Assembly (NCBI RefSeq): GCF_937616625.2
Contig: NC_065577.1
Location: 4,691,001-4,755,000, forward strand
DNA from: Mercurialis annua
Lineage: Eukaryota; Streptophyta; Magnoliopsida; Malpighiales; Euphorbiaceae
DNA length: 64,000 nucleotides
Reading direction: 5' to 3'
Of the stretch, positions 1 through 64,000 are shown piece after piece. Under the pieces are notes generated by a model. It saw only the letters and a program-made list of their open reading frames with translations, made no database searches and was not told the origin of the DNA. Position numbers and translations under genes: made by a program. The stretch's first letter is position 1, and each line of letters begins with the position of its first letter.

Positions 1-2001
1 ACCCTTGCCTAACATCCGCTTCGCCTTGATGGCGGAAATCAGATTCTTAGGTGTCTCTGCCTTTTCTCCCTGAAAGGAAAAAGGTAGACCACCTGGAATC
101 CTGAACTCGACTGACTTCCCTCGACAGTCAATAGAAGCATAATGGCGTGACAACCAGTCCATCCCCAAGATAACATCAAAAGAAAGAACGTCAAGTACAA
201 TCAAATCAGCACATAATTCTCTACCCTGAATAACCACTGGACACGAAGGATAAACAACGTCCACTACTACACCTTCAGACATAGGTGTAGACACAGCTAG
301 AGGTTAACTCAAAACAGATGGTGCCATACCCAATTTCCCAGCAAAACATGTAGATACAAACGAATGGGTTGCACCCGCATCAAATAACACTAAAGCATCT
401 ATAAAAGAAATCGGAATGGTACCTTGCACCACAGCATTTGATGCACGCGCATCCTGAGGAGTAAGTGCGAACACTCTGGCCTGACCCTGCGGCTGCTGCT
501 GCGAACTCTGCCCAGTACCATAACCGTTGGAACCTCTACCGCTGTTACCACGGCCACCAAAACCTCTGCCACCAGAACCACGGCCCCGCTGGCCACCAAA
601 AGATGCTGCAGGTTGAGAGTACCCTTCAGACTGTGTAAACGCATGTCTCTGCTGCTGATAAGATGACTGCGCCACACTGGAGTTAGACATCTGCTGCCCA
701 GATGTCGGACACTCCCTAGAAAAATGACCCGGCTGGCCACAAGTGAAACAACCTCCAGGAGCTAACTGGCACTGACCATAATGCCTACGTCTGCAATTCT
801 GGCAGAACGGAATGTTCGATCCACCACTGTACCCGCGTCCTGAACCACGGTTGCTCCCACTGCTACTGGAACTGTACGGAGCACTCCTGGCACTATGCCT
901 CCCTTTGTTGTGAGTCCGTCGACTCCCCCTGTTGGCCTGAGAAGAGCCACTGTAGTAATTCCCACTACTATGCTGTACTGGGGCCTGTTTCCCCCCACTA
1001 GGAACGTCACTCTTTCCCTTCTGATTCTGGAAAGGGTCAGAGATCGTTCCAAACTGAACCATCGAATTCTCCATCCGCCGCGCACTATCCACTAACCGAG
1101 CAAACTCCATGTTTGTCCCTATCAGCAAAGGAAGAAACTCCGAGCCTAAACCCCTAACATAACGGTCGTTCACTCGCTCTTGATCACCCTGTAGATCTGT
1201 AGCAAACCGCCCCAAACGTACAAACTCAGTAGTGTAGTCTGTCACTGATCTATCCCCCTTCTTCAAATTTAGCAGCTTTTCTCTGAAACTCTCAGTAACA
1301 GAGAAGGGTAGATAGTAACCTCTGAACCTGATCACAAAATCAGCCCAAGACAAGGTATCCATAACTGGTCTGATGTTATCGCGATACCAGTCCTTAGCTG
1401 GACCCTTCAGCGACATCTCCACAAGCATCACTAATTGACGATCAGAAGCTTGAATCCTCTGACTGTTGTACTCAAATTCCTCCAAAAAGTCAAGAGCATC
1501 CCCAGTACTATCAAAAGAAGTCGGATTCAACTTCAAGTAGGTCATCACCAACTCTCTGTCTGTTGGAATATGACCGACACCAGCAAGTCCACCAACACCA
1601 GCTACAGCACCAACCTGAGGTTGCTGTTGCTGCGCTAACTGACCCAGTATATTACACTGATTCTGCAGTAGAGCCTGATTGTTCTGCATCTCGACAACGC
1701 CAGCCAAGAAAGTAGTGAAGTCGAACGCTTGCATATTTGGTACTTGTTGCACCTCTGGTGCCTGCTGCACATTCGGTGCCTGAACACCTGCTGCACCGCG
1801 TCCTCTAGCTCCACCTCTACCAGCACCAGCTCCTCTGCCTCTACCAGCACCTCTACCTCTGCCAGCACCTCCACCTCGACCACGTCTAGCATTAGCCTGA
1901 ACTGGTGGTACGTTCTGATCGACTTCCATGGAAATCGCATCATCAGCCACAGCTTCTTGCTCTGCCGCAGCACGAGCACGAGTACGAACAACGTTGTCCA
2001 T
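1..2001 (-). pseudogene. gag plus start of protease, Ty3/gypsy, with in-frame stop
   Basis: The frame opens at an ATG (1999-2001) and runs 565 codons to a TAA at 304-306; homologous protease sequence continues in the same frame to the window edge, so the stop is a lesion or readthrough point. The N-terminus is Ala/Arg/Gly rich (RGRGGGAGRG type, residues 37-70), followed by a capsid-type region (about 145-320, with DFLEEFE and [10 protein letters not shown]), then a CX2CX3HX3C finger (C400-C411), a classical CCHC knuckle CFTCGQPGHFSREC (418-431) and an RGG-rich tail. Gag and protease are one frame here. The protease site reads LFDAGATHSF (D541), with Ala where Ser or Thr is usual. Downstream of the stop the sequence keeps the D-V-I-L-G-M-D-W motif. 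Gag packages element RNA into virus-like particles. Confidence 0.9.
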
Positions 2002-2326
2002 ATCCTAAGATTGAACAACAACAATTTAAATACACTATATATCATACCCAAGTATGAACAAAACAAGCAACATATAGGATTTCCCAAGAAATCAACAGCA
2101 ATAAAATGCTCACCCAAGTGAAATAAAATTAACATTTAACAACATCAAATCAACATACAATGACTGACTCGACGCAATCCTATTGGTGTAGGCAGAATGT
2201 TTTAAAATCAAAAGATGACGGTTTTAAAGACATGACAGAATCCTATATCCGCAGTAGTTCCTAAGACACAACCATACTTAACAGAGTAAACACATAGCAA
2301 GCAATTGGCCTTGGTTTGAAACCAAA

Positions 2327-2338
2327 GCTCTGATACCA
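2327..2338 (-). other. Primer-binding site, initiator tRNA-Met
   Basis: Minus strand reads TGGTATCAGAGC four bases after the LTR end. This is the complement of the 3' end of plant initiator tRNA-Met and is the usual primer site for many plant Ty1 and Ty3 elements. Confidence 0.9.
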
Positions 2339-3104
2339 AGTTTGTCACGACCCATTTTCATGAATCGCGACCGGCGCTAGGGTATGGGTAATGTAGTACC
2401 GAAACCCGTAGCTAGCCCTTCATTTAATTCATAAACACATAAACCTGCAGAAAACCAATGCTCGGGGGCAACCGAGACTTCAGCCTAAACTAGCAGTTAT
2501 AATAATAAACAGTTAATATAACATGCTTATTCAATTTTGGGTCTAAAATAGGCATAACATAAATAATCCGAAATAAATACATAACATGCCAGAGCAATAT
2601 AACCAGCCAGACCAATCCGACAAACAACTGTAACAATAATAAAGACGTCTAGTCAACTACTGCGGTCTAAGAATAAAATAGTTTGACAGTTTATCAAAAT
2701 AAATGGAACCTCCGAGGAAAAGTAAATGCGGAGATCACCAGACTCTCTCAGATCATAACCCTGGGAAAAATTGGGAAAACAACGGGGTCAGATATACTGA
2801 GATGAGTTCATACCACTATTTACATTTATTAAGTGGAAAACCTTTAAAACGTTTAAAACATTTAATAGCGATATTACAGATAATAGTTGGAACCCTAATC
2901 CACAATTCTAAATAATAATCATAATCCAATAGGTCTGGTCCCGAGAGCTGAGCTACACCGAGTTACCACTGACCACACTTATACCAGAGTCCCGAGAGCT
3001 GAGCTACACCGAGTTACTCTACCTGGTCCCGAGAGCTATGCTCACACCGAGTTACCACATTTCCATATATACCTTACCCAGATCAATACCGGTGCGCACG
3101 CAGT

Positions 3105-3123
3105 CCTAATGATGCCCATTAGG
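3105..3123 (-). other. Conserved LTR stem-loop, family A copy
   Basis: Sense strand reads CCTAATG-GGCAT-CATTAGG: seven paired bases and a five-base loop, flanked by GGAACGTGCTA on the 5' side and ACTGCGTGCGCACCGGT on the 3' side. The same structure with other stem sequences is present in all other Ty3 LTRs of this window. Confidence 0.8.
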
Positions 3124-4914
3124 TAGCACGTTCCAACTAAGAGCCATAATATAAAAACAGTTCGAAATATACGTACAGTATATATATTTAATATTAAAAT
3201 AACAATTTACTTAATAAAGCGGTAAATAGTAAATATAAACTCACTGCTTGCTAATCCGCGTGAAATACCGGCAAGCAACTAACTCTGGTTCGCCTCTGAA
3301 GCACGAACAGTAGACGAGTCTAGACAAATAAAATAATTATTAAAATCAGACCCTAACTCTAGAGAGTACTAGACACCACATAAGACTAGCACAATTAACA
3401 CGTAGTAAATAAACAATCCAAAGTAACACAAATATATCCAAAAGGTAATAAAGCCCAATTAATATAAGTCTATTGAGTTCTCACTTTAAAATCCAATTTA
3501 TAAATATTATTTAATAACTTTAAATAATAAATAATTTACAAATAGTGGGTTTGCCGAGTTACCAATAACTACCAAGCTAACCTCACTTGTCGGATGACCC
3601 AAGTCTAATCCGACTCAAAACGTTTATCAAATATAAACCCGAGTTTATATTTATAAAACAATTTAACAAAATATTAATCCATTTTAAAAGCGGAACTCAA
3701 TAACTTCAATTCTAAGTAACCCAAGTTACAATCAAAAACTTAATCATTTTAAGTTAATAAAAGTTTTAGAGACTAAATCGTACTTTAGCCAATTAGGGAC
3801 TAAACTGTACTTTTGCCAAAAAGGTATTTAAAATCAATTTAATCACCTTTGTTTATAATTTAAACAAATAATAAGTCACCAACCACAAATCCACTTAATT
3901 AATAAAAGAAAACATATTCAAGGGCTAATTTGTAATTTAGCCAATTTTATGTCAATTTGATATTCTTAAATAAATAAAATTACCCGAGTAATTATATTAG
4001 CCAAATAATAAATAGCTATCGTTTTCAACTTAATAATTATAAATCAAATTTAATTTCAAGTTATTATCAAACAAAACTAAAATCTAACTTAAAGGATATA
4101 ATTGATTCAAACATATCAAGCTAATGGTCAAAGTGGCTTATTAGCCACCATCAACCTTAATTCAAAAATAACCTCACTGCCGCCATAGCTAGGAAGAACA
4201 AGTATGAATCTATTCCAAGAACAAACTTCCAAACTTAAAAACAACTCAATCTATAACCTAAACATTCAACCAACATCTGATTTAGTCTCAACTAGGATCC
4301 ATAAACAATCAAAATGTTAACAGCTAAAGGAATATAGATTCGGCAAAAACAATCCAAGTATGAACGATGGGAAAACTGGAAATAATGGATTGTTACTTAT
4401 CGAACGCTTAAACTACTAACAACCCAAGAGATTATGATCATAAACAAGTGAAATCTTAAGCAAAGGAAGGAAAAGAGTTCGGCAGTAAACATACAAACTC
4501 AAAACAGAATTTATAAAGCTTTAAAACGGAAACCGTACGGCGATTGAAACGAGATCGATTACGTACCGTTTAGCAAAACCGAGATAGAGAAACGTAGGGA
4601 ATTGAGTCTAGAACGTCTGAGATCAAACGGTTTCAGTTTTGATCTAGAAATGAACTCACACGGATCAGAAAACCAAAGTGTGTTCAAAGCATGAAATCTG
4701 AAAATCAAAGGAATTATAAACACTTACCGAACAGCGATCTTTGGAGGATGATTACGGATTCAATACTCAGCGAAAGAACGAAAGAAGAGTGGCTAGGGTT
4801 AGTTTGCAGTGTGATCTAGGTTTTCTATGAAGAAATCGACCTAAAATAACGTAGGGAAGTGAGCCGTAAATGAGATCGAAAATGGCTGGGCGAAGGGGTC
4901 CAAGAACTGCTGGG

Positions 4915-5065
4915 TTCTCGAACGGGAATGGCCCTTTTTGGCCTGATCCCGTTCGAGAAAGGGCCTGGTCTCGAACGAGACCAGGCCTGCAAAAGGATTC
5001 TCGTTCGAGAATCCTTGGATTCTCGAACGAGAATCAAATTAAATTCTCTGGTCTCGATTGAGACC
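4915..5065. repeat. Palindrome array in LTR, CTCGAACGAG / CTCGTTCGAG type
   Basis: At least five near-perfect palindromes of 15-20 bp follow one another with short gaps: GGTCTCGAACGAGACC, GGATTCTCGTTCGAGAATCC, GGATTCTCGAACGAGAATC, then GGTCTCGATTGAGACC. Arms differ from unit to unit but each unit is self-complementary. A further inverted repeat GGTTCAACC / GGTTGAACC follows at 5082-5108. In element sense the array lies 190-340 bp into the LTR, upstream of the predicted leader splice donor. Confidence 0.85.
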
Positions 5066-5252
5066 TGAGTTAACCAGAAGTGGTTCAACCACTACGGTTG
5101 AACCACAACCCAAGGAGAAATCTTTTTTTTTAACCGAACCAAAAATGAATCGAACCACAATTAATTTACGAAACTTCAAATACCCCTCAAAACACATCCG
5201 GAACCACGTCGGAAATTAACAAAATAAATTCAAAATTTTACGGGATATTACA

Positions 5253-5957
5253 GCCATGAATTCTTATTACATTATTGTTGAATTCTCTTTGAATATGTGT
5301 AGCTAAACCCTTCATTAAACGAATTGGATTTGTGGGTTGTTGTTATTACTATGTTTTAATTATTGTTCTTAACGCTTGAATTTATTTGGCCAATTTATTC
5401 ATTATTCTGTGTTTTGGTTTTAGCTCGAGAGAGTAAAACTGGAATAGACCAACATAATTAAGAACGTAGGAGTTAATTGCGCGAGAGTGAATTGACGAGT
5501 ACGTGTTCTTAGGGTTTACTTCATAAACATTAATCGATTAGTAATTTAGGTTAATCATTGTGCGAGAGTGAGTAATTAGCCTGTTACTAGTTTGTTATCT
5601 GTTTTTGCCTGCAATTGCTCGAGAGAGAGAATTTTAGGTGCTTACGATTAGCTTGAACCTTAGTAGAACAACTAAATCCATATTCCAATCTGATTAAACA
5701 GCATAATGAAAGTTAATAATCCTTGTTCTTCCCATTATTGTTAAAACCTTATTTTTGTTACAGCTTTAGTTAATTTTAGCCATAATTGTTATTTCAGTTT
5801 ATTTAGTTTAATAACAACATTCAAATTATCTTTTTAGCTATTCAAATTGAGTTTCCTAACTGGTTGTCTTTAGAAGCTTTCTCTGTGGGTACGATATCCG
5901 GACTTCGCAGTCTGTATTACAAGCTGGCATACGTACGCTTGCGTATTTTCACCAACA
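5253..5957 (+). repeat. 3' part of an Athila-like LTR
   Basis: Matches, in reverse complement, the inner part of the solo LTR at 7007-7735 along its whole length, including the end block GTGGGTACGATATCCGGACTT and ...GCGTATTTTCACCAACA. It lacks a 5' end because the left-edge Ty3 element inserted at 5252/5253. It is followed by acttg and more LTR sequence rather than by a primer site, so it is an inserted solo or truncated LTR. Confidence 0.75.
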
Positions 5958-6272
5958 ACTTGACTCAAACCAATATCTCAATGAACCCCAGTTACCTAGG
6001 AACGTAATGAACCTAATTAGCAACCTCTAAGCGTCTTTTACCTATTTGTTAGACCCGCTTAATATTTGATCGTGTAGCTTTTTAATTGCTTGCTTAGTAG
6101 TCAATTGTTAATTTTATTAGTTTTAAATTTTGTAGTTATTAATCCAAATCAAATTGCTTGTGTGCTTTCCAAATTGGAATTCAAAATCCTAGTTCGTTCA
6201 CTTTAAACCTCTTGTCTTCATGGGATCGACATCCGACTTCCGGATTACTACGAGTTGGTAATTTTACTAACA
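5958..6272 (+). repeat. 3' end of a second Athila-like LTR
   Basis: Aligns with 61480-61796 of the Athila-like LTR at the right edge: CTTGACTCAAACC..., CACTTTAAACCTCT, GGGATCGACATCCG, ending TTACTACGAGTTGGTAATTTTACTAACA in several pieces. No tRNA-Asp primer site follows, so this is a solo LTR or a remnant. The fragment at 5253-5957 lies inside it. Confidence 0.65.
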
Positions 6273-7006
6273 TGTGTGCGTGGAAGAATCTTACTGAATG
6301 AGTCGTTTTGTATCGTAATCATAGGTTAAATTGATATATTCTTTGGAATGTCGGTATGTGAGTACGTTGTTATTGATTTGTTAAGGTTGATGGTCTTGCC
6401 GAGCTTAGTCCTTGTCGTGTGTACAGCTTGATTCTTCTAATGTTTTAAGTTGGCTGATATATTTTAGCGAGCACTTTATCTAGTAAACTTTGGACTAGAT
6501 CGTTCGTTTGATATAAAAAGTTTATTTATATGCTTCGATATGGGTTAATAGGTATAGAGATGTTAAGTAGGTGGCGAGGGGTGCATGATGTTATTAATGG
6601 GGATTTCAAGGTTTCCATTTTGAAGTGTTATATTTTGGTATTGTAAGAATTACGATTTGAGTTTCGGGCTTGTCCTTGCACGTTGTTAAGGTTGTTATGA
6701 TAGCTGTTAGAACTCGAGCGAGTTTTGGTAACCTCCCTTTGAGCATGTTTATGTTTATAATTGAATAATCTTGGAGTTTTCTATTTTGTTTAATCAAGTA
6801 ATAGTTTGGAGCACTTAACTGTCAGATTTATAATTTTGCGCATACGTGGTGTGAAAATTTGAGTTGTTGTTTTATGTAAGTGGTGATTTGAGTTATCATT
6901 CGAGGTACTACTTGTCGAGTTGTGGTTATGCAAGTGCGTAGGTTGATGAGTGGAGGTATACCTATGGTTTCAGTTTTACTCGGTTATATAGTTTGGGAGT
7001 ATACTT

Positions 7007-8605
7007 TGTTGGTAAAAATACGCAAGCGTACATATGCCAACTTGTAATACAGACTGCAAAGTGCGGATATCTTACCCACGGAGAAAGCTTCTAAATACAA
7101 CCAGTTAGGAGACTCGATTTGGATAGTTACAAAGATAATTTGATTGAATTTGTGTAAATTAAAAGAACTATTGCAAATTTAATAAAGTAAAGCTGAAATT
7201 AAATTAAGGTTTTAACAATAATGAGAAAAGCAGGAATTATTAATCTTCATTATGCTGTTTATTCAATTCGGGTTATGGATTTGGTTGTTCAGATAAGGTT
7301 CGGACTAGTCGAAAACACCTAGAATTCTCTCTCGAGCAATTGCAGGCAAAAGCATGAAAAAAACGGATAAAATGTTAATTATTCACTCTCGCACAATAAT
7401 TAACCTATTTACTAGTTGATTAAATGCTTATGAAGTAAATCCTACGAACACGCACTCGTTAATTCACTCGCGCAATTAACTCCTACGTTCTTAATTGTAT
7501 TGGTCTGTTTCAATTTTACTCTCTCGAGCTAAAACTAAAACACATGGTATAAACTAAGTGATCGATTTAGATTAAGCATTAAGAACAAAAATTAAAACGT
7601 ATCACGAACAAAAACCCATAATCCCAATTCGCTTAAACAGACATAACTTCAATTAATAATCCCCATCGAAGGGTTTAGCTACTCGTGATTAAGGAGAATT
7701 CAACAATATAATAAATGGAATTCATAATTGAATAATAGACAATAGTATAGAAATCTCTAATGAAATTGTACCTTAAACGTATAAAAATCCAGTAATCAAT
7801 TGAAGATGAAAATCCAATAATCAAGTGTAATCAAAACTAAGAACAATAATCTCTAGCTAAAATTAGGGTTTATGTCTAAGAAACGGTAAATTAATCGAAC
7901 CCTGACAAGATGTAATCGATAACTATATATACTCATGTGAAGTTAGGGTCTAATTCTGATTTTCATCTCTTTGTAGTGTCTAAATTGCCCCCGGCACTTC
8001 ATTCTTGTTATCCAAACTCGTAAGGCCAAACTTATAATTCAAACTGCAAAATTTCCTTCTCTCACGACGTGAAAATGAAGGCTCACGACGTGCAAGCCAT
8101 CTTTCACGTCGTGCGGCCATCGTGCAAACTTCCTGCAAAATTTCTTGACTTTTTGACACGTGCACACCATCTTTCACGACGTGCCACTTTTTCTGCTGCA
8201 AATCTCTAACTTCAAAACCTCATAACTCTTTATAGAAACGTTGGAATGAGTCGATTCTTGATTCTATGGAAAGCTTAGTATGTCTACTTTCTTTCTTATG
8301 AAGAACACAAAATCAATTGAGATGTCTAAATGCTCCAAAATTGTCAATCAATGAAGCAGGGTCAGATTCACAAGTATGCACTTTTGCTCTTGGCGTCTAT
8401 TTTCATCGATCTTCGTACCACATTCTAATATACTTCAATTATGGTCCCAAAGGCTCAAAAATTGATTAAAACTCATGAAACACGCCGACATGGTTCCTGA
8501 AATACTCAAGCTCAAAATGAGTACAAAGAAGTCCAAAACGAACGTAAAATGCATGAATATGACTCGAAATACACATAAAGCATATGAGTATTTCTACTCC
8601 TATCA
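7007..8605 (-). mobile_element. Athila-like solo LTR with 5-bp target duplication
   Basis: On the minus strand it starts TGATAGGAGTAGAAATACTC and ends ...ACCAACA, 1,599 bp, flanked by tactt on both sides (7002-7006 and 8606-8610). No internal region is present, as after recombination between two LTRs. In sense order: a terminal small hairpin, a CACGACGTG-type palindrome array (8186-8062), a TATA-like TATATATAG (7931-7923), and the U5-type end shared with 5253-5957. Confidence 0.9.
8062..8186. repeat. Palindrome array in LTR, CACGACGTG / CACGTCGTG type
   Basis: Repeated CACGACGTG or its complement CACGTCGTG at 8062, 8092, 8105 and 8175, with degenerate half-sites between (for example GCACGT at 8158-8163). 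In sense orientation the cluster lies about 130-255 bp upstream of the TATA-like sequence, so in the promoter part (U3) of the LTR. Confidence 0.75.
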
Positions 8606-9828
8606 TACTTAGAGGACGGAGTCCATTATGTGGAATTGTTATCTTTCATTCCTTGAGGTAGGTTGGATTTAGCGTTGCTTTGAATGTTCGATGCTAGTTT
8701 AGTACTTTGGATTTGTGTTATATGTTTTACTTTGGTTGCCTTGTGCGCGTATATTGTATGTCGTGCTTTGTTTGTTTTGTGTTAAAATCGAGGACGATTT
8801 TATTTTTAAGTTGGGGAGAATGTAACACCCCGTATTTTTCTGGCTAGTTTCGTTAAGTTTATCGCTATACTTTGGGATCGTTTGAGTGGTTCGACCACTT
8901 AGAATTGTGGTTTTCGAGTTCCAAACCTTTTAGTATATGTTTTGAGACGTCTTGGGTGTGGCCTCGGGGTTTGGAGCGGTCTCGAATTCATTTTAAAAAA
9001 AATTGAATATTTTCGAATCCAAAAGCTTTTCACGGGCGCGATGTTCCTGAGTCGCGGGCGCGACATAAGTGTCACGACCCATTTTCATGAATCGCGACCG
9101 GCGCTAGGGTATGGGTATGGTTGTACCGAAACCCGTAGCTAGCCTTGCGGATAACAAACATTTATCATTAACAACATTGTACCTACATAAAACCACATGC
9201 TCGGGGGCAACCGAGACTCCAACCTAGTCTAGCAGTTTATATTTACAACATATATATAATAAATGCTCGGTCAACTCCGAGTCTCTAACATGGCTTAAAT
9301 ATTAAAATAACACAAGTTAATATAATAATGCCAATCAATAAATAATCCAATTGAATTAATCTGACAACAAGTACTATAACAAGACTTCTAATTACTACTG
9401 CGGTCTAAGAGTAAAATCAGTTCAATAACTTTAATAAAATAAAGTAAGACCTTCGATGAAATAAAGAATCGGAGACCAGCTGACTCGCTCAAATCATAAC
9501 CCTGGAAAAATTGGGAAAGCAACGGGGTCAAATATACTGAGATGAGTTCATACAACTATTTACATTTATTAAGTGAAAACCTTTAAAAACCTAAAAACAT
9601 TTGTAAAGCAATTTATCATTATGGATAAGTATTGAAACCCTGAACCACAAATATCTAAATCCACTTGTCGTGTCGGTGAGACGTATCTCCATAACCGATC
9701 CCCGACTATCACTCAAATAGACATGTGAGTCCCAGGAGACGTATCTTCCAACGGCGCCCTCACTAAGGCGAGACGTATCTCTAACTTACCTCAAATAGCA
9801 TATGATTATATACCGGTGCGCACGCAGT

Positions 9829-9847
9829 CTCGATGATGCCCATCGAG
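9829..9847 (-). other. Conserved LTR stem-loop, family B copy
   Basis: Sense CTCGATG-GGCAT-CATCGAG, seven pairs and a five-base loop, between GGAACGGGCTA and ACTGCGTGCGCACCGGT. Stem differs from the related 3105 copy on both strands while the loop is the same. Confidence 0.8.
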
Positions 9848-11347
9848 TAGCCCGTTCCAATTCAGATCCATAATGTCTAAAACAGTTCGAAAGCTGTATA
9901 TACAATATATATATATATATATATATATATGCAAAAATAAAATTTACTTAATAAAGCGGTAAATAGCAATATAAACTCACTGCTTGCTAATCCACGTGAT
10001 AACGTGGCAAGCAATCTAATCCCGGTTCGTCTCCGAAGCACAAACGGTCGATGAGTCTAGACAAGGTATAAATAATAATTAAAAACATACCCTAACTCTA
10101 GAGAGTACTAAACACCATGTAGGACTAGCACATGTAATAACAAGCCAACGTATAACCGAACACATAAGGTTCATACGCATCCAAACCATAACCCAAGTTA
10201 TAGAATACAAACCATATAAGTTTCCATTTCAAAACACAATTTGAATAATTCAGAAAACAATTTTAAATAACCCAAGTTGAAATCCATACCAGTGAGTCAG
10301 CCGAGTTATCAAAACTACCAAACTTCTTCCCACTTGTTGGGCGACCAGAGTCAAACCCAACCCAAAGTTAAACCAAAATAAAACCCAAGTTTACATTCTG
10401 AATTACTTTGAATGAAAAGTATAGTTTTTTAAAAGCAAGAACACAATCCATCGTTTAGCCAACAATTGGCAAATCACACCATACTAACACAAGTATGTTA
10501 AACTTCTTTTAAATGAACCAAAAAGGATTAAATCATCCATTTAAACGTTAAACTCAGACTTGAAACGATAATCAAATCATGGCAATAACTTGTCTACAGG
10601 CATAATCAACACGAATGAGTATAATACAAACAAAGCAATGCCAACATGTCAAAAACGATACAAAACAGCCCCAACACAATAGTGGGCAGCAACTAGATCA
10701 TCGAAAATTAATCAACACAACAACAAGGTGAAATCATGCATTATAAGCCATATAATCAACCTATGATTTACCAAACATGTCAAAAATATACCGTTGATTC
10801 AAACACATAAGATCAGCCCCAAAACATGAATTTCCAGCCCTCTATAACAATGCTAAAACAACAATTTAACAAGCCATTAACATACGAAATCAACTAGCAC
10901 TTAAACCCAACAATTGACATAAGTTCTAATGATTAAATCAAGTCAATCTAATGTTAAACACCCTATTACAGAATTGACATGAAAATTCAGAGATCGAATC
11001 AGCCATAACATGGGTAGATCACATTAGAACACAATCTAACAACCTAACACATGAAGCCCTACTCATAAATCAAGGGATAGCAACACATACCGTTAAGAAG
11101 CAAGATCAGCGAAAGAACCAAATGAAAACAATGAATCAACACCCACAACATGCTGGAAAAAGGGTTTGAATAAGTTAACAATCGATATACACGATAAGGA
11201 ATTGATTTAACAAAGGACGGCGTGTTAGAATCGCTTACCAAATCCAGGAACGTGAGAGATAGCAAATGAATTCGTATTTCAGAGAGTCTTTTAAGTGCCT
11301 AGGGTTTATAAAATAAGTGAGGGCTGATATGGGTCGAATAAGGGGTC

Positions 11348-11355
11348 TATTTATA
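11348..11355 (-). promoter_or_regulatory. TATA box of solo LTR
   Basis: TATAAATA on the minus strand, a consensus plant TATA box, 452 bp into the LTR. It implies a start near 11320 and places the GGCGCGA cluster just upstream in the promoter. Confidence 0.65.
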
Positions 11356-11380
11356 TGCTCCAACACAAAATTACAGGTGA

Positions 11381-11498
11381 GGCGCGATGGAAGGCGCGAT
11401 GCGAGGCGCGTTCGTCCCATCGCGCCTTCATCAGGCGCAGAAAACTTATGGGGCGCGTTGCGAGGCGCGATGGCCCATCGTGCCCTCCAACGCGCCTC
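11381..11498. repeat. GGCGCGATG / CATCGCGCC inverted-repeat cluster in LTR
   Basis: Seven or more copies of GGCGCG or CGCGCC within 118 bp in both orientations (GGCGCGATGG, GGCGCGATGC, GGCGCGTT, CATCGCGCC, GGCGCGTTGC, GGCGCGATGG, CATCGTGCC, AACGCGCC). Opposed copies can pair. CG content is far above the surrounding AT-rich LTR. Confidence 0.8.
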
Positions 11499-13507
11499 AA
11501 TTTTGGATCCAACAGTCAACTTTGTCTTGGGCACAACATATCCAAAAATGAGCCTGATCCAACGGTTAAATTGGGAGATATGCATGTTCTCAAAACATGT
11601 CAGATTCAGAAGGTACACGAATACATCATCGATTAAAAACCGAATACAAATCAAATCGCCATCTAAAACTCACACGACACATGCGACACATACAAGATAC
11701 AACTCAAACCCCAAACAAAGTGTCACACTTGCTAAGTCCACCATTAACAATCCAAAACTAAGTCGGAAGCACAACGAAACCATGACGGAAAAATACGGGA
11801 TATTACAATAAGTGTAGCGGGCGCGACCTGCGAACTGTTCAGTTCGCTGATTTCTATTTAGAGGCCCCTTTTTCGACCTAAATCAGTTTTACAGTTTTCT
11901 AAAAACCCTAAAACGGCTAGAGCTATGATTTTACTCATTCCCACACCCCTCCCTTGCTAGATTGATCTTTGGTAAGTATTCTAAGCCTATTTCCTTTGTT
12001 ACATTCATTGGTTCCTTAGTCTTTTCAATTTGGATTCAATAGCTCTTGGTTATTATATGATTTGTAGGCTGATTTTGGATTATATATTTTTGGATTTTCT
12101 CTATTTGATTGTTCTTAGTCCATTCAAAAGGTATGTAACCCTTTCTCTTGCGTTTTTGCTTTGAAATTCGTTGATTGTCGTGGTGGATTCATACTTTGGG
12201 TGTTAAGAGATTTGTTTTCTGTTTTACTTAATTTTAAAATCTGGAAACGTTGATTTGGTATTGATTTTGCCTTTTGAATGTTCATTATACGTTGGGTGGA
12301 TTGGATGGATTGATTAGGTTGAGAAGTGTATTAAATGGTTGATGATCTTGAGTTAAAATACAGTTTTGGACATTCATTAAAATCTGGAAATTTATTTTAA
12401 GTCTTGAATCTTAGGTTATTGGTTATGGATAATACATTGGGTGCTTTGGAATATTTGGCTAAGATAAGTATGATGATTAATTGTGGTTTTAACAAGATTA
12501 ATTCACTGATTTTGAGTGGTTTAATGTGGCTGGGAATATTTTCAAAGGATTCATTTTTAAAGAGTTAAAATAAGTACTTTGGGTGTCTAATTGATTAATT
12601 TTGTATTCGATGATTTGGGTTGTTTTGTGGCTCACTTTGGATAATTTTGATCAAGTTGATAAGGACTGAAAATTGTGTTTTATAAACTGTTTTTATAAAC
12701 AAAAATATGTTAGTTTACGATGGGTTTCTTTGATAATCATTGGTTGTCGTGGCATATAAGTTGTAGAGATTCTTACAAAGGTTTTAGTGCTATTTAAGTT
12801 TGTATTTCAGATTTGAATTTAAGCCTTTAAAAAATGTTTAAATCATACTAATTTCATTTAAGGTGGCTTATTTAAGTGAGATATATTTTGGGTGGAACTT
12901 GCCAAGTGTTGGCAAGTTATATGACTTTTTGCTTCTTATGGTTATGGCATGGTTAAGCTATAAATTGAGTTCTTGTTTTCAAAAGACTTTGGTTTATTTT
13001 TAAGGACTTTGGTTTTACTTTGGTTTATACATTAGTATACGTTTGGGTCGGGTTAGACTTGTGTCGCCCGACATGTTGTGTTGAGATGAGGCTAACACAC
13101 TAATTCGGGAAAACTCTTTGGTATTAAAAGAACTATTTAAGTTTTTAAGAACTTCGGATTTGATTTCAAAAGCAAGAACTCATCAAAGCTTAACTTGTTA
13201 TATGTTGATATGGATTCTTTGGTTTGTACTTTGGTTGTGGATTGAGATGCTAATCATGTGTGGTGTCTAGTATTCTTAGACTTAGGGGTTGAATTGATTT
13301 TAACTTATGCTTTACTTCTTAGAATCGTTGACTGCTCGTGCTTCAGAGTTGAACCAGGTTTAGTTGCTTACCAGGTTATCACGTGGATGCGCAAGCAATG
13401 AGTTTATAATGTTATTTACCACTTTACTAAATACCGCAAATTATTGTAGTATATCAACTGTTTACGAATTATTTTAAGTGATTATGGATCTGGATTGGAA
13501 CGATCTA

Positions 13508-13527
13508 CTCGATAGACGAGTATCGAG
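13508..13527 (+). other. Conserved LTR stem-loop, family C copy
   Basis: CTCGATA-GACGAG-TATCGAG: seven pairs, six-base loop, with the flanks GGAACGATCTA and ACTGTGTGCACCAGT matching those of the other LTR families. The closing pair is A-T where the 9829 copy has G-C, a compensatory change. Confidence 0.8.
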
Positions 13528-14202
13528 ACTGTGTGCACCAGTAAGTACTTTGGGATTGGCTGACCAATGTCTGGTCTACTTTGAGAATTGATGAGGATTT
13601 GTTCCCATCTACTTTGGGTTATATACGTTTGATTTCATTTCAATATTGCATTCCACAATCAAGTATATAAGTATATTAGTATAAAAGGATTTGGTTTTAA
13701 GGTTTTATTCTTAATAAATGTAAATAGCATTATGAACTCATCTCAGTATATCTGACCCCGTTGTTTTCCCAAATTTTTCAGGTTTTGATTGAAAGCTTGG
13801 TCATCTCTGATTCTTTATTCCTCGGAGGTTTTTATGCTGTTTAAACTAGTCAACTGTTTTAAACTTTTAGAACGCAGTAGAGCTAGTTTATTTATTTATG
13901 GATATTTTATTTTAGTTGTCGGATTTGTCCGATTGGTTTGTTATTACTTTTGGCATGTATACTTTGGTTTATATTGTTATATATAAGGCATGTTGTTGAT
14001 TCTCATATTTTAGCCGAGCATTTCAGATATTTAAGTTGTTATATAAACTGTTAGACTTAAGTTGCAGTCTCGGTTGCCCCCGACCAGTGGTTTTCTTGCA
14101 GGATTATATGTTGTATGTTTATCCGCGAGACTTGCTACGGATTTTGGTACGATTATACCATACCCTACCGCCGGTTGCAATCCATAAAATTGGATCGTGA
14201 CA

Positions 14203-14778
14203 CATATTCCTATTCAAACTCATACGATCCCTAATAGGAATCCCTTTTCTATTTGTATTATACTAGGTATTCTCAAATTACTATTATATAAGGAGGTTGA
14301 AATATTTCAAAACCAAGGACATCTTACAATTATTTTGACTGTTACATAGAAAAGAGTGACTTAATCATCAGTGTGTTTATAAGATGAAACATCTAATCAG
14401 CGTTCTGACCTATGTTTTGCAGATTGACCCGTCAAGAAGACCAACTCCATTAATTATCATTAATAAAATCAAACAATTTTAAAAGCTAATAAATTTTAGG
14501 ATTAATTTCATAAAAAGTCACGATCTTTATATTAAATTTGATTTACTCACGACCTTTAAAAGTTGTCATATAAAATCACGATCTTTCATTTTTTTTAAAA
14601 TTTCTTTCAAAGTTGTGATTTTTTTATGAAATTAATCCTAAATTTTATAAGTAGGTCTAAATTAGAGGTTTTATATACTTTTTTCAATTTTTAAAATTGA
14701 CATTGTAGAATGTCAAAATTATTTTTTAGAAATATATATATTTGGCAAATTAATCAAAACAACAGATATAAAAAAGAC
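14203..14778. repeat. Direct repeat X, left copy (partner 27655-28231)
   Basis: Starts exactly at the end of the 8821-14202 LTR and matches 27655-28231 with small differences over its length, including ACTATATAAGGAG, the block CAGCGTTCTGACCT and TCCGTCAAGAAGA. TATAAGG and the following leader-like sequence suggest a copia-type LTR promoter, but I could not find TG...CA ends. Contains a small hairpin MITE (14498-14640) that is also present in the right copy. Confidence 0.6.
14498..14640. mobile_element. Short hairpin MITE in repeat X
   Basis: AGGATTAATTTCATAAAAA at the left is the inverse of TTTTTTATGAAATTAATCCT at the right, and the inner sequence (CACGATCTTT..., ...AAAGTTGTGA) is also inverted. 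It belongs to the same group as the larger TIR element at 28857-29593. Confidence 0.6.
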
Positions 14779-15443
14779 TTGGCTAAATAGACTGAAAAAA
14801 TCCTGACCTTTGTTTTATTTTTCAATTCCACCCCGACGTAACAATTTTTTCAATTATACCCTATTTTGCATTTTTAGTTTTCAATTGCACCCTGAATTAA
14901 AAACATTAAATGAATTTATTATTATAAGGATTAAAATATATAAAACAAATACATTTAAGGATTAGTTCATATTTTTTTTCATTTGGCTAAATTCAAACAA
15001 ATTCTTAAACTTAAATAAAACTCAAATAAATCCTACAAATAAAAATAATTTTTTTTATTTTTTATTTAGTTTCTGGAGGAGGAGCAGCTGCTCCTCCTCC
15101 GGTAGCTCTTGGCCTGAGGAGCTGCTGCTCCTCAGGCAAGGAGCAGATCTGCTCCTCGTTGAGGAGCAAAAGTTCCTCAACAGAGGAGCAGTTCTGCTCC
15201 TCCGTTGAGAAGCTGCCGGAGGAGGAGTAGCTGCTCCTCCTCCGAAAATTTTAATTTTTTTAATTAATTTAAATTTAATTTTTTTTTATTTGTAGAGAAG
15301 GTTTTTTTGGTATAATTTATAACATCAAAGGATTTTTAGGTTTTTTAATAAAAATGAAGGACCTATTTTAAATATTAACCAAATGAAAAGAGTTCAATTT
15401 AATGTATCAGGGTGCAATTGAAAACTAAAGATACAGACTTCAT
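14779..15443. mobile_element. Remnant of a TIR DNA transposon
   Basis: TTTCAATTGCACCCTGA near 14880 is mirrored by TCAGGGTGCAATTGAAAAC near 15410, and CATTTGGCTAAAT (about 14980) by ATTAACCAAATG (about 15380), so the segment is an inverted-repeat element. The left arm extends further (GGCTAAATAGACTG from 14780) than the right, which is cut by the LTR fragment at 15444. The centre carries a palindrome array (15075-15244). No transposase coding is visible. Confidence 0.55.
15075..15244. repeat. GGAGGAGCAGCTGCTCCTCC palindrome array
   Basis: Repeated palindromes built on GAGCAGNTGCTC and GAGGAGC...GCTCCTC: GGAGCAGCTGCTCC at both ends, GAGCAGATCTGCTC, GAGGAACTTTTGCTC-type pairs and GGAGCAGTTCTGCTCC between. 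The whole 170-bp block also has dyad symmetry, since both ends read GGAGGAGGAG...CTCCTCCTCC. GC-rich in an extremely AT-rich neighbourhood. Confidence 0.75.
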
Positions 15444-16291
15444 TTCATCTCATTTTCACGTTAAACTTCGCATCCACCTAGGGTTTTCATTTCTCGTCCG
15501 AATTTTACTATTCTCGTTGCAAAACGATCATAAATCGAAGAGCTATCAAGGTGAGCATGTCATTTTGCTGTTTATTTGATTGTATTTGATGGGTTTTTGA
15601 TAGAAAGGTTAGGGTTACAGTGAAACCGTACCGATTATGCGTATTTGATTCGTTTTAAGCGTTTTTCACATGCTATTGATGGATTTAGGTGTTGTTTTGA
15701 TGTCGGATGTGTTCAGGAGTGTCTCAAGCATGTCAGATTGAGTTGCCGAGAGGCTTTGTAGCTAATAGGGCTTGTTGCCCCGACCTCACGTCGCGCCAGC
15801 TAAGGGCGCGACGCGAAGATGATGGTCGCGACACGAAGGTCCTCTTTGCGATGCGACACACCTTGGCACGACGCGACACACCTTGGCACGACGCGCCAAG
15901 GCTTGGCACGACGTGACAAGGCTAGGCTCGGGCTTCCTAGGTCGTTTTTGAACGCTTTAGATACACAGAACTTGAACGTAATGTTTCTTGAGTCAATAGG
16001 AGCTTTCGGACTTCGATTTAACAATGAAATGGACGTGCAGTTGCAACATTTGGATGATAAAGTTTGAACGTATAGTTCAATGCTAAGGAGTTAGGTTTAT
16101 TAGTAAACCTAAAGTTTGTATTGAGGTGTTATATCGATAAGATTAGATAGTATATGACATGATTGGACGCGATTAGAACTCGACGAGTTACGTGTATGTG
16201 TATATTAATATTGAGTCTAGAATGTCTATAGAGTTAGATTCTTACTCAAGTTATATTTGTTTGTTTCCTAGATCTGGCGAGGCAATCACCT
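15444..16291 (+). repeat. Fragment of a Ty3 LTR related to the 38757 element
   Basis: Plus-strand LTR middle part: a leader, a 5' splice site ATCAAG|GTGAGC (15550/15551), a CACGACGCGCC/GGCGCG repeat cluster (15787-15922), GAGTCTAGAATGTC and a 3' splice site TTTCCTAG|ATCTGGCGAGGC (AG 16270-16271). The order and the spacing (721 bp) match the 38757 LTR, whose equivalent interval is 694 bp and whose next exon starts ATCCAGCGAGGC. Right end is cut by the Athila-like LTR at 16294. Frames at 15707-16067 look like products of the repeat cluster, not genes. Confidence 0.65.
15787..15922. repeat. CACGACGCG / CGCGACG repeat cluster in LTR fragment
   Basis: Short direct and inverted repeats of GGCACGACGCG and its variants (CGTCGCGCC, GGGCGCGACGCG, GTCGCGACAC, TTGGCACGACGTG) spaced by about 20 bp. 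Lies inside the predicted leader intron of the LTR fragment. Confidence 0.7.
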
Positions 16292-16293
16292 AC

Positions 16294-17030
16294 TGATAGG
16301 AGTAAAATACTCCTATATCTAGAGTCGTTTCCATTACGTTTTGATACATTTTAGCACGTCATTTGAGGCATTTGGTGTCTTATCTTATGTGTATGCATTT
16401 CAGGAGGATTGGAGCGTAATGGAGACTATTTGGCCCAAAAAGTGGAAAGAACCGGCAAAGAATCGATTCGACAAAGTCTTGAAGCAAGAAAACGGCGAAG
16501 AGGCCTTTTTAAAGGAGGTCACGATCTGGACCTTGAGGGTCACGATCTGGACCAGGCATGAAAATGGAACTGAGAGGAATGCTCTAAGGAAGGTCATGAT
16601 CTGGACCTGAGGGTCACAATCTGGACCATTGTGATTTAGTGTAATTGCTCTAATTGTGTTTAGTGCTACGAGAGTAGGTTGAGCATTGATTAGTTGTGAT
16701 TTTGTAGATCTTTGAGGCTCGAGAGAGCGGGAGTTGCGATTTAGAAACGCTCGGCCCTCGTTTTATGACCCAAGACCCGAATACCGAGAATGCATGACCT
16801 AGATGGATTGTCGACCTCCAAACCTCGTTTATCATTTGAATTCTCGTTAATTGTTAATCGTTTTAGTCTTTTATAATTGTTAAATTAGTTGTTAATTGCT
16901 AGATTAGTGTTAGTTGATGGTTAATTGTTTAGTTGTTACTAGAAACTAATCTCTTTTCATTGCTTTCCGAATTGAAGTTCAAAATTATATTTCACTCACT
17001 TTAAAACTCTCATCTCTATGGGTTCGACAT
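16294..17030 (+). repeat. Athila-like LTR, 5' part, short form
   Basis: Begins TGATAGGAGTAAAATACTCC like the LTRs at 8605 (minus) and 60144, and includes the late block CACTTTAAAACTCTCATC...GGGTTCGACAT that lies about 45 bp before the end in relatives. It is therefore a shorter subfamily, or has an internal deletion. Cut at 17030 by the 17031 element; the missing end is not found on the other side of that element. Contains four copies of GGTCACGATCTGGACC (16517-16626). Confidence 0.7.
16517..16626. repeat. GGTCACGATCTGGACC repeats in LTR
   Basis: Two pairs of a 16-bp imperfect palindrome (GGTC...GACC arms, CGATC centre), each pair separated by about 4 bp and the pairs by about 40 bp. The third and fourth copies have one change each. 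Equivalent in kind to the palindrome arrays of the other LTRs. Confidence 0.75.
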
Positions 17031-18192
17031 TGTCACGACCCGATTTCCGCCTCGAAACTCGAGCCGAGACCGGCGCTAGGGAATGGGAATGGTTGTTCCG
17101 AAACCCGTAGCAAGCCTAAAACCTCTATAAATTTTTCGCCTCCTAAATACAAATCTAGATCGTATCTCGCGTACGACCCGTTTTCAGAAAACACCGTTAA
17201 AATATTTTTCCGTTTAACGTGGAAAACACATTCTGAAAATATTCATATAAGCGAAATCGCGTTTTCAGAAATGCTGGTTGAATAACCCTAGTTATTCTGA
17301 CCCACGCGCATTTCTGAAAACCGGTGCGGTGGTACAGGGACTTAGCTCACGTGCCTTGCCTCGCAGGCAGCCCTGTTTCAAACCGCGCACCCGAACAATA
17401 TGTTTAATAAAATATATCGAACACTTTCCTTTTCAAAGCGTTATATCAAACGTATTTAAAAACATGCACAGCAGGCACACAAACGTAAGGCCAGCTAAAC
17501 TACACACAGTGTCTTTGCAGACCAAAGACACGAAGCTAGGCCCACCCGTAGGGGACACCATAAAACACCATATGCCTATTAAGTAGCCACTTATTAGAGC
17601 TAGACAAAAGTCAGGTTCCTATCAGAGTATATAGACAAAGGAGCCATGACGTGACCACAGGCATATCAAACCTATATACACTATTGCAGCATCTAAGAGT
17701 TTAAAGTGTTATATACATAACAACAAGATAAGCTTCCCTGATGGAAAAGGGTGGAAGCTCGACCAGACCCGGTAGCTAAGTACCTGAAAATGATAAACAA
17801 CAACGGGGTCAGAAATATAAAATATTTCTGAGTGAGTAGATAGGTTTACAGTTAAATACCAAAATCGCATATATACAAAATATCGGTATATAAAAATATT
17901 ACCAGTCCTCGATCCAAATGAAACCCTAGTCCTGATTACGTTATAATGCTATCATATATATAATGCATATGCACAACTCTTGTTTAATACAGGATGAACT
18001 GTATACATATGTATCACAGCCATCTTGACTCTGTATAGGGTTGCTGGGCCGGAACTTAAATCACTGCCACCTCAGGACTACCCATTAGGTTCAAGCCGCT
18101 TAGCAAGCATCTGGCTTAAAACCTAATCTCAATATGTATGCTTATAATATTTACCTCTCATCTAGTTCATTAACACCGGTGATCACACAGTC

Positions 18193-18209
18193 CTATTGTT
18201 GCCCAATAG
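18193..18209 (-). other. Conserved LTR stem-loop, family D copy (3' LTR)
   Basis: Sense CTATTG-GGCAA-CAATAG, six pairs with a five-base loop, flanked by GAAACGAGCTAT and GACTGTGTGATCACCGG. The outermost pair of the other families is lost here. Confidence 0.75.
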
Positions 18210-18973
18210 ATAGCTCGTTTCAGTGGATCTTCCTTGGCTAAGTTTCATACTTAGTGCGATTTATGGAGTTAAAACAATTGAATACTAATATTCAAAAGTA
18301 AACAAATGAACTCACAAACACCGCTAGGTCTGGAACTTAATCCTGTGGTTGTGGTCAGACTGCTCGCTAGCTGGTCGGACTAAACACACAAAGCAAACAG
18401 GATAAAATATATCAATATATGTTTCCTATAAAATTTCTAGGTCCTTAAACCCAGATCTAGGTCAAACATATAATCATATAAACATATAGCACTTATGGTC
18501 TGTTTTCTTTTAAAACCATATTATAGATTCTCGTTTTGAGAAAACGTTATAACTTCTCTCTAGAAGTTATTTTAGGTATCACAATACCCTAAGAAAACCA
18601 TTTATAGTATAGACCTAATTGTCAAAACAATTCTCGGTCATATACTAAGTATTTAGCAAAACTGATTGCTAAATCTTTAAAACCATTTAAACGTTGACTT
18701 TAACTCTTTTAAAGTCCATTATAAACGTTTGACTTTGCTTTTAAAATCTCCTTTTAAAAGTCTTTAGGTTTACGTTATAAAACCTTTTCACTTTCTTCTA
18801 TCACAAGTTATCATTTTAAAATATCTAATTTTGATTTAAAAACATTTATTAAAAATGTTTTAGGTTCGGTTGGAAAACACCTCGGGTTATTAGGCGAAAG
18901 CACGTCGGAATCGCCCCCGAAAAGTCCCCCAAAAGACCGGAGAAAACAAACCCCGACATCCCGTCGGGGTTGC

Positions 18974-19227
18974 TGTGCGCCCGCACAGCAGTACTGTGCG
19001 GTCGCACAGTACAAACTGTGCGGTCGCACAGCTTGGCTGTGCGGTCGCACAACATTTTCATGCTGTGCGTCCGCACAGCTTGGCTGTGCGGTCGCACAAC
19101 ATTTTCATGCTGTGCGTCCGCACAGCTGATGCTGTGCGCCCGCACAGCATAGTGTGCGCCCGCACACTATGCTGTGCGGTCGCACAGCTCGCTGTGCTCA
19201 CGCACAGCGGGCTGCGCACCCGCACAG
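18974..19227. repeat. TGTGCGNNCGCACA palindrome array, 12 units
   Basis: Twelve 14-bp palindromes, TGTGCG-NN-CGCACA, where NN is CC, GT or TC; the last two are degenerate (TGTGCTCACGCACA, TGCGCACCCGCACA). Arms are nearly invariant and spacers vary, several extending the dyad (for example GCAGTACTGTGCG / CGCACAGTAC). Two adjacent 47-bp segments are exact duplicates. Open frames rich in CVRPHSxxxVRSHS in both strands are by-products. Confidence 0.9.
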
Positions 19228-19581
19228 CCCCGGAAACAAATTTCCGGGACCTCCCGTCCTACTTAAAACGTCCAAAAACGCTATTCTAACGTCCACAATC
19301 ACATATACACAATCCAAAATCAATACGGACGTTTAAAACGATAATTCGATACGGTAACCGTTTATAAACGAGTTTATATTCGAAATAATTCGAAATAAAC
19401 GTTTAATACGGATATAATACCTCGATTACGTGAGTAATCGTTGAAGAAATTGAGTTAGAATCGAGAAACGGATCGAACGGACGAAACCCTAATCGTCGCC
19501 GCACGTTCAGAGCTTAGCAGCTCTTTATTCTTTCTTCTGAGAAAGAAATGAGGCTTCTGCCTCTTATTTTCAAAGCAAGTG

Positions 19582-19592
19582 TTATATATATA
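19582..19592 (-). promoter_or_regulatory. TATA box of the non-autonomous element's LTR
   Basis: TATATATATAA on the minus strand, 550 bp into the LTR; the same sequence is in the other LTR (near 27009-27019). It would start transcription near 19555, putting the palindrome array in the transcribed leader. Confidence 0.55.
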
Positions 19593-20142
19593 GGAAATGG
19601 TTAAAGTGCAGTTTAGTACTAGCTCAATCATGCACTTTAAACCAACTTCTAAACTAGTCGTCCGTAGCCTAAACGGAAACGATTTCCAAATTTCGTGAAA
19701 ATTTTACCAAAAATCTAATAAAATATAGAAAGAATAAAAATATAATTTTTATTCCCATCCGACTTATATTTTATTCTTAATAAATCATTTTTGATTTATT
19801 AAGCCCGCATTGACTGCGCTTGATAAAATTTCTGCTTCCAAATTTTATCAAATTTTCACGATAACCTTTTTAAAATATTTCGCGAATATTGGCACCAAAA
19901 ATATTCGCTAGGGACTTATGAATTATTCTGCACCCAATTCATAAATCCATATTCTCTCCGTTAACTATATAACTAATCAAATTTAAATTCTAAAAATTTA
20001 AATTTGCAATCCTATAGCCATATTAAAAATTTAGGAACACTTGTAAATTAAATTTATCTTTAAATTTAATTTACCTACTTCCGTCTAATAAAATATTAGA
20101 CACGTGGCTATATTTTATTCCTTAAATTTCCGGGTTATTACA

Positions 20143-20157
20143 TTCTCTCCCCCTTAT
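20143..20157 (-). other. Polypurine tract
   Basis: Sense ATAAGGGGGAGAGAA directly before the 3' LTR start TGTAATAACC, preceded by TCGAGGACGAATTTA, a motif shared with the 38757 and 8821 elements. Primes plus-strand DNA synthesis. Confidence 0.8.
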
Positions 20158-23119
20158 ATAAATTCGTCCTCGAATTTACATATACTTACTTTTCACTTAT
20201 AATCCAAATTTTACTTATACTTATTCTCACTTCATGCTTTGGAAAGTATAGCACCATCTTGACTGGCGTCTTCAATCATATTCCTCTTCCTCGCTGTTGT
20301 TCTCATCATCTGTTTGAACTTCCGTTTTACAAACAGATTATCCACTTTGTATACTCCTCTTGATCCTATAACTCGTATAGAGTATCTTTTACTCCTTAGC
20401 TTAGCGTCTTGCAACCATTCCAAGGACTAATCTCTAGTCTTTCTTGCTAAGCGATCCAAGTGTGTAAGTTAGCATCATTTAACTTACTCCAGGGTTATCA
20501 TAAAACTAGGTTACCTTTGCTAGTTTCTGATAACTATACTTTTAGTATACCACCTTTGTCGCATATCTTTATTTATTTATTTATTATTTTTTTTTCTTTC
20601 TTTAACTTTTCTTTTCAACCTTAGTTGTTTGTTTATGGCTCATCTTATTATTGAGATGACTTTTAGTATATTTTATGATTACTGTTTCATAACTAACCAC
20701 TCATCTTTTAGTTTCCTTATATTTCTATACCTTGTATAGAATGTCCTTTTTTTTTTTTTTTACTCCTCAATCTATAGTAACTTCCTGTTACAGATTGGGT
20801 AACTGATCTCCTCTCTTGCCGGAATGTGGTTGCACAGGTGTGGGTGTGGTTATAATCTAACTATCTCACTATAGAGCACCTTGTAACTTCCTTTATAATC
20901 ACCGCAAAACTATACTTTCATTCCTAGTTTTCGGGATTTCCAATGTTAATTAGACTTCTTAACTTCTTCTCCATACACATATCTTCATTGTTCACAGCTA
21001 ACAGTTTTCATAACTGTGCTATAGCTGTTACTATCATGTTTAATTAACTGACTATCAACTGTAGCTCCATTTTCAAAACATTTTACATTAAAACAAAATG
21101 TTCATTAAATATTTTCCACTTTTAGTCGGCCATGCATTATGTATTTCTGGCCCGACATTCAAAATACATGTACGTTACATGTATATTCCGTTACCAGTCA
21201 GCCTAGACTTCACAGTCATATGGCCCGGTTCTCGGAATTTATCTTTTGAAATTACTGTCTCAACACAGTTTTCAAATTCATTTTGTATACATATATGGAG
21301 CTTATGTTGACAATTCCAAGCTAACTAAAGTTTACACTTATTATCGTGATCACTTGCGCTTTTGGCTCACTGCCAAAATTCACGCAAGTTTCACAGCATC
21401 ACCTCCATCTTCAAGCATCATATACCTCTCTGTTCGTCAATCGCAACGGTTAAAACTTAGATAACCGTCCTGGGATTATCCTATCCCAATATCAAACCGA
21501 TCTAACGGTTCGATCACTAGTTACTGAGGTTTTACTACACTTTATCAGTTTTCAGATAACATCTGAAACTTACTCCTTGAGTTCTTTATTCTCATCTCTT
21601 TCTTACTTTGGTAACATTTCCATTTATGTTAATCCAAGGTTTATTATACTGTTTAAGTATATTGTTTATTCATTAAAAAATTAATGATCCTTTAATAATG
21701 AATACCTTATTTGACACGACTTCACAAAGTCTGTCTGTCGTTAACATAATCAACAACTCTCTTTATTCAAATCAGAACTAGTAGTGTAACTACTTGGTTC
21801 TGAAAATTATTTTCCTTTTCATCATCTTTCTTTTAGTTGATTATTGTTTACTGGGTTTAAGTGCTGAGGTTTACTCCTCTCAGACTTATGAGTTTTGGTT
21901 TATCTAACCACTCGTTTGGATTTAAGAGATATGTCCTTTACTGACATCTGCTCTGTCTGTAAGACCAATCTCATATCCATTTTAATTAAACACATGCGTA
22001 TGACTTTGTTCACCGACAGTTACTTGAAGTCAAACTAACCGAGTTGTGTTTAATTATATCCTACTCTCTCTTATATTAATCGCAATTATCTTCTATTATC
22101 TACTCTTGAACTTTTATTCATTATAAAAGTCCATCACTAGACTTACCTCTTAGTCTTTAGAGTAAGAATGTAAATTCTCACTTCCTACTCTTCTCAATCC
22201 TTATTAGTTTCTGATGTTTCGGAATGAAACATTAGAATCCAGATCTTTATTGTTTATTATAAACAATAAAAATCACGACATCTTATTTTCGCTATCTTGT
22301 ATCCTATCTTGACATTATTACAGAGTTTTCGTTTGAGTATGCTTACATTTTAAAACAAATACAGTTTGTTTTGTAAACAAATTGTTTCTCAACAATTTAT
22401 TTCACAAAATTTTGTTTTATAAACGAATGGTTTCTCAAACCAATCGTTTCAAACATATGTGCATATACACATATTCACCCACATATATAAATATATGTGT
22501 GTACCAGCTGGATTTTTTTTTTTATTTATCTCTTCAAAACTGTGAATCTAACAATTCACATTTTAAAACTTTTGTACAATTGTGGCTCAGGGTGATGACA
22601 TCTCTCATCCCCAAAGAGTTGCTATATATCCTCTTTCTCTTTGATATACTAATATACATGATGCATGTCCTATCAAAAATCATTTTGTATAAGTATATGG
22701 AATTCAAGTATTCCTTTTTCTATAGTGATTGTTGCAATATGCATTCATGATGCATCTGAGCACAATAATACATTCTTTTAAAACAAAACTGCAATACTCA
22801 CTTTGTAAGCTTCTTTCAAACTACTTCTTCGTAACATTTCAAGTTTCTTAATCCTAATACTTTATCCTCACATTAGGATTATTATTGCTTCACATCATTT
22901 GGTTGTTTATCAATAATTATTGATTTCTATTTTAAGGATGCACGTTTTTTAACATCCCTAACTTGTCAATTCTCATTTCTCATTCATCTTTTAATGTTTA
23001 CTTGTATGTGTATTTCTTTTTGTTTAAGGATATAATTTATATCTGTAGTTTATGTTTTTCAATTCTAACGCGAATATTGAAAACACATAAACAGACTAAC
23101 TTAAACATTAAACACATAA
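20158..23119 (-). other. Non-coding interior of the non-autonomous element
   Basis: About 3 kb between the gag-like frame and the 3' LTR. It is strikingly pyrimidine-rich on the plus strand (A/G-rich in element sense) with repeated TTTACTTATACTTAT-like tracts. Longest sense frame is 63 codons (20423-20232), unlike any known domain. No RT, RNase H or integrase motif was found in either strand. It occupies the place of pol. Confidence 0.7.
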
Positions 23120-23968
23120 CTAAACATTACCTGACGATGATCGCGAAGACGGAAACGCCTCACGAATCATCGGGCCTTTACCTCGCCCTCCGCGGAATTT
23201 CAGTTTTCCCTTATCCTTTCCCCCTCGCGGAACAAAGTAGGGGTTGTAGTGCTTCGCGGGTCCAGAGTTTCCTACCCTAGGAAATGTAGCAGTAGGTTCT
23301 TCAGGTTTGGTGTGATAGTACGGCTGGAGGGGTATGTCATTCCTCCTCAACTTACTTTCTATCTGCTTCGCACGTCCAGCCAGATATGCTACAGAATCAG
23401 ACTTTACCGCCATGAGTTCCTCGAACTCAGGCCCTAAACCTTTGACGTACCTACTTGCAACTTCCTCACCATCACGAACTAACTCAGGTACTTCTTCGCA
23501 TAAACGCATAAACTCAACAGTATATGCCTCCACATTCAAATCTTCCCTAGTATACTTATCCATATAATCCCTCAACCTATCCAAACTTTGGTTCTCTTGC
23601 ACCTCCCACTCGCTCACGTATTCCCACGACTGATTCGGCGAGTGTCTTATTTGCTGTTGAACCCTTCTTAGATGGTCCACCTCAGCTAAGAACTCTTTTA
23701 CCTTAAATCCCAAATAAGCCGATGTAGCAGTCGATTCAGACACAGAGCTATGGCTATTTCCAGTACTGTTTATATCTTCATTCAACATTCTCTCTAATTC
23801 CTCTACTCCAATAGCATCCTCCCATATGTCCATGTCACATGCTGATGTTGAGTCAACAGCCTCTATGGGAACAGATGTATCAGGTATAACAGGCAAACCT
23901 GGTACACTATGTGGATCAGACCCCACATGCGTATGAGCTCTACTAGGCCCAGACATACTGAAACACAT
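23120..23968 (-). CDS. gag-like protein of a non-autonomous Ty3 element
   Basis: Open frame of 282 codons from ATG at 23966-23968; a second ATG four codons on (MSGPSRAH) is an equally likely start. An acidic N-terminal third is followed by a capsid-type region (about residues 85-205): LRDYMDKYTREDLNVEAYTV..., CEEVPELV, SRYVKGLGPEFEEL, ending in AGRAKQIESKLR, equivalent to VRGLGSEF and VDSARRMENS of the autonomous gag at 304-2001. The C-terminus is basic and RGG-rich (KFRGGRGKG) and lacks the CCHC knuckle and the extra zinc finger of the autonomous gags. It probably forms or joins virus-like particles. No pol follows. Being intact in a young insertion suggests it is under selection, which is inference. 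Confidence 0.85.
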   Translation of the reverse strand: MCFSMSGPSRAHTHVGSDPHSVPGLPVIPDTSVPIEAVDSTSACDMDIWEDAIGVEELERMLNEDINSTGNSHSSVSESTATSAYLGFKVKEFLAEVDHLRRVQQQIRHSPNQSWEYVSEWEVQENQSLDRLRDYMDKYTREDLNVEAYTVEFMRLCEEVPELVRDGEEVASRYVKGLGPEFEELMAVKSDSVAYLAGRAKQIESKLRRNDIPLQPYYHTKPEEPTATFPRVGNSGPAKHYNPYFVPRGGKDKGKLKFRGGRGKGPMIREAFPSSRSSSGNV

Positions 23969-24488
23969 GAAATTTTCAGCGTAAGTACCGTATGTAATAG
24001 TTATAGAAAAATCACATTTTCATATAACAGGTATCAACTATTAAACTTATATAAGCAAAACATATAACAATCACACACAATTCAGAGAAAATCTAACTAT
24101 TTTCTCGAACAAAAATTCAGAGGAAATCTTCGCTTTGTCCTGTGTTCAAACAGAACCATTCTCCTTGAATACTGGTCATCTGTTCTGACCATTTCGCTCC
24201 ATGATTGTAACGTGTTTCCAACTTAGGAACATCTCACATGTTCCATCAGTTGTAACGTGTCTCGAACACAAGAACAACTCATGTGTTCCTGATCAAAACA
24301 TCAATACACACTACACACATGTATAGTTGCTATCTATAGCTGAATGTATTCAATAACTGACAACTGATCAAGACATGACTCGAATCCTATGTTGCTGCAA
24401 TAGTTCACTAGGAATTCTTATGACTTCTAGTACCTCTACTTAACATATATCAGCAACAATACTTCGGACATTCAAGTCCTAAAACATT

Positions 24489-24500
24489 GCTCTGATACCA
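24489..24500 (-). other. Primer-binding site, initiator tRNA-Met
   Basis: TGGTATCAGAGC on the minus strand, four bases from the 5' LTR end, identical to the sites at 2327 and 46049. Confidence 0.9.
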
Positions 24501-25665
24501 CACTTGTCACGACCCGATTTCCGCCTCGAAACTCGAGCCGAGACCGGCGCTAGGGAATGGGAATGGTTGTTCCGAAACCCGTAGCAAGCCTAAAACCTCT
24601 ATAAATTTTTCGCCTCCTAAATACAAATCTAGATCGTATCTCGCGTACGACCCGTTTTCAGAAAACACCGTTAAAATATTTTTCCGTTTAACGTGGAAAA
24701 CACATTCTGAAAATATTCATATAAGCGAAATCGCGTTTTCAGAAATGCTGGTTGAATAACCCTAGTTATTCTGACCCACGCGCATTTCTGAAAACCGGTG
24801 CGGTGGTACAGGGACTTAGCTCACGTGCCTTGCCTCGCAGGCAGCCCTGTTTCAAACCGCGCACCCGAACAATATGTTTAATAAAATATATCGAACACTT
24901 TCCTTTTCAAAGCGTTATATCAAACGTATTTAAAAACATGCACAGCAGGCACACAAACGTAAGGCCAGCTAAACTACACACAGTGTCTTTGCAGACCAAA
25001 GACACGAAGCTAGGCCCACCCGTAGGGGACACCATAAAACACCATATGCCTATTAAGTAGCCACTTATTAGAGCTAGACAAAAGTCAGGTTCCTATCAGA
25101 GTATATAGACAAAGGAGCCATGACGTGGCCACATGCATATCAAACCTATATACACTATTGCAGCATCTAAGAGTTTAAAGTGTTATATACATAACAACAA
25201 GATAAGCTTCCCTGATGGAAAAGGGTGGAAGCTCACCAGACCCGGTAGCTAAGTACCTGAAAATGATAAACAACAACGGGGTCAGAAATATAAAATATTT
25301 CTGAGTGAGTAGATAGGTTTACAGTTAAATACCAAAATCGCATATATACAAAATATCGGTATATAAAAATATTACCAGTCCTCGATCCAAATGAAACCCT
25401 AGTCCTGATTACGTTATAATGCTATCATATATATAATGCATATGCACAACTCTTGTTTAATACAGGATGAACTGTATACATATGTATCACAGCCATCTTG
25501 ACTCTGTATAGGGTTGCTGGGCCGGAACTTAAATCACTGCCACCTCAGGACTACCCATTAGGTTCAAGCCGCTTAGCAAGCATCTGGCTTAAAACCTAAT
25601 CTCAATATGTATGCTTATAATATTTACCTCTCATCTAGTTCATTAACACCGGTGATCACACAGTC

Positions 25666-25682
25666 CTATTGTTGCCCAATAG
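25666..25682 (-). other. Conserved LTR stem-loop, family D copy (5' LTR)
   Basis: Identical to the copy at 18193-18209 in the partner LTR. Confidence 0.75.
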
Positions 25683-26446
25683 ATAGCTCGTTTCAGTGGA
25701 TCTTCCTTGGCTAAGTTTCATACTTAGTGCGATTTATGGAGTTAAAACAATTGAATACTAATATTCAAAAGTAAACAAATGAACTCACAAACACCGCTAG
25801 GTCTGGAACTTAATCCTGTGGTTGTGGTCAGACTGCTCGCTAGCTGGTCGGACTAAACACACAAAGCAAACAGGATAAAATATATCAATATATGTTTCCT
25901 ATAAAATTTCTAGGTCCTTAAACCCAGATCTAGGTCAAACATATAATCATATAAACATATAGCACTTATGGTCTGTTTTCTTTTAAAACCATATTATAGA
26001 TTCTCGTTTTGAGAAAACGCTATAACTTCTCTCTAGAAGTTATTTTAGGTATCACAATACCCTAAGAAAACCATTTATAGTATAGACCTAATTGTCAAAA
26101 CAATTCTCGGTCATATACTAAGTATTTAGCAAAACTGATTGCTAAATCTTTAAAACCATTTAAACGTTGACTTTAACTCTTTTAAAGTCCATTATAAACG
26201 TTTGACTTTGCTTTTAAAATCTCCTTTTAAAAGTCTTTAGGTTTACGTTATAAAACCTTTTCACTTTCTTCTATCACAAGTTATCATTTTAAAATATCTA
26301 ATTTTGATTTAAAAACATTTATTAAAAATGTTTTAGGTTCGGTTGGAAAACACCTCGGGTTATTAGGCGAAAGCACGTCGGAATCGCCCCCGAAAAGTCC
26401 CCCAAAAGACCGGAGAAAACAAACCCCGACATCCCGTCGGGGTTGC

Positions 26447-26652
26447 TGTGCGCCCGCACAGCAGTACTGTGCGGTCGCACAGTACAAACTGTGCGGTCGC
26501 ACAGCTTGGCTGTGCGGTCGCACAGCATTTTCATGCTGTGCGTCCGCACAGCTGATGCTGTGCGCCCGCACAGCATAGTGTGCGCCCGCACACTATGCTG
26601 TGCGGTCGCACAGCTCGCTGTGCTCACGCACAGCGGGCTGCGCACCCGCACA
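26447..26652. repeat. TGTGCGNNCGCACA palindrome array, 10 units
   Basis: Same array as at 18974-19227 in the other LTR of the same element, lacking one 47-bp two-unit segment. Confidence 0.9.
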
Positions 26653-27576
26653 GCCCCGGAAACGAATTTCCGGGACCTCCCGTCCTACTTAAAACGTCCA
26701 AAAACGCTATTCTAACGTCCACAATCACATATACACAATCCAAAATCAATACGGACGTTTAAAACGATAATTCGATACGGTAACCGTTTATAAACGAGTT
26801 TATATTCGAAATAATTCGAAATAAACGTTTAATACGGATATAATACCTCGATTACGTGAGTAATCGTTGAAGAAATTGAGTTAGAATCGAGAAACGGATC
26901 GAACGGACGAAACCCTAATCGTCGCCGCACGTTCAGAGCTTAGCAGCTCTTTATTCTTTCTTCTGAGAAAGAAATGAGGCTTCTGCCTCTTATTTTCAAA
27001 GCAAGTGTTATATATATAGGAAATGGTTAAAGTGCAGTTTAGTACTAGCTCAATCATGCACTTTAAACCAACTTCTAAACTAGTCGTCCGTAGCCTAAAC
27101 GGAAACGATTTCCAAATTTCGTGAAAATTTTACCAAAAATCTAATAAAATATAGAAAGAATAAAAATATAATTTTTATTCCCATCCGACTTATATTTTAT
27201 TCTTAATAAATCATTTTTGATTTATTAAGCCCGCATTGACTGCGCTTGATAAAATTTCTGCTTCCAAATTTTATCAAATTTTCACGATAACCTTTTTAAA
27301 ATATTTCGCGAATATTGGCACCAAAAATATTCGCTAGGGACTTATGAATTATTCTGCACCCAATTCATAAATCCATATTCTCTCCGTTAACTATATAACT
27401 AATCAAATTTAAATTCTAAAAATTTAAATTTGCAATCCTATAGCCATATTAAAAATTTAGGAACACTTGTAAATTAAATTTATCTTTAAATTTAATTTAC
27501 CTACTTCCGTCTAATAAAATATTAGACACGTGGCTATATTTTATTCCTTAAATTTCCGGGTTATTACAGACATAAC

Positions 27577-28231
27577 TTATTCCTATTTACATTTCTATTT
27601 TGAATCATTTTTTAATTTAGGAACACAACCTTATTTAGGAATCGCATAACTTATTCCTATTTACACTCATATGATCCCCAATAAGAATTCCTTTTCTATT
27701 TGTATTTTACCTGGTATTCTCAAACCACTACTATATAAGGAGTTTGAGATATCCCTAAACCAGAACATATTATAATTATTTTGTCATTTTGTCACACAGA
27801 AAAGAATGACTTAACCATCAGTGTGCTTATGAGACAAAACATCTGACCAGCGTTCTGACCTCTATTTTGTAGGTTGGTCCGTCAAGAAGAGCAACTCCAT
27901 TATTTATTATTTATGAATCAATCAATTTTAAAAGCTAATAAATTTTTGGATTAATTTCATAAAAAATCACGATCATTATATTAAATTTTATTTTAGTCAC
28001 GGCCTTTAAAAGTTGTCATATGAAAACACGACCTTTCATTTATTTTTCAAATATTTTTCAAAGTTGTTATTTTTTATGAAATTAATTCTAATTTTTATAA
28101 GTAGGTTTAGATTAGAGGTTATATATTTATATTTTTCAATTATTAAAATTGATATATTAAAATATCAAAATTATTTTTTAGAAATATATATATTTGGCAA
28201 ATTAATCAAAACAATAGATATAAAAAGGACT
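27577..28231. repeat. Direct repeat X, right copy
   Basis: Partner of 14203-14778, extending about 80 bp further at the left with its own short duplication CATAACTTATTCCTATTTAC (27571 and 27647). Contains ACTATATAAGGAG (27732) and a hairpin MITE (about 27953-28090). Divergence from the left copy is clearly greater than that of the LTR pairs, so it is older than the young insertion at 17031. Confidence 0.6.
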
Positions 28232-28569
28232 TTTATCTAAAATAAATTCTACCAATGTATATCCCAATAATACAACTATTTTTAAAAGACCTAATATATG
28301 CTTATTCTCATTCTTTCAACAGTTCTATCTCTAAAAATTATTTTAATTATTTGATCAAAACAAGTTCCAATCTCCAAGTCATAAATATGATCACAAAGAG
28401 ATTTGGGCATCCCACGTGAAACAAGCCAAGAACAATTTTGACAATTTAAATATTTGATGCTCTAAACTTATCTCAAATTATGATACCATGTGTATGGATA
28501 ATATTTATTAATCTTGCAGGAAATTCAATCTTGATACTCTAAACTATTTTTTTAACATGTCATAAATAC

Positions 28570-28812
28570 GAGAAATTCTTAGGTGAACCTAGTTCACCGT
28601 GTAGGATTATGAACCATCCATTTATTGTGTGACACGTGTAAACAATAAATGTATTAACCAATCAATAAATATCACATTAATTACCTATATTTTAATGTGA
28701 ATTAGTGTGATATTTATTGATTGGTTATTATATTTATTGTTGCCACGTGTCACACGATAAATGGATGATTCATAAACCTACGTGGCAAACTAGGTCCATG
28801 CAAGTATTTCTC
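28570..28812. mobile_element. MITE with long inverted repeats, in copy 1
   Basis: GAGAAATTCTT... TGTGTGACACGTG at the left is inverted at the right (CACGTGTCACACGATAAATGG...GTATTTCTC). Flanks share ataaatac (28562-28569 and 28814-28821). Copy 2 has the unoccupied site GTCATAAAATACATAT near 31040. An 8-bp duplication suggests hAT. Confidence 0.75.
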
Positions 28813-28856
28813 AATAAATACATATATTGTCTCTAGTAAACTAAAGGTTAATTTAT

Positions 28857-29593
28857 TTGGATTAATTTAATCAAAAATCACGACCTTTACACGAAATTTA
28901 ATTTTAATCACAACTTTTAAAAGTTTGTATTTAATGGCACAGCCTTTTATTAGGTTAATTTTATATAAAATCACCACCTTCATACGTTTTTTCATTTTAA
29001 TCACGTTCTTTAAAAAGTGTCAAATAAAATCACCACCTTTCATTTTTTTGCAAATCTATCACGAATGTGAAAATTCGGTGTATCTTTATTAACTCGACAA
29101 CCAGAATCAATAAGAAACGAGTAAGAGGAATGCACTTTGTGTGTTAATATGGCATTAGTCAGATTAAAATATTTATTTAAGAGGAAAAAAAACATCAAAT
29201 TTTACTCATCGATGATAGATTTGCAAAAATATGAAAGGTGGTGATTTTATTTGACACTTTTTAAAGAACGTGATTAAAATGAAAAAACGTGTAAAGGTGG
29301 TGATTTTATATGGAATTAACCCCTTTTTATTTTGTTTCAAATCTATCATTAAAATAAAATTCGGTGTATTTTTGCAAACAAAAAATTACTAATCCTATTT
29401 ACTCTAGCCGAAAGATAATGATATTTGGTGTCGATTTATAATTTGGATCTTTAATTAATGATTTAATAAAAAACTTACTAAAATGATAGATTTGAAAAAT
29501 AATGAAAGGTCATGATTTTATATGGCGACTTTTGAAGGCCATGATTAAAACGAAATTTCGTATAAAGGTCATGATAGTTTATGAAATTAACCC
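28857..29593. mobile_element. TIR element in copy 1 (also in copy 2), hosting a nested MITE
   Basis: TTGGATTAATTTAATCAAAAA...CACGACCTTTACACGAAATTT at the left and its inverse ...AAATTTCGTATAAAGGTCATGATAGTTTATGAAATTAACCCAA at the right. It is also in copy 2 (about 31087-33228), so it predates the duplication. No coding. Confidence 0.6.
28952..29324. mobile_element. Hairpin MITE nested in the TIR element
   Basis: Inverted arms of about 110 bp: AGGTTAATTTTATATAAAATCACCACC against GGTGATTTTATATGGAATTAACCCCT (read inverted). Flanked by ttttatt (28945-28951 and 29325-29331). Copy 2 has the empty site, CAGCCTTTCATTTTATTTCAAAT, near 32960. Confidence 0.8.
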
Positions 29594-30506
29594 AAAAAAA
29601 ATTTATCCAATCATATTTAAATAGTAAATATCAAAATATAATTGAAATGGTACTTCATTAGAAATAGTTTATCTTATTTACAGTATATATAGATAAAAAA
29701 TATTAAATAATAATTTATTAGAAAAAGTGTACCTTAATTAGATTTCTACCTAATTTCATAATAATTAAATATTTAGAGTAATTTATTTTAGTTAGTATAT
29801 GCGAAAAATATAATTTATCTTAGGGCCAAACACTAAAAAAATACTAAATATTTACGATTTATGTGAGTTATGACCAAATCTTTGAAAATTGGCAAATATA
29901 ACCAGTTTTTGCATATTATGTTCTTTTTATAACCATTTTTGAGCCATTCAATTTTTTTATTGTGATATAACACGCAAAGATTTGATATTTTATTGTGAAT
30001 ATATCATTTTTAATCTTATATACATGGCTCTCATGTTGGCAAGAACATCGATTTGATTCGAATTTAGTCATAAAAAGAACATGATTTATCAAAACGGGTT
30101 ATATTTGCCAATTTTAAAAGGTTTTTGTCATAATTGACAAAAGTTATAAAGGTTTGGTATTTTTATAAAGTTTGGTATTTTAGTCAGTATTGTATCTCTA
30201 ACAACTATTTTAAGAGTTTTTTAATTAATAAATAAATTTTATAAAATATAAGAAACATTAATATAAAGAACAAAGGGTCAGAACGCCGGCTGAAATTGTG
30301 ACACAGGGTCATTTGACCCAATTTTTATTTTTTTGAGGAACTAATCCCAAAACACTTCATTTTTAAGTCAAACTACACCATAATTTATATTTTTATTCCG
30401 GAGGATTATAGAATATGAAGTTTTTAGAATGTTTTAGAGGATTTCAGAATATGAGATTCGAGAGTGTTTCAGAGAAGTTAGGGACATAACCTCCAGCACG
30501 TGTGAA

Positions 30507-30790
30507 TAGTGGGGAACTAGGACTATAATTTAGAAGGGTCGAAATTTTTACATCCGGCTATTTAAAAAAAATCAAATGACAATAAAACACTGCAAATTTG
30601 TAAGTTTACAGTTGTAGGGGCGGTTTTAACCGCCCTTACATGGACAAAACCGCCCCTAACACATGTAGGGGCGGTTTTTTTATAACCGCCCCTACATAAA
30701 AAAACTCCAAAAAAATATGTTTTGTTTTTAGTTTTTTTCCGGCGAGAAGGGTCGGCAGACCTTTCTCGACCCTCCCTAATTCCGCCACTG
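30507..30790. mobile_element. hAT-type MITE in copy 1
   Basis: Left end TAGTGGGGAACTAGGA and right end inverted CAGTGGCGGAATTAGGGAG resemble the CAGTGGCGGA termini of plant hAT MITEs. Flanked by the 8-bp duplication cgtgtgaa (30499-30506 and 30791-30798). Copy 2 reads CACGTGCGAAGAGTT at 34951, unoccupied. Inside is a GC-rich palindromic patch TGTAGGGGCGGTTTT / AAAACCGCCCCTA (30613-30700). Confidence 0.85.
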
Positions 30791-31132
30791 CGTGTGAAGA
30801 GTTATAGAGCGCCTGACAATTAGCCTCTAATAAATAAATAAATAAATAATTTTGGGTATAACCTCCAAGTCAAACATTGACTAGATATGATCACAAAGAG
30901 ATTTGGGCATCCCACGTGAAACAAGCCAAGAACCATTTTGGTGTCTAGACAATTCAAATATTTGATGTTCTAAAGCATATCTCGAATTAATCTTGCAGGA
31001 AATTCAATCTTGATACTCTAAACTATCTTTTTAACGTGTCATAAAATACATATATTATCTCTACTAAACTATGGGTTAATTTTTTTAGATTAATTCAATA
31101 AAAAATCACGATGTTTATATGAAATTTAATTT

Positions 31133-32913
31133 GGCCAAACCCATTCTGGGGTCCCTCTACTCTTCACTTTTTTTTCAAGAAGTCCTTCTACTTTAATTTG
31201 TCGTTTCTTCGTCCCTCTATTATGATTTTTTGATTTGAACGTCCCTCGATGGACGGAATGCGGAGAGTGTGTCACACTCTCCGTTAACTGACAAATTGCC
31301 GTTAAATATTGACATATTACAATAAAAAAATGAAAAAAATAATATGGCTAAAAATCAGGGATGAATTGACGCTTTTTTCCATTATCCTCTTCTCTCATAT
31401 TTCTCATCTCCAGCTATCCTCCATGGCTTGTCATTCAAGACCATTCTCATTTTTGTATTTCTATCACGATTTTCAATCAGTAATTTAAGAAAAACAGCAA
31501 TTAAAGTGGGTTTTTCTTTTCGTTTTTCATTCTCCTTTTCTAGCTATTTAAATTCACTTCATTTTAATCTTTTTCGTCACTGTAATTCACAAGAAATCAA
31601 TGTAAGTGAGTAAGTTCATTTTGTCTGAAATTTGCAGGTTCTGTTGAAGCGAGTTCAACTAATTTTTCGATTCTGAACTATTATCTGTTTGTTTATGTTG
31701 ATTCTTAAGTTGGGTAGTTGTGATATTAGCATTTGTTTTTGTTTTTAAGCTTCAAGTTCTAATCTTTTTATGTCTGGATTATTAATGAACAGAGAATAAG
31801 AAGCAGCATTCAACAAAGAGTTGGAACTCTTCAATTCTCTTTAATGGCGGCATTTAATAAGAAAACCCGGTTGATGAACATCGATAAACCAAATATGAAT
31901 CTCAGACTCTCTTTATTTTTGGGGTGGAATTGCTTCTATCTGCCCTCTCCCTTTCTCTTAGCTAATTTCTCTATTTTTTTAGGGTTTTACAGATTATACA
32001 ACTACCTTTGCTTTCTGCCATTGATTATACAGTTGTTTTTGTTCCCTCACTAATTTCTATGCCTCCTCTCATGTGAGTTTTGCGATTACAGACGGATCCA
32101 ATACTCTGCTTCCGCCATTGATTATATTCTTATTTTTTAAGATTTCGGTCTTTTAATTTTGTTTCTCTCCTTTTGTGTAGTTATTTTTCTCTTAAAAATG
32201 GGGATTCTGGTTATGGGTCAATTGTATGTTATGATTAGGCCAAACCCATATAAAGGTCCTTGTACTTTACACTTTTTTTTCTGTAGGTCCTTATACTTCA
32301 TTTTTGTATTATTTGGTCCATCTATTTACCTATTTTTGATTTTCAGGTCCTTTGTGAGTTTTTTCCAGTCCTTCTACTTACAATTTTTGTTTCCTCCAGT
32401 CCCTTTACTTACAATTTTTGTTTCCTCCAGCCACACAAAAGGACCGGAAAAAAACTCATAAAGGACTTGAAAATCAAAAATAGATAAGTAGAGGGACCAA
32501 ATAATACAAAAATGAAGTATAAGGACCTACGGAAAAAAAAGTGTAAAGTACAAGGACCTCTATATGGGTTAAGCCTTATGATTATTATTATGGTTACTGG
32601 TCAATTGTAAAATTGAGAAATGTTTGTTTGGCAGCAGAATGGACATATACATATGGTTAAGGGAAGAAGATTGGAAAAATGATAAGTTTGCCATCCAATT
32701 TTTTCATAAAGGGATAAACTTCCCCTTTTCTATTATGATCACAATTGCACACTCTCAATAACGGAGAGTGAAGTACACTCTCTTCATTTCATCCATCAAG
32801 GGGCATTCTGATCAGAAATATGGAAGTAGAAGGACGAAAAAACGACAAATTAAAATAGAGGGACCTTCTGAAAAAAAAGTGAAGAGTAGAGGGACCTCAG
32901 GATGGGTTTGGCC
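31133..32913. mobile_element. Mutator-like non-autonomous element, Pack-MULE candidate
   Basis: 1,781 bp with GGCCAAACCCATTCTGGGG and inverted GGCCAAACCCATCCTGAGG ends, terminal inverted repeats over 130 bp (GTCCCTCTACTCTTCAC...), and a perfect 9-bp duplication atttaattt (31124-31132, 32914-32922). Copy 1 has the empty site at about 28898. The unique interior (31360-32230) has a UTR-like CT-rich leader, TTTGCAG|GTTCTG and an ATGGCGGCATTTAATAAG start, which look like host gene sequence, but no known protein is recognisable. No transposase. Confidence 0.85.
32238..32575. mobile_element. Mutator-like MITE nested in the Pack-MULE candidate
   Basis: 338 bp, almost a complete foldback: GGCCAAACCCATATAAAGGTCC against inverted GGACCTCTATATGGGTTAAGCC. 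Perfect 9-bp duplication ttatgatta (32229-32237 and 32576-32584). Shares its first ten bases with the element that hosts it. Confidence 0.9.
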
Positions 32914-33618
32914 ATTTAATTTTAATCACAACTTTTAAAAGTTCGCATTTAATGGCACAGCCTTTCATTTTATTTCAAATTTATCACTAAAGTAAAATTC
33001 GGTGTATTTTTTCAAACAAAAAATTACTAGTCCTATTTACTCTAGCCGAATGATAATGAAATTTGGTGTCGATTTGTAGTTTGAGTCTTTAATTAATGAT
33101 TTAATGAAGAACTTACTAAAATAATAGATTTGAAAAATAATAAAAAGTCATGATTTTATATGGCAACTTTTGAAGGTCATGATTAAAACTAAATTTCGCG
33201 TAAAGCTCATGATTGTTTATGGAATTAATCCAAAAAAAATTATCCAATTATATTTAAATAGTAAATATCAAATAGTTCATCAGAAATAGTTTATCTTATT
33301 TACAGTATATATAGATAAAAAATATTAAATAATAATTTATTAGAAAAAGTGTACCTTAATTAGATTTCTACCTAATTTCATAATAATTAAATATTTAGAG
33401 TAATTTATTTTAGTTAGTATATGCAAAAAATGTAATTTATTTTAGGGCCAAACACCAAAAAAATACTAAACATTTACGATTTATGTCAGTTATGACCAAA
33501 GCTTTCAAAATTGGCAAATATAACCAGTTTTTGTGTATTATGTTCTTTTTATAGCCATTTTTGAGCCGTTTATATTTTTTTTATTGTGACACAACACGCA
33601 AAGATTTGATATTTTATT

Positions 33619-34473
33619 GGCCAACACATATTTGGGTCCCTGCACTATCATTTTTTTCCAACTTAAGTCCCTGAACTATAAAACATTTAAAATAAGTCCC
33701 TGCACTATTAAAAGTCTCTGATTTAAGTCCCTCCGTGTCATTCCGTTAGAGAGTGAGATACAAACGCTTGACTCTGAGATTGGTTGTAGTTAAAATTTAT
33801 GAAATTAAAATTTTGAGTCCCTACACTATAATTTTTTTGCCATTTGAGTCCTTGCACTATAATTTTTTTGCCATTTGAGTCCTTGCACTATAAATCTAAC
33901 TTAAATTTTTAATTACTCAAAATTGATTAATTCAAAATAAATTTATTTATTTAAATTAAAATAAATATTTTTAAAAATATGATATTTTAAAGATTGCGAG
34001 GTAGACGAACTGTTTTTTAATATATTTAATTTTTTATAAAAATAAAAAATTATTTATATTTAATTAAATTAATAAATTTTAAATAATTAAAATTTTAAAT
34101 TAAAATGAATTTTTTTTATTAATGGTCGGAGATGGTTCTAGCTTTGGAAATGCTAAAAAAAATTAATAACATTAAAAAATAAAATAAAATAAAATTTTTA
34201 TTAATATTATTTAAATTATGTGATAGAAAGACTTAAAATTGATGTTTCTAATAGTGTAAGGACCCAATTTGGAAAAAAATGATAGTGCAGAGACCAAAAT
34301 AGCATTTTTGATATATAATTGTTAACGTCATCCACATTCCGTTAACTTGCGCAATGATAGGGACTTAAAATAGATGTTTTTGATAGTGTAGGGACTTATT
34401 TTAAACGTTTTATAGATCAGGGACTTAAGTTGGAAAAGAGTAATAGTGCAGGGACCTAAATATGTGTTTGGCC
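33619..34473. mobile_element. Mutator-like non-autonomous element in copy 2
   Basis: 855 bp, ends GGCCAACACATATTTGGGTCC and inverted GGCCAAACACATATTTAGGTCC, with perfect 9-bp duplication tattttatt (33610-33618, 34474-34482). Copy 1 keeps the empty site at about 29983. The arms repeat GTCCCTGCACTAT. No coding. Confidence 0.9.
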
Positions 34474-35012
34474 TATTTTATTGTGATTATATCATTTTTA
34501 ATCTTATGTACATGGCTCTCATATTGGCAAGAAAATCAATTTGATTCGAATTTAGCCATAAAAAGAACACGATTTGTGCCAATTTTAAAAGGTTTTGTCA
34601 TAACTGACAAAAGTTATAAAGGTTTGGTATTTTTAGAAGGTTTGACCGTATTTTAGTCAGTATCGTATCTCTAGCAACTAAATTAATAAATAAATTTTAT
34701 AAAATATAAAAAACATTAATATAAAGAACAAAAGGTCAACGTGCCGGATGAATTTGTAACACATTTGACCCAATTTTTATTTTTTTGAGCAATTAATCTC
34801 AAAATTCTTCATTTTTAAGTCAAATTACACCATAATTTATATTTCTATTCCGGAGAATTATAGAATATGAACTTTTTAGAATGTTTCAGAGGATTTCAGA
34901 ATATGAGATTCGAGAGTGTTTCAGAGAAGTTAGGGACATAACCTCCATCACGTGCGAAGAGTTGTAGAGCGCCTGACAATTAGTCTCAGATAAATAAATA
35001 AATAAATAATTT

Positions 35013-38000
35013 TTGTCATTTTAAAATCTTTATCTTTTATTCAATTCATAAGCATTTATTATTTTCAATCACTACCCTCTTTTTCAAATCTTGCGTGCAA
35101 TCATTTTCTAGTTTCTATTTCTAAGAAAAGAAAACGATCCCTTCAAATTGCTAATTTCTCTAAATTATGAGTAATTAGCTTTTCTCAACCTATCAAACGT
35201 TTTGAGTAGAGATGGCAAATGAGTTTTTTTTGGATGGGGCTTATTTGAATTTGGCTAATTTTAGATTGGGCAATTCTGGATCATAATTCTTTGAATTATT
35301 TACATATATAATACTCGTTTTACTCCACTGCTTTTCATTTAAACGCTTCAATTGAAAATTTATCATATTTACGCTTTTTTAATTCTCATCTTTTCAACTG
35401 TTCGCTGTGACTATATTACATATGAACAAGGTTAGTCCATTTATTATTGGAAGCTTCTAATTTTAGTCCAAGTGCCACCATACTATAATATATAAACTAA
35501 TAAATTATTTTATAAAAAACAGTGATGTTATTATACTATACATTAAAGATAAGAAACAAACGACATGAAACTTAAACGACACAATGGATTAAGCATTTGT
35601 ATGGTCTCTTTATGTATGTCTCATGAGTTTCTTTACCCTACCGCCTAACAAGCCAAAAATAATGTAAAAAGAACATGTTTACTCTATATAAGTTTTGAAA
35701 GTTATGTATTGGTCTTTAAATGTTATTTCTAATGATTATTTATTTTAAAAATTAATTTGCTTGAAATATTATTATAAGTTATTAATTTACTGATCAAATA
35801 CATGTGTTTTGTTATTATAGTTTAATAAAGTCATAATTTTAAATAATATTTTCTATACGGTCACTTTTATTTTAGCCTTAATATTTTTAAAGTACAAAAT
35901 AAATTAGATGATAATTAAAGCTTTCAAAATCGCATATCTTATCTAATTTTCATTAAGTTCATCATTTTAAAATAATATCAAATCTTTAAGTATATTTTCA
36001 ATTCTTACCAAATTTAATGTTTTTTATTTGAAAAATATTTATTATAATAATTTTATCAATTATTTTCTAGATTTTGATTAGTATTATTTAGGGGTAATGT
36101 CATAAAAATTCTGGAACTTTACATGTTTTCTCATTTTAATCATGCACTTTAAATTTTCTCATTTTCATGCACGAACTACCACTTTTTCTCAAATTCATGC
36201 ACGATGCTGAGGTTTACGGCTCCATTGGTGTATTTCGCTGAGGTGGAGGTCATTTTACACCAATGAATGAGTGCCACCTCAACACCGTGTATGAATTTGG
36301 GAAAAAGTGGTAGTTCGTGTATGAAAATGAGAAAATTTAAACTTCGTGATTAAAATGAAAAAACGTGTAAAATTCGTAAATTTTTTTGACATTAACCCTA
36401 TTTTTTAAATAACAAATGGTTTGGTTTGGTTAAAATTCAAAATTTTTGGCTAACTTTTTTTGAAATAGAATAAGTTTGACTAAAATTAAAGTGTACTTAT
36501 TGAAAGGTTTGGCTAGATTTAACTTTAGTTGAAAAATTTGATAATTTTAAGATATTAGACCTAATTAAAACAGATATTTAATATTAAAAATTAAGATATA
36601 ATTGTTTTCATAATAGTTCAATGATATGACTTTAGAAAATACAGTAATTAATTTAGATATATGAGGAATAAAATAATTTATCTATTACACTTTAAATGTA
36701 AATATCTTTTTCTTTTAGTAATCAAATAAAAGAAATAAAGTAATTATATACAATGTCTTTATATATAGTAATATAAAAAGAACTATTACAAAAATATCAG
36801 CATCATTATATAAATATTATTTAACTTATTTTAAAAAAAATCATACATTTTGTACCAAAAACAAATACAACCAATTATTTAATATCTAATGAAATTATAA
36901 TTTTATGAATTAGTGTTTTGTAAATTTAATAATTGTTGACTTACATATTTCATCTACTATTACTTTTATCATAAAAATTATATTTAACAATAGTTAATAA
37001 TCTTAAACACAATAATTTTAAATTAATTTAGTTATTCTTAATTTATTTTATTATTTATATTTCAAAATCATATTTTTTTATTAGTTTTACTCCTTTTAAT
37101 GCAAGTATGAAACCCTTATCCAAGCAAGTATATAATTACATTTTATAATAAAATGACACAACTTTTTTTTTAAAATAAATATGGCAACTCCTAAAATTAT
37201 TGTTGTCAAATAAGATAAATTGAATTGATTATTTTGATAAAAAAAAATTGTTTATGATTTTTTTAATTTAAAATAATATATTAACTTAACACTAATTATT
37301 TGATGAATGATAAAAGGTCAAAGCAACGCTTGGCTATTTTGCTAGTTTGCATGATACTAATAACATTTAGTTCGTTTTCAAAAAAAAAAACATTTAGTTG
37401 ACTTATCTTTTAACGTATTTGACTGTTTTTTATTATTTTAAAATAAACTTTATTTTATATAAATTATATATTAAAATTCTTAAATAATAATTAAAAAAAC
37501 AAAAATACCTTTTAAGTTATATTAATTTAACTAAAACATCATTATGCTAAAGTCGTGTATTAAATTTCTTCAAGTGCTCTTCCTTCACAATTATTAAAAA
37601 AAATTAATTTCATTAGAATATTTATGTATGTATAATATTAATTTCCTTTTAAATATTTAAAGTATCTTAGTATAATTTTAAAAAATAATTGCACATGTCA
37701 AAATTTCATTTAATTTTTTAACTTTTAATAAAATTTAAAATAAATTTAACAAATTTTATTTATTTTAAAAATAAAATATTAAATTTTATGAATTATACTT
37801 TTTTTCTTTAAATAATTAGAGAGTGAGAGTATTTGTGAAAAAATTGAACCCATAATTTTACAGAAAGTTGCCCACGTTTAGATTACTTGAATTATACCTC
37901 GTTGATATGAACCTTACTACTATAGAATGTCAATAAAGCAATACATGCTCAATGAAGATGCACAAATATTATTGTCACTGCACCAATATAACATTGTAAA

Positions 38001-38751
38001 CTTAAATATTGATTATATTAAAGTTAAAATAAATAAATAATATCATTGTAGATTTGTATTTATTATGCATCTAAATTAATTTCGTATAAATGTGTATAAC
38101 ATGTTCGGTAAAATACCTAAATAGACGATTCAAACTTAATTTATTGCTCTGGATATATATTTGACTTTTTAATTAAATATCTTTTAAATTTTAATTTTTT
38201 GGATAAATAAAATAAAATATTCAGAAACTAGAGATTACACATTATAGGAAATAATATTCCCATGATATCTTGTATTATAATATCTTGAAAAAATATTTTT
38301 TATTGGATATTTGTTGATTGTAGGTTGATTTTAATTGCTCATTTATTCTCTTTAATTACTTTTTGATAGCTCGTTATACTTGCTCTTTGGTTGATTATTG
38401 GTAGTTAAATGGTTAATTATTGGTGGCTCATTGGTAGCTCGTTCGTTGCTCTTTAATTGATCTTCATGCTTGTTGTATTTTACTTTCATTTTGATTGATT
38501 TTTAGCTGGTGAGTTAGTTTTTAGTACCATGTTTGAATATAAATATAATCTTCAAACAAATATTGTTTTCACTTATCAAAAATAATGTAGTCTATCTTCT
38601 AATTTTATTTTCTGTTATAACATATGATATTGGTATATTTTTTAGAGAAAAAAATAAAAATATTCCAAAATAAATCAAATATTACACAAATAGTCAAAAC
38701 CCAAATTTTTTACATTCATGACAAAATAAGGAGAAAGTTCACATTTTCTAA
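35013..38751. other. AT-rich intergenic DNA
   Basis: Apart from the foldback element at 36090-36400 I see no gene, RNA or structured repeat. Open frames are short and contain stops throughout. 38320-38470 has a loose repetition of TTGATTATTGGTAG / GCTCATTGGTAGCTCG. Confidence 0.6.
36090..36400. mobile_element. Foldback MITE
   Basis: AGGGGTAATGTCATAAAAATT...TTTTCTCATTTTAATCA is inverted at the right (TGATTAAAATGAAAAAACG...GACATTAACCCT). A second inner arm pair (CACGAACTACCACTTTTTCTC / GGGAAAAAGTGGTAGTTCGTG) follows. Flanks attattta and atttttta are an imperfect 8-bp duplication. Confidence 0.75.
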
Positions 38752-39489
38752 CCAACTGTCACGACCCAATCTCAGGATCGAGACCGGCGCTAGGGAATGG
38801 GAGTGGTTGCTCCGAAACCCGTAGCAAGCCTAAAAACGTAAAATAATTTTTCGCGAAATGTAAACGTCATGCATGACATACATAAACACGTGTCATGCAG
38901 AAGCACACATGACAGGCACACATATCCTCTGGCAGTCACAATATTATATAACGCAGCAAGCGTAAAACACATATACTTTAAAACATTAAAGTTATATTTA
39001 CAGAAAACTATATATTACAGCTGACTCGCAAAATACTTATCTACTGCAGCTCTAAGAGTAAAGTACTGTTTCTTTACATACTAAAAAATACAGACTTCTG
39101 GAAGTAGGATAGAAGTCTGTTGCCTCAAAGCGTCTTTATCCTGAAAGGAAATCTGTGAGGGGTCAATATATTGGGATATACTGAGTGAGTTCATACATTT
39201 ACTAATAAGTATTTAAATAAAACATAAAATCGTAATCAATCATATGCAGCCAAGTACAGGATCCGATTGAAACCTTAATCCTCGAACATACTAATAATCA
39301 ATCGATCAACCCAATCATAAATATCAATTGCGAGTCCAACTCGCTGGTGGCCCAGCCACTAGATACGGGGACTTCCAGGCTACACCGTAGCCGAGTTCAC
39401 TCTACGTATCGAAATCATAACCCAATCGTAAATTTCATATTCATCATCAGCTCCCAGCTGAAGCATATCAAAACTGGTGATCACACAGT

Positions 39490-39508
39490 CCTATTGTCGC
39501 CCAATAGG
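39490..39508 (-). other. Conserved LTR stem-loop, family E copy (3' LTR)
   Basis: Sense CCTATTG-GGCGA-CAATAGG, seven pairs, five-base loop, flanked by GGAACGTGCTA and ACTGTGTGATCACCAGT. Confidence 0.8.
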
Positions 39509-40100
39509 TAGCACGTTCCATCGGATCAATACTGGTTTCAAATCAAGCATATGCAATTCATAAAAAGAATTCGCATCGCAATCATGTAAAACAAACATAA
39601 AGCAATATAAAATATTTGCTTAAATAAATACTTTAAAAGCAAATCGTATAAACTCACAGAAAACGCTTATCCAAAAATACGTCGGGGCTTTAGAAACGTC
39701 AAGCTTCCCGAGCTCCTGGTCCAGCTGCTTCTTGCCTCGCTGGATCTAAAACAATTTCAAAACATTTGACTCACATCAGAATCCTATTCTAAGATTGACT
39801 CTAGACTCGAGACACGACAAGACACAAAACATAAGCCGTCGTGCTTCAAACGTAATCTTTTCCGATAAACGAATCATTCTTCTCTCATCTCTTACTATTT
39901 CTCAGTTCAATTTTCAATAGAGAATATAGGTTTTCTCAATGAAACCAATTGATATCCATAAACTAACTAATCCCAAACAACTAGTCATAATTTACTCGTT
40001 TTACGTCCGAATCTCGCATTTTCGGAGTCCGGGAGTCGATATCGGGATGGGGAATCATCAAATTAGGTTTTTAGGGTCATTCCCCTTCAAAGGAGGGGTG

Positions 40101-40232
40101 GTGCACGTCGTGCACCCCCCTTGTGCACGTCGTGCACCTTGGGTGCACGTCGTGCACCTCACTGGTGCACGTCGTGCCCCTGCACGACGTGCACTGATGT
40201 TGTGCACGTCGTGCACCTTCGTGGGCACGACC
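40101..40232. repeat. GTGCACGTCGTGCAC palindrome array, six units (3' LTR)
   Basis: Units of 15 bp at 40101, 40123, 40143, 40164, 40180 (inverted, CTGCACGACGTGCAC) and 40202, plus a degenerate GTGGGCACGACC tail, with period about 20 bp. Each unit is an odd palindrome. The array lies in the predicted leader intron, 360-490 bp downstream of the TATA box. Confidence 0.9.
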
Positions 40233-40591
40233 CAGGCCGCTGAAAACAGCCCTCCCGACGTGCTAAAACCTTCCTGAGCCATTAGATTCATCAAAACATC
40301 AATCAAGCTAGTCGGAAACACGCGAAAACGATAGAAAACGAGTTTAAAACGATTAAACGATTCGATACTATAAAAACCTATCGTTTAACTCGATATATCA
40401 CCAAAATCACTAACCCAAATAACGAAACGACAAGCTTACCTTGTTCCCCACCACGATACGAAGAAATCGAGACGAAAAACTCGCAAAACAGATCAAGAAC
40501 GGCGATCGAGCGACGGAAACGGTGAGAACGGCGAGAGAATGAAAAAGGGTCTGATGAAGGTTCTGTATCATTCCTTCATCTGAAGGAAACT

Positions 40592-40600
40592 TATATATAT
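40592..40600 (-). promoter_or_regulatory. TATA box of the Tekay-like LTR
   Basis: TATATATAA on the minus strand about 340 bp into the LTR, with a matching copy at 47900-47908. Downstream sequence is a CT/GA-rich leader up to the splice donor. Confidence 0.6.
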
Positions 40601-40891
40601 AATGGTCAATTTGCAACTTGGTCCTTGAAACTTTTCAAATGTTGCAATTTAGTCCAAAACCTATCCGCGTCCAAAATTTAAACGGTCTCCGATTGACTCG
40701 AAACTTTTACCACTAATACTATAAATTATTTCGCGGACTTTGGCGAAATAATTTCCGTCACGGGATTTATAATATATTTTATATTAATTTCTGAAGTTAA
40801 ATCCTTAAATCCCGCTAACTAACTTATTAAAATTTATTCTAAATTCCCGATATAATTAAATTAAATTCTCCTTAATTTAATTTATCGGAAA

Positions 40892-43800
40892 TCACGACAC
40901 GTGGCACGACGTAATTATCTTAAAATATTTTGGGGTATTACATTCACCCCCCCTTAAAATAAATTCGTCCTCGAATTTAAAATTTAGCCACGTACCTTGA
41001 GTGAAAAGATATGGGTACTTCTGCCTCATATCCTCTTCTGTCTCCCACGTGCACTCTTCTACGGACTGACTTCTCCAAAGAACTTTCACCATTGGAATTC
41101 TTTTCATTCGCAATTGCCGTATCTGCGTGTCGACAATCTGCACTGGTCGTTCTTCGTAAGTCAGTTCTTCGCTCACGTCCACCACTTGTGGTTGAATTAT
41201 TCGAGAAGGGTCTGGTACATATTTCCGGAGCATGGAAATATGGAAGACAGGATGAACTTGCAACATCTCTGGTGGCAAATCCAGCTTATAGGCAACTAAG
41301 CCTATGCGTTCTACGATCTGGTAAGGTCCGACATATCTCGGTGCCAATTTACCCTTCTTTCCAAAACGAATTACTCCCTTCATCGGTGATACTTTGAGAA
41401 ACACGTAGTCTCCGATCTGAAATTCAATATCCTTCCTCTTGGGGTCCGCGTAACTCTTCTGTCGACTGGAAGCAGTAGTCAAATGCTGCTTTATCAATGG
41501 CACTTTTTCTGACGTAATCTGGATGATCTCTGCTCCAGTGAGCTTTCGTTCACCGACTTCGTCCCAACAGATAGGGGATCGACACTTGCGACCGTATAAT
41601 GCTTCGTAAGGAGCCATCTCGATGCTTGAATGATAGCTGTTGTTGTAGGCAAACTCGACTAGAGGTAGGTACGTATCCCAACTACCTCCAAAGTCTAATA
41701 CGCAAAGTCGAAGCATATCTTCTAACGTTTGAATCGTTCGCTCAGACTGACCGTCCGTCTAAGGGTGAAACGCAGTGCTGAAATTCAATCGCGTTCCTAA
41801 TGCGTCTTGTAGACTCTTCCAGAAATGAGAGGTAAATACAGAACCTCTATCTGAAACGATTGACACGGGAACTCCGTGTAGGCTCACGATCTTATCGATA
41901 TAAATCTCCGCCAACTTTGCTGTAGAATAAGTCGTCTTTATTGGAATGAAGTGCGCTGACTTCGTCAAACGATCCACGATTACCCAAATAGAGTCAAAAC
42001 CTTTCTGCGTCTTAGGTAGTCCGACTACGAAATCCATCGTAATTTGCTCCCACTTCCACTCTGGAATGGGTAAGGGCTGAAGAAAACCGTATGGTCGCTG
42101 ATGCTCCAACTTGACTTGTTGACAAGTCGGGCATTTCGCCACGAACTCTGCGATATCTTTCTTCATTCCGCTCCACCAGTACGTTGTCTTAATGTCGTGA
42201 TACATCTTCGTGGAACCAGGATGAACGTTATACATCGTTCCATGAGTCTCTTCCATGATCTTCTGTCTTAAGTCTTCCACGTCTGGAACGCACATTCGAC
42301 TGCCGTATTTCAGCATTCCGTTGACGATACTGAAATCTTGACTCTTTCCTTGTTGAACTTCTTCAATTAGATGCTTTAATTGAGGGTCATCCGCTTGCAA
42401 TTCTTTGATCTGATCTATCAACGTCGATCGTATTGTTAGCTGAGCCATTAAGTTTCCGAGAGATGAAATCTCGAGCTCCACTCCTTGGCTAAACATCATA
42501 TGAATCTCGTTGATTAATGGTCTCCGCCATGTCGTTGTAACGTGCGCGAGACTTCCTGCCGACTTCCTGCTTAAGGCATCCGCCACTACGTTGGCCTTGC
42601 CTGGATGGTATTGTATCGTGCAGTCGTAGTCTTTTAGTAGCTCCATCCATCTCCGCTGTCTGAGGTTTAACTCTCGTTGTTCAAAAATGTACTTCAAGCT
42701 TTTATGATCTGTAAAGATCTCGCACGTAGCACCGTATAAATAATGTCTCCAGATCTTTAGCGCAAATATTACTGCTGCTAATTCTAGATCATGCGTCAGA
42801 TAATTCGTCTCGTGCTTCTTAAGCTGTCGCGACGCGTACGCTATTACTCTACCGTGTTGCATAAGGACGCATCCTAATCCGACTCGTGAAGCATCACAGT
42901 AGACTGTGAATCCTTCCGTTCCTTCTGGTAGCGTTAGGACTGGTGCCGTCGTCAGACACTCTTTCAGTTTCAGAAAACTGAGTTCACACTGGTCCGTCCA
43001 GTTGAATTTCGCGTTCTTCTGAGTTAACTTCGTCAAAGGTACAGCGATCTTCGAAAAGTCCTGTACGAATCGTCTATAATATCCTGCCAAACCGAGGAAA
43101 CTTCTAACTTCCGTAACCGATTCAGGTCGCTTCCATTCTATTACTGCTTCAATCTTCTTTGGGTCAACCTTAATGCCGCTTTGTGAAACCACATGACCTA
43201 AGAAAGCCACTTCCGTTAGCCAAAATTCACATTTAGAGAATTTGGCGTAAAGCTGATGCTCTTTTAGCGTCTGTAGTACTATCCGCAAATGTTGTGCATG
43301 CTCTTCTTTTGAACGTGAATAGATCAAAATATCGTCGATAAACACGATCACGAACTGATCCAAGTACGGTTTGAATATTCTATTCATCAAATCCATGAAG
43401 GCTGCTGGGGCGTTCGTCAATCCGAATGACATAACGAGAAATTCGTAATGACCGTATCGAGTTCGAAAAGCAGTCTTCTGAACATCATCATCGCGAATCT
43501 TCAGTTGATGATAGCCTGATCTCAGATCAATCTTGGAGAAATACTTCGCTCCTTGCAACTGGTCGAATAAATCGTCGATTCTAGGTAACGGATACTTATT
43601 CTTGATCGTCACCTTATTCAGCTGTCGATAATCGATACATAGTCGAAGCGATCCATCCTTCTTTTTCACAAATAGCACTGGTGCACCCCATGGGGATACA
43701 CTCGGTCTGATGAAACCACGATCAAACAATTCTTCTAGCTGATCCTTAAGTTCTTTAAGCTCTGCTGGCGCCATTCGATAAGGTGGTATCGATATCGGCT

Positions 43801-44443
43801 TTGTGCCAGGAGCCAATTCGATACAAAATTCAATCTCACGATCTGGGGGTAATCCAGGTAATTCCTCTGGAAAAACGTCTGGGTACTCCGACACCACTGG
43901 TACATTACTTAAGTTTACACTTTTCTTCTCCACGTCTCGTACTATCGCTAAGAATCCTTGACATCCCTTCTTCAACATGCGACAAGCTTTAATAGCTGAG
44001 ATAATACTCGTAGAAGATTCCATCTTATCACCCTGAATTGAAATCGCTTCAATTCCAGGCGTGTTAAACGTTACCGTCTTCTTCCAGCAATCCACATTGG
44101 CGTAGTGCTGAGCTAGCCAATCCATTCCTAATATGACGTCAAAAGCTAATACTTCGAGTAAAATCAAGTCAACTAACAAATCTCGTCCTTGAACTTTGAC
44201 AGGACAGGACGGATAAACGATACTAACTTCCACACTCTCTCCGACTGGGGTAGCTACTGACAAAGGATTCCTAAGGTACGCTGGTTGCACTCCTAACTTA
44301 CTAGCAAAACTAGGCGAAACAAACGAATGCGTAGCGCCCGGATCAAATAAAATTAGTGCGTCTTGAGAAGCGATAGGAAAAGTACCTTGCACCACAGCAT
44401 TGGAAGCCTGAGCCTCCTGAGGATTCAGTGCAAAGACCCTAGC
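40892..44443 (-). pseudogene. pol polyprotein (protease, RT, RNase H, integrase, chromodomain-like end), one stop codon
   Basis: One frame from about 44443 to 40892, broken only by TAG at 41759-41761. Counting from 44395: protease site [10 protein letters not shown] (D18); RT about 190-410 with FIDD at 352-355; RNase H about 497-620 (D501, E538, D563); integrase zinc domain (H725...C755PTC758); integrase core D788 and D849. The stop falls after residue 878, between the second Asp and the final catalytic Glu, and the frame continues for 14 codons to an ATG and another 274 codons. The end, VLWRSQSVEECTWETEEDM, resembles the chromodomain-type tails of Tekay pol. The first open part has no ATG, so translation must come from gag. 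The 3' end overlaps the LTR by about 50 bp. Copies DNA from element RNA and inserts it into chromatin. Confidence 0.93.
40943..40955 (-). other. Polypurine tract
   Basis: Sense AAGGGGGGGTGAA just before the 3' LTR, with TCGAGGACGAATTTA upstream. Confidence 0.8.
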
Positions 44444-45801
44444 CTGACTCCGCCAGCCTGTGAAGTCTGACCAGTACCGCGTCCTCCGCCATTTCTGCCT
44501 CCTCGATTTGCGTAACCACGGCCTCTCTGGCCAGTGAAGGTACTCCCTGTCTGATCATATCCTGACGCTGCCTGATGTGCAGTCCTCTGCTGCTGATAAG
44601 AAGGCTGTACTACTGTAGTCATCGAACCCTGGGGCATCTGCCTCGGACAGTCTCTAGCAAAGTGACCTCGTTGACCACAGTTAAAACATGCTCCATTAGC
44701 AGTGTAACACGCGCCATAGTGCCTCCTATTACAGTTCAGACATAAAGGGACTCCGCCTCCCATGTCACTCATCGATCTGGCACTAAATCCGGTGCCTGAA
44801 GTACTGACTCTAGTTCCATACCGAGCTCTCTTATTTCTCTGTTGACGTGATGGGGGTCGAGAATAACTCCTAGCATATGATTGGGTAGGTGCGCTCTGTA
44901 CGCTGCGAAACGTATTATCTCTCACAGGTGCAACATTGGAAGGGTCAGGAATTCTTCCAAAACGGATAAGAGAAACTTCCATTTTCCTAGCACTGTCAAT
45001 CAGTTGTACTAGGGTTCTTCCGATATCAGACGTTAGGCTCACAAATTCAGCTCCTAGACCCTCTACAAACCTTGAGTTCACTCTAACTGGGTCTGTAGTC
45101 AGGTCTGGTGCAAATCTACTCACCCTGGTAAAATCCGTCACATACTCTTGCACAGACCGGTTGCCTCTATTCAGGGTCAACCACTGACTACGATAACTCT
45201 CCGTCACCGCATAAGGTAAAAAGTATTCCCTAAAGTGGTTTGCAAATTCAGCCCAGGTCATAGTGTCCATGGTCGGCTGAATATGCTGCTGAAACCAATC
45301 TTTCGCAGGTCCTTTCAATGACATTTCCACCATAATGATGGTCTGTCTCTCATTAGCTTGCAGGCGTCGAGCATTACGTTCTACTTCTTCGAGGAAATCG
45401 AGAGCATCGCCTGTACTGTCAAACTTAGTTGGTTTGAGACGCATATAAGCCAAGACGATATCTCGGTCAGTGAAAGCCACATTACGCAACTGTTGCTGCT
45501 GTAGTTGCTCACGATGCATATTCTGCACCTCAGCCTGATTAGCTTGCATAGCCGCAATTCCCGTAAGAAACTGATTCAGATCAAAACCCACAACATTAGG
45601 TTGATGGGCTTGCGCTTGCACTCCAGGTGCCTGCGCCTGGGCCTCTTGGCCTCTACCATCACCAGCCGCTTCAGGTGGTAAGTTAAGTCCACCCTGAACA
45701 GAAGACTCATCTTGAGCTTCTGGATGGACGTCATGCGCCCCTTCTATAACGTTACGTGCTACAGCGGCAGCTCGCTCTACTTCTTGTCGTTGGTCAGACA
45801 T
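44425..45801 (-). CDS. gag polyprotein, Ty3/gypsy
   Basis: 458 codons from ATG at 45799-45801 ([10 protein letters not shown]). A Gln/Ala-rich N-terminus is followed by a capsid region (about residues 110-290: [36 protein letters not shown]), then [12 protein letters not shown] (CX2CX3HX3C) and the CCHC knuckle [14 protein letters not shown], near residues 354-385, and an RGG tail. It ends [12 protein letters not shown] at 44425, while the pol frame ([11 protein letters not shown]...) is open through the same bases one position away. In the related element at 304-2001 gag and protease are in one frame, so a 1-nt deletion near 44445 is the likely cause; there is no obvious slippery heptamer. 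Confidence 0.9.
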
Positions 45802-46048
45802 CCTGACCAAGACAAACAGCGTTACTTAGCCACATAATCGCATATTATCGCAAACACATACCGTATTAAACGCGCATCTCATCACAAGCGAACACACACG
45901 TAAGACAGACTCACATCCTAGAGGGAAAGCTGAAAGTTTGAAAATCAAATGAATACATAACAAAGACAAGACTTGAGTCCTATGTGCTGCAGTAGAATCC
46001 TAAGAAAATCAATCACTCTTCTGACATAAGCAATGGTAACTGGACCAT

Positions 46049-46060
46049 GCTCTGATACCA
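46049..46060 (-). other. Primer-binding site, initiator tRNA-Met
   Basis: TGGTATCAGAGC on the minus strand, four bases after the 5' LTR. Confidence 0.9.
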
Positions 46061-46797
46061 ACATTGTCACGACCCAATCTCAGGATCGAGACCGGCGCTA
46101 GGGAATGGGAGTGGTTGCTCCGAAACCCGTAGCAAGCCTAAAAACGTAAAATAATTTTTCGCGAAATGTAAACGTCATGCATGACATACATAGACACGTG
46201 TCATGCAGAAGCACACATGCCAGGCACACATATCCTCTGGCAGTCACAATATTATATAACGCAGCAAGCGTAAAACACATATACTTTAAAACATTAAAGT
46301 TATATTTACAGAAAACTATATATTACAGCTGACTCGCAAAATACTTATCTACTGCAGCTCTAAGAGTAAAGTACTGTTTCTTTACATACTCAAAAATACA
46401 GACTTCTGGAAGTAGGATAGAAGTCCGTTGCCTCAAAGCGTCTTTATCCTGAAAGGAAATCTGTGAGGGGTCAGTATATTGGGATATACTGAGTGAGTTC
46501 ATACATTTACTAATAAGTATTTAAATAAAACATAAAATCGTAATCAATCATATGCAGCCAAGTACAGGATCCGATTGAAACCTTAATCCTCGAACATACT
46601 AATAATCAATCGATCAACCCAATCATAAATATCAATTGCGAGTCCAACTCGCTGGTGGCCCAGCCACTAGATACGGGGACTTCCAGGCTACACCGTAGCC
46701 GAGTTCACTCTGCGTATCGAAATCATAACCCAATCGTAAATTTCATATTCATCATCAGCTCCCAGCTGAGGCATATCAAAACTGGTGATCACACAGT

Positions 46798-46816
46798 CCT
46801 ATTGTCGCCCAATAGG
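46798..46816 (-). other. Conserved LTR stem-loop, family E copy (5' LTR)
   Basis: Identical to the copy at 39490-39508 in the partner LTR, in a stretch where neighbouring bases have changed. Confidence 0.8.
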
Positions 46817-47408
46817 TAGCACGTTCCATCGGATCAATACTGGTTTCAAATCAAGCATATGCAATTCATAAAAAGAATTCGCATCGCAATCATGTAAAAC
46901 AAACATAAAGCAATATAAAATATTTGCTTAAATAAATACTTTAAAAGCAAATCGTATAAACTCACAGAAAACGCTTATCCAAAAATACGTCGGGGCTTTA
47001 GAAACGTCAAGCTTCCCGAGCTCCTGGTCCAGCTGCTTCTTGCCTCGCTGGATCTAAAACAATTTCAAAACATTTGACTCACATCAGAATCCTATTCTAA
47101 GATTGACTCTAGACTCGAGACACGACAAGACACAAAACATAAGCCGTCGTGCTTCAAACGTAATCTTTTCCGATAAACGAATCATTCTTCTCTCATCTCT
47201 TACTATTTCTCAGTTCAATTTTCAATAGAGAATATAGGTTTTCTCAATGAAACCAATTGATATCCATAAACTAACTCATCCCAAACAACTAGTCATAATT
47301 TACTCGTTTTACGTCCGAATCTCGCATTTTCGGAGTCCGGGAGTCGATATCGGGATGGGGAATCATCAAATTAGGTTTTTAGGGTCATTCCCCTTCAAAG
47401 GAGGGGTG

Positions 47409-47540
47409 GTGCACGTCGTGCACCCCCCTTGTGCACGTCATGCACCTTGGGTGCACGTCGTGCACCTCACTGGTGCACGTCGTGCCCCTGCACGACGTGC
47501 ACTGATGTTGTGCACGTCGTGCACCTTCGTGGGCACGACC
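47409..47540. repeat. GTGCACGTCGTGCAC palindrome array, six units (5' LTR)
   Basis: Same array as at 40101-40232 with one C-to-T type change in the second unit, consistent with deamination of a methylated CG. Confidence 0.9.
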
Positions 47541-48255
47541 CAGGCCGCTGAAAACAGCCCTCCCGACGTGCTAAAACCTTCCCGAGCCATTAGATTCATC
47601 AAAACATCAATCAAGCTAGTCGGAAACACGCGAAAACGATAGAAAACGAGTTCAAAACGATTAAACGATTCGATACTATAAAAACCTATCGTTTAACTCG
47701 ATATATCACCAAAATCACTAACCCAAATACCGAAACGACAAGCTTACCTTTTTCCCCACCACGATACGAAGAAATCGAGACGAAAAACTCGCAAAACGGA
47801 TCAAGAACGGCGATCGAGCGACGGAAACGGTGAGAACGGCGAGAGAATGAAAAAGGGTCTGATGAAGGTTCTGTATCATTCCTTCATCTGAAGGAAACTT
47901 ATATATATAATGGTCAATTTGCAACTTGGTCTTTGAAACTTTTCAAATGTTGCAATTTAGTCCAAAACCTATCCGCGTCCAAAATTTAAACGGTCCCCGA
48001 TTGACTCGAAACTTTTACCACTAATACTATAAATTATTTCGCGGACTTTGGCGAAATAATTTCCGTCACGGGATTTATAATATATTTTATATTAATTTCT
48101 GAAGTTAAATCCTTAAATCCCGCTAACTAACTTATTAAAATTTATTCTAAATTCCCGATATAATTAAATTAAATTCTCCTTAATTTAATTTATCGGAAAT
48201 CACGACACGTGGCACGACGTAATTATCTTAAAATATTTTGGGGTATTACACCAAC

Positions 48256-49111
48256 CACTAAATAATAGACGCATGACACACTTAAAAGAAAAAATAACAT
48301 GTTAAACAGTTGTCAATAGCTGTAAAAACGCGTCACAACGCGTGTCAGAAAAGCGTGTCAGGTATGCATCGGCGCGTGTCAGCATATTAAAATATTTAAA
48401 GAAGTATCTTTTATGTATTATTTACATATCTTTTATGTGTCAGCATATATCAGAATTATTTAAAGAAGTAACATATTTGCAACATTTCAGTTTTTATGAT
48501 TTTATTTGGTCAATTAATCAACCAGTTTCACTAATTAGGTAATTGTACTAAATTTTTATTATTGGATAAATATGTTTCAGGTTTCCAAAAATCGAGAAAC
48601 TTAGATTAGTTGAGGATGTGGTTTTGTCATAATGGGTTCTTTAAATAGGGATATTTAAATTACTTTTGTTCACTGAAAATAACGTATCGGCGATGTATCT
48701 ACAATGTATCAATTTCTTCCAATTTATTTGTTGCAAATATTTATTATGAGTTGGAGACTGATTCTATAAGTTATAATAAATGGTGTATCTATGATGTATC
48801 AGCAATGTATCAATATTGTATATATAGTGTATCACTGGTCTATCGAATATGTATACATAATAACATGTACATAAAAACTGAAACAGCTTAAGTTTTAGTT
48901 AGATTAAAAATTTAAGACAAATCAAGCAATATGGTTTTAATAAGAGCATATGATTTCAAAAATTATATTCTATGGTGTATCTACAATTTTTTTTGTTAAA
49001 GTAATAAAAAGATATAAATATGTATCTATAATATATCAGTTGTGTATCTATGATGTATCGGCGATTTATCTACAATGTGTTAGTGGTGTATATACGATGT
49101 ATTATTGATGT

Positions 49112-49154
<43 letters not shown>

Positions 49155-50007
49155 AATTGAACAAATAACTATATAATTTCTTCATTAAATTTATCATCAG
49201 TTGAAGTTAATTTTACACATATGAGTTTATATCAAAAATGTAAATATATATATTTTTCTAATTTACATAACAAATTAAATCTCAAAAATAATTCGAATAC
49301 ATTTCAGAAACAAATCATGTACATTTTAAAAACATTTCAAATACATCTAGAAAACATCACAGATACGTTTCAGAACTAGCTCAGCTACATTCTTCAAAAT
49401 AAAGAAAGTAGACTAAACTTTTTGCAAAAAATATTAATGAAACCATCAAACTGCAGAATAGAAGAGCCAAAATCAGTAAGCAAAAATAGATTAATAAATC
49501 TAACATAATACATACAAAGATATAAAAAAATACATTTCATATACATCTAATGAACAAATTAAATACATCTGAAAAATAATGTAGATGTGTCGTAGAATTT
49601 CTAAAGAATCATAATATTCTAGATCGATGCCGGTGCATTGTGCGGGAAAAATTAAATGAAGTTTTATATTTATATAGATATTTTTAAAATTTAACAATTT
49701 CAATATATGCAATATTATTTTTTGGAGCCTTATATAATATACTAATTGAATTAGTTGATAAAAGATAAAAAAATCAATTAAATTTATTCATTTAATGTAA
49801 CTAAATAAAATTTTATATTTAGGTATTTGAAGTGAAATAAAATTTATTGGTTTGTTTCGGATTAATTTTTTGATCCACTGTATATATATATATTAAACCG
49901 GTGTGGTGTGCATGGTGATTAGAAAAATAAACAAATTATGCAATCATAACATGGGATGATGTATTCAATGAGGATTATATATGCACTCAATCTCATGGAA
50001 ATCTTGC
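48256..50007. other. Intergenic DNA with a degenerate GTATC repeat tract
   Basis: No gene seen. 48334-48384 has three or four GCGTGTCAG copies. 48680-49100 has about a dozen irregular copies of TGTATC with TGTATCTACAATGTATC-like pairs. 49290-49600 has related motifs in the opposite orientation (CAAATACATCT, CAGATACGTTTC). A (TA)n microsatellite is at about 49112-49149. Confidence 0.6.
49112..49149. repeat. (TA)n microsatellite
   Basis: About 19 uninterrupted TA units. Confidence 0.9.
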
Positions 50008-50015
50008 TTATAAAT
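50008..50015 (+). promoter_or_regulatory. TATA box of the secreted-protein gene
   Basis: TATAAATA in GCTTATAAATAGTGCC, about 65 bp upstream of the ATG, implying a leader of roughly 35-40 nt. Confidence 0.7.
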
Positions 50016-50076
50016 AGTGCCTCACTTTGATAAAAAAAATAATCCTAAGCTTCTTTCATTTCCACAATTAATCAGC

Positions 50077-50795
50077 ATGGCTGTGTCTTTATCTTCCACA
50101 ATGCTCATCATTTTCTTTTCTGTTTTTGTTCTCGCCGCACGGGCAGTGCCCGAACAAGTGTCGATGCTGGACACGGAACTGAACGACGCTACTAGGCTTG
50201 GAGAATATTTTAAAGTAGCAACTCTACCTGTACAGGAGACCACTGATTACATAAAATGGGAGGGTCAATGTTTTCGGAAAAACGGTGCTTATATGAATAG
50301 GTCGCCTAACAGATTCAAGGCTTCATATAGGATTATACTTTATGTAAAGACACAATTATCTCGTTCAAGTCCTACTTTAATCAGTTATAGAAATTGCTAG
50401 TTTTGTTTGGTTATCTTACTAAGTAAGAGTTGTTTTAATTTCTTTTTAGTTCCATCCCATAATTTTGCTGTATTTTTTGCAGAATAAAGATTCGGCAGGG
50501 CCATTCTGTTCAGATTCTTATTCATTTAGAGCAGGAGACAAAGTTTTAAAGGAAGAAACATTTTATGTCACTCAGATAGGACGTGTTTTTTTTATTAATG
50601 TCTTACTCTCAGATAAGGCAACTATAAATGAAGTAAGTTTTCTTTTTTCAATCATAATCAAACACTTAATCACACCATTTCTGAATTTGAATATAATATA
50701 TCTTTGTTTATTGAAATCAGTTGGAAACAAACGGACTTGGCGTTTACATTGACGAAAAAAACAGCCTTCTCGAACAGGTGGTGGAGACAATATGA
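50077..50795 (+). CDS. Small secreted protein, three exons, unrecognised family
   Basis: Predicted exons 50077-50343, 50483-50632 and 50721-50795 (163 aa). Splice sites: TAT|GTAAAG, TTTTTTGCAG|AAT, GAA|GTAAGT, GAAATCAG|TTG; all exons are phase 0 and join into one open frame ending TGA. I chose the ATG followed by a classical signal peptide (MAVSLSSTMLIIFFSVFVLA), with likely cleavage after ARA; the longer open frame starting at 50017 has no upstream ATG. The mature part has only two cysteines (GQC in exon 1, PFC in exon 2) and FYVTQIGRVFF and VYIDEKNSLL motifs I cannot assign. A TATA box is 65 bp upstream and AATAAA is at 50881. Function unknown; the location would be the secretory pathway or apoplast. 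Confidence 0.75.
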
Positions 50796-50880
50796 AAATG
50801 GGAAGACAGACCAAAGTGGGCTTTGTATGCTTATGTTTAAGTTATGTTCTGTTGTTTAAAGTTATTGTGAGTGTTGTCTG

Positions 50881-50886
50881 AATAAA
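50881..50886 (+). terminator. Polyadenylation signal of the secreted-protein gene
   Basis: AATAAA 86 bp after the stop codon. Confidence 0.5.
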
Positions 50887-51517
50887 ACAAAATTCTTACG
50901 TGTTTATAGACATGGGAATTTTGTTCCTACTTGTCCCACTTAATTAATGTGATGGTTTTGTGATTTTAGCTCAATCTTGGCATCTCAGAGTGCTCCTTTG
51001 CTATTTTTTTTACTTTATATTGGTATATAAATATTTCATAAAATACAAGATTACGTTCATTTTAAAGTTGTAAAGACACTGTAACAGTAGGGAATGCTAC
51101 TAACTCCGTATGGTGCTTTTGCAAGAAAAGATATCCCAAATGTAACATGCCTTGTTACATATCTTGTTGTTTCTAATACAACTTCTCACTTTCTAAATTT
51201 CAAAATTAATTATAAATATACAACTTTTCTTCGTTAGTTCATTGTAAACTCTTATACTAATACACACTAACAATTTAATCTATTAATTAGGATGAAATTT
51301 TATGTAAATCATTTAAGATTCTTTTTTTATGAATTTAATATGTATTAAAAAGTTTACGCACACTTTTTTGGTAAATGATGATTTTAATAGCACATCCACA
51401 AGATAATAATATCGATTGAAGCAAATGGCAGGGATATCAGGTGGCTGCGGCGTGATTTAGGCTTTAATCAGATAATGATCACAATTGAAGGGATTTTTAT
51501 GACCAAAAGCATTTGAG

Positions 51518-51570
51518 AAGAAACAATAATTAGCATGCAAGGTTAACTTGTTCTTGGGAGAAAACAGTTT
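51518..51570 (+). promoter_or_regulatory. Upstream block of F-box copy 1, duplicated at 60060
   Basis: GAAACAATAATTAGCATGCAAG and GTTAACTTGTTCTTGGGAG, 190-240 bp upstream of the F-box start, recur almost unchanged at 60060-60110. Confidence 0.6.
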
Positions 51571-51758
51571 TGAGTTCCAAGACACTCAACTACTTGGCTT
51601 TAATTACTACTATTATTTTAATTAATCTAATAACATACAATTGAAACTCCATTTTCATTTCAATCTCACTTCATTACAACTCCAACAAAACCTCACAACT
51701 CCCCAACAAAACCCTTCTCTGAATTCTTGTGTTGCTGTTCATACAAAAGTGAAGAACA

Positions 51759-52863
51759 ATGTCAGATCATCTCTCTGAAGAAGTAGTAGCTGAAATCTTG
51801 AAGAGACTATCAGTCAAATCTCTATTGAAATGCACAAGTGTCTGCAAATCATGGTACTCTCTAATCTCAAACCCTAGTTTCATTTCCCTTCACATAGCTC
51901 ACACCACTCAAGTCAACAAACTCTACTTCCTTGTCAAGAAGAACCTAACATATCCTATGAAACCACACTTTGTATTGCATAGTGATAATGAGTCCTTTAG
52001 CGAGTTTAAACAACTGGGTGACTATGGAAATGATGTAGACGTAGCCGGTTCATGTCATGGTTTGGTTTGTTTGTCTGATGGAATGAATAATCGTCTGATT
52101 GTATGGAACCCGGCAAATTGGAGAGTTTATTACAACTTCTTTACGAGAGCATTGCAACGGAACTATTTTCTTTACTGGATTTGGGTTTGATAGTAAGAAC
52201 AATGCCTACAAAGTCGTGAGGATTGCTTATATAGGTAAGGTTTTTAAACCGTTCGGAATCATCCAAGTACCGTTTGTCGAGATTTTTGAACTTAGCTCCA
52301 ATGCTTGGAGGATCATTACTGTCAAGAATCTAAATTATGTTCTTTATGATACTGATTCTTTTGCTTATTTGAATGGTGCTGTTCATTGGGTAGCACAAAT
52401 ATACGGTGGGGTTGGTAGAAAAATGATGATAGCTTCCTTTGATTTGAGCAGCGAAATATTTGAAGAGTTAACGCTCCCTCATGCCTTAGTTGACTCAAGT
52501 GACCCTAGTGTTACTTTATCGGTGTACCACCAATCATTAGCTCTGATACACTATGAAGAACCGATATTTTATGACGAGTCTTGCATGAGTTTTACAAAAT
52601 GTTGTATTTGGGTGATGAAAGAGTATGGTGCAGCAGAATCTTGGACTAAACTATTTAACATAAATTTACCAAATCCTGGAGGTTTGATGAGGGTGCTAAG
52701 CTTTCAACACCATGGTGGAATTCTTATTGAGGATGGTAATAGCGAGATAGCTTCTTATGACCCCAAGACACAAAGGGTCACGCCTCTTTGCTTCCATGGA
52801 TACATCTTCGAAGTGCATTCCTACATGGAGAGCCTTCTTTTACTCAAGAACAGAACCGGTTAG
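51759..52863 (+). pseudogene. F-box protein gene with a frameshift (copy 1)
   Basis: Starts at ATG 51759 with an F-box (MSDHLSEEVVAEILKRLSVKS, VCKSWYSLISNP), then an F-box-associated region (GSCHGLVCL, LIVWNPA). At about 52114-52119 the sequence gains one base relative to the intact relative at 56164 (WNPATGEF there; CCGGCAAATTGGAGAG here), so the first frame stops at 52190 while the homologous frame continues from before 52124 (GEFITTSL, FTGFGFDSKNNAYKVVRI) to 52863. Ends ...FEVHSYMESLLLLKN. Otherwise full length, about 360 codons. F-box proteins link targets to SCF ubiquitin ligase through SKP1. As it stands the product would keep the F-box but lose most of the substrate-binding part. A sequencing error cannot be excluded. 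Confidence 0.85.
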
Positions 52864-55800
52864 AAGGTCATAGCAAGAATAGAAGTGTAAGACTGGACCC
52901 GAGCTATCAATTCGTAACATGCTTTGCTCAAGTAGGTTTAACTTTATATATTTATGTCTTTTGTTTTTGCTGATCATGACACTATAAACAGCTAAATTAA
53001 CTGTCTTTTTGATGAATATAATGATACCTATATAACTGAAAATTTAGTATCATTGATTCATGTTATGGCTTGATCTATGTACTGTCTTAATGAAAATTAC
53101 AGTCTGTCTATTTATTTGAGGGTGTGTGTGAAATGACTGCAATGTGATTATTGTCCATCTATTATGATTTTAAAAATGATACTACTCTTTTCTGCAAGTT
53201 GATGATGGTTCTAGATCATATTCATGTAGGAGACTATTGGTTGTTTCACAATTAAAAAATTTACTGTCCATGGCTTTGGTTCTCATTCTTGCTGGAATGA
53301 GCAATTTAAATGAGCAATTAAAAGAAATGACGGTTCTTGATGCATTAGTCCTCTCTGAAATTCTCTATTCATTTACCGTGTATGGCGGATCACTTGCTAC
53401 ATATATTATAGAAATTTGATAAGCAGAAGAAATGATGGTTATAGGGTGAATTTGTTCTTTTGAAAATTGAATATATTTGGTTGAGAACAATCTTGGAACA
53501 GTGTAATTAAGGGAGAATCAGCTTTGGTACATATATGCACACTCTGTTTCTCATCAGTAACGTCTATGAGACGAGCAACAAAAACATTACAGATTAGCTA
53601 CATAGCATGGCTTATTCTCTGCATCCTTCTTTATCCCTACATGATAATTCAGAAATCAACAATGCATTCTTGACATGGAACGATATATGAAAGCAGTGAG
53701 CTATTCTGTTTCAGGTAATTCATTTTCAAACTACTATTGTCTAAACTTTTTTCATCCTTCTTTCAGGGGTTCACTGCTTATGTTCATATCTACTATTCTC
53801 ACTTTTATGGCTACTGGTGTCTTTTGTTGAGGAAATGATGGTACTTCTTCCTCAAAATTTGTTTCTATCTGAGCTCGATTAATGATTAATTAGTCAACGA
53901 ATTCATTTCATACTAAGGTATGTTCAAGTACTATTGTATTTTAAATATTCATTTTTTCCTTTTTATTAATGAACTCGAGATATCATAGTTCCGGAGATGA
54001 CTTCAATACTAGTTTAGCTTATGTAACCAAACTGAATAATTGAACCAAACCAACAAATTTTGTTTGATGAAGAGAAGCCATGATAGTTTCCAGAATCAAT
54101 GTCTTGTTCTAACAAGAAGATCAATTTGTAATGCATTCTCTTTGGCATTTGAATTTGATTTTGTTTGAATGGTATCCTCAACAGATTTTGGGAGAGCATG
54201 CGTTCTTAAATGATAATTTCAAAGTGGATTGCAACCGATGAAAAAGTTACCGCCGCTGCTAGTGTTGCCTCCTTGTCTGTCCAAATCCATCCTTGATTTG
54301 AGTAAGCAGTCATCGGCTAAAAGGTGGCGCTGTTGGTCACGGTGGAGGAGCTGGAGGAGTTGATATTATTAGTGAAGAAGCACATAGAGAAAGTTTTTAG
54401 TTTTATGTGAACATTTTTTACTTATTTTTTCAGTCACATCAAATAATAAAATTTTAATTTTTGTGAACATTTTTTACTTATTTTTTCAGTCACATCAAAT
54501 AATAAAATTTTAATTTCTAATGCCATGTCAGTTTTGTGGTCCACAAACGGAAAAATAAATAGGGAACTTATTACAAAATTATTAGAACTAATATAATATA
54601 TTTTTAGATTAATGAAAGTAAAATCAAAAATATTCCTATGGATTTTAATTTATTTAAGACTAGTCAATTTAATATATTGAATTTCAGCTGGTGATGCATA
54701 ACTTCGATATACTAAAAACATAAAACCGATTTGATTAACTAACATCAACTATAAAACATCTGAACACAATTGAATGGCTCAATTGATAAGTACAAATTTT
54801 AAAATGGTAAAATATGTACCAAAAATAAAAAAAAAACAACCAAGTTGATTTTTCAGCTTTGTTACAATTCATTAAAGCAATCAAACACACCTTTAACAAA
54901 ATCACAAACAAATTCAAATTTCCACATATTACATGAAGAACAAATAGATGTAGTGTTTCAGCAACTCACCACTACTCATCTGAAACAGAATTTTATCATT
55001 TCTTCTAAAGCTTAGAACCCAAACTAGCCCTCCATAGTCTTTGCATACAAAAACTACATCGTTTGCTTCAACCATACTCATTCAACAACCAAATGCAACA
55101 ATTCTCATATTACCAGAAACTCCATGAAAACAATACCACAAATTATCAAAAACTAGATATCACAGACACGGATACGAAGAAACGGTACACTTGTATAGAG
55201 CAAAACGGCGTTATTTTGAGGTTTCCTACGTTAAAATTGAAATTTCATGTCCGAAACGTCAAATGTCTGACACGTTTTTGCAACGTAAAACGTTGATTTA
55301 GTGATGACTAATACAGCCAAAACAGATATTAAGAAATCCACGGTTATGCTAGTTAAGCCAGACACCAACACTCAAGTAAGTAGCAGACCTTAAACCATAA
55401 ACTTGGTCAAAAGGTTAAAGAATGCTAAAATAATAAAAAAGAAGTCAAAGATTTAATGAGATAGTTGATGGACTGAAAGTTTACAATAATCCTAATTATA
55501 CCAAACAACTATCACTGATTTTATACACTTCTCAATCTCAAGAGGGTCAAAATGGAATCAAAGACTAGAATATATTGGACAACCTGAAGGCACGATGAAT
55601 ATAATTGTAGGACAATTATTTAATACGATGGTACATCAGAATGGCTACCAACAAAGCAAAAATGCACGGCAAATCTGCTACACACAGCATAAAATCAGAT
55701 TCATCTTCTTCAGTTGATACCATAAATTAGTCTTAAATGGCTTCAAAGCTAACTGAACAAAAACTAATTAAATTGAACAGCTATCTGCTCCATTACCGGA

Positions 55801-56163
55801 TGGCAGAGGAAGCGGCAAATTGACAATGAAGTTGTAGAAGATGAAGTGCAAGGCTCTGGAATAGGGTGGATCAGCCAGAAGGAGGGGCAAGGTCAACAAG
55901 TACTGTTGCGATTATTTTCCGAAAAAAGGTTAGTTTTTTACGAAAACTCCTTTAGTGTACTTTGCGATTATTTCTCACATTAGCTATATTTGTTCCGCAC
56001 ACACAAGACAATCCCAAATTTCAGTTACATAAATATCATAAAGTTCATCAAAAGGACTTATGCTGGTTTCAGTTTCGTGATCAAAGAAAGCAATAGTAAA
56101 ATAACAAAAATAGATACAATTAATAGCAGTATATTTTCAGACTAGACTGCTGAGAATTCAGTC
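52864..56163. other. Intergenic region between F-box copies 1 and 2
   Basis: No gene recognised. A 56-bp tandem duplication lies at 54407-54516. 55170-55290 has TGTCCGAAACG and CTGACACG-like words without a clear frame. Short open frames here have no recognisable domain. Confidence 0.5.
54407..54516. repeat. 56-bp tandem duplication
   Basis: GTGAACATTTTTTACTTATT...AATAAAATTTTAATTT occurs twice head to tail with almost no change, so it is recent. Confidence 0.9.
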
Positions 56164-57249
56164 TTACTCTTCTAACCTTTTTCCCTTGACTAAAACAAGA
56201 GTCTCCACGTAAGAATACACATGGAAGACACGTCCATGGACTCCAAGAGGGGTGACCCTTTGTGTCTCGGGGTCATAAGAAGCTAACTCGTCATCACGAT
56301 TCTCAACAAGAATGCCACCATTTCCTTGAAAGCTTACTACCGGCTTGAGGCCTCCATGATCTTTAAAATCTAAGGTAACTTGTTTAGTCCAAGATTCCGC
56401 TTCGCCATACTCTTTCATGACCCAAATCGAACATTTTGAGCTAGAAGTGTTCCATGTCCAATCTTCATAGTGTATTGCAGCCAATGATTGGCAGTACACG
56501 GTTAAAGAAATATAACTGTTGTCTATTGTAGCTAGCATATGAGGGAGCATCATCTCTTGAAATGCTTCGTTGCTCAAATCAAACGTTGCTATCGTTTTTT
56601 TCCTGCCATTGTGTCTTTTTGTAAACCAATGAAAAACACCATTCCAATGAACACGAGAACCACGAAAATCATAATGTAGATTCTTAATGGGAATGGTCTT
56701 CCAAGAATCGGAGCCAGGCTGAAAAATCTCAGCAACTGGTGGAGAAGCTGTATCATCTCTCAAAGAGAAAACAATCCTCACTACTTTGTAGGCATTGTTC
56801 TTTCTATCAAACCCAAATCCAAGAAAGTCATAAAGCCCTTTGCAAATCCCAATTAAAGAAGTTGCAATAAACTCTCCAGTTGCTGGGTTCCACACTGTCA
56901 CCCGCTTAAATTTTCTATCAAACAAACAAACCAATCCATTACATGAACCAACTACCCAAATATCATTTCCACACTCATTAAATGAAGGCAAATCGAGCTG
57001 TTTATACTCGCTAAACGAGTCATCATCACAGTGCAGCACAAATTGTGGTGTCTTAGAATAACAGTACTTCTTGACAAGTGATAATGTTTTGTTGGATTCA
57101 GTAGTGTGAGCTAAGTGAAGAGAAATGAAAATAGGGTTTGTGATGAGAGCATACCATGATCTGCACACACATTTGAATTTCAATAGAGACTTGACTGGCA
57201 GTCTCTTCAAGATTTCAGCCACCACTTCTTCACAGAGATGATCTGACAT
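56164..57249 (-). CDS. F-box protein with F-box-associated domain (intact, copy 2)
   Basis: Single exon, 361 aa, ATG at 57247-57249. F-box at residues 1-45 (LCEEVVAEILKRLPVKSL, FKCVCRSWYALITNP); the C-terminal 300 residues are an F-box-associated interaction (FBA) region with the usual marks GSCNGLVCL (about 103), VWNPATGEF (about 120), LGFGFDRKNNAYKVVRI (about 144), FSLRDD, WNGVFHWF, ATFDLSNEAFQEM and IWVMKEYGEAESWTK, then a GGILVEN...LASYDPETQRV kelch-like end. Length is normal for plant FBA proteins. It would serve as a substrate receptor of an SCF ubiquitin ligase; the target is unknown. It is the only undamaged member of this cluster and faces copy 1. A cluster like this usually arises by local duplication and turns over fast. 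Confidence 0.93.
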   Translation of the reverse strand: MSDHLCEEVVAEILKRLPVKSLLKFKCVCRSWYALITNPIFISLHLAHTTESNKTLSLVKKYCYSKTPQFVLHCDDDSFSEYKQLDLPSFNECGNDIWVVGSCNGLVCLFDRKFKRVTVWNPATGEFIATSLIGICKGLYDFLGFGFDRKNNAYKVVRIVFSLRDDTASPPVAEIFQPGSDSWKTIPIKNLHYDFRGSRVHWNGVFHWFTKRHNGRKKTIATFDLSNEAFQEMMLPHMLATIDNSYISLTVYCQSLAAIHYEDWTWNTSSSKCSIWVMKEYGEAESWTKQVTLDFKDHGGLKPVVSFQGNGGILVENRDDELASYDPETQRVTPLGVHGRVFHVYSYVETLVLVKGKRLEE

Positions 57250-58432
57250 TCTTCTTCTCTGTTTTCTTCCTGAACGAAAAATAGAATGATCAAGTGATCA
57301 ACAAAAGAGACCATTGACCAAGTTAGTATAGTTTTTCTTTTCTTAATTAATAAGGCGTTTACTTGGACTCAAAAGCCAAAAACCTCAAGGATTTTAGATT
57401 TTTATTAGTTAAATTGGTGTTTGAACCAGTTTAATTTTCCATGTATTTTATCCATTTTTAATACATCACAATTATAATTTTTTTATATTATCTTATTAAA
57501 CGTGTATTATTTATTGTTATTATTTTAGAGATGTGGATTACTCATACTATTTTATAAGAATATAACAAAAAAATAAAGATGAATTTGTAAAAAATTAGAA
57601 TATGAATTGTGGTTTTTAAAATTTTGTGAAAATAAAAAAATATGAATAATTGCTTTGCGGCAGGTGGAAAATTAAAAAATATTGGGTTAATTAGATCGGT
57701 TGTAATAATCCGGATTATCTAAATCACAAACCGAAATTAATTTTTTTAAAGTCGAACCGACAAAATCCAAATATAATATTAAACTGAACCAACCGAATGT
57801 AATCTGTTCGGTCGCTAACATCGGTTCAATGAAATGTTTTCTCCCTCCTACTTAAATAAAAATTGAATGTAATAGCCTTGAACACATTTGCTATCACTGC
57901 AATCTTTAAAAATCGAAAGTTGCTATTGCAAAGTGAAGAAAAGAGAGACTTGTAATTAAAATCTCTGGCTGAAATGGTTTAATGGCACAAAAGATAATAT
58001 AACAGGTGGTGTAAAAATAACATTGTAAAGACTTAAATAACATTTTCTGTAAATTTCTCGAGATAAAAATGGAACAAACCAAACTTTAACTATTATTTAT
58101 GACTACTGATATGGATCAGACTAGTAACATGGTTTAATATGTTTTTAACACAGAATAGCAAAAAGAAAAGTTAAGAAATAGTACAAATACAAATACTAAA
58201 TAATACTAAAGAGATAAACAATGAAATTAGCAATCACTTAAATTAAGAAATCCATGGTTTGCAACAGTCATGCTCCATAAGCCAATGGACAGGACACCAC
58301 AGCATATAAAACTATTTTAAATTGCCACATATTACATAATAAACAGATAATTCTGCTTGGCTAAACTGGTGATCCGAGTAAGCCAAGACTTTCGACGTAA
58401 TTATGCACTTTAAAATAGTTTCGACAAATAAG
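57250..58432. other. Intergenic spacer between F-box copies 2 and 3
   Basis: AT-rich, no coding or structured repeat recognised. Confidence 0.5.
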
Positions 58433-59088
58433 TTATAACTTATTGAGTCTCAAATCAAATGAAGAGATCATCTTGTCCGTGCCATTGTGAATTATTGCAA
58501 ACCAATGAAAAACACCATTTAACTCAACAAGAGATCCGAAATCATCATCAGCAATATAATCATAATCTCGATTCTTAATGGCAACAGTCTTCCAAGAATA
58601 GGAGCTAAGTTGAAAAATTTTAGCAATTGCTGAATAAGTTTTATGAGCAAAAGGAAAAACAATTCTCACCACTTTGTAGTCATTATTCTTTCTATCAAAC
58701 CCGAATCCGAGGATGTCATACGACACAGTGCAAATCTTCCTTAAAGATGGTGTAATAAACTCTCCAATTGCAGGGTTCCATAAAATCAGGCTATCCTTAA
58801 TTTCATCAAACAAACAAACCAAACCATTACATGATCCAACTATCCTCACATAACTTCCACACTCATAAAATGAAGGCGAATCGAGCTGTCTATACTCGCT
58901 AAACGAGTCATTATCACAGTGCACCACAAATTCTGGTTTCGTAAAATCGAGTTGATTATACTTCATAACAAGTGAGAAGGTTTTGTTGGATTCAGCGGTG
59001 TGAGCTAAGTGAAGAGAAATGAAATTAGGGTTTGTGATTAGAGCGTACCATGATTTGCAAACACATTTGAATTTCAATAAATGGCAGA
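58433..59088 (-). pseudogene. F-box protein fragment (copy 3), truncated at both ends
   Basis: 214 codons aligning with residues 25-235 of copy 2 (FKCVCKSWYALITNPNFISL, GSCNGLVCL, LWNPAIGEFI, LGFGFDRKNNDYKVVRIVF, LVELNGVFHWFA, ISSFDLRLNKL-stop). The first 22-24 residues of the F-box are missing: upstream the frame reads FCHLLK and then a TAA at 59090-59092, and there is no ATG. The C-terminal third is also gone. Lacking the SKP1-binding start, it cannot be a normal F-box protein. Confidence 0.88.
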
Positions 59089-59563
59089 ATTAGAGAAACC
59101 ATACATACCCACAAACAAGCATAACGAATTTTCTTACGAAAAGAGAGTGAATTTTAGAATCAAAGAGACTAAGTTGGGAAAAGGTGCAGTAAAACTTTGC
59201 CGTTTTGCTCCCATAACTATTATTTCTTGAACTTATAACAAAAAAAGGTAGTATAAAATAAGGGTTCCACCTCCTTTTTAATTACATTTTTATATTCTAA
59301 AATCATCAATTTCATCTAAATTCAATTGTTGTCATAATTTTCACTTCATATGATGTTTTTACCCAAAATAAAGTAATTTAAAAAAATTAAATTCAGAGTA
59401 CAGTTATTTTTTTCCCCTCAAAAAAATTTCAAGTATTTTTTTCATCTTTTTTGACTAAATCTTAATTAGTCCTAAATTAATTTAATTTTTAATTTATTTA
59501 ACTATATCTTAAAAATCTTAAATATAAATTTAATTTATTAAATTTTTTATTTTAAAAATTTAA

Positions 59564-59959
59564 GGCAGAAGGTATAAAAAAGCCCTCGAATTTTTCTCAA
59601 AAGTACAGATCAGCCTTTTTACTTTATCTGGGCACAATTAACCCCCTGTATTTTTAAAATTGAACAATTAAACCCTTATTATTTTAAAATCGAACAAATA
59701 AACCCTTTTATTTTACTTTTGGGACACTTATCCCCTCAAATTTTTGATAAATATTTTAAATATTAAAATTATTTTTGAACTTTTTTCCTATATGATTATG
59801 AGAGACATGTCAGCTATTAACGAGTGTTTCTAATGATGTTGGATGAAAGGGCTTATTTGTTCTATTTGAAAACAAAGAGGGTTTAATTACAACCCAAAAA
59901 AGTAAAAGGACTGATTTGTACTTTTGTGAAAACTCTGAGGGTATTTTGTACCTTTTGCC
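59564..59959. mobile_element. Mutator-like MITE upstream of F-box copy 3
   Basis: Ends GGCAGAAGGTATAAAAAAGCCC and inverted GGCAAAAGGTACAAAATACCC, arms about 85 bp (CAAAAGTACAGATCAGCC...), perfect 9-bp duplication aaaatttaa (59555-59563, 59960-59968). No coding. Confidence 0.9.
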
Positions 59960-60055
59960 AAAATTTAATAAATCATAAACCGTCATATATTTATTCTGAT
60001 AAATTAAAAACAAACAGCGGCGGCAGAGTTGGAGAGACGATGGCAGAGAAAAACA

Positions 60056-60143
60056 ATTGCAGAAACAATAATTAGCATGCAAGGTTAACTTGTTCTTGGG
60101 AGGATGCAGTTTTGATCGAGGATTCTCTCTTTAAAAAGGTAGG
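60056..60143 (+). promoter_or_regulatory. Orphan copy of an F-box upstream region
   Basis: AGAAACAATAATTAGCATGCAAG, then GTTAACTTGTTCTTGGGAGGA matches 51515-51560 upstream of F-box copy 1, in the same orientation. It ends at the Athila-like insertion, whose expected target duplication is gtagg (60139-60143). Confidence 0.6.
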
Positions 60144-60563
60144 TGATAGGAGTAGAAATACTCCTATTTTCTATGTCGGTTTTGGTCTTTCTAATATGCT
60201 TTTATTGCTATAATTGAGCTATTTTGGGTCTTATTGTGTGTTTTAGTATTTCAGGTTAAATACATGGAAATCAATGAGTTTTGGGTTTAATTTGAGCATT
60301 CCGAAGGTTTCCGAAGCAAAGAGACGCCGAAAGCACATTTGCAAATCTGAAAATCTGACCCCGCTGCACTAATTGAAGAATTTGGACCAGTAAGAGACTT
60401 CCAATGAATTTGTGTTCTTCATAAGAAATAAATTAGACATCTTAAGCTTTCCAGGGGTTCAAAAACCAACTCATTTGGAGGTTTCTACAGCGAGTTATGA
60501 AGTTTTGAAGTCAGTGTTTGTGCAGCAGAAATAGTGTCTCTTTCAAGACAACTTTTGTGCATG

Positions 60564-60680
60564 TCTCGATCGAGAACCTCACCTTCTCGATCGAGAAGCA
60601 AGGCAAAAAATGGCAGAGAATTGGAAAATCTTGCTTCTCGATCGAGAAGCTGACTTTAATGAAGCTTCTCGATCGAGAAG
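60564..60680. repeat. TTCTCGATCGAGAA palindrome array
   Basis: Four perfect palindromes of 12-16 bp (TCTCGATCGAGA, CTTCTCGATCGAGAAG) at about 60564, 60583, 60635 and 60665. The array lies 120-235 bp upstream of the TATA box. Confidence 0.9.
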
Positions 60681-60798
60681 TGAAGAAAACTCAGAAAAAG
60701 TCCAAATTTCGAGTTTAGAGCTTAGCTTGGAACATTTCCTTATTAAGCCCAACAAAGCTTGTACTAGAATATTTTATATTTCCTCTTTTGATTTTGCC

Positions 60799-60806
60799 TA
60801 TATAAG
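60799..60806 (+). promoter_or_regulatory. TATA box of the Athila-like LTR
   Basis: TATATAAG in GCCTATATAAGGCACC; start of transcription expected near 60835. Confidence 0.6.
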
Positions 60807-61802
60807 GCACCTTATCTCTCAACTTTAGGGTATCACTTATTATGTTACAACACTTTTAGTCATCTTTTAGGAGTAGAATAACTTAGGGTTTTGTGCCTCC
60901 ATAGTTTCCACCATTGTTGGTGCTTGGAAGCTTTTATTGCTTTGTAAGAACAAGATTTACCTATTGAATACAAGCTTTTATCTTTGATTCTTCATTTTCT
61001 TCTTTATGATTTATTGTTCTTCATTTAAGGTAATCATTCTCACTTTTGTTATGTTAATTAATTATTGCTTAGTTGTTGCTTTAACTTTAATCATGAGTAT
61101 ATAAACTCCTAGTCTAGGGGTTGTTATGATTGCCATGTTTAATTGCTAGATGATTGGTTAGGGTAGTATGGGTTAGAGTTTTGTTGTGTTTATTAGTCTT
61201 AATGCCTAGATTAAGTTGGCCTCTTAATCTTTGATTAGTGTTTGATTAGTGAGGGCGAGAGTTAAACTAATCAAATAGACCTAGTTAAGCATAAGCTTAA
61301 GACCTAGATGCACGAGAGTGATTTAGGGATTTAGCGGTTGTTTGAGTTTGCGGATTAATCGGATTGAGTGGTGTAGTCGACATTCAATTGCACGAGAGTG
61401 AGTTGGATTTCGACTTATTAATCAATTGCCGGCTCTTCGACTTCCGGCTCGAGAGAGCGGATTTAGATACCTTAGAATGGCTTGACCCAAACCAATACGC
61501 GTATACCCAACCTATCTACCTAGGAATTGCTTTATCATGATTACCAACCCTTAGGCGCTTTTAATTATCGTTTTTAATCCGTTAATCAATTAGTTGTTTG
61601 TTGTTGCATTTTTTTAATTGTTTAGTGATTGGTTGCTTGAGTTTATTTCCGTAGTGTTACTTCAACCCCAATTACTCGTTTGCTATCCGGATTGAGTTTC
61701 AAGATCGATTTCGCTCACTTTAAACCTCTCATCCTTGTGGGTTCGACAACCCGGACTTAAAGTCCACTTTATTACGAGTTGGCATTTTTGCTAACAAGTT
61801 TT

Positions 61803-61820
61803 TGGCGCCGTTGCCGGGGA
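61803..61820 (+). other. Primer-binding site, tRNA-Asp
   Basis: TGGCGCCGTTGCCGGGGA, 18 bases complementary to the 3' end of plant tRNA-Asp, six bases after the LTR. Typical of Athila and Tat elements. Confidence 0.92.
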
Positions 61821-61994
61821 TGAGGTTGCGTTTAATTGATTGAAAGCATTTTGAAATTCGGTCGAGTTAGCCTTATTTTCTGCTTTTACTTTTCTTTAGT
61901 TAGTTTGTGTTTTCGTGAATTACGCTTGGTGTTCTTGTTTGTGGTTGCGTAGAAAATTTTGGACTTCATTGGTTTATCTTCAAATATTCTTTTT

Positions 61995-62966
61995 ATGGCG
62001 AATTATGGTCGGAAAGGAGTAATGGCATGGAATCAAAGTTATTTGCCGTACCAAAACATTAACTACAATTGTGATATTTGTGGGAATTTTAATCATACCA
62101 GAGATGAGTGTCCCGAACTCTATCCGGAGTGGAATGAGCATGTTGACTATGTGGGTGATCAATGGCAAGCTAGTGACCCTTATTCCGACGTGTATGATCC
62201 GGGGTGGCACAACCCTCCGAACTATGGTTGGAGCAACAATTGGGAGAACTTCAATGAAAACTTGAACTTCGATTCAAGCTATCACCCACATCAAAACCAA
62301 TGTGACCTCAATTCCAATTTTGGCAATGAACCACAACAATCACATGGTTTTCAACAAGATGAAATGTTTGATGAATCTAGCAAAATCGACAAGATCATGG
62401 AGTTGTTAGATAGAATGGAGGTACAACATGAAATTCAATCTACACATCTCCATAACCTAGAGATACAAGTTACTCGGTTAGCTAGTGATTTGCAAGAGAC
62501 AAACCAAGAAGGATTACTAGCCGAAATTGAAGCTCCTCCAACACAACATGCTATGGCCATAGAGTTGAAAGATGATGATTCTTTAGTAGAACATCCTCCC
62601 ACAAAAGTTCACATAGAGATCGAAAGAGAAAGGTGTGAGGATGTTGAACTTGAAGCTCCAATTTCCAAGCCACTTACTTGTCCCAAGAGTGTAAATGATG
62701 AAAGTAAGGAGAAATTTGGTATTACGGTACCCTACGAGGAATTCAACAAATCCTTTGATTATAAAGATCCATTCTTAGAGGGGTTTGACTCCGAGTATGA
62801 TGGAAACAATACCAAGTATATGAAGATGCTCCATACTCCTCATGTTCATTATTTTAGAGTACAAGCATACTTCATATCACATGAGCTTTATTTGAAAGAG
62901 CCAACACGGAAAAAAAGGGAGAAGATGCTACCAAGACGGCTTCCACATGTTAGGTTGTATTTTTAA
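61995..62966 (+). CDS. Zinc-knuckle protein of an Athila-like element
   Basis: 323 codons from ATG at 61995 (MANYGRKGVMAWNQ); the frame is open 12 codons further up but without an ATG. Near residue 28 it has CDICGNFNHTRDEC, a CX2CX4HX4C knuckle, within an Asn/Tyr/Trp-rich region, then a coiled-coil-like stretch (KIMELLDRMEVQHEIQ, HLHNLEIQVTRLASDLQETN; about 130-175) and an acidic tail (ERERCEDVELEAPISKP). This looks like the C-terminal part of an Athila gag released as a separate protein; capsid and pol are missing. The stop is followed at once by untranslated sequence. Possible role: RNA binding for packaging by a helper element. Confidence 0.75.
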   Translation: MANYGRKGVMAWNQSYLPYQNINYNCDICGNFNHTRDECPELYPEWNEHVDYVGDQWQASDPYSDVYDPGWHNPPNYGWSNNWENFNENLNFDSSYHPHQNQCDLNSNFGNEPQQSHGFQQDEMFDESSKIDKIMELLDRMEVQHEIQSTHLHNLEIQVTRLASDLQETNQEGLLAEIEAPPTQHAMAIELKDDDSLVEHPPTKVHIEIERERCEDVELEAPISKPLTCPKSVNDESKEKFGITVPYEEFNKSFDYKDPFLEGFDSEYDGNNTKYMKMLHTPHVHYFRVQAYFISHELYLKEPTRKKREKMLPRRLPHVRLYF

Positions 62967-64000
62967 CAACCTTACGCAAAGAGTCTAGCTTTGGACTCCA
63001 ACTAAAGCGCACTCGGGAGGCAATCCCGAGAGGTTCGATTTCTTTTCTTGTCATTTATCTTTTGTTATTTATTTTTAGTGTTTCATTTATGTTATTTTGC
63101 GTTTGATTAAAAAAGATTTTATTCTCTAACCCAAACTCATGCAATTTTCATATATGTTTTATTTCTTAGCATTGAGGGCATTGTTTAGAAATAGTGTGAG
63201 GAGGGTTGGAAAATTGAATCTCGTTTGTGTTTAGATTGTTTTAGGTTGTTTTTATGTGTTTATGCTTTTATGTGTTTATTTAGTTTAAATGTTTTAGGAT
63301 GTTTGTGTTATTTTAGGTTGGGATTTTGGTGCCTTTAGTGCATGAAGCATTTGCTTAATTTTGTAAGCATGTTATCTAAGTTGAATGAAATGTTTGAACC
63401 GTATTAATTGTCAATTTTTCGGTTAATGAATGCTTAAAATGATGCTTCTCGAGTAAACAATTTTTGGTGATGCTTGCCTAATGAAATGCCAATCGTATGA
63501 CATGATTCGATAGTATTAGGGTGAACTCACTTGTGAGCAATTTTTGCCCTCGATGCATGCTTGATTTAGCTTGATGCGGATTCATGATATGTATGTCATA
63601 AAATTATGTAATTTTCAAAATTTGGGTATGCTTGGCATGGTTGATGTAGTTTCTAGTACATGGCAAAAACACACATTTTTCATTGATTAAATATTTTGAG
63701 CCTACATTTCTTGTTGTGTTTTGCATGCTTAGTCCTAAAACTTGCTCGGTGTCCGTTCAAGATTGCATTGTTGAGTTTTTGGCAATTAGATGAGTATGAC
63801 AATTAGGATTACACATTTCTTTAAACCACTTAAAAGCCTACCTTTTTACCCCTAGATAACACAAACTTGAGCCTAAGACCTTTCTTGTTTTTAAACCACA
63901 TTTTCACACATTTAACCTTTCAAAAATTTACCTCTTTAAACACCACATTTGACTTGATTGACTTTAATGTAAGAAACACTTGATCCTAACTTGATGAAAA
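62967..64000 (+). other. Untranslated 3' interior of the Athila-like element
   Basis: Contains the CTCGGGAGGCAATCCCGAG hairpin and a GAGGGCATTGTTTAGAAATAGTGTGAGGAGGG purine-rich stretch in two parts (63174-63208) like those near Athila 3' ends. No open frame. The polypurine tract and 3' LTR are not reached. Confidence 0.5.

Follow-up and report, generated by a model that had tools for sequence, protein, structure and literature searches.

Palindromic arrays in the window

The window, a stretch of 64,000 nucleotides from the genome of Mercurialis annua, contains the LTR pairs of elements A and B and arrays of short palindromic units, most of them built around CG (Table 1). Element B is the sole element in the window with a visible full coding region: its open reading frames of at least 200 aa encode a Ty3-type gag, a pol (RVT_1/RNaseH) and an integrase–chromodomain protein, and no further frame of that length was found. 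The 337-aa frame of the element carrying the 60564 array, which we take to be gag-like, had no Pfam match; of its four relatives in the database, three are named and come from Mercurialis annua. A carrier of the TIR type, reported in the earlier note, was not seen around 13500–17100, the sole region inspected. Genome searches with the flank F of the 8062 and 60564 arrays yielded 718 and 803 candidates, respectively, with 40 hits scored in each case, and the flank of the element B array yielded 264, with the places of 40 hits seen.

Table 1. Arrays, flanks, LTRs and other features of the window
Feature	Position	Strand	Remarks
CTCG-WW-CGAG palindrome array	4915..5065	+	5 units, centre spacing 31/22/30/22
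TATA-box candidate	7924..7931 (approximate)	-	135-137 bp from nearest 8062 unit
CACG-W-CGTG array	8062..8186	-	4 exact units, spacing 21/21/70
Upstream flank F of 8062 array	8190..8410	-	homologous to 60312-60536 (about 76%)
Element A LTR, 3.1 kb	17027..20142	-	array at LTR positions 916-1169
TGTGCG-NN-CGCACA array, element A	18974..19227	-	12 units, spacing 20-22, two of 26
Partner LTR of element A	24500..27568	-	5 substitutions and three gaps, one (47 bp) inside array
Partner array of element A	26447..26652	-	passes palindrome test
Element B LTR (chromodomain Ty3 element)	38751..40942	-	array at LTR positions 711-842 of 2192
GTGCACG-W-CGTGCAC array, element B	40101..40232	-	6 units
Partner LTR of element B	46057..48250	-	pairs with 38751-40942
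Partner array of element B	47409..47540	-	one G-to-A change inside
Upstream flank F of 60564 array	60312..60540	+	40 genome hits scored
TCTCG-AT-CGAGA array	60564..60680	+	4 units: 60564, 60585, 60636, 60667
TATA-box candidate	60799..60804	+	126 bp from last 60564 unit centre
337-aa ORF of 60564 element	61953..62966	+	CCHC-like motif

Thirteen intervals in which palindrome clusters had been claimed were each compared with 300 dinucleotide shuffles by the number of bases in inverted repeats (arms of at least 5, spacer of at most 4). The claim held for seven of them (4915–5065, 15075–15244, 18974–19227, 26447–26652, 40101–40232, 47409–47540 and 60564–60680), none of the 300 shuffles reaching the observed value, but not for the other six, which were not above shuffles under these settings: 8062–8186 (p 0.57), 9035–9069 (p 0.05), 11381–11498 (p 0.47), 11819–11835 (p 1.0), 15787–15922 (p 0.20) and 16517–16626 (p 1.0). 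Nonetheless, four exact CACGWCGTG copies are visible in 8062–8186, for which the test was too strict, because this unit mostly has 4-bp arms. Conversely, 15075–15244 is palindromic, yet its palindromes hold no CG (e.g. GGAGGAGGAGCAGCTGCTCCTCCTCC), contrary to the statement that CG is always inside. Nor does the unit differ completely between families: CACG-W-CGTG is common to the 8062 and 40101/47409 arrays, and CTCG-WW-CGAG to the 4915 and 60564 arrays.

Across the whole window, 43 palindromes centred on CG-N1/2-CG with three more paired bases per side were counted, compared with 2.95 in 40 shuffles (maximum 8). Palindromes centred on GC (4 versus 2.6) or CA (9 versus 9.3) were not enriched in the window, and those centred on AT or TA exceeded shuffles about 1.8-fold (62 versus 34 and 52 versus 29). 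Of 13 10-kb stretches sampled elsewhere, two satellite ones were left out; in the remaining 11 the CG palindromes were not significantly enriched (7 versus 3.65, maximum 8). Thus, the arrays do not occur in nearly every repeat, and the view that nearly every LTR family carries them had to be abandoned. The core observation of the arrays is, in turn, stronger than the earlier note stated.

Symmetry, conservation and spacing of the boxes

The complementarity of the unit arms exceeded that of permuted pairs at offsets 1–5 (weakly at 3) and was gone after 8, giving about 16 bp in total. The left and right half-sites have nearly equal composition and are mostly interchangeable within a locus. Covariation of the arms among units of one locus, proposed earlier as a check, was mostly absent: of 5,000 permutations, 136 reached the observed value at offset 2, 26 at offset 8, 329 at offset 5 and 585 at offset 4, with larger numbers at the remaining offsets. 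Thus, the arms differ chiefly by family.

Complementary arms would also be expected if the palindromes acted as RNA or DNA secondary structure, drawing or feeding siRNAs, a role that has been argued for those of maize Sireviruses, and an excess of maize small RNAs on Sirevirus palindromic-motif clusters is described in the accessible part of PMC10760457. However, G:T mismatches (21) were not in excess over A:C mismatches (31) at offsets 1–5 of 68 sense-oriented units, and RNA hairpins were rejected on this count. The short reach of the complementarity and the interchangeable half-sites also speak against such structures, which have no evident need of a 10.5-bp spacing or of a single box sequence per LTR. 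We therefore consider hairpin or small-RNA foci rather unlikely.

Conservation of boxes relative to linkers was measured in one type, that of the 60564 array, in which 15 versus 5 sequences diverged by 5.6% in the units, 33% in the linkers and 14% in F, although within the main group of this type F varied more than the linkers (pi 0.070 versus 0.033). With regard to the methylation foci suggested in the earlier note, the CpGs of its units were retained in 109 of 112 cells, compared with 68 of 84 outside units; thus, they do not decay as methylated CpGs often do. Dyad sites conserved against their linkers, as an enhancer for a dimeric factor would have, are therefore found, with the conservation seen in the 60564 type and the symmetry in the CTCG types.

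Several other explanations of the box and linker sequences were tried and dropped. Linkers are not a second palindrome (0.318 versus 0.316 in permuted pairs). As tandem copies they were likewise rejected: their within-array identity was 0.495 (30 pairs) versus 0.386 in shuffles, with 3% of pairs at 0.7 or above, so that the linkers are somewhat related, with recent copies being few. At loci L027 and L033, doublets do occur as tandem copies. Heat-shock and auxin-response elements were dropped because some units lack them. The TCTCG..CGAGA unit resembles the vertebrate TCTCGCGAGA element, as given in the accessible part of PMC6192621, which we note as a lead only.

Box doublets are abundant in the genome, with 6,463 of TGTGCGNNCGCACA, 3,132 + 2,955 of CACGAACGTG and 200 + 192 of CTCGAACGAG. 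The reversed patterns, still palindromic and of equal composition, gave no match genome-wide, although among these controls only the TGTGCG one also retains the CpGs. In CTCG doublets, 48 of 49 distinct spacings deviated by no more than 2 bp from a multiple of 10.5 (45% expected under uniformity), and the phasing of 28 CTCG-type arrays was above the null (mean cosine 0.695, null maximum 0.142). It was looser elsewhere (36/50 spacings for TGTGCG, 60/95 for CACGAACGTG), and general helical phasing was rejected, because two of the three types listed across the genome do not follow it.

Retention of CpG density as such, as protection from methylation, rather than of box sequence, could account for CpG-rich patches within AT-rich LTRs. 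Plastic 5' CpG islands are described for Del chromoviruses in the available text of PMC4029996, where a CpG-rich patch that varies, located in the 5' half of the LTR of a Ty3 element, is read as a moving target of silencing; the arrays resemble it in being CpG-rich patches of LTRs, and element B has a chromodomain. The same text reports no CpG island in its eudicot group and contains no occurrence of palindromes. However, each lineage has its own fixed box with dyad symmetry, and no match in the genome was obtained for the reversed TGTGCG doublet, whose CpG content is the same. A CpG-island effect thus appears very improbable.

Box types differ on the shared flank F

The flank F set comprised 66 loci, 64 fetched and 2 in the window; they are top hits related by descent, and the counts below are not independent. 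By pattern, 65 of the 66 each have a single unit type out of seven, CCGGCC being the type of 13, and L072 has none. At least two exact units of the locus's own type were present in 55 of the 66, one in 10 and none in 1. On a tree of F built from 65 rows, 7 changes, the smallest number possible, suffice for the eight labels, so that the types sort by clade. Of 51 F-bearing loci examined, 36, spanning six unit types, had the nearest box 126–137 bp from the TATA box; no TATA box at the typical distance was found in the other 15, or in the 4915 lineage, element A or element B. The half-sites TGTGCG and GTGCACG also occur in the LTRs of A and B, neither of which matches F significantly.

L073 and L091, whose F is 95.4% identical, have four boxes in register, each of which reads CA..TG versus TG..CA in its two arms. 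Their promoter-side sequence was at chance (0.649 versus 0.616 in shuffles, maximum 0.735); thus, the array could have been swapped by recombinational block exchange, as opposed to stepwise switching. In that case, recombination in the course of reverse transcription would swap array and core promoter among families as one block, without co-evolution of the boxes. The 4915 and 8062 arrays, whose downstream segment is 81% alike and whose units differ, are consistent with such exchange, and U3 modularity is described for Tnt1 in the available text of PMC1838419. Against it, the L073 and L091 boxes carry matching changes in both arms while in register, and L073 and L083 (F 92.7% identical) differ in their boxes with a downstream segment at 74.4%, just over the shuffled maximum of 74.0%. 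Moreover, modular exchange would account for the route, not for box conservation or the like layout, and we regard it as an unlikely explanation of the whole.

Proposed function of the arrays

The layout of the arrays suggests that they are probably promoter-proximal, enhancer-like modules in the U3 of LTRs for homodimeric DNA-binding proteins, with specificity switched at the level of lineages. Each box would be a dyad site X-CG-N(1–2)-CG-X' spanning about 16 bp, to which, on the simplest reading, a sequence-specific protein would bind as a homodimer. Several such boxes would follow one another at 2 or 3 helical turns, strictly so in CTCG-type lineages, with the TATA box downstream. Selection would keep this layout, and the half-site would be exchanged jointly in all boxes of a lineage; sister lineages would therefore answer to different factors or factor variants. 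Binding, activation and host origin of the factors are what we infer from these features, and switching might pay as escape from a repressor or from siRNAs, or through competition between families. The idea of dimeric-factor sites that diversify, raised earlier, fits the like half-site composition, the interchangeability, the box conservation in one type and the sister-lineage differences. A stronger version, in which a fixed receiver scaffold has its whole set of dimer boxes recoded at once, tracking diversifying DNA-binding proteins in an arms race or niche partition, is possible but doubtful.

The earlier note had also drawn a parallel with VANC, so that the boxes would be targets of element-encoded anti-silencing proteins with which they co-diverge. 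Quick, lineage-wise turnover of short co-evolving motifs in non-coding DNA, described for VANDAL21 of Arabidopsis in the accessible parts of PMC5735166 and PMC10398659, supports that part of the parallel, as seven unit types occur here on one homologous flank. In contrast, VANC motifs are described as arrays of one orientation, which were not found here, the available text of PMC5735166 does not mention palindromes, and the coding frames of at least 200 aa in element B offer no candidate binding protein. Since identical box types recur in LTRs without F homology, shared host factors are favoured, and a VANC-like system seems quite improbable.

Close precedents are the palindromes of Sireviruses, the U3 subfamilies of Tnt1 and the VANDAL/VANC arrays. 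According to the available text of PMC2829016, the repeated motifs of Ty1/copia Sireviruses are short family-specific palindromes, all but one of which (Tnd-1) share a CGG-CCG core; they cluster in the LTR's first half, ahead of the TATA box. Most tested arrays of the F lineage resemble them in position upstream of TATA, those of A, B and the 4915 lineage do not. Unlike Sirevirus motifs, one carrier, element B, is a Ty3 and not a Ty1/copia element, the units (the CCGGCC type left out) centre on CG-N1/2-CG with half-sites such as CTCG, CACG and TGCG, the units change from one type to another beside a homologous flank, and helical phasing is seen in one group. The CTCG lineage also has some units of the form CCCG..CGGG. 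In Tnt1/Retrolyc1, otherwise similar elements split into subfamilies by their U3 regulatory region, palindromes having no occurrence in the available text of PMC1838419. In the F lineage, F is common to the loci and the downstream flank of L073 and L083 is just above shuffles, which might indicate a comparable division; here the layout of the boxes persists through the changes of their sequence.

The arrays bear on how the promoters of retrotransposons stay active under host silencing and on the speed at which their regulatory code can change. Box doublets number in the thousands in this single genome, and loci of one lineage that differ in their box are similar in flank, layout and TATA distance. 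Palindromic LTR arrays, called Sirevirus-specific in the available text of PMC2829016 in 2010, thus also occur in a Ty3 element with a chromodomain and in a further LTR lineage. The F-lineage box types form a ready series for finding the bound factors and for testing switching against silencing, competition and recombination. If the recoding of whole box sets were true, an arms race or niche partition would be readable from sequence, and each box type would name a factor to find.

CG Palindromes in the Window and Elsewhere

An earlier note had described clusters of short palindromes, always with CG inside, in nearly every LTR family of the window. When the inverted-repeat bases of each listed interval were scored against 300 dinucleotide shuffles, 7 of the 13 intervals lay above all shuffles and 6 did not, so that the palindromic character was borne out for part of the list. 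The presence of CG was not general either: the 15075-15244 cluster passed the shuffle test with palindromes devoid of CG, and is another kind of thing than the CG arrays. A window scan independent of that list put nine patches over its threshold, and six of these held CG palindromes of the type described. CG-N1/2-CG palindromes numbered 43 in the window versus 2.95 in shuffles (~15-fold); AT- and TA-centred palindromes were ~1.8-fold above shuffles, and GC- and CA-centred ones showed no excess over shuffles in the window. Outside the window, 11 of 13 sampled 10-kb stretches together held 7 CG palindromes versus 3.65 in shuffles (shuffle maximum 8); the other two, satellite stretches, were counted apart (0 versus 3.05). 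This non-significant count indicates that the arrays belong to particular repeat lineages, not to nearly every repeat.

Coordinates of elements, box clusters and neighbouring features (window positions unless stated otherwise)
Feature	Position	Description
Element A	LTRs 17027..20142, 24500..27568	3.1-kb LTRs; TGTGCG-NN-CGCACA array at LTR positions 916-1169
Element B	LTRs 38751..40942, 46057..48250	Ty3, integrase and chromodomain; 2.2-kb LTRs; GTGCACG-W-CGTGCAC array at LTR positions 711-842
CG-free palindrome cluster	15075-15244	GGAGGAGCAGCTGCTCC type, within 53-nt inverted arms 15070-15122 / 15196-15248
Non-palindromic box clusters	11381-11498, 15787-15922	GGCGCGATG and CACGACGYG boxes; palindromes not above shuffles
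Segment near LTR 3' ends of A and B	38754-38854, 17065-17139, 9067-9145, 2343-2417	75-100 bp, 81-89% shared with otherwise different window families
F-box / F-box-associated genes	52099-59089	Between repeats; many paralogues
Fetched pieces L009, L020	G000:C1:30000001-30010000, C1:22000001-22010000	Satellite-like; AACGTTTACAAACGTT palindromes; CpG observed/expected ~2
Further CG palindrome patch	4826-5050 of fetched piece L016	Another family (TGACAGATCCTCAGGCGAGGATCTGTCA, CAGACCCGCGGGTCTG)
Array or flank hits	G000:C1:4534378-4552569, C53:7576658-7585878	Regularly ~4.55-4.6 kb apart, as in LTR-internal-LTR chains
Inverted repeat	L098, position 165 onward in its piece downstream of F	Long, perfect, GCCAATCAGCGACGG..CCGTCGCTGATTGGC; inserted beside array, MITE-like

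Unit Types on a Common Flank

The arrays starting at 8062 and 60564 adjoin a common upstream flank, F, with ~76% identity between the two copies. Another F copy, 4,613 bp farther on from that of the 60564 element and beyond the window, is read as belonging to its partner LTR. The 451-Mb assembly, which holds the window at G000:C55:4691001-4755000, was searched three times with F-type flanks, the best 40 of 803, 718 and 842 candidates being scored; 20 loci were fetched per list and 20 CTCGAACGAG sites separately, and as these are top hits, type frequencies among them are not population frequencies. The F-bearing loci number 66, of which 64 were fetched and two belong to the window. By pattern, 65 of them hold exactly one of seven unit types (TCTCG-AT-CGAGA, CTCG-AA-CGAG, CCGGCC boxes, CACG-AA-CGTG, TATGCG-NN-CGCATA, GTGCG-AA-CGCAC and CACG-W-CGTG), 10 of the 65 through a single match only; L072 had none of the seven. 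In the F tree (65 rows, without L006), each of the six multi-row types occupied one side of a branch, the TATGCG group with weak support (55/0), and the eight labels changed seven times, the least possible.

The proximal unit centre lay 126-137 bp from a promoter-side TATAWA match in 36 of the 51 F-bearing loci tested (all but the 13 CCGGCC loci, L006 and L072), and did so across six unit types. Of the 15 misses, ten were 60564-type loci: the pattern picked an incomplete cluster in four, units were degenerate in five, and one was truncated. The other misses were L087 and L089, both at 154, and L090, L098 and L100, with no TATAWA match on the promoter side. Nor was a TATA present at 126-137 bp in the 4915 lineage or in elements A and B. 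Between the two LTRs of element A there are five substitutions and three gaps; the longest gap, of 47 bp, deletes part of the array.

Two loci with different boxes, L073 (GTGCACGAACGTGCAC) and L091 (GTGTGCGAACGCACAC), are 95.4% identical in F. Four boxes stand in register, with CA..TG versus TG..CA in the two arms of each and a few other differences, at box edges or in the spacer; the last four are spaced 21/34/20 and 20/34/20, and the last lies 128 and 129 bp from TATA, respectively. Between the last box and TATA, identity is that of chance (0.649; shuffled 0.616, maximum 0.735). L083 (TATGCGGGCGCATA), also 128 bp from last box to TATA, matches L073 by 92.7% in F and 74.4% downstream (shuffled maximum 74.0%). 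The boxes may have been altered in situ, or a whole block may have been exchanged.

Spacing and Abundance of Units

Across 28 arrays, 130 centre distances gave a mean cosine of 0.695 at 10.5 bp (placement null -0.07, maximum 0.142 in 2,000 draws). CTCGAACGAG doublets occur at 392 places; among the first 100 listed, on C1-C3 and partly in loci already read, 48 of 49 distinct linkers gave spacings within 2 bp of a 10.5 multiple, as did 32 of 33 once near-identical linkers were collapsed, versus 45% expected if spacings were drawn uniformly from those allowed. Helical phasing does not hold for every type: 36/50 spacings were near such multiples for TGTGCG (15 arrays, from the first 50 listed sites) and 60/95 for CACGAACGTG (27 arrays, from the first 100 listed rows), a type in which spacings of 15/20, 24-26, 35 and 43-44 were common. 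CTCG lineages are thus strictly phased, the rest only loosely.

Genome-wide, with 4-34 bp between units, doublets numbered 6,463 for TGTGCGNNCGCACA (palindromic, hence one number for both strands), 3,132+2,955 for CACGAACGTG and 200+192 for CTCGAACGAG. Reversed doublet patterns of the same composition, still palindromic, gave 0 genome-wide in every case, CpG being kept in the TGTGCG control only. Single CTCGAACGAG sites numbered 3,255+3,322 versus 165+187 for the reversed pattern.

Conservation and Symmetry of Units

With units defined on the window copy, divergence between 15 sequences of the 60564 type (truncated L054 left out) and five others, L057-L061, was 5.6% for unit cores (pi among the 15, 0.011), 33.2% for linkers (0.033), 14.3% for F (0.070) and 32.1% for the downstream part (0.040). 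CpGs were intact in 109/112 cells in units and 68/84 elsewhere. Arm complementarity, scored over 125 distinct units of 22 loci, exceeded that of permuted pairs at offsets 1, 2, 4 and 5, weakly at 3 and 8, and nowhere from offset 9 on. Most of this signal was lost when half-sites were permuted within loci, which shows that arms differ by family, not by unit; covariation of arms among units of one locus was mostly not seen. Half-site dinucleotides had nearly equal frequencies left and right. The symmetry is the pattern of a dimer site, not of individually maintained hairpins.

Relation to Known Systems and Interpretation

Sireviruses carry palindromic boxes upstream of TATA, most of them built on a CGG-CCG core (PMC2829016); in maize, small RNAs are reported to be in excess on these boxes, and Ty3 elements to have no obvious structural peak (PMC10760457). 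Tnt1 subfamilies are distinguished by their U3 (PMC1838419), the motifs targeted by VANC form tandem arrays that diverge (PMC5735166, PMC10398659), and Del LTRs hold plastic CpG islands, which are absent from the eudicot group (PMC4029996). An overview of LTR structure mentions tandem repeats for U3 regions and inverted repeats for the U3 of Sire, its text containing no word starting with "palindrom" (PMC3601003). Among the open-access titles and abstract openings searched, none described a switch of all units of an array on a common flank.

We favour host-encoded binding factors, because element B has no additional ORF of at least 200 aa and LTRs without a significant F match also contain TGTGCG and GTGCACG half-sites. 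We infer that such factors would activate the elements, and a driver of box switching may likewise be supposed. The evidence fits arrays that would be promoter-proximal sets of putative dimer sites, whose specificity would change lineage by lineage.
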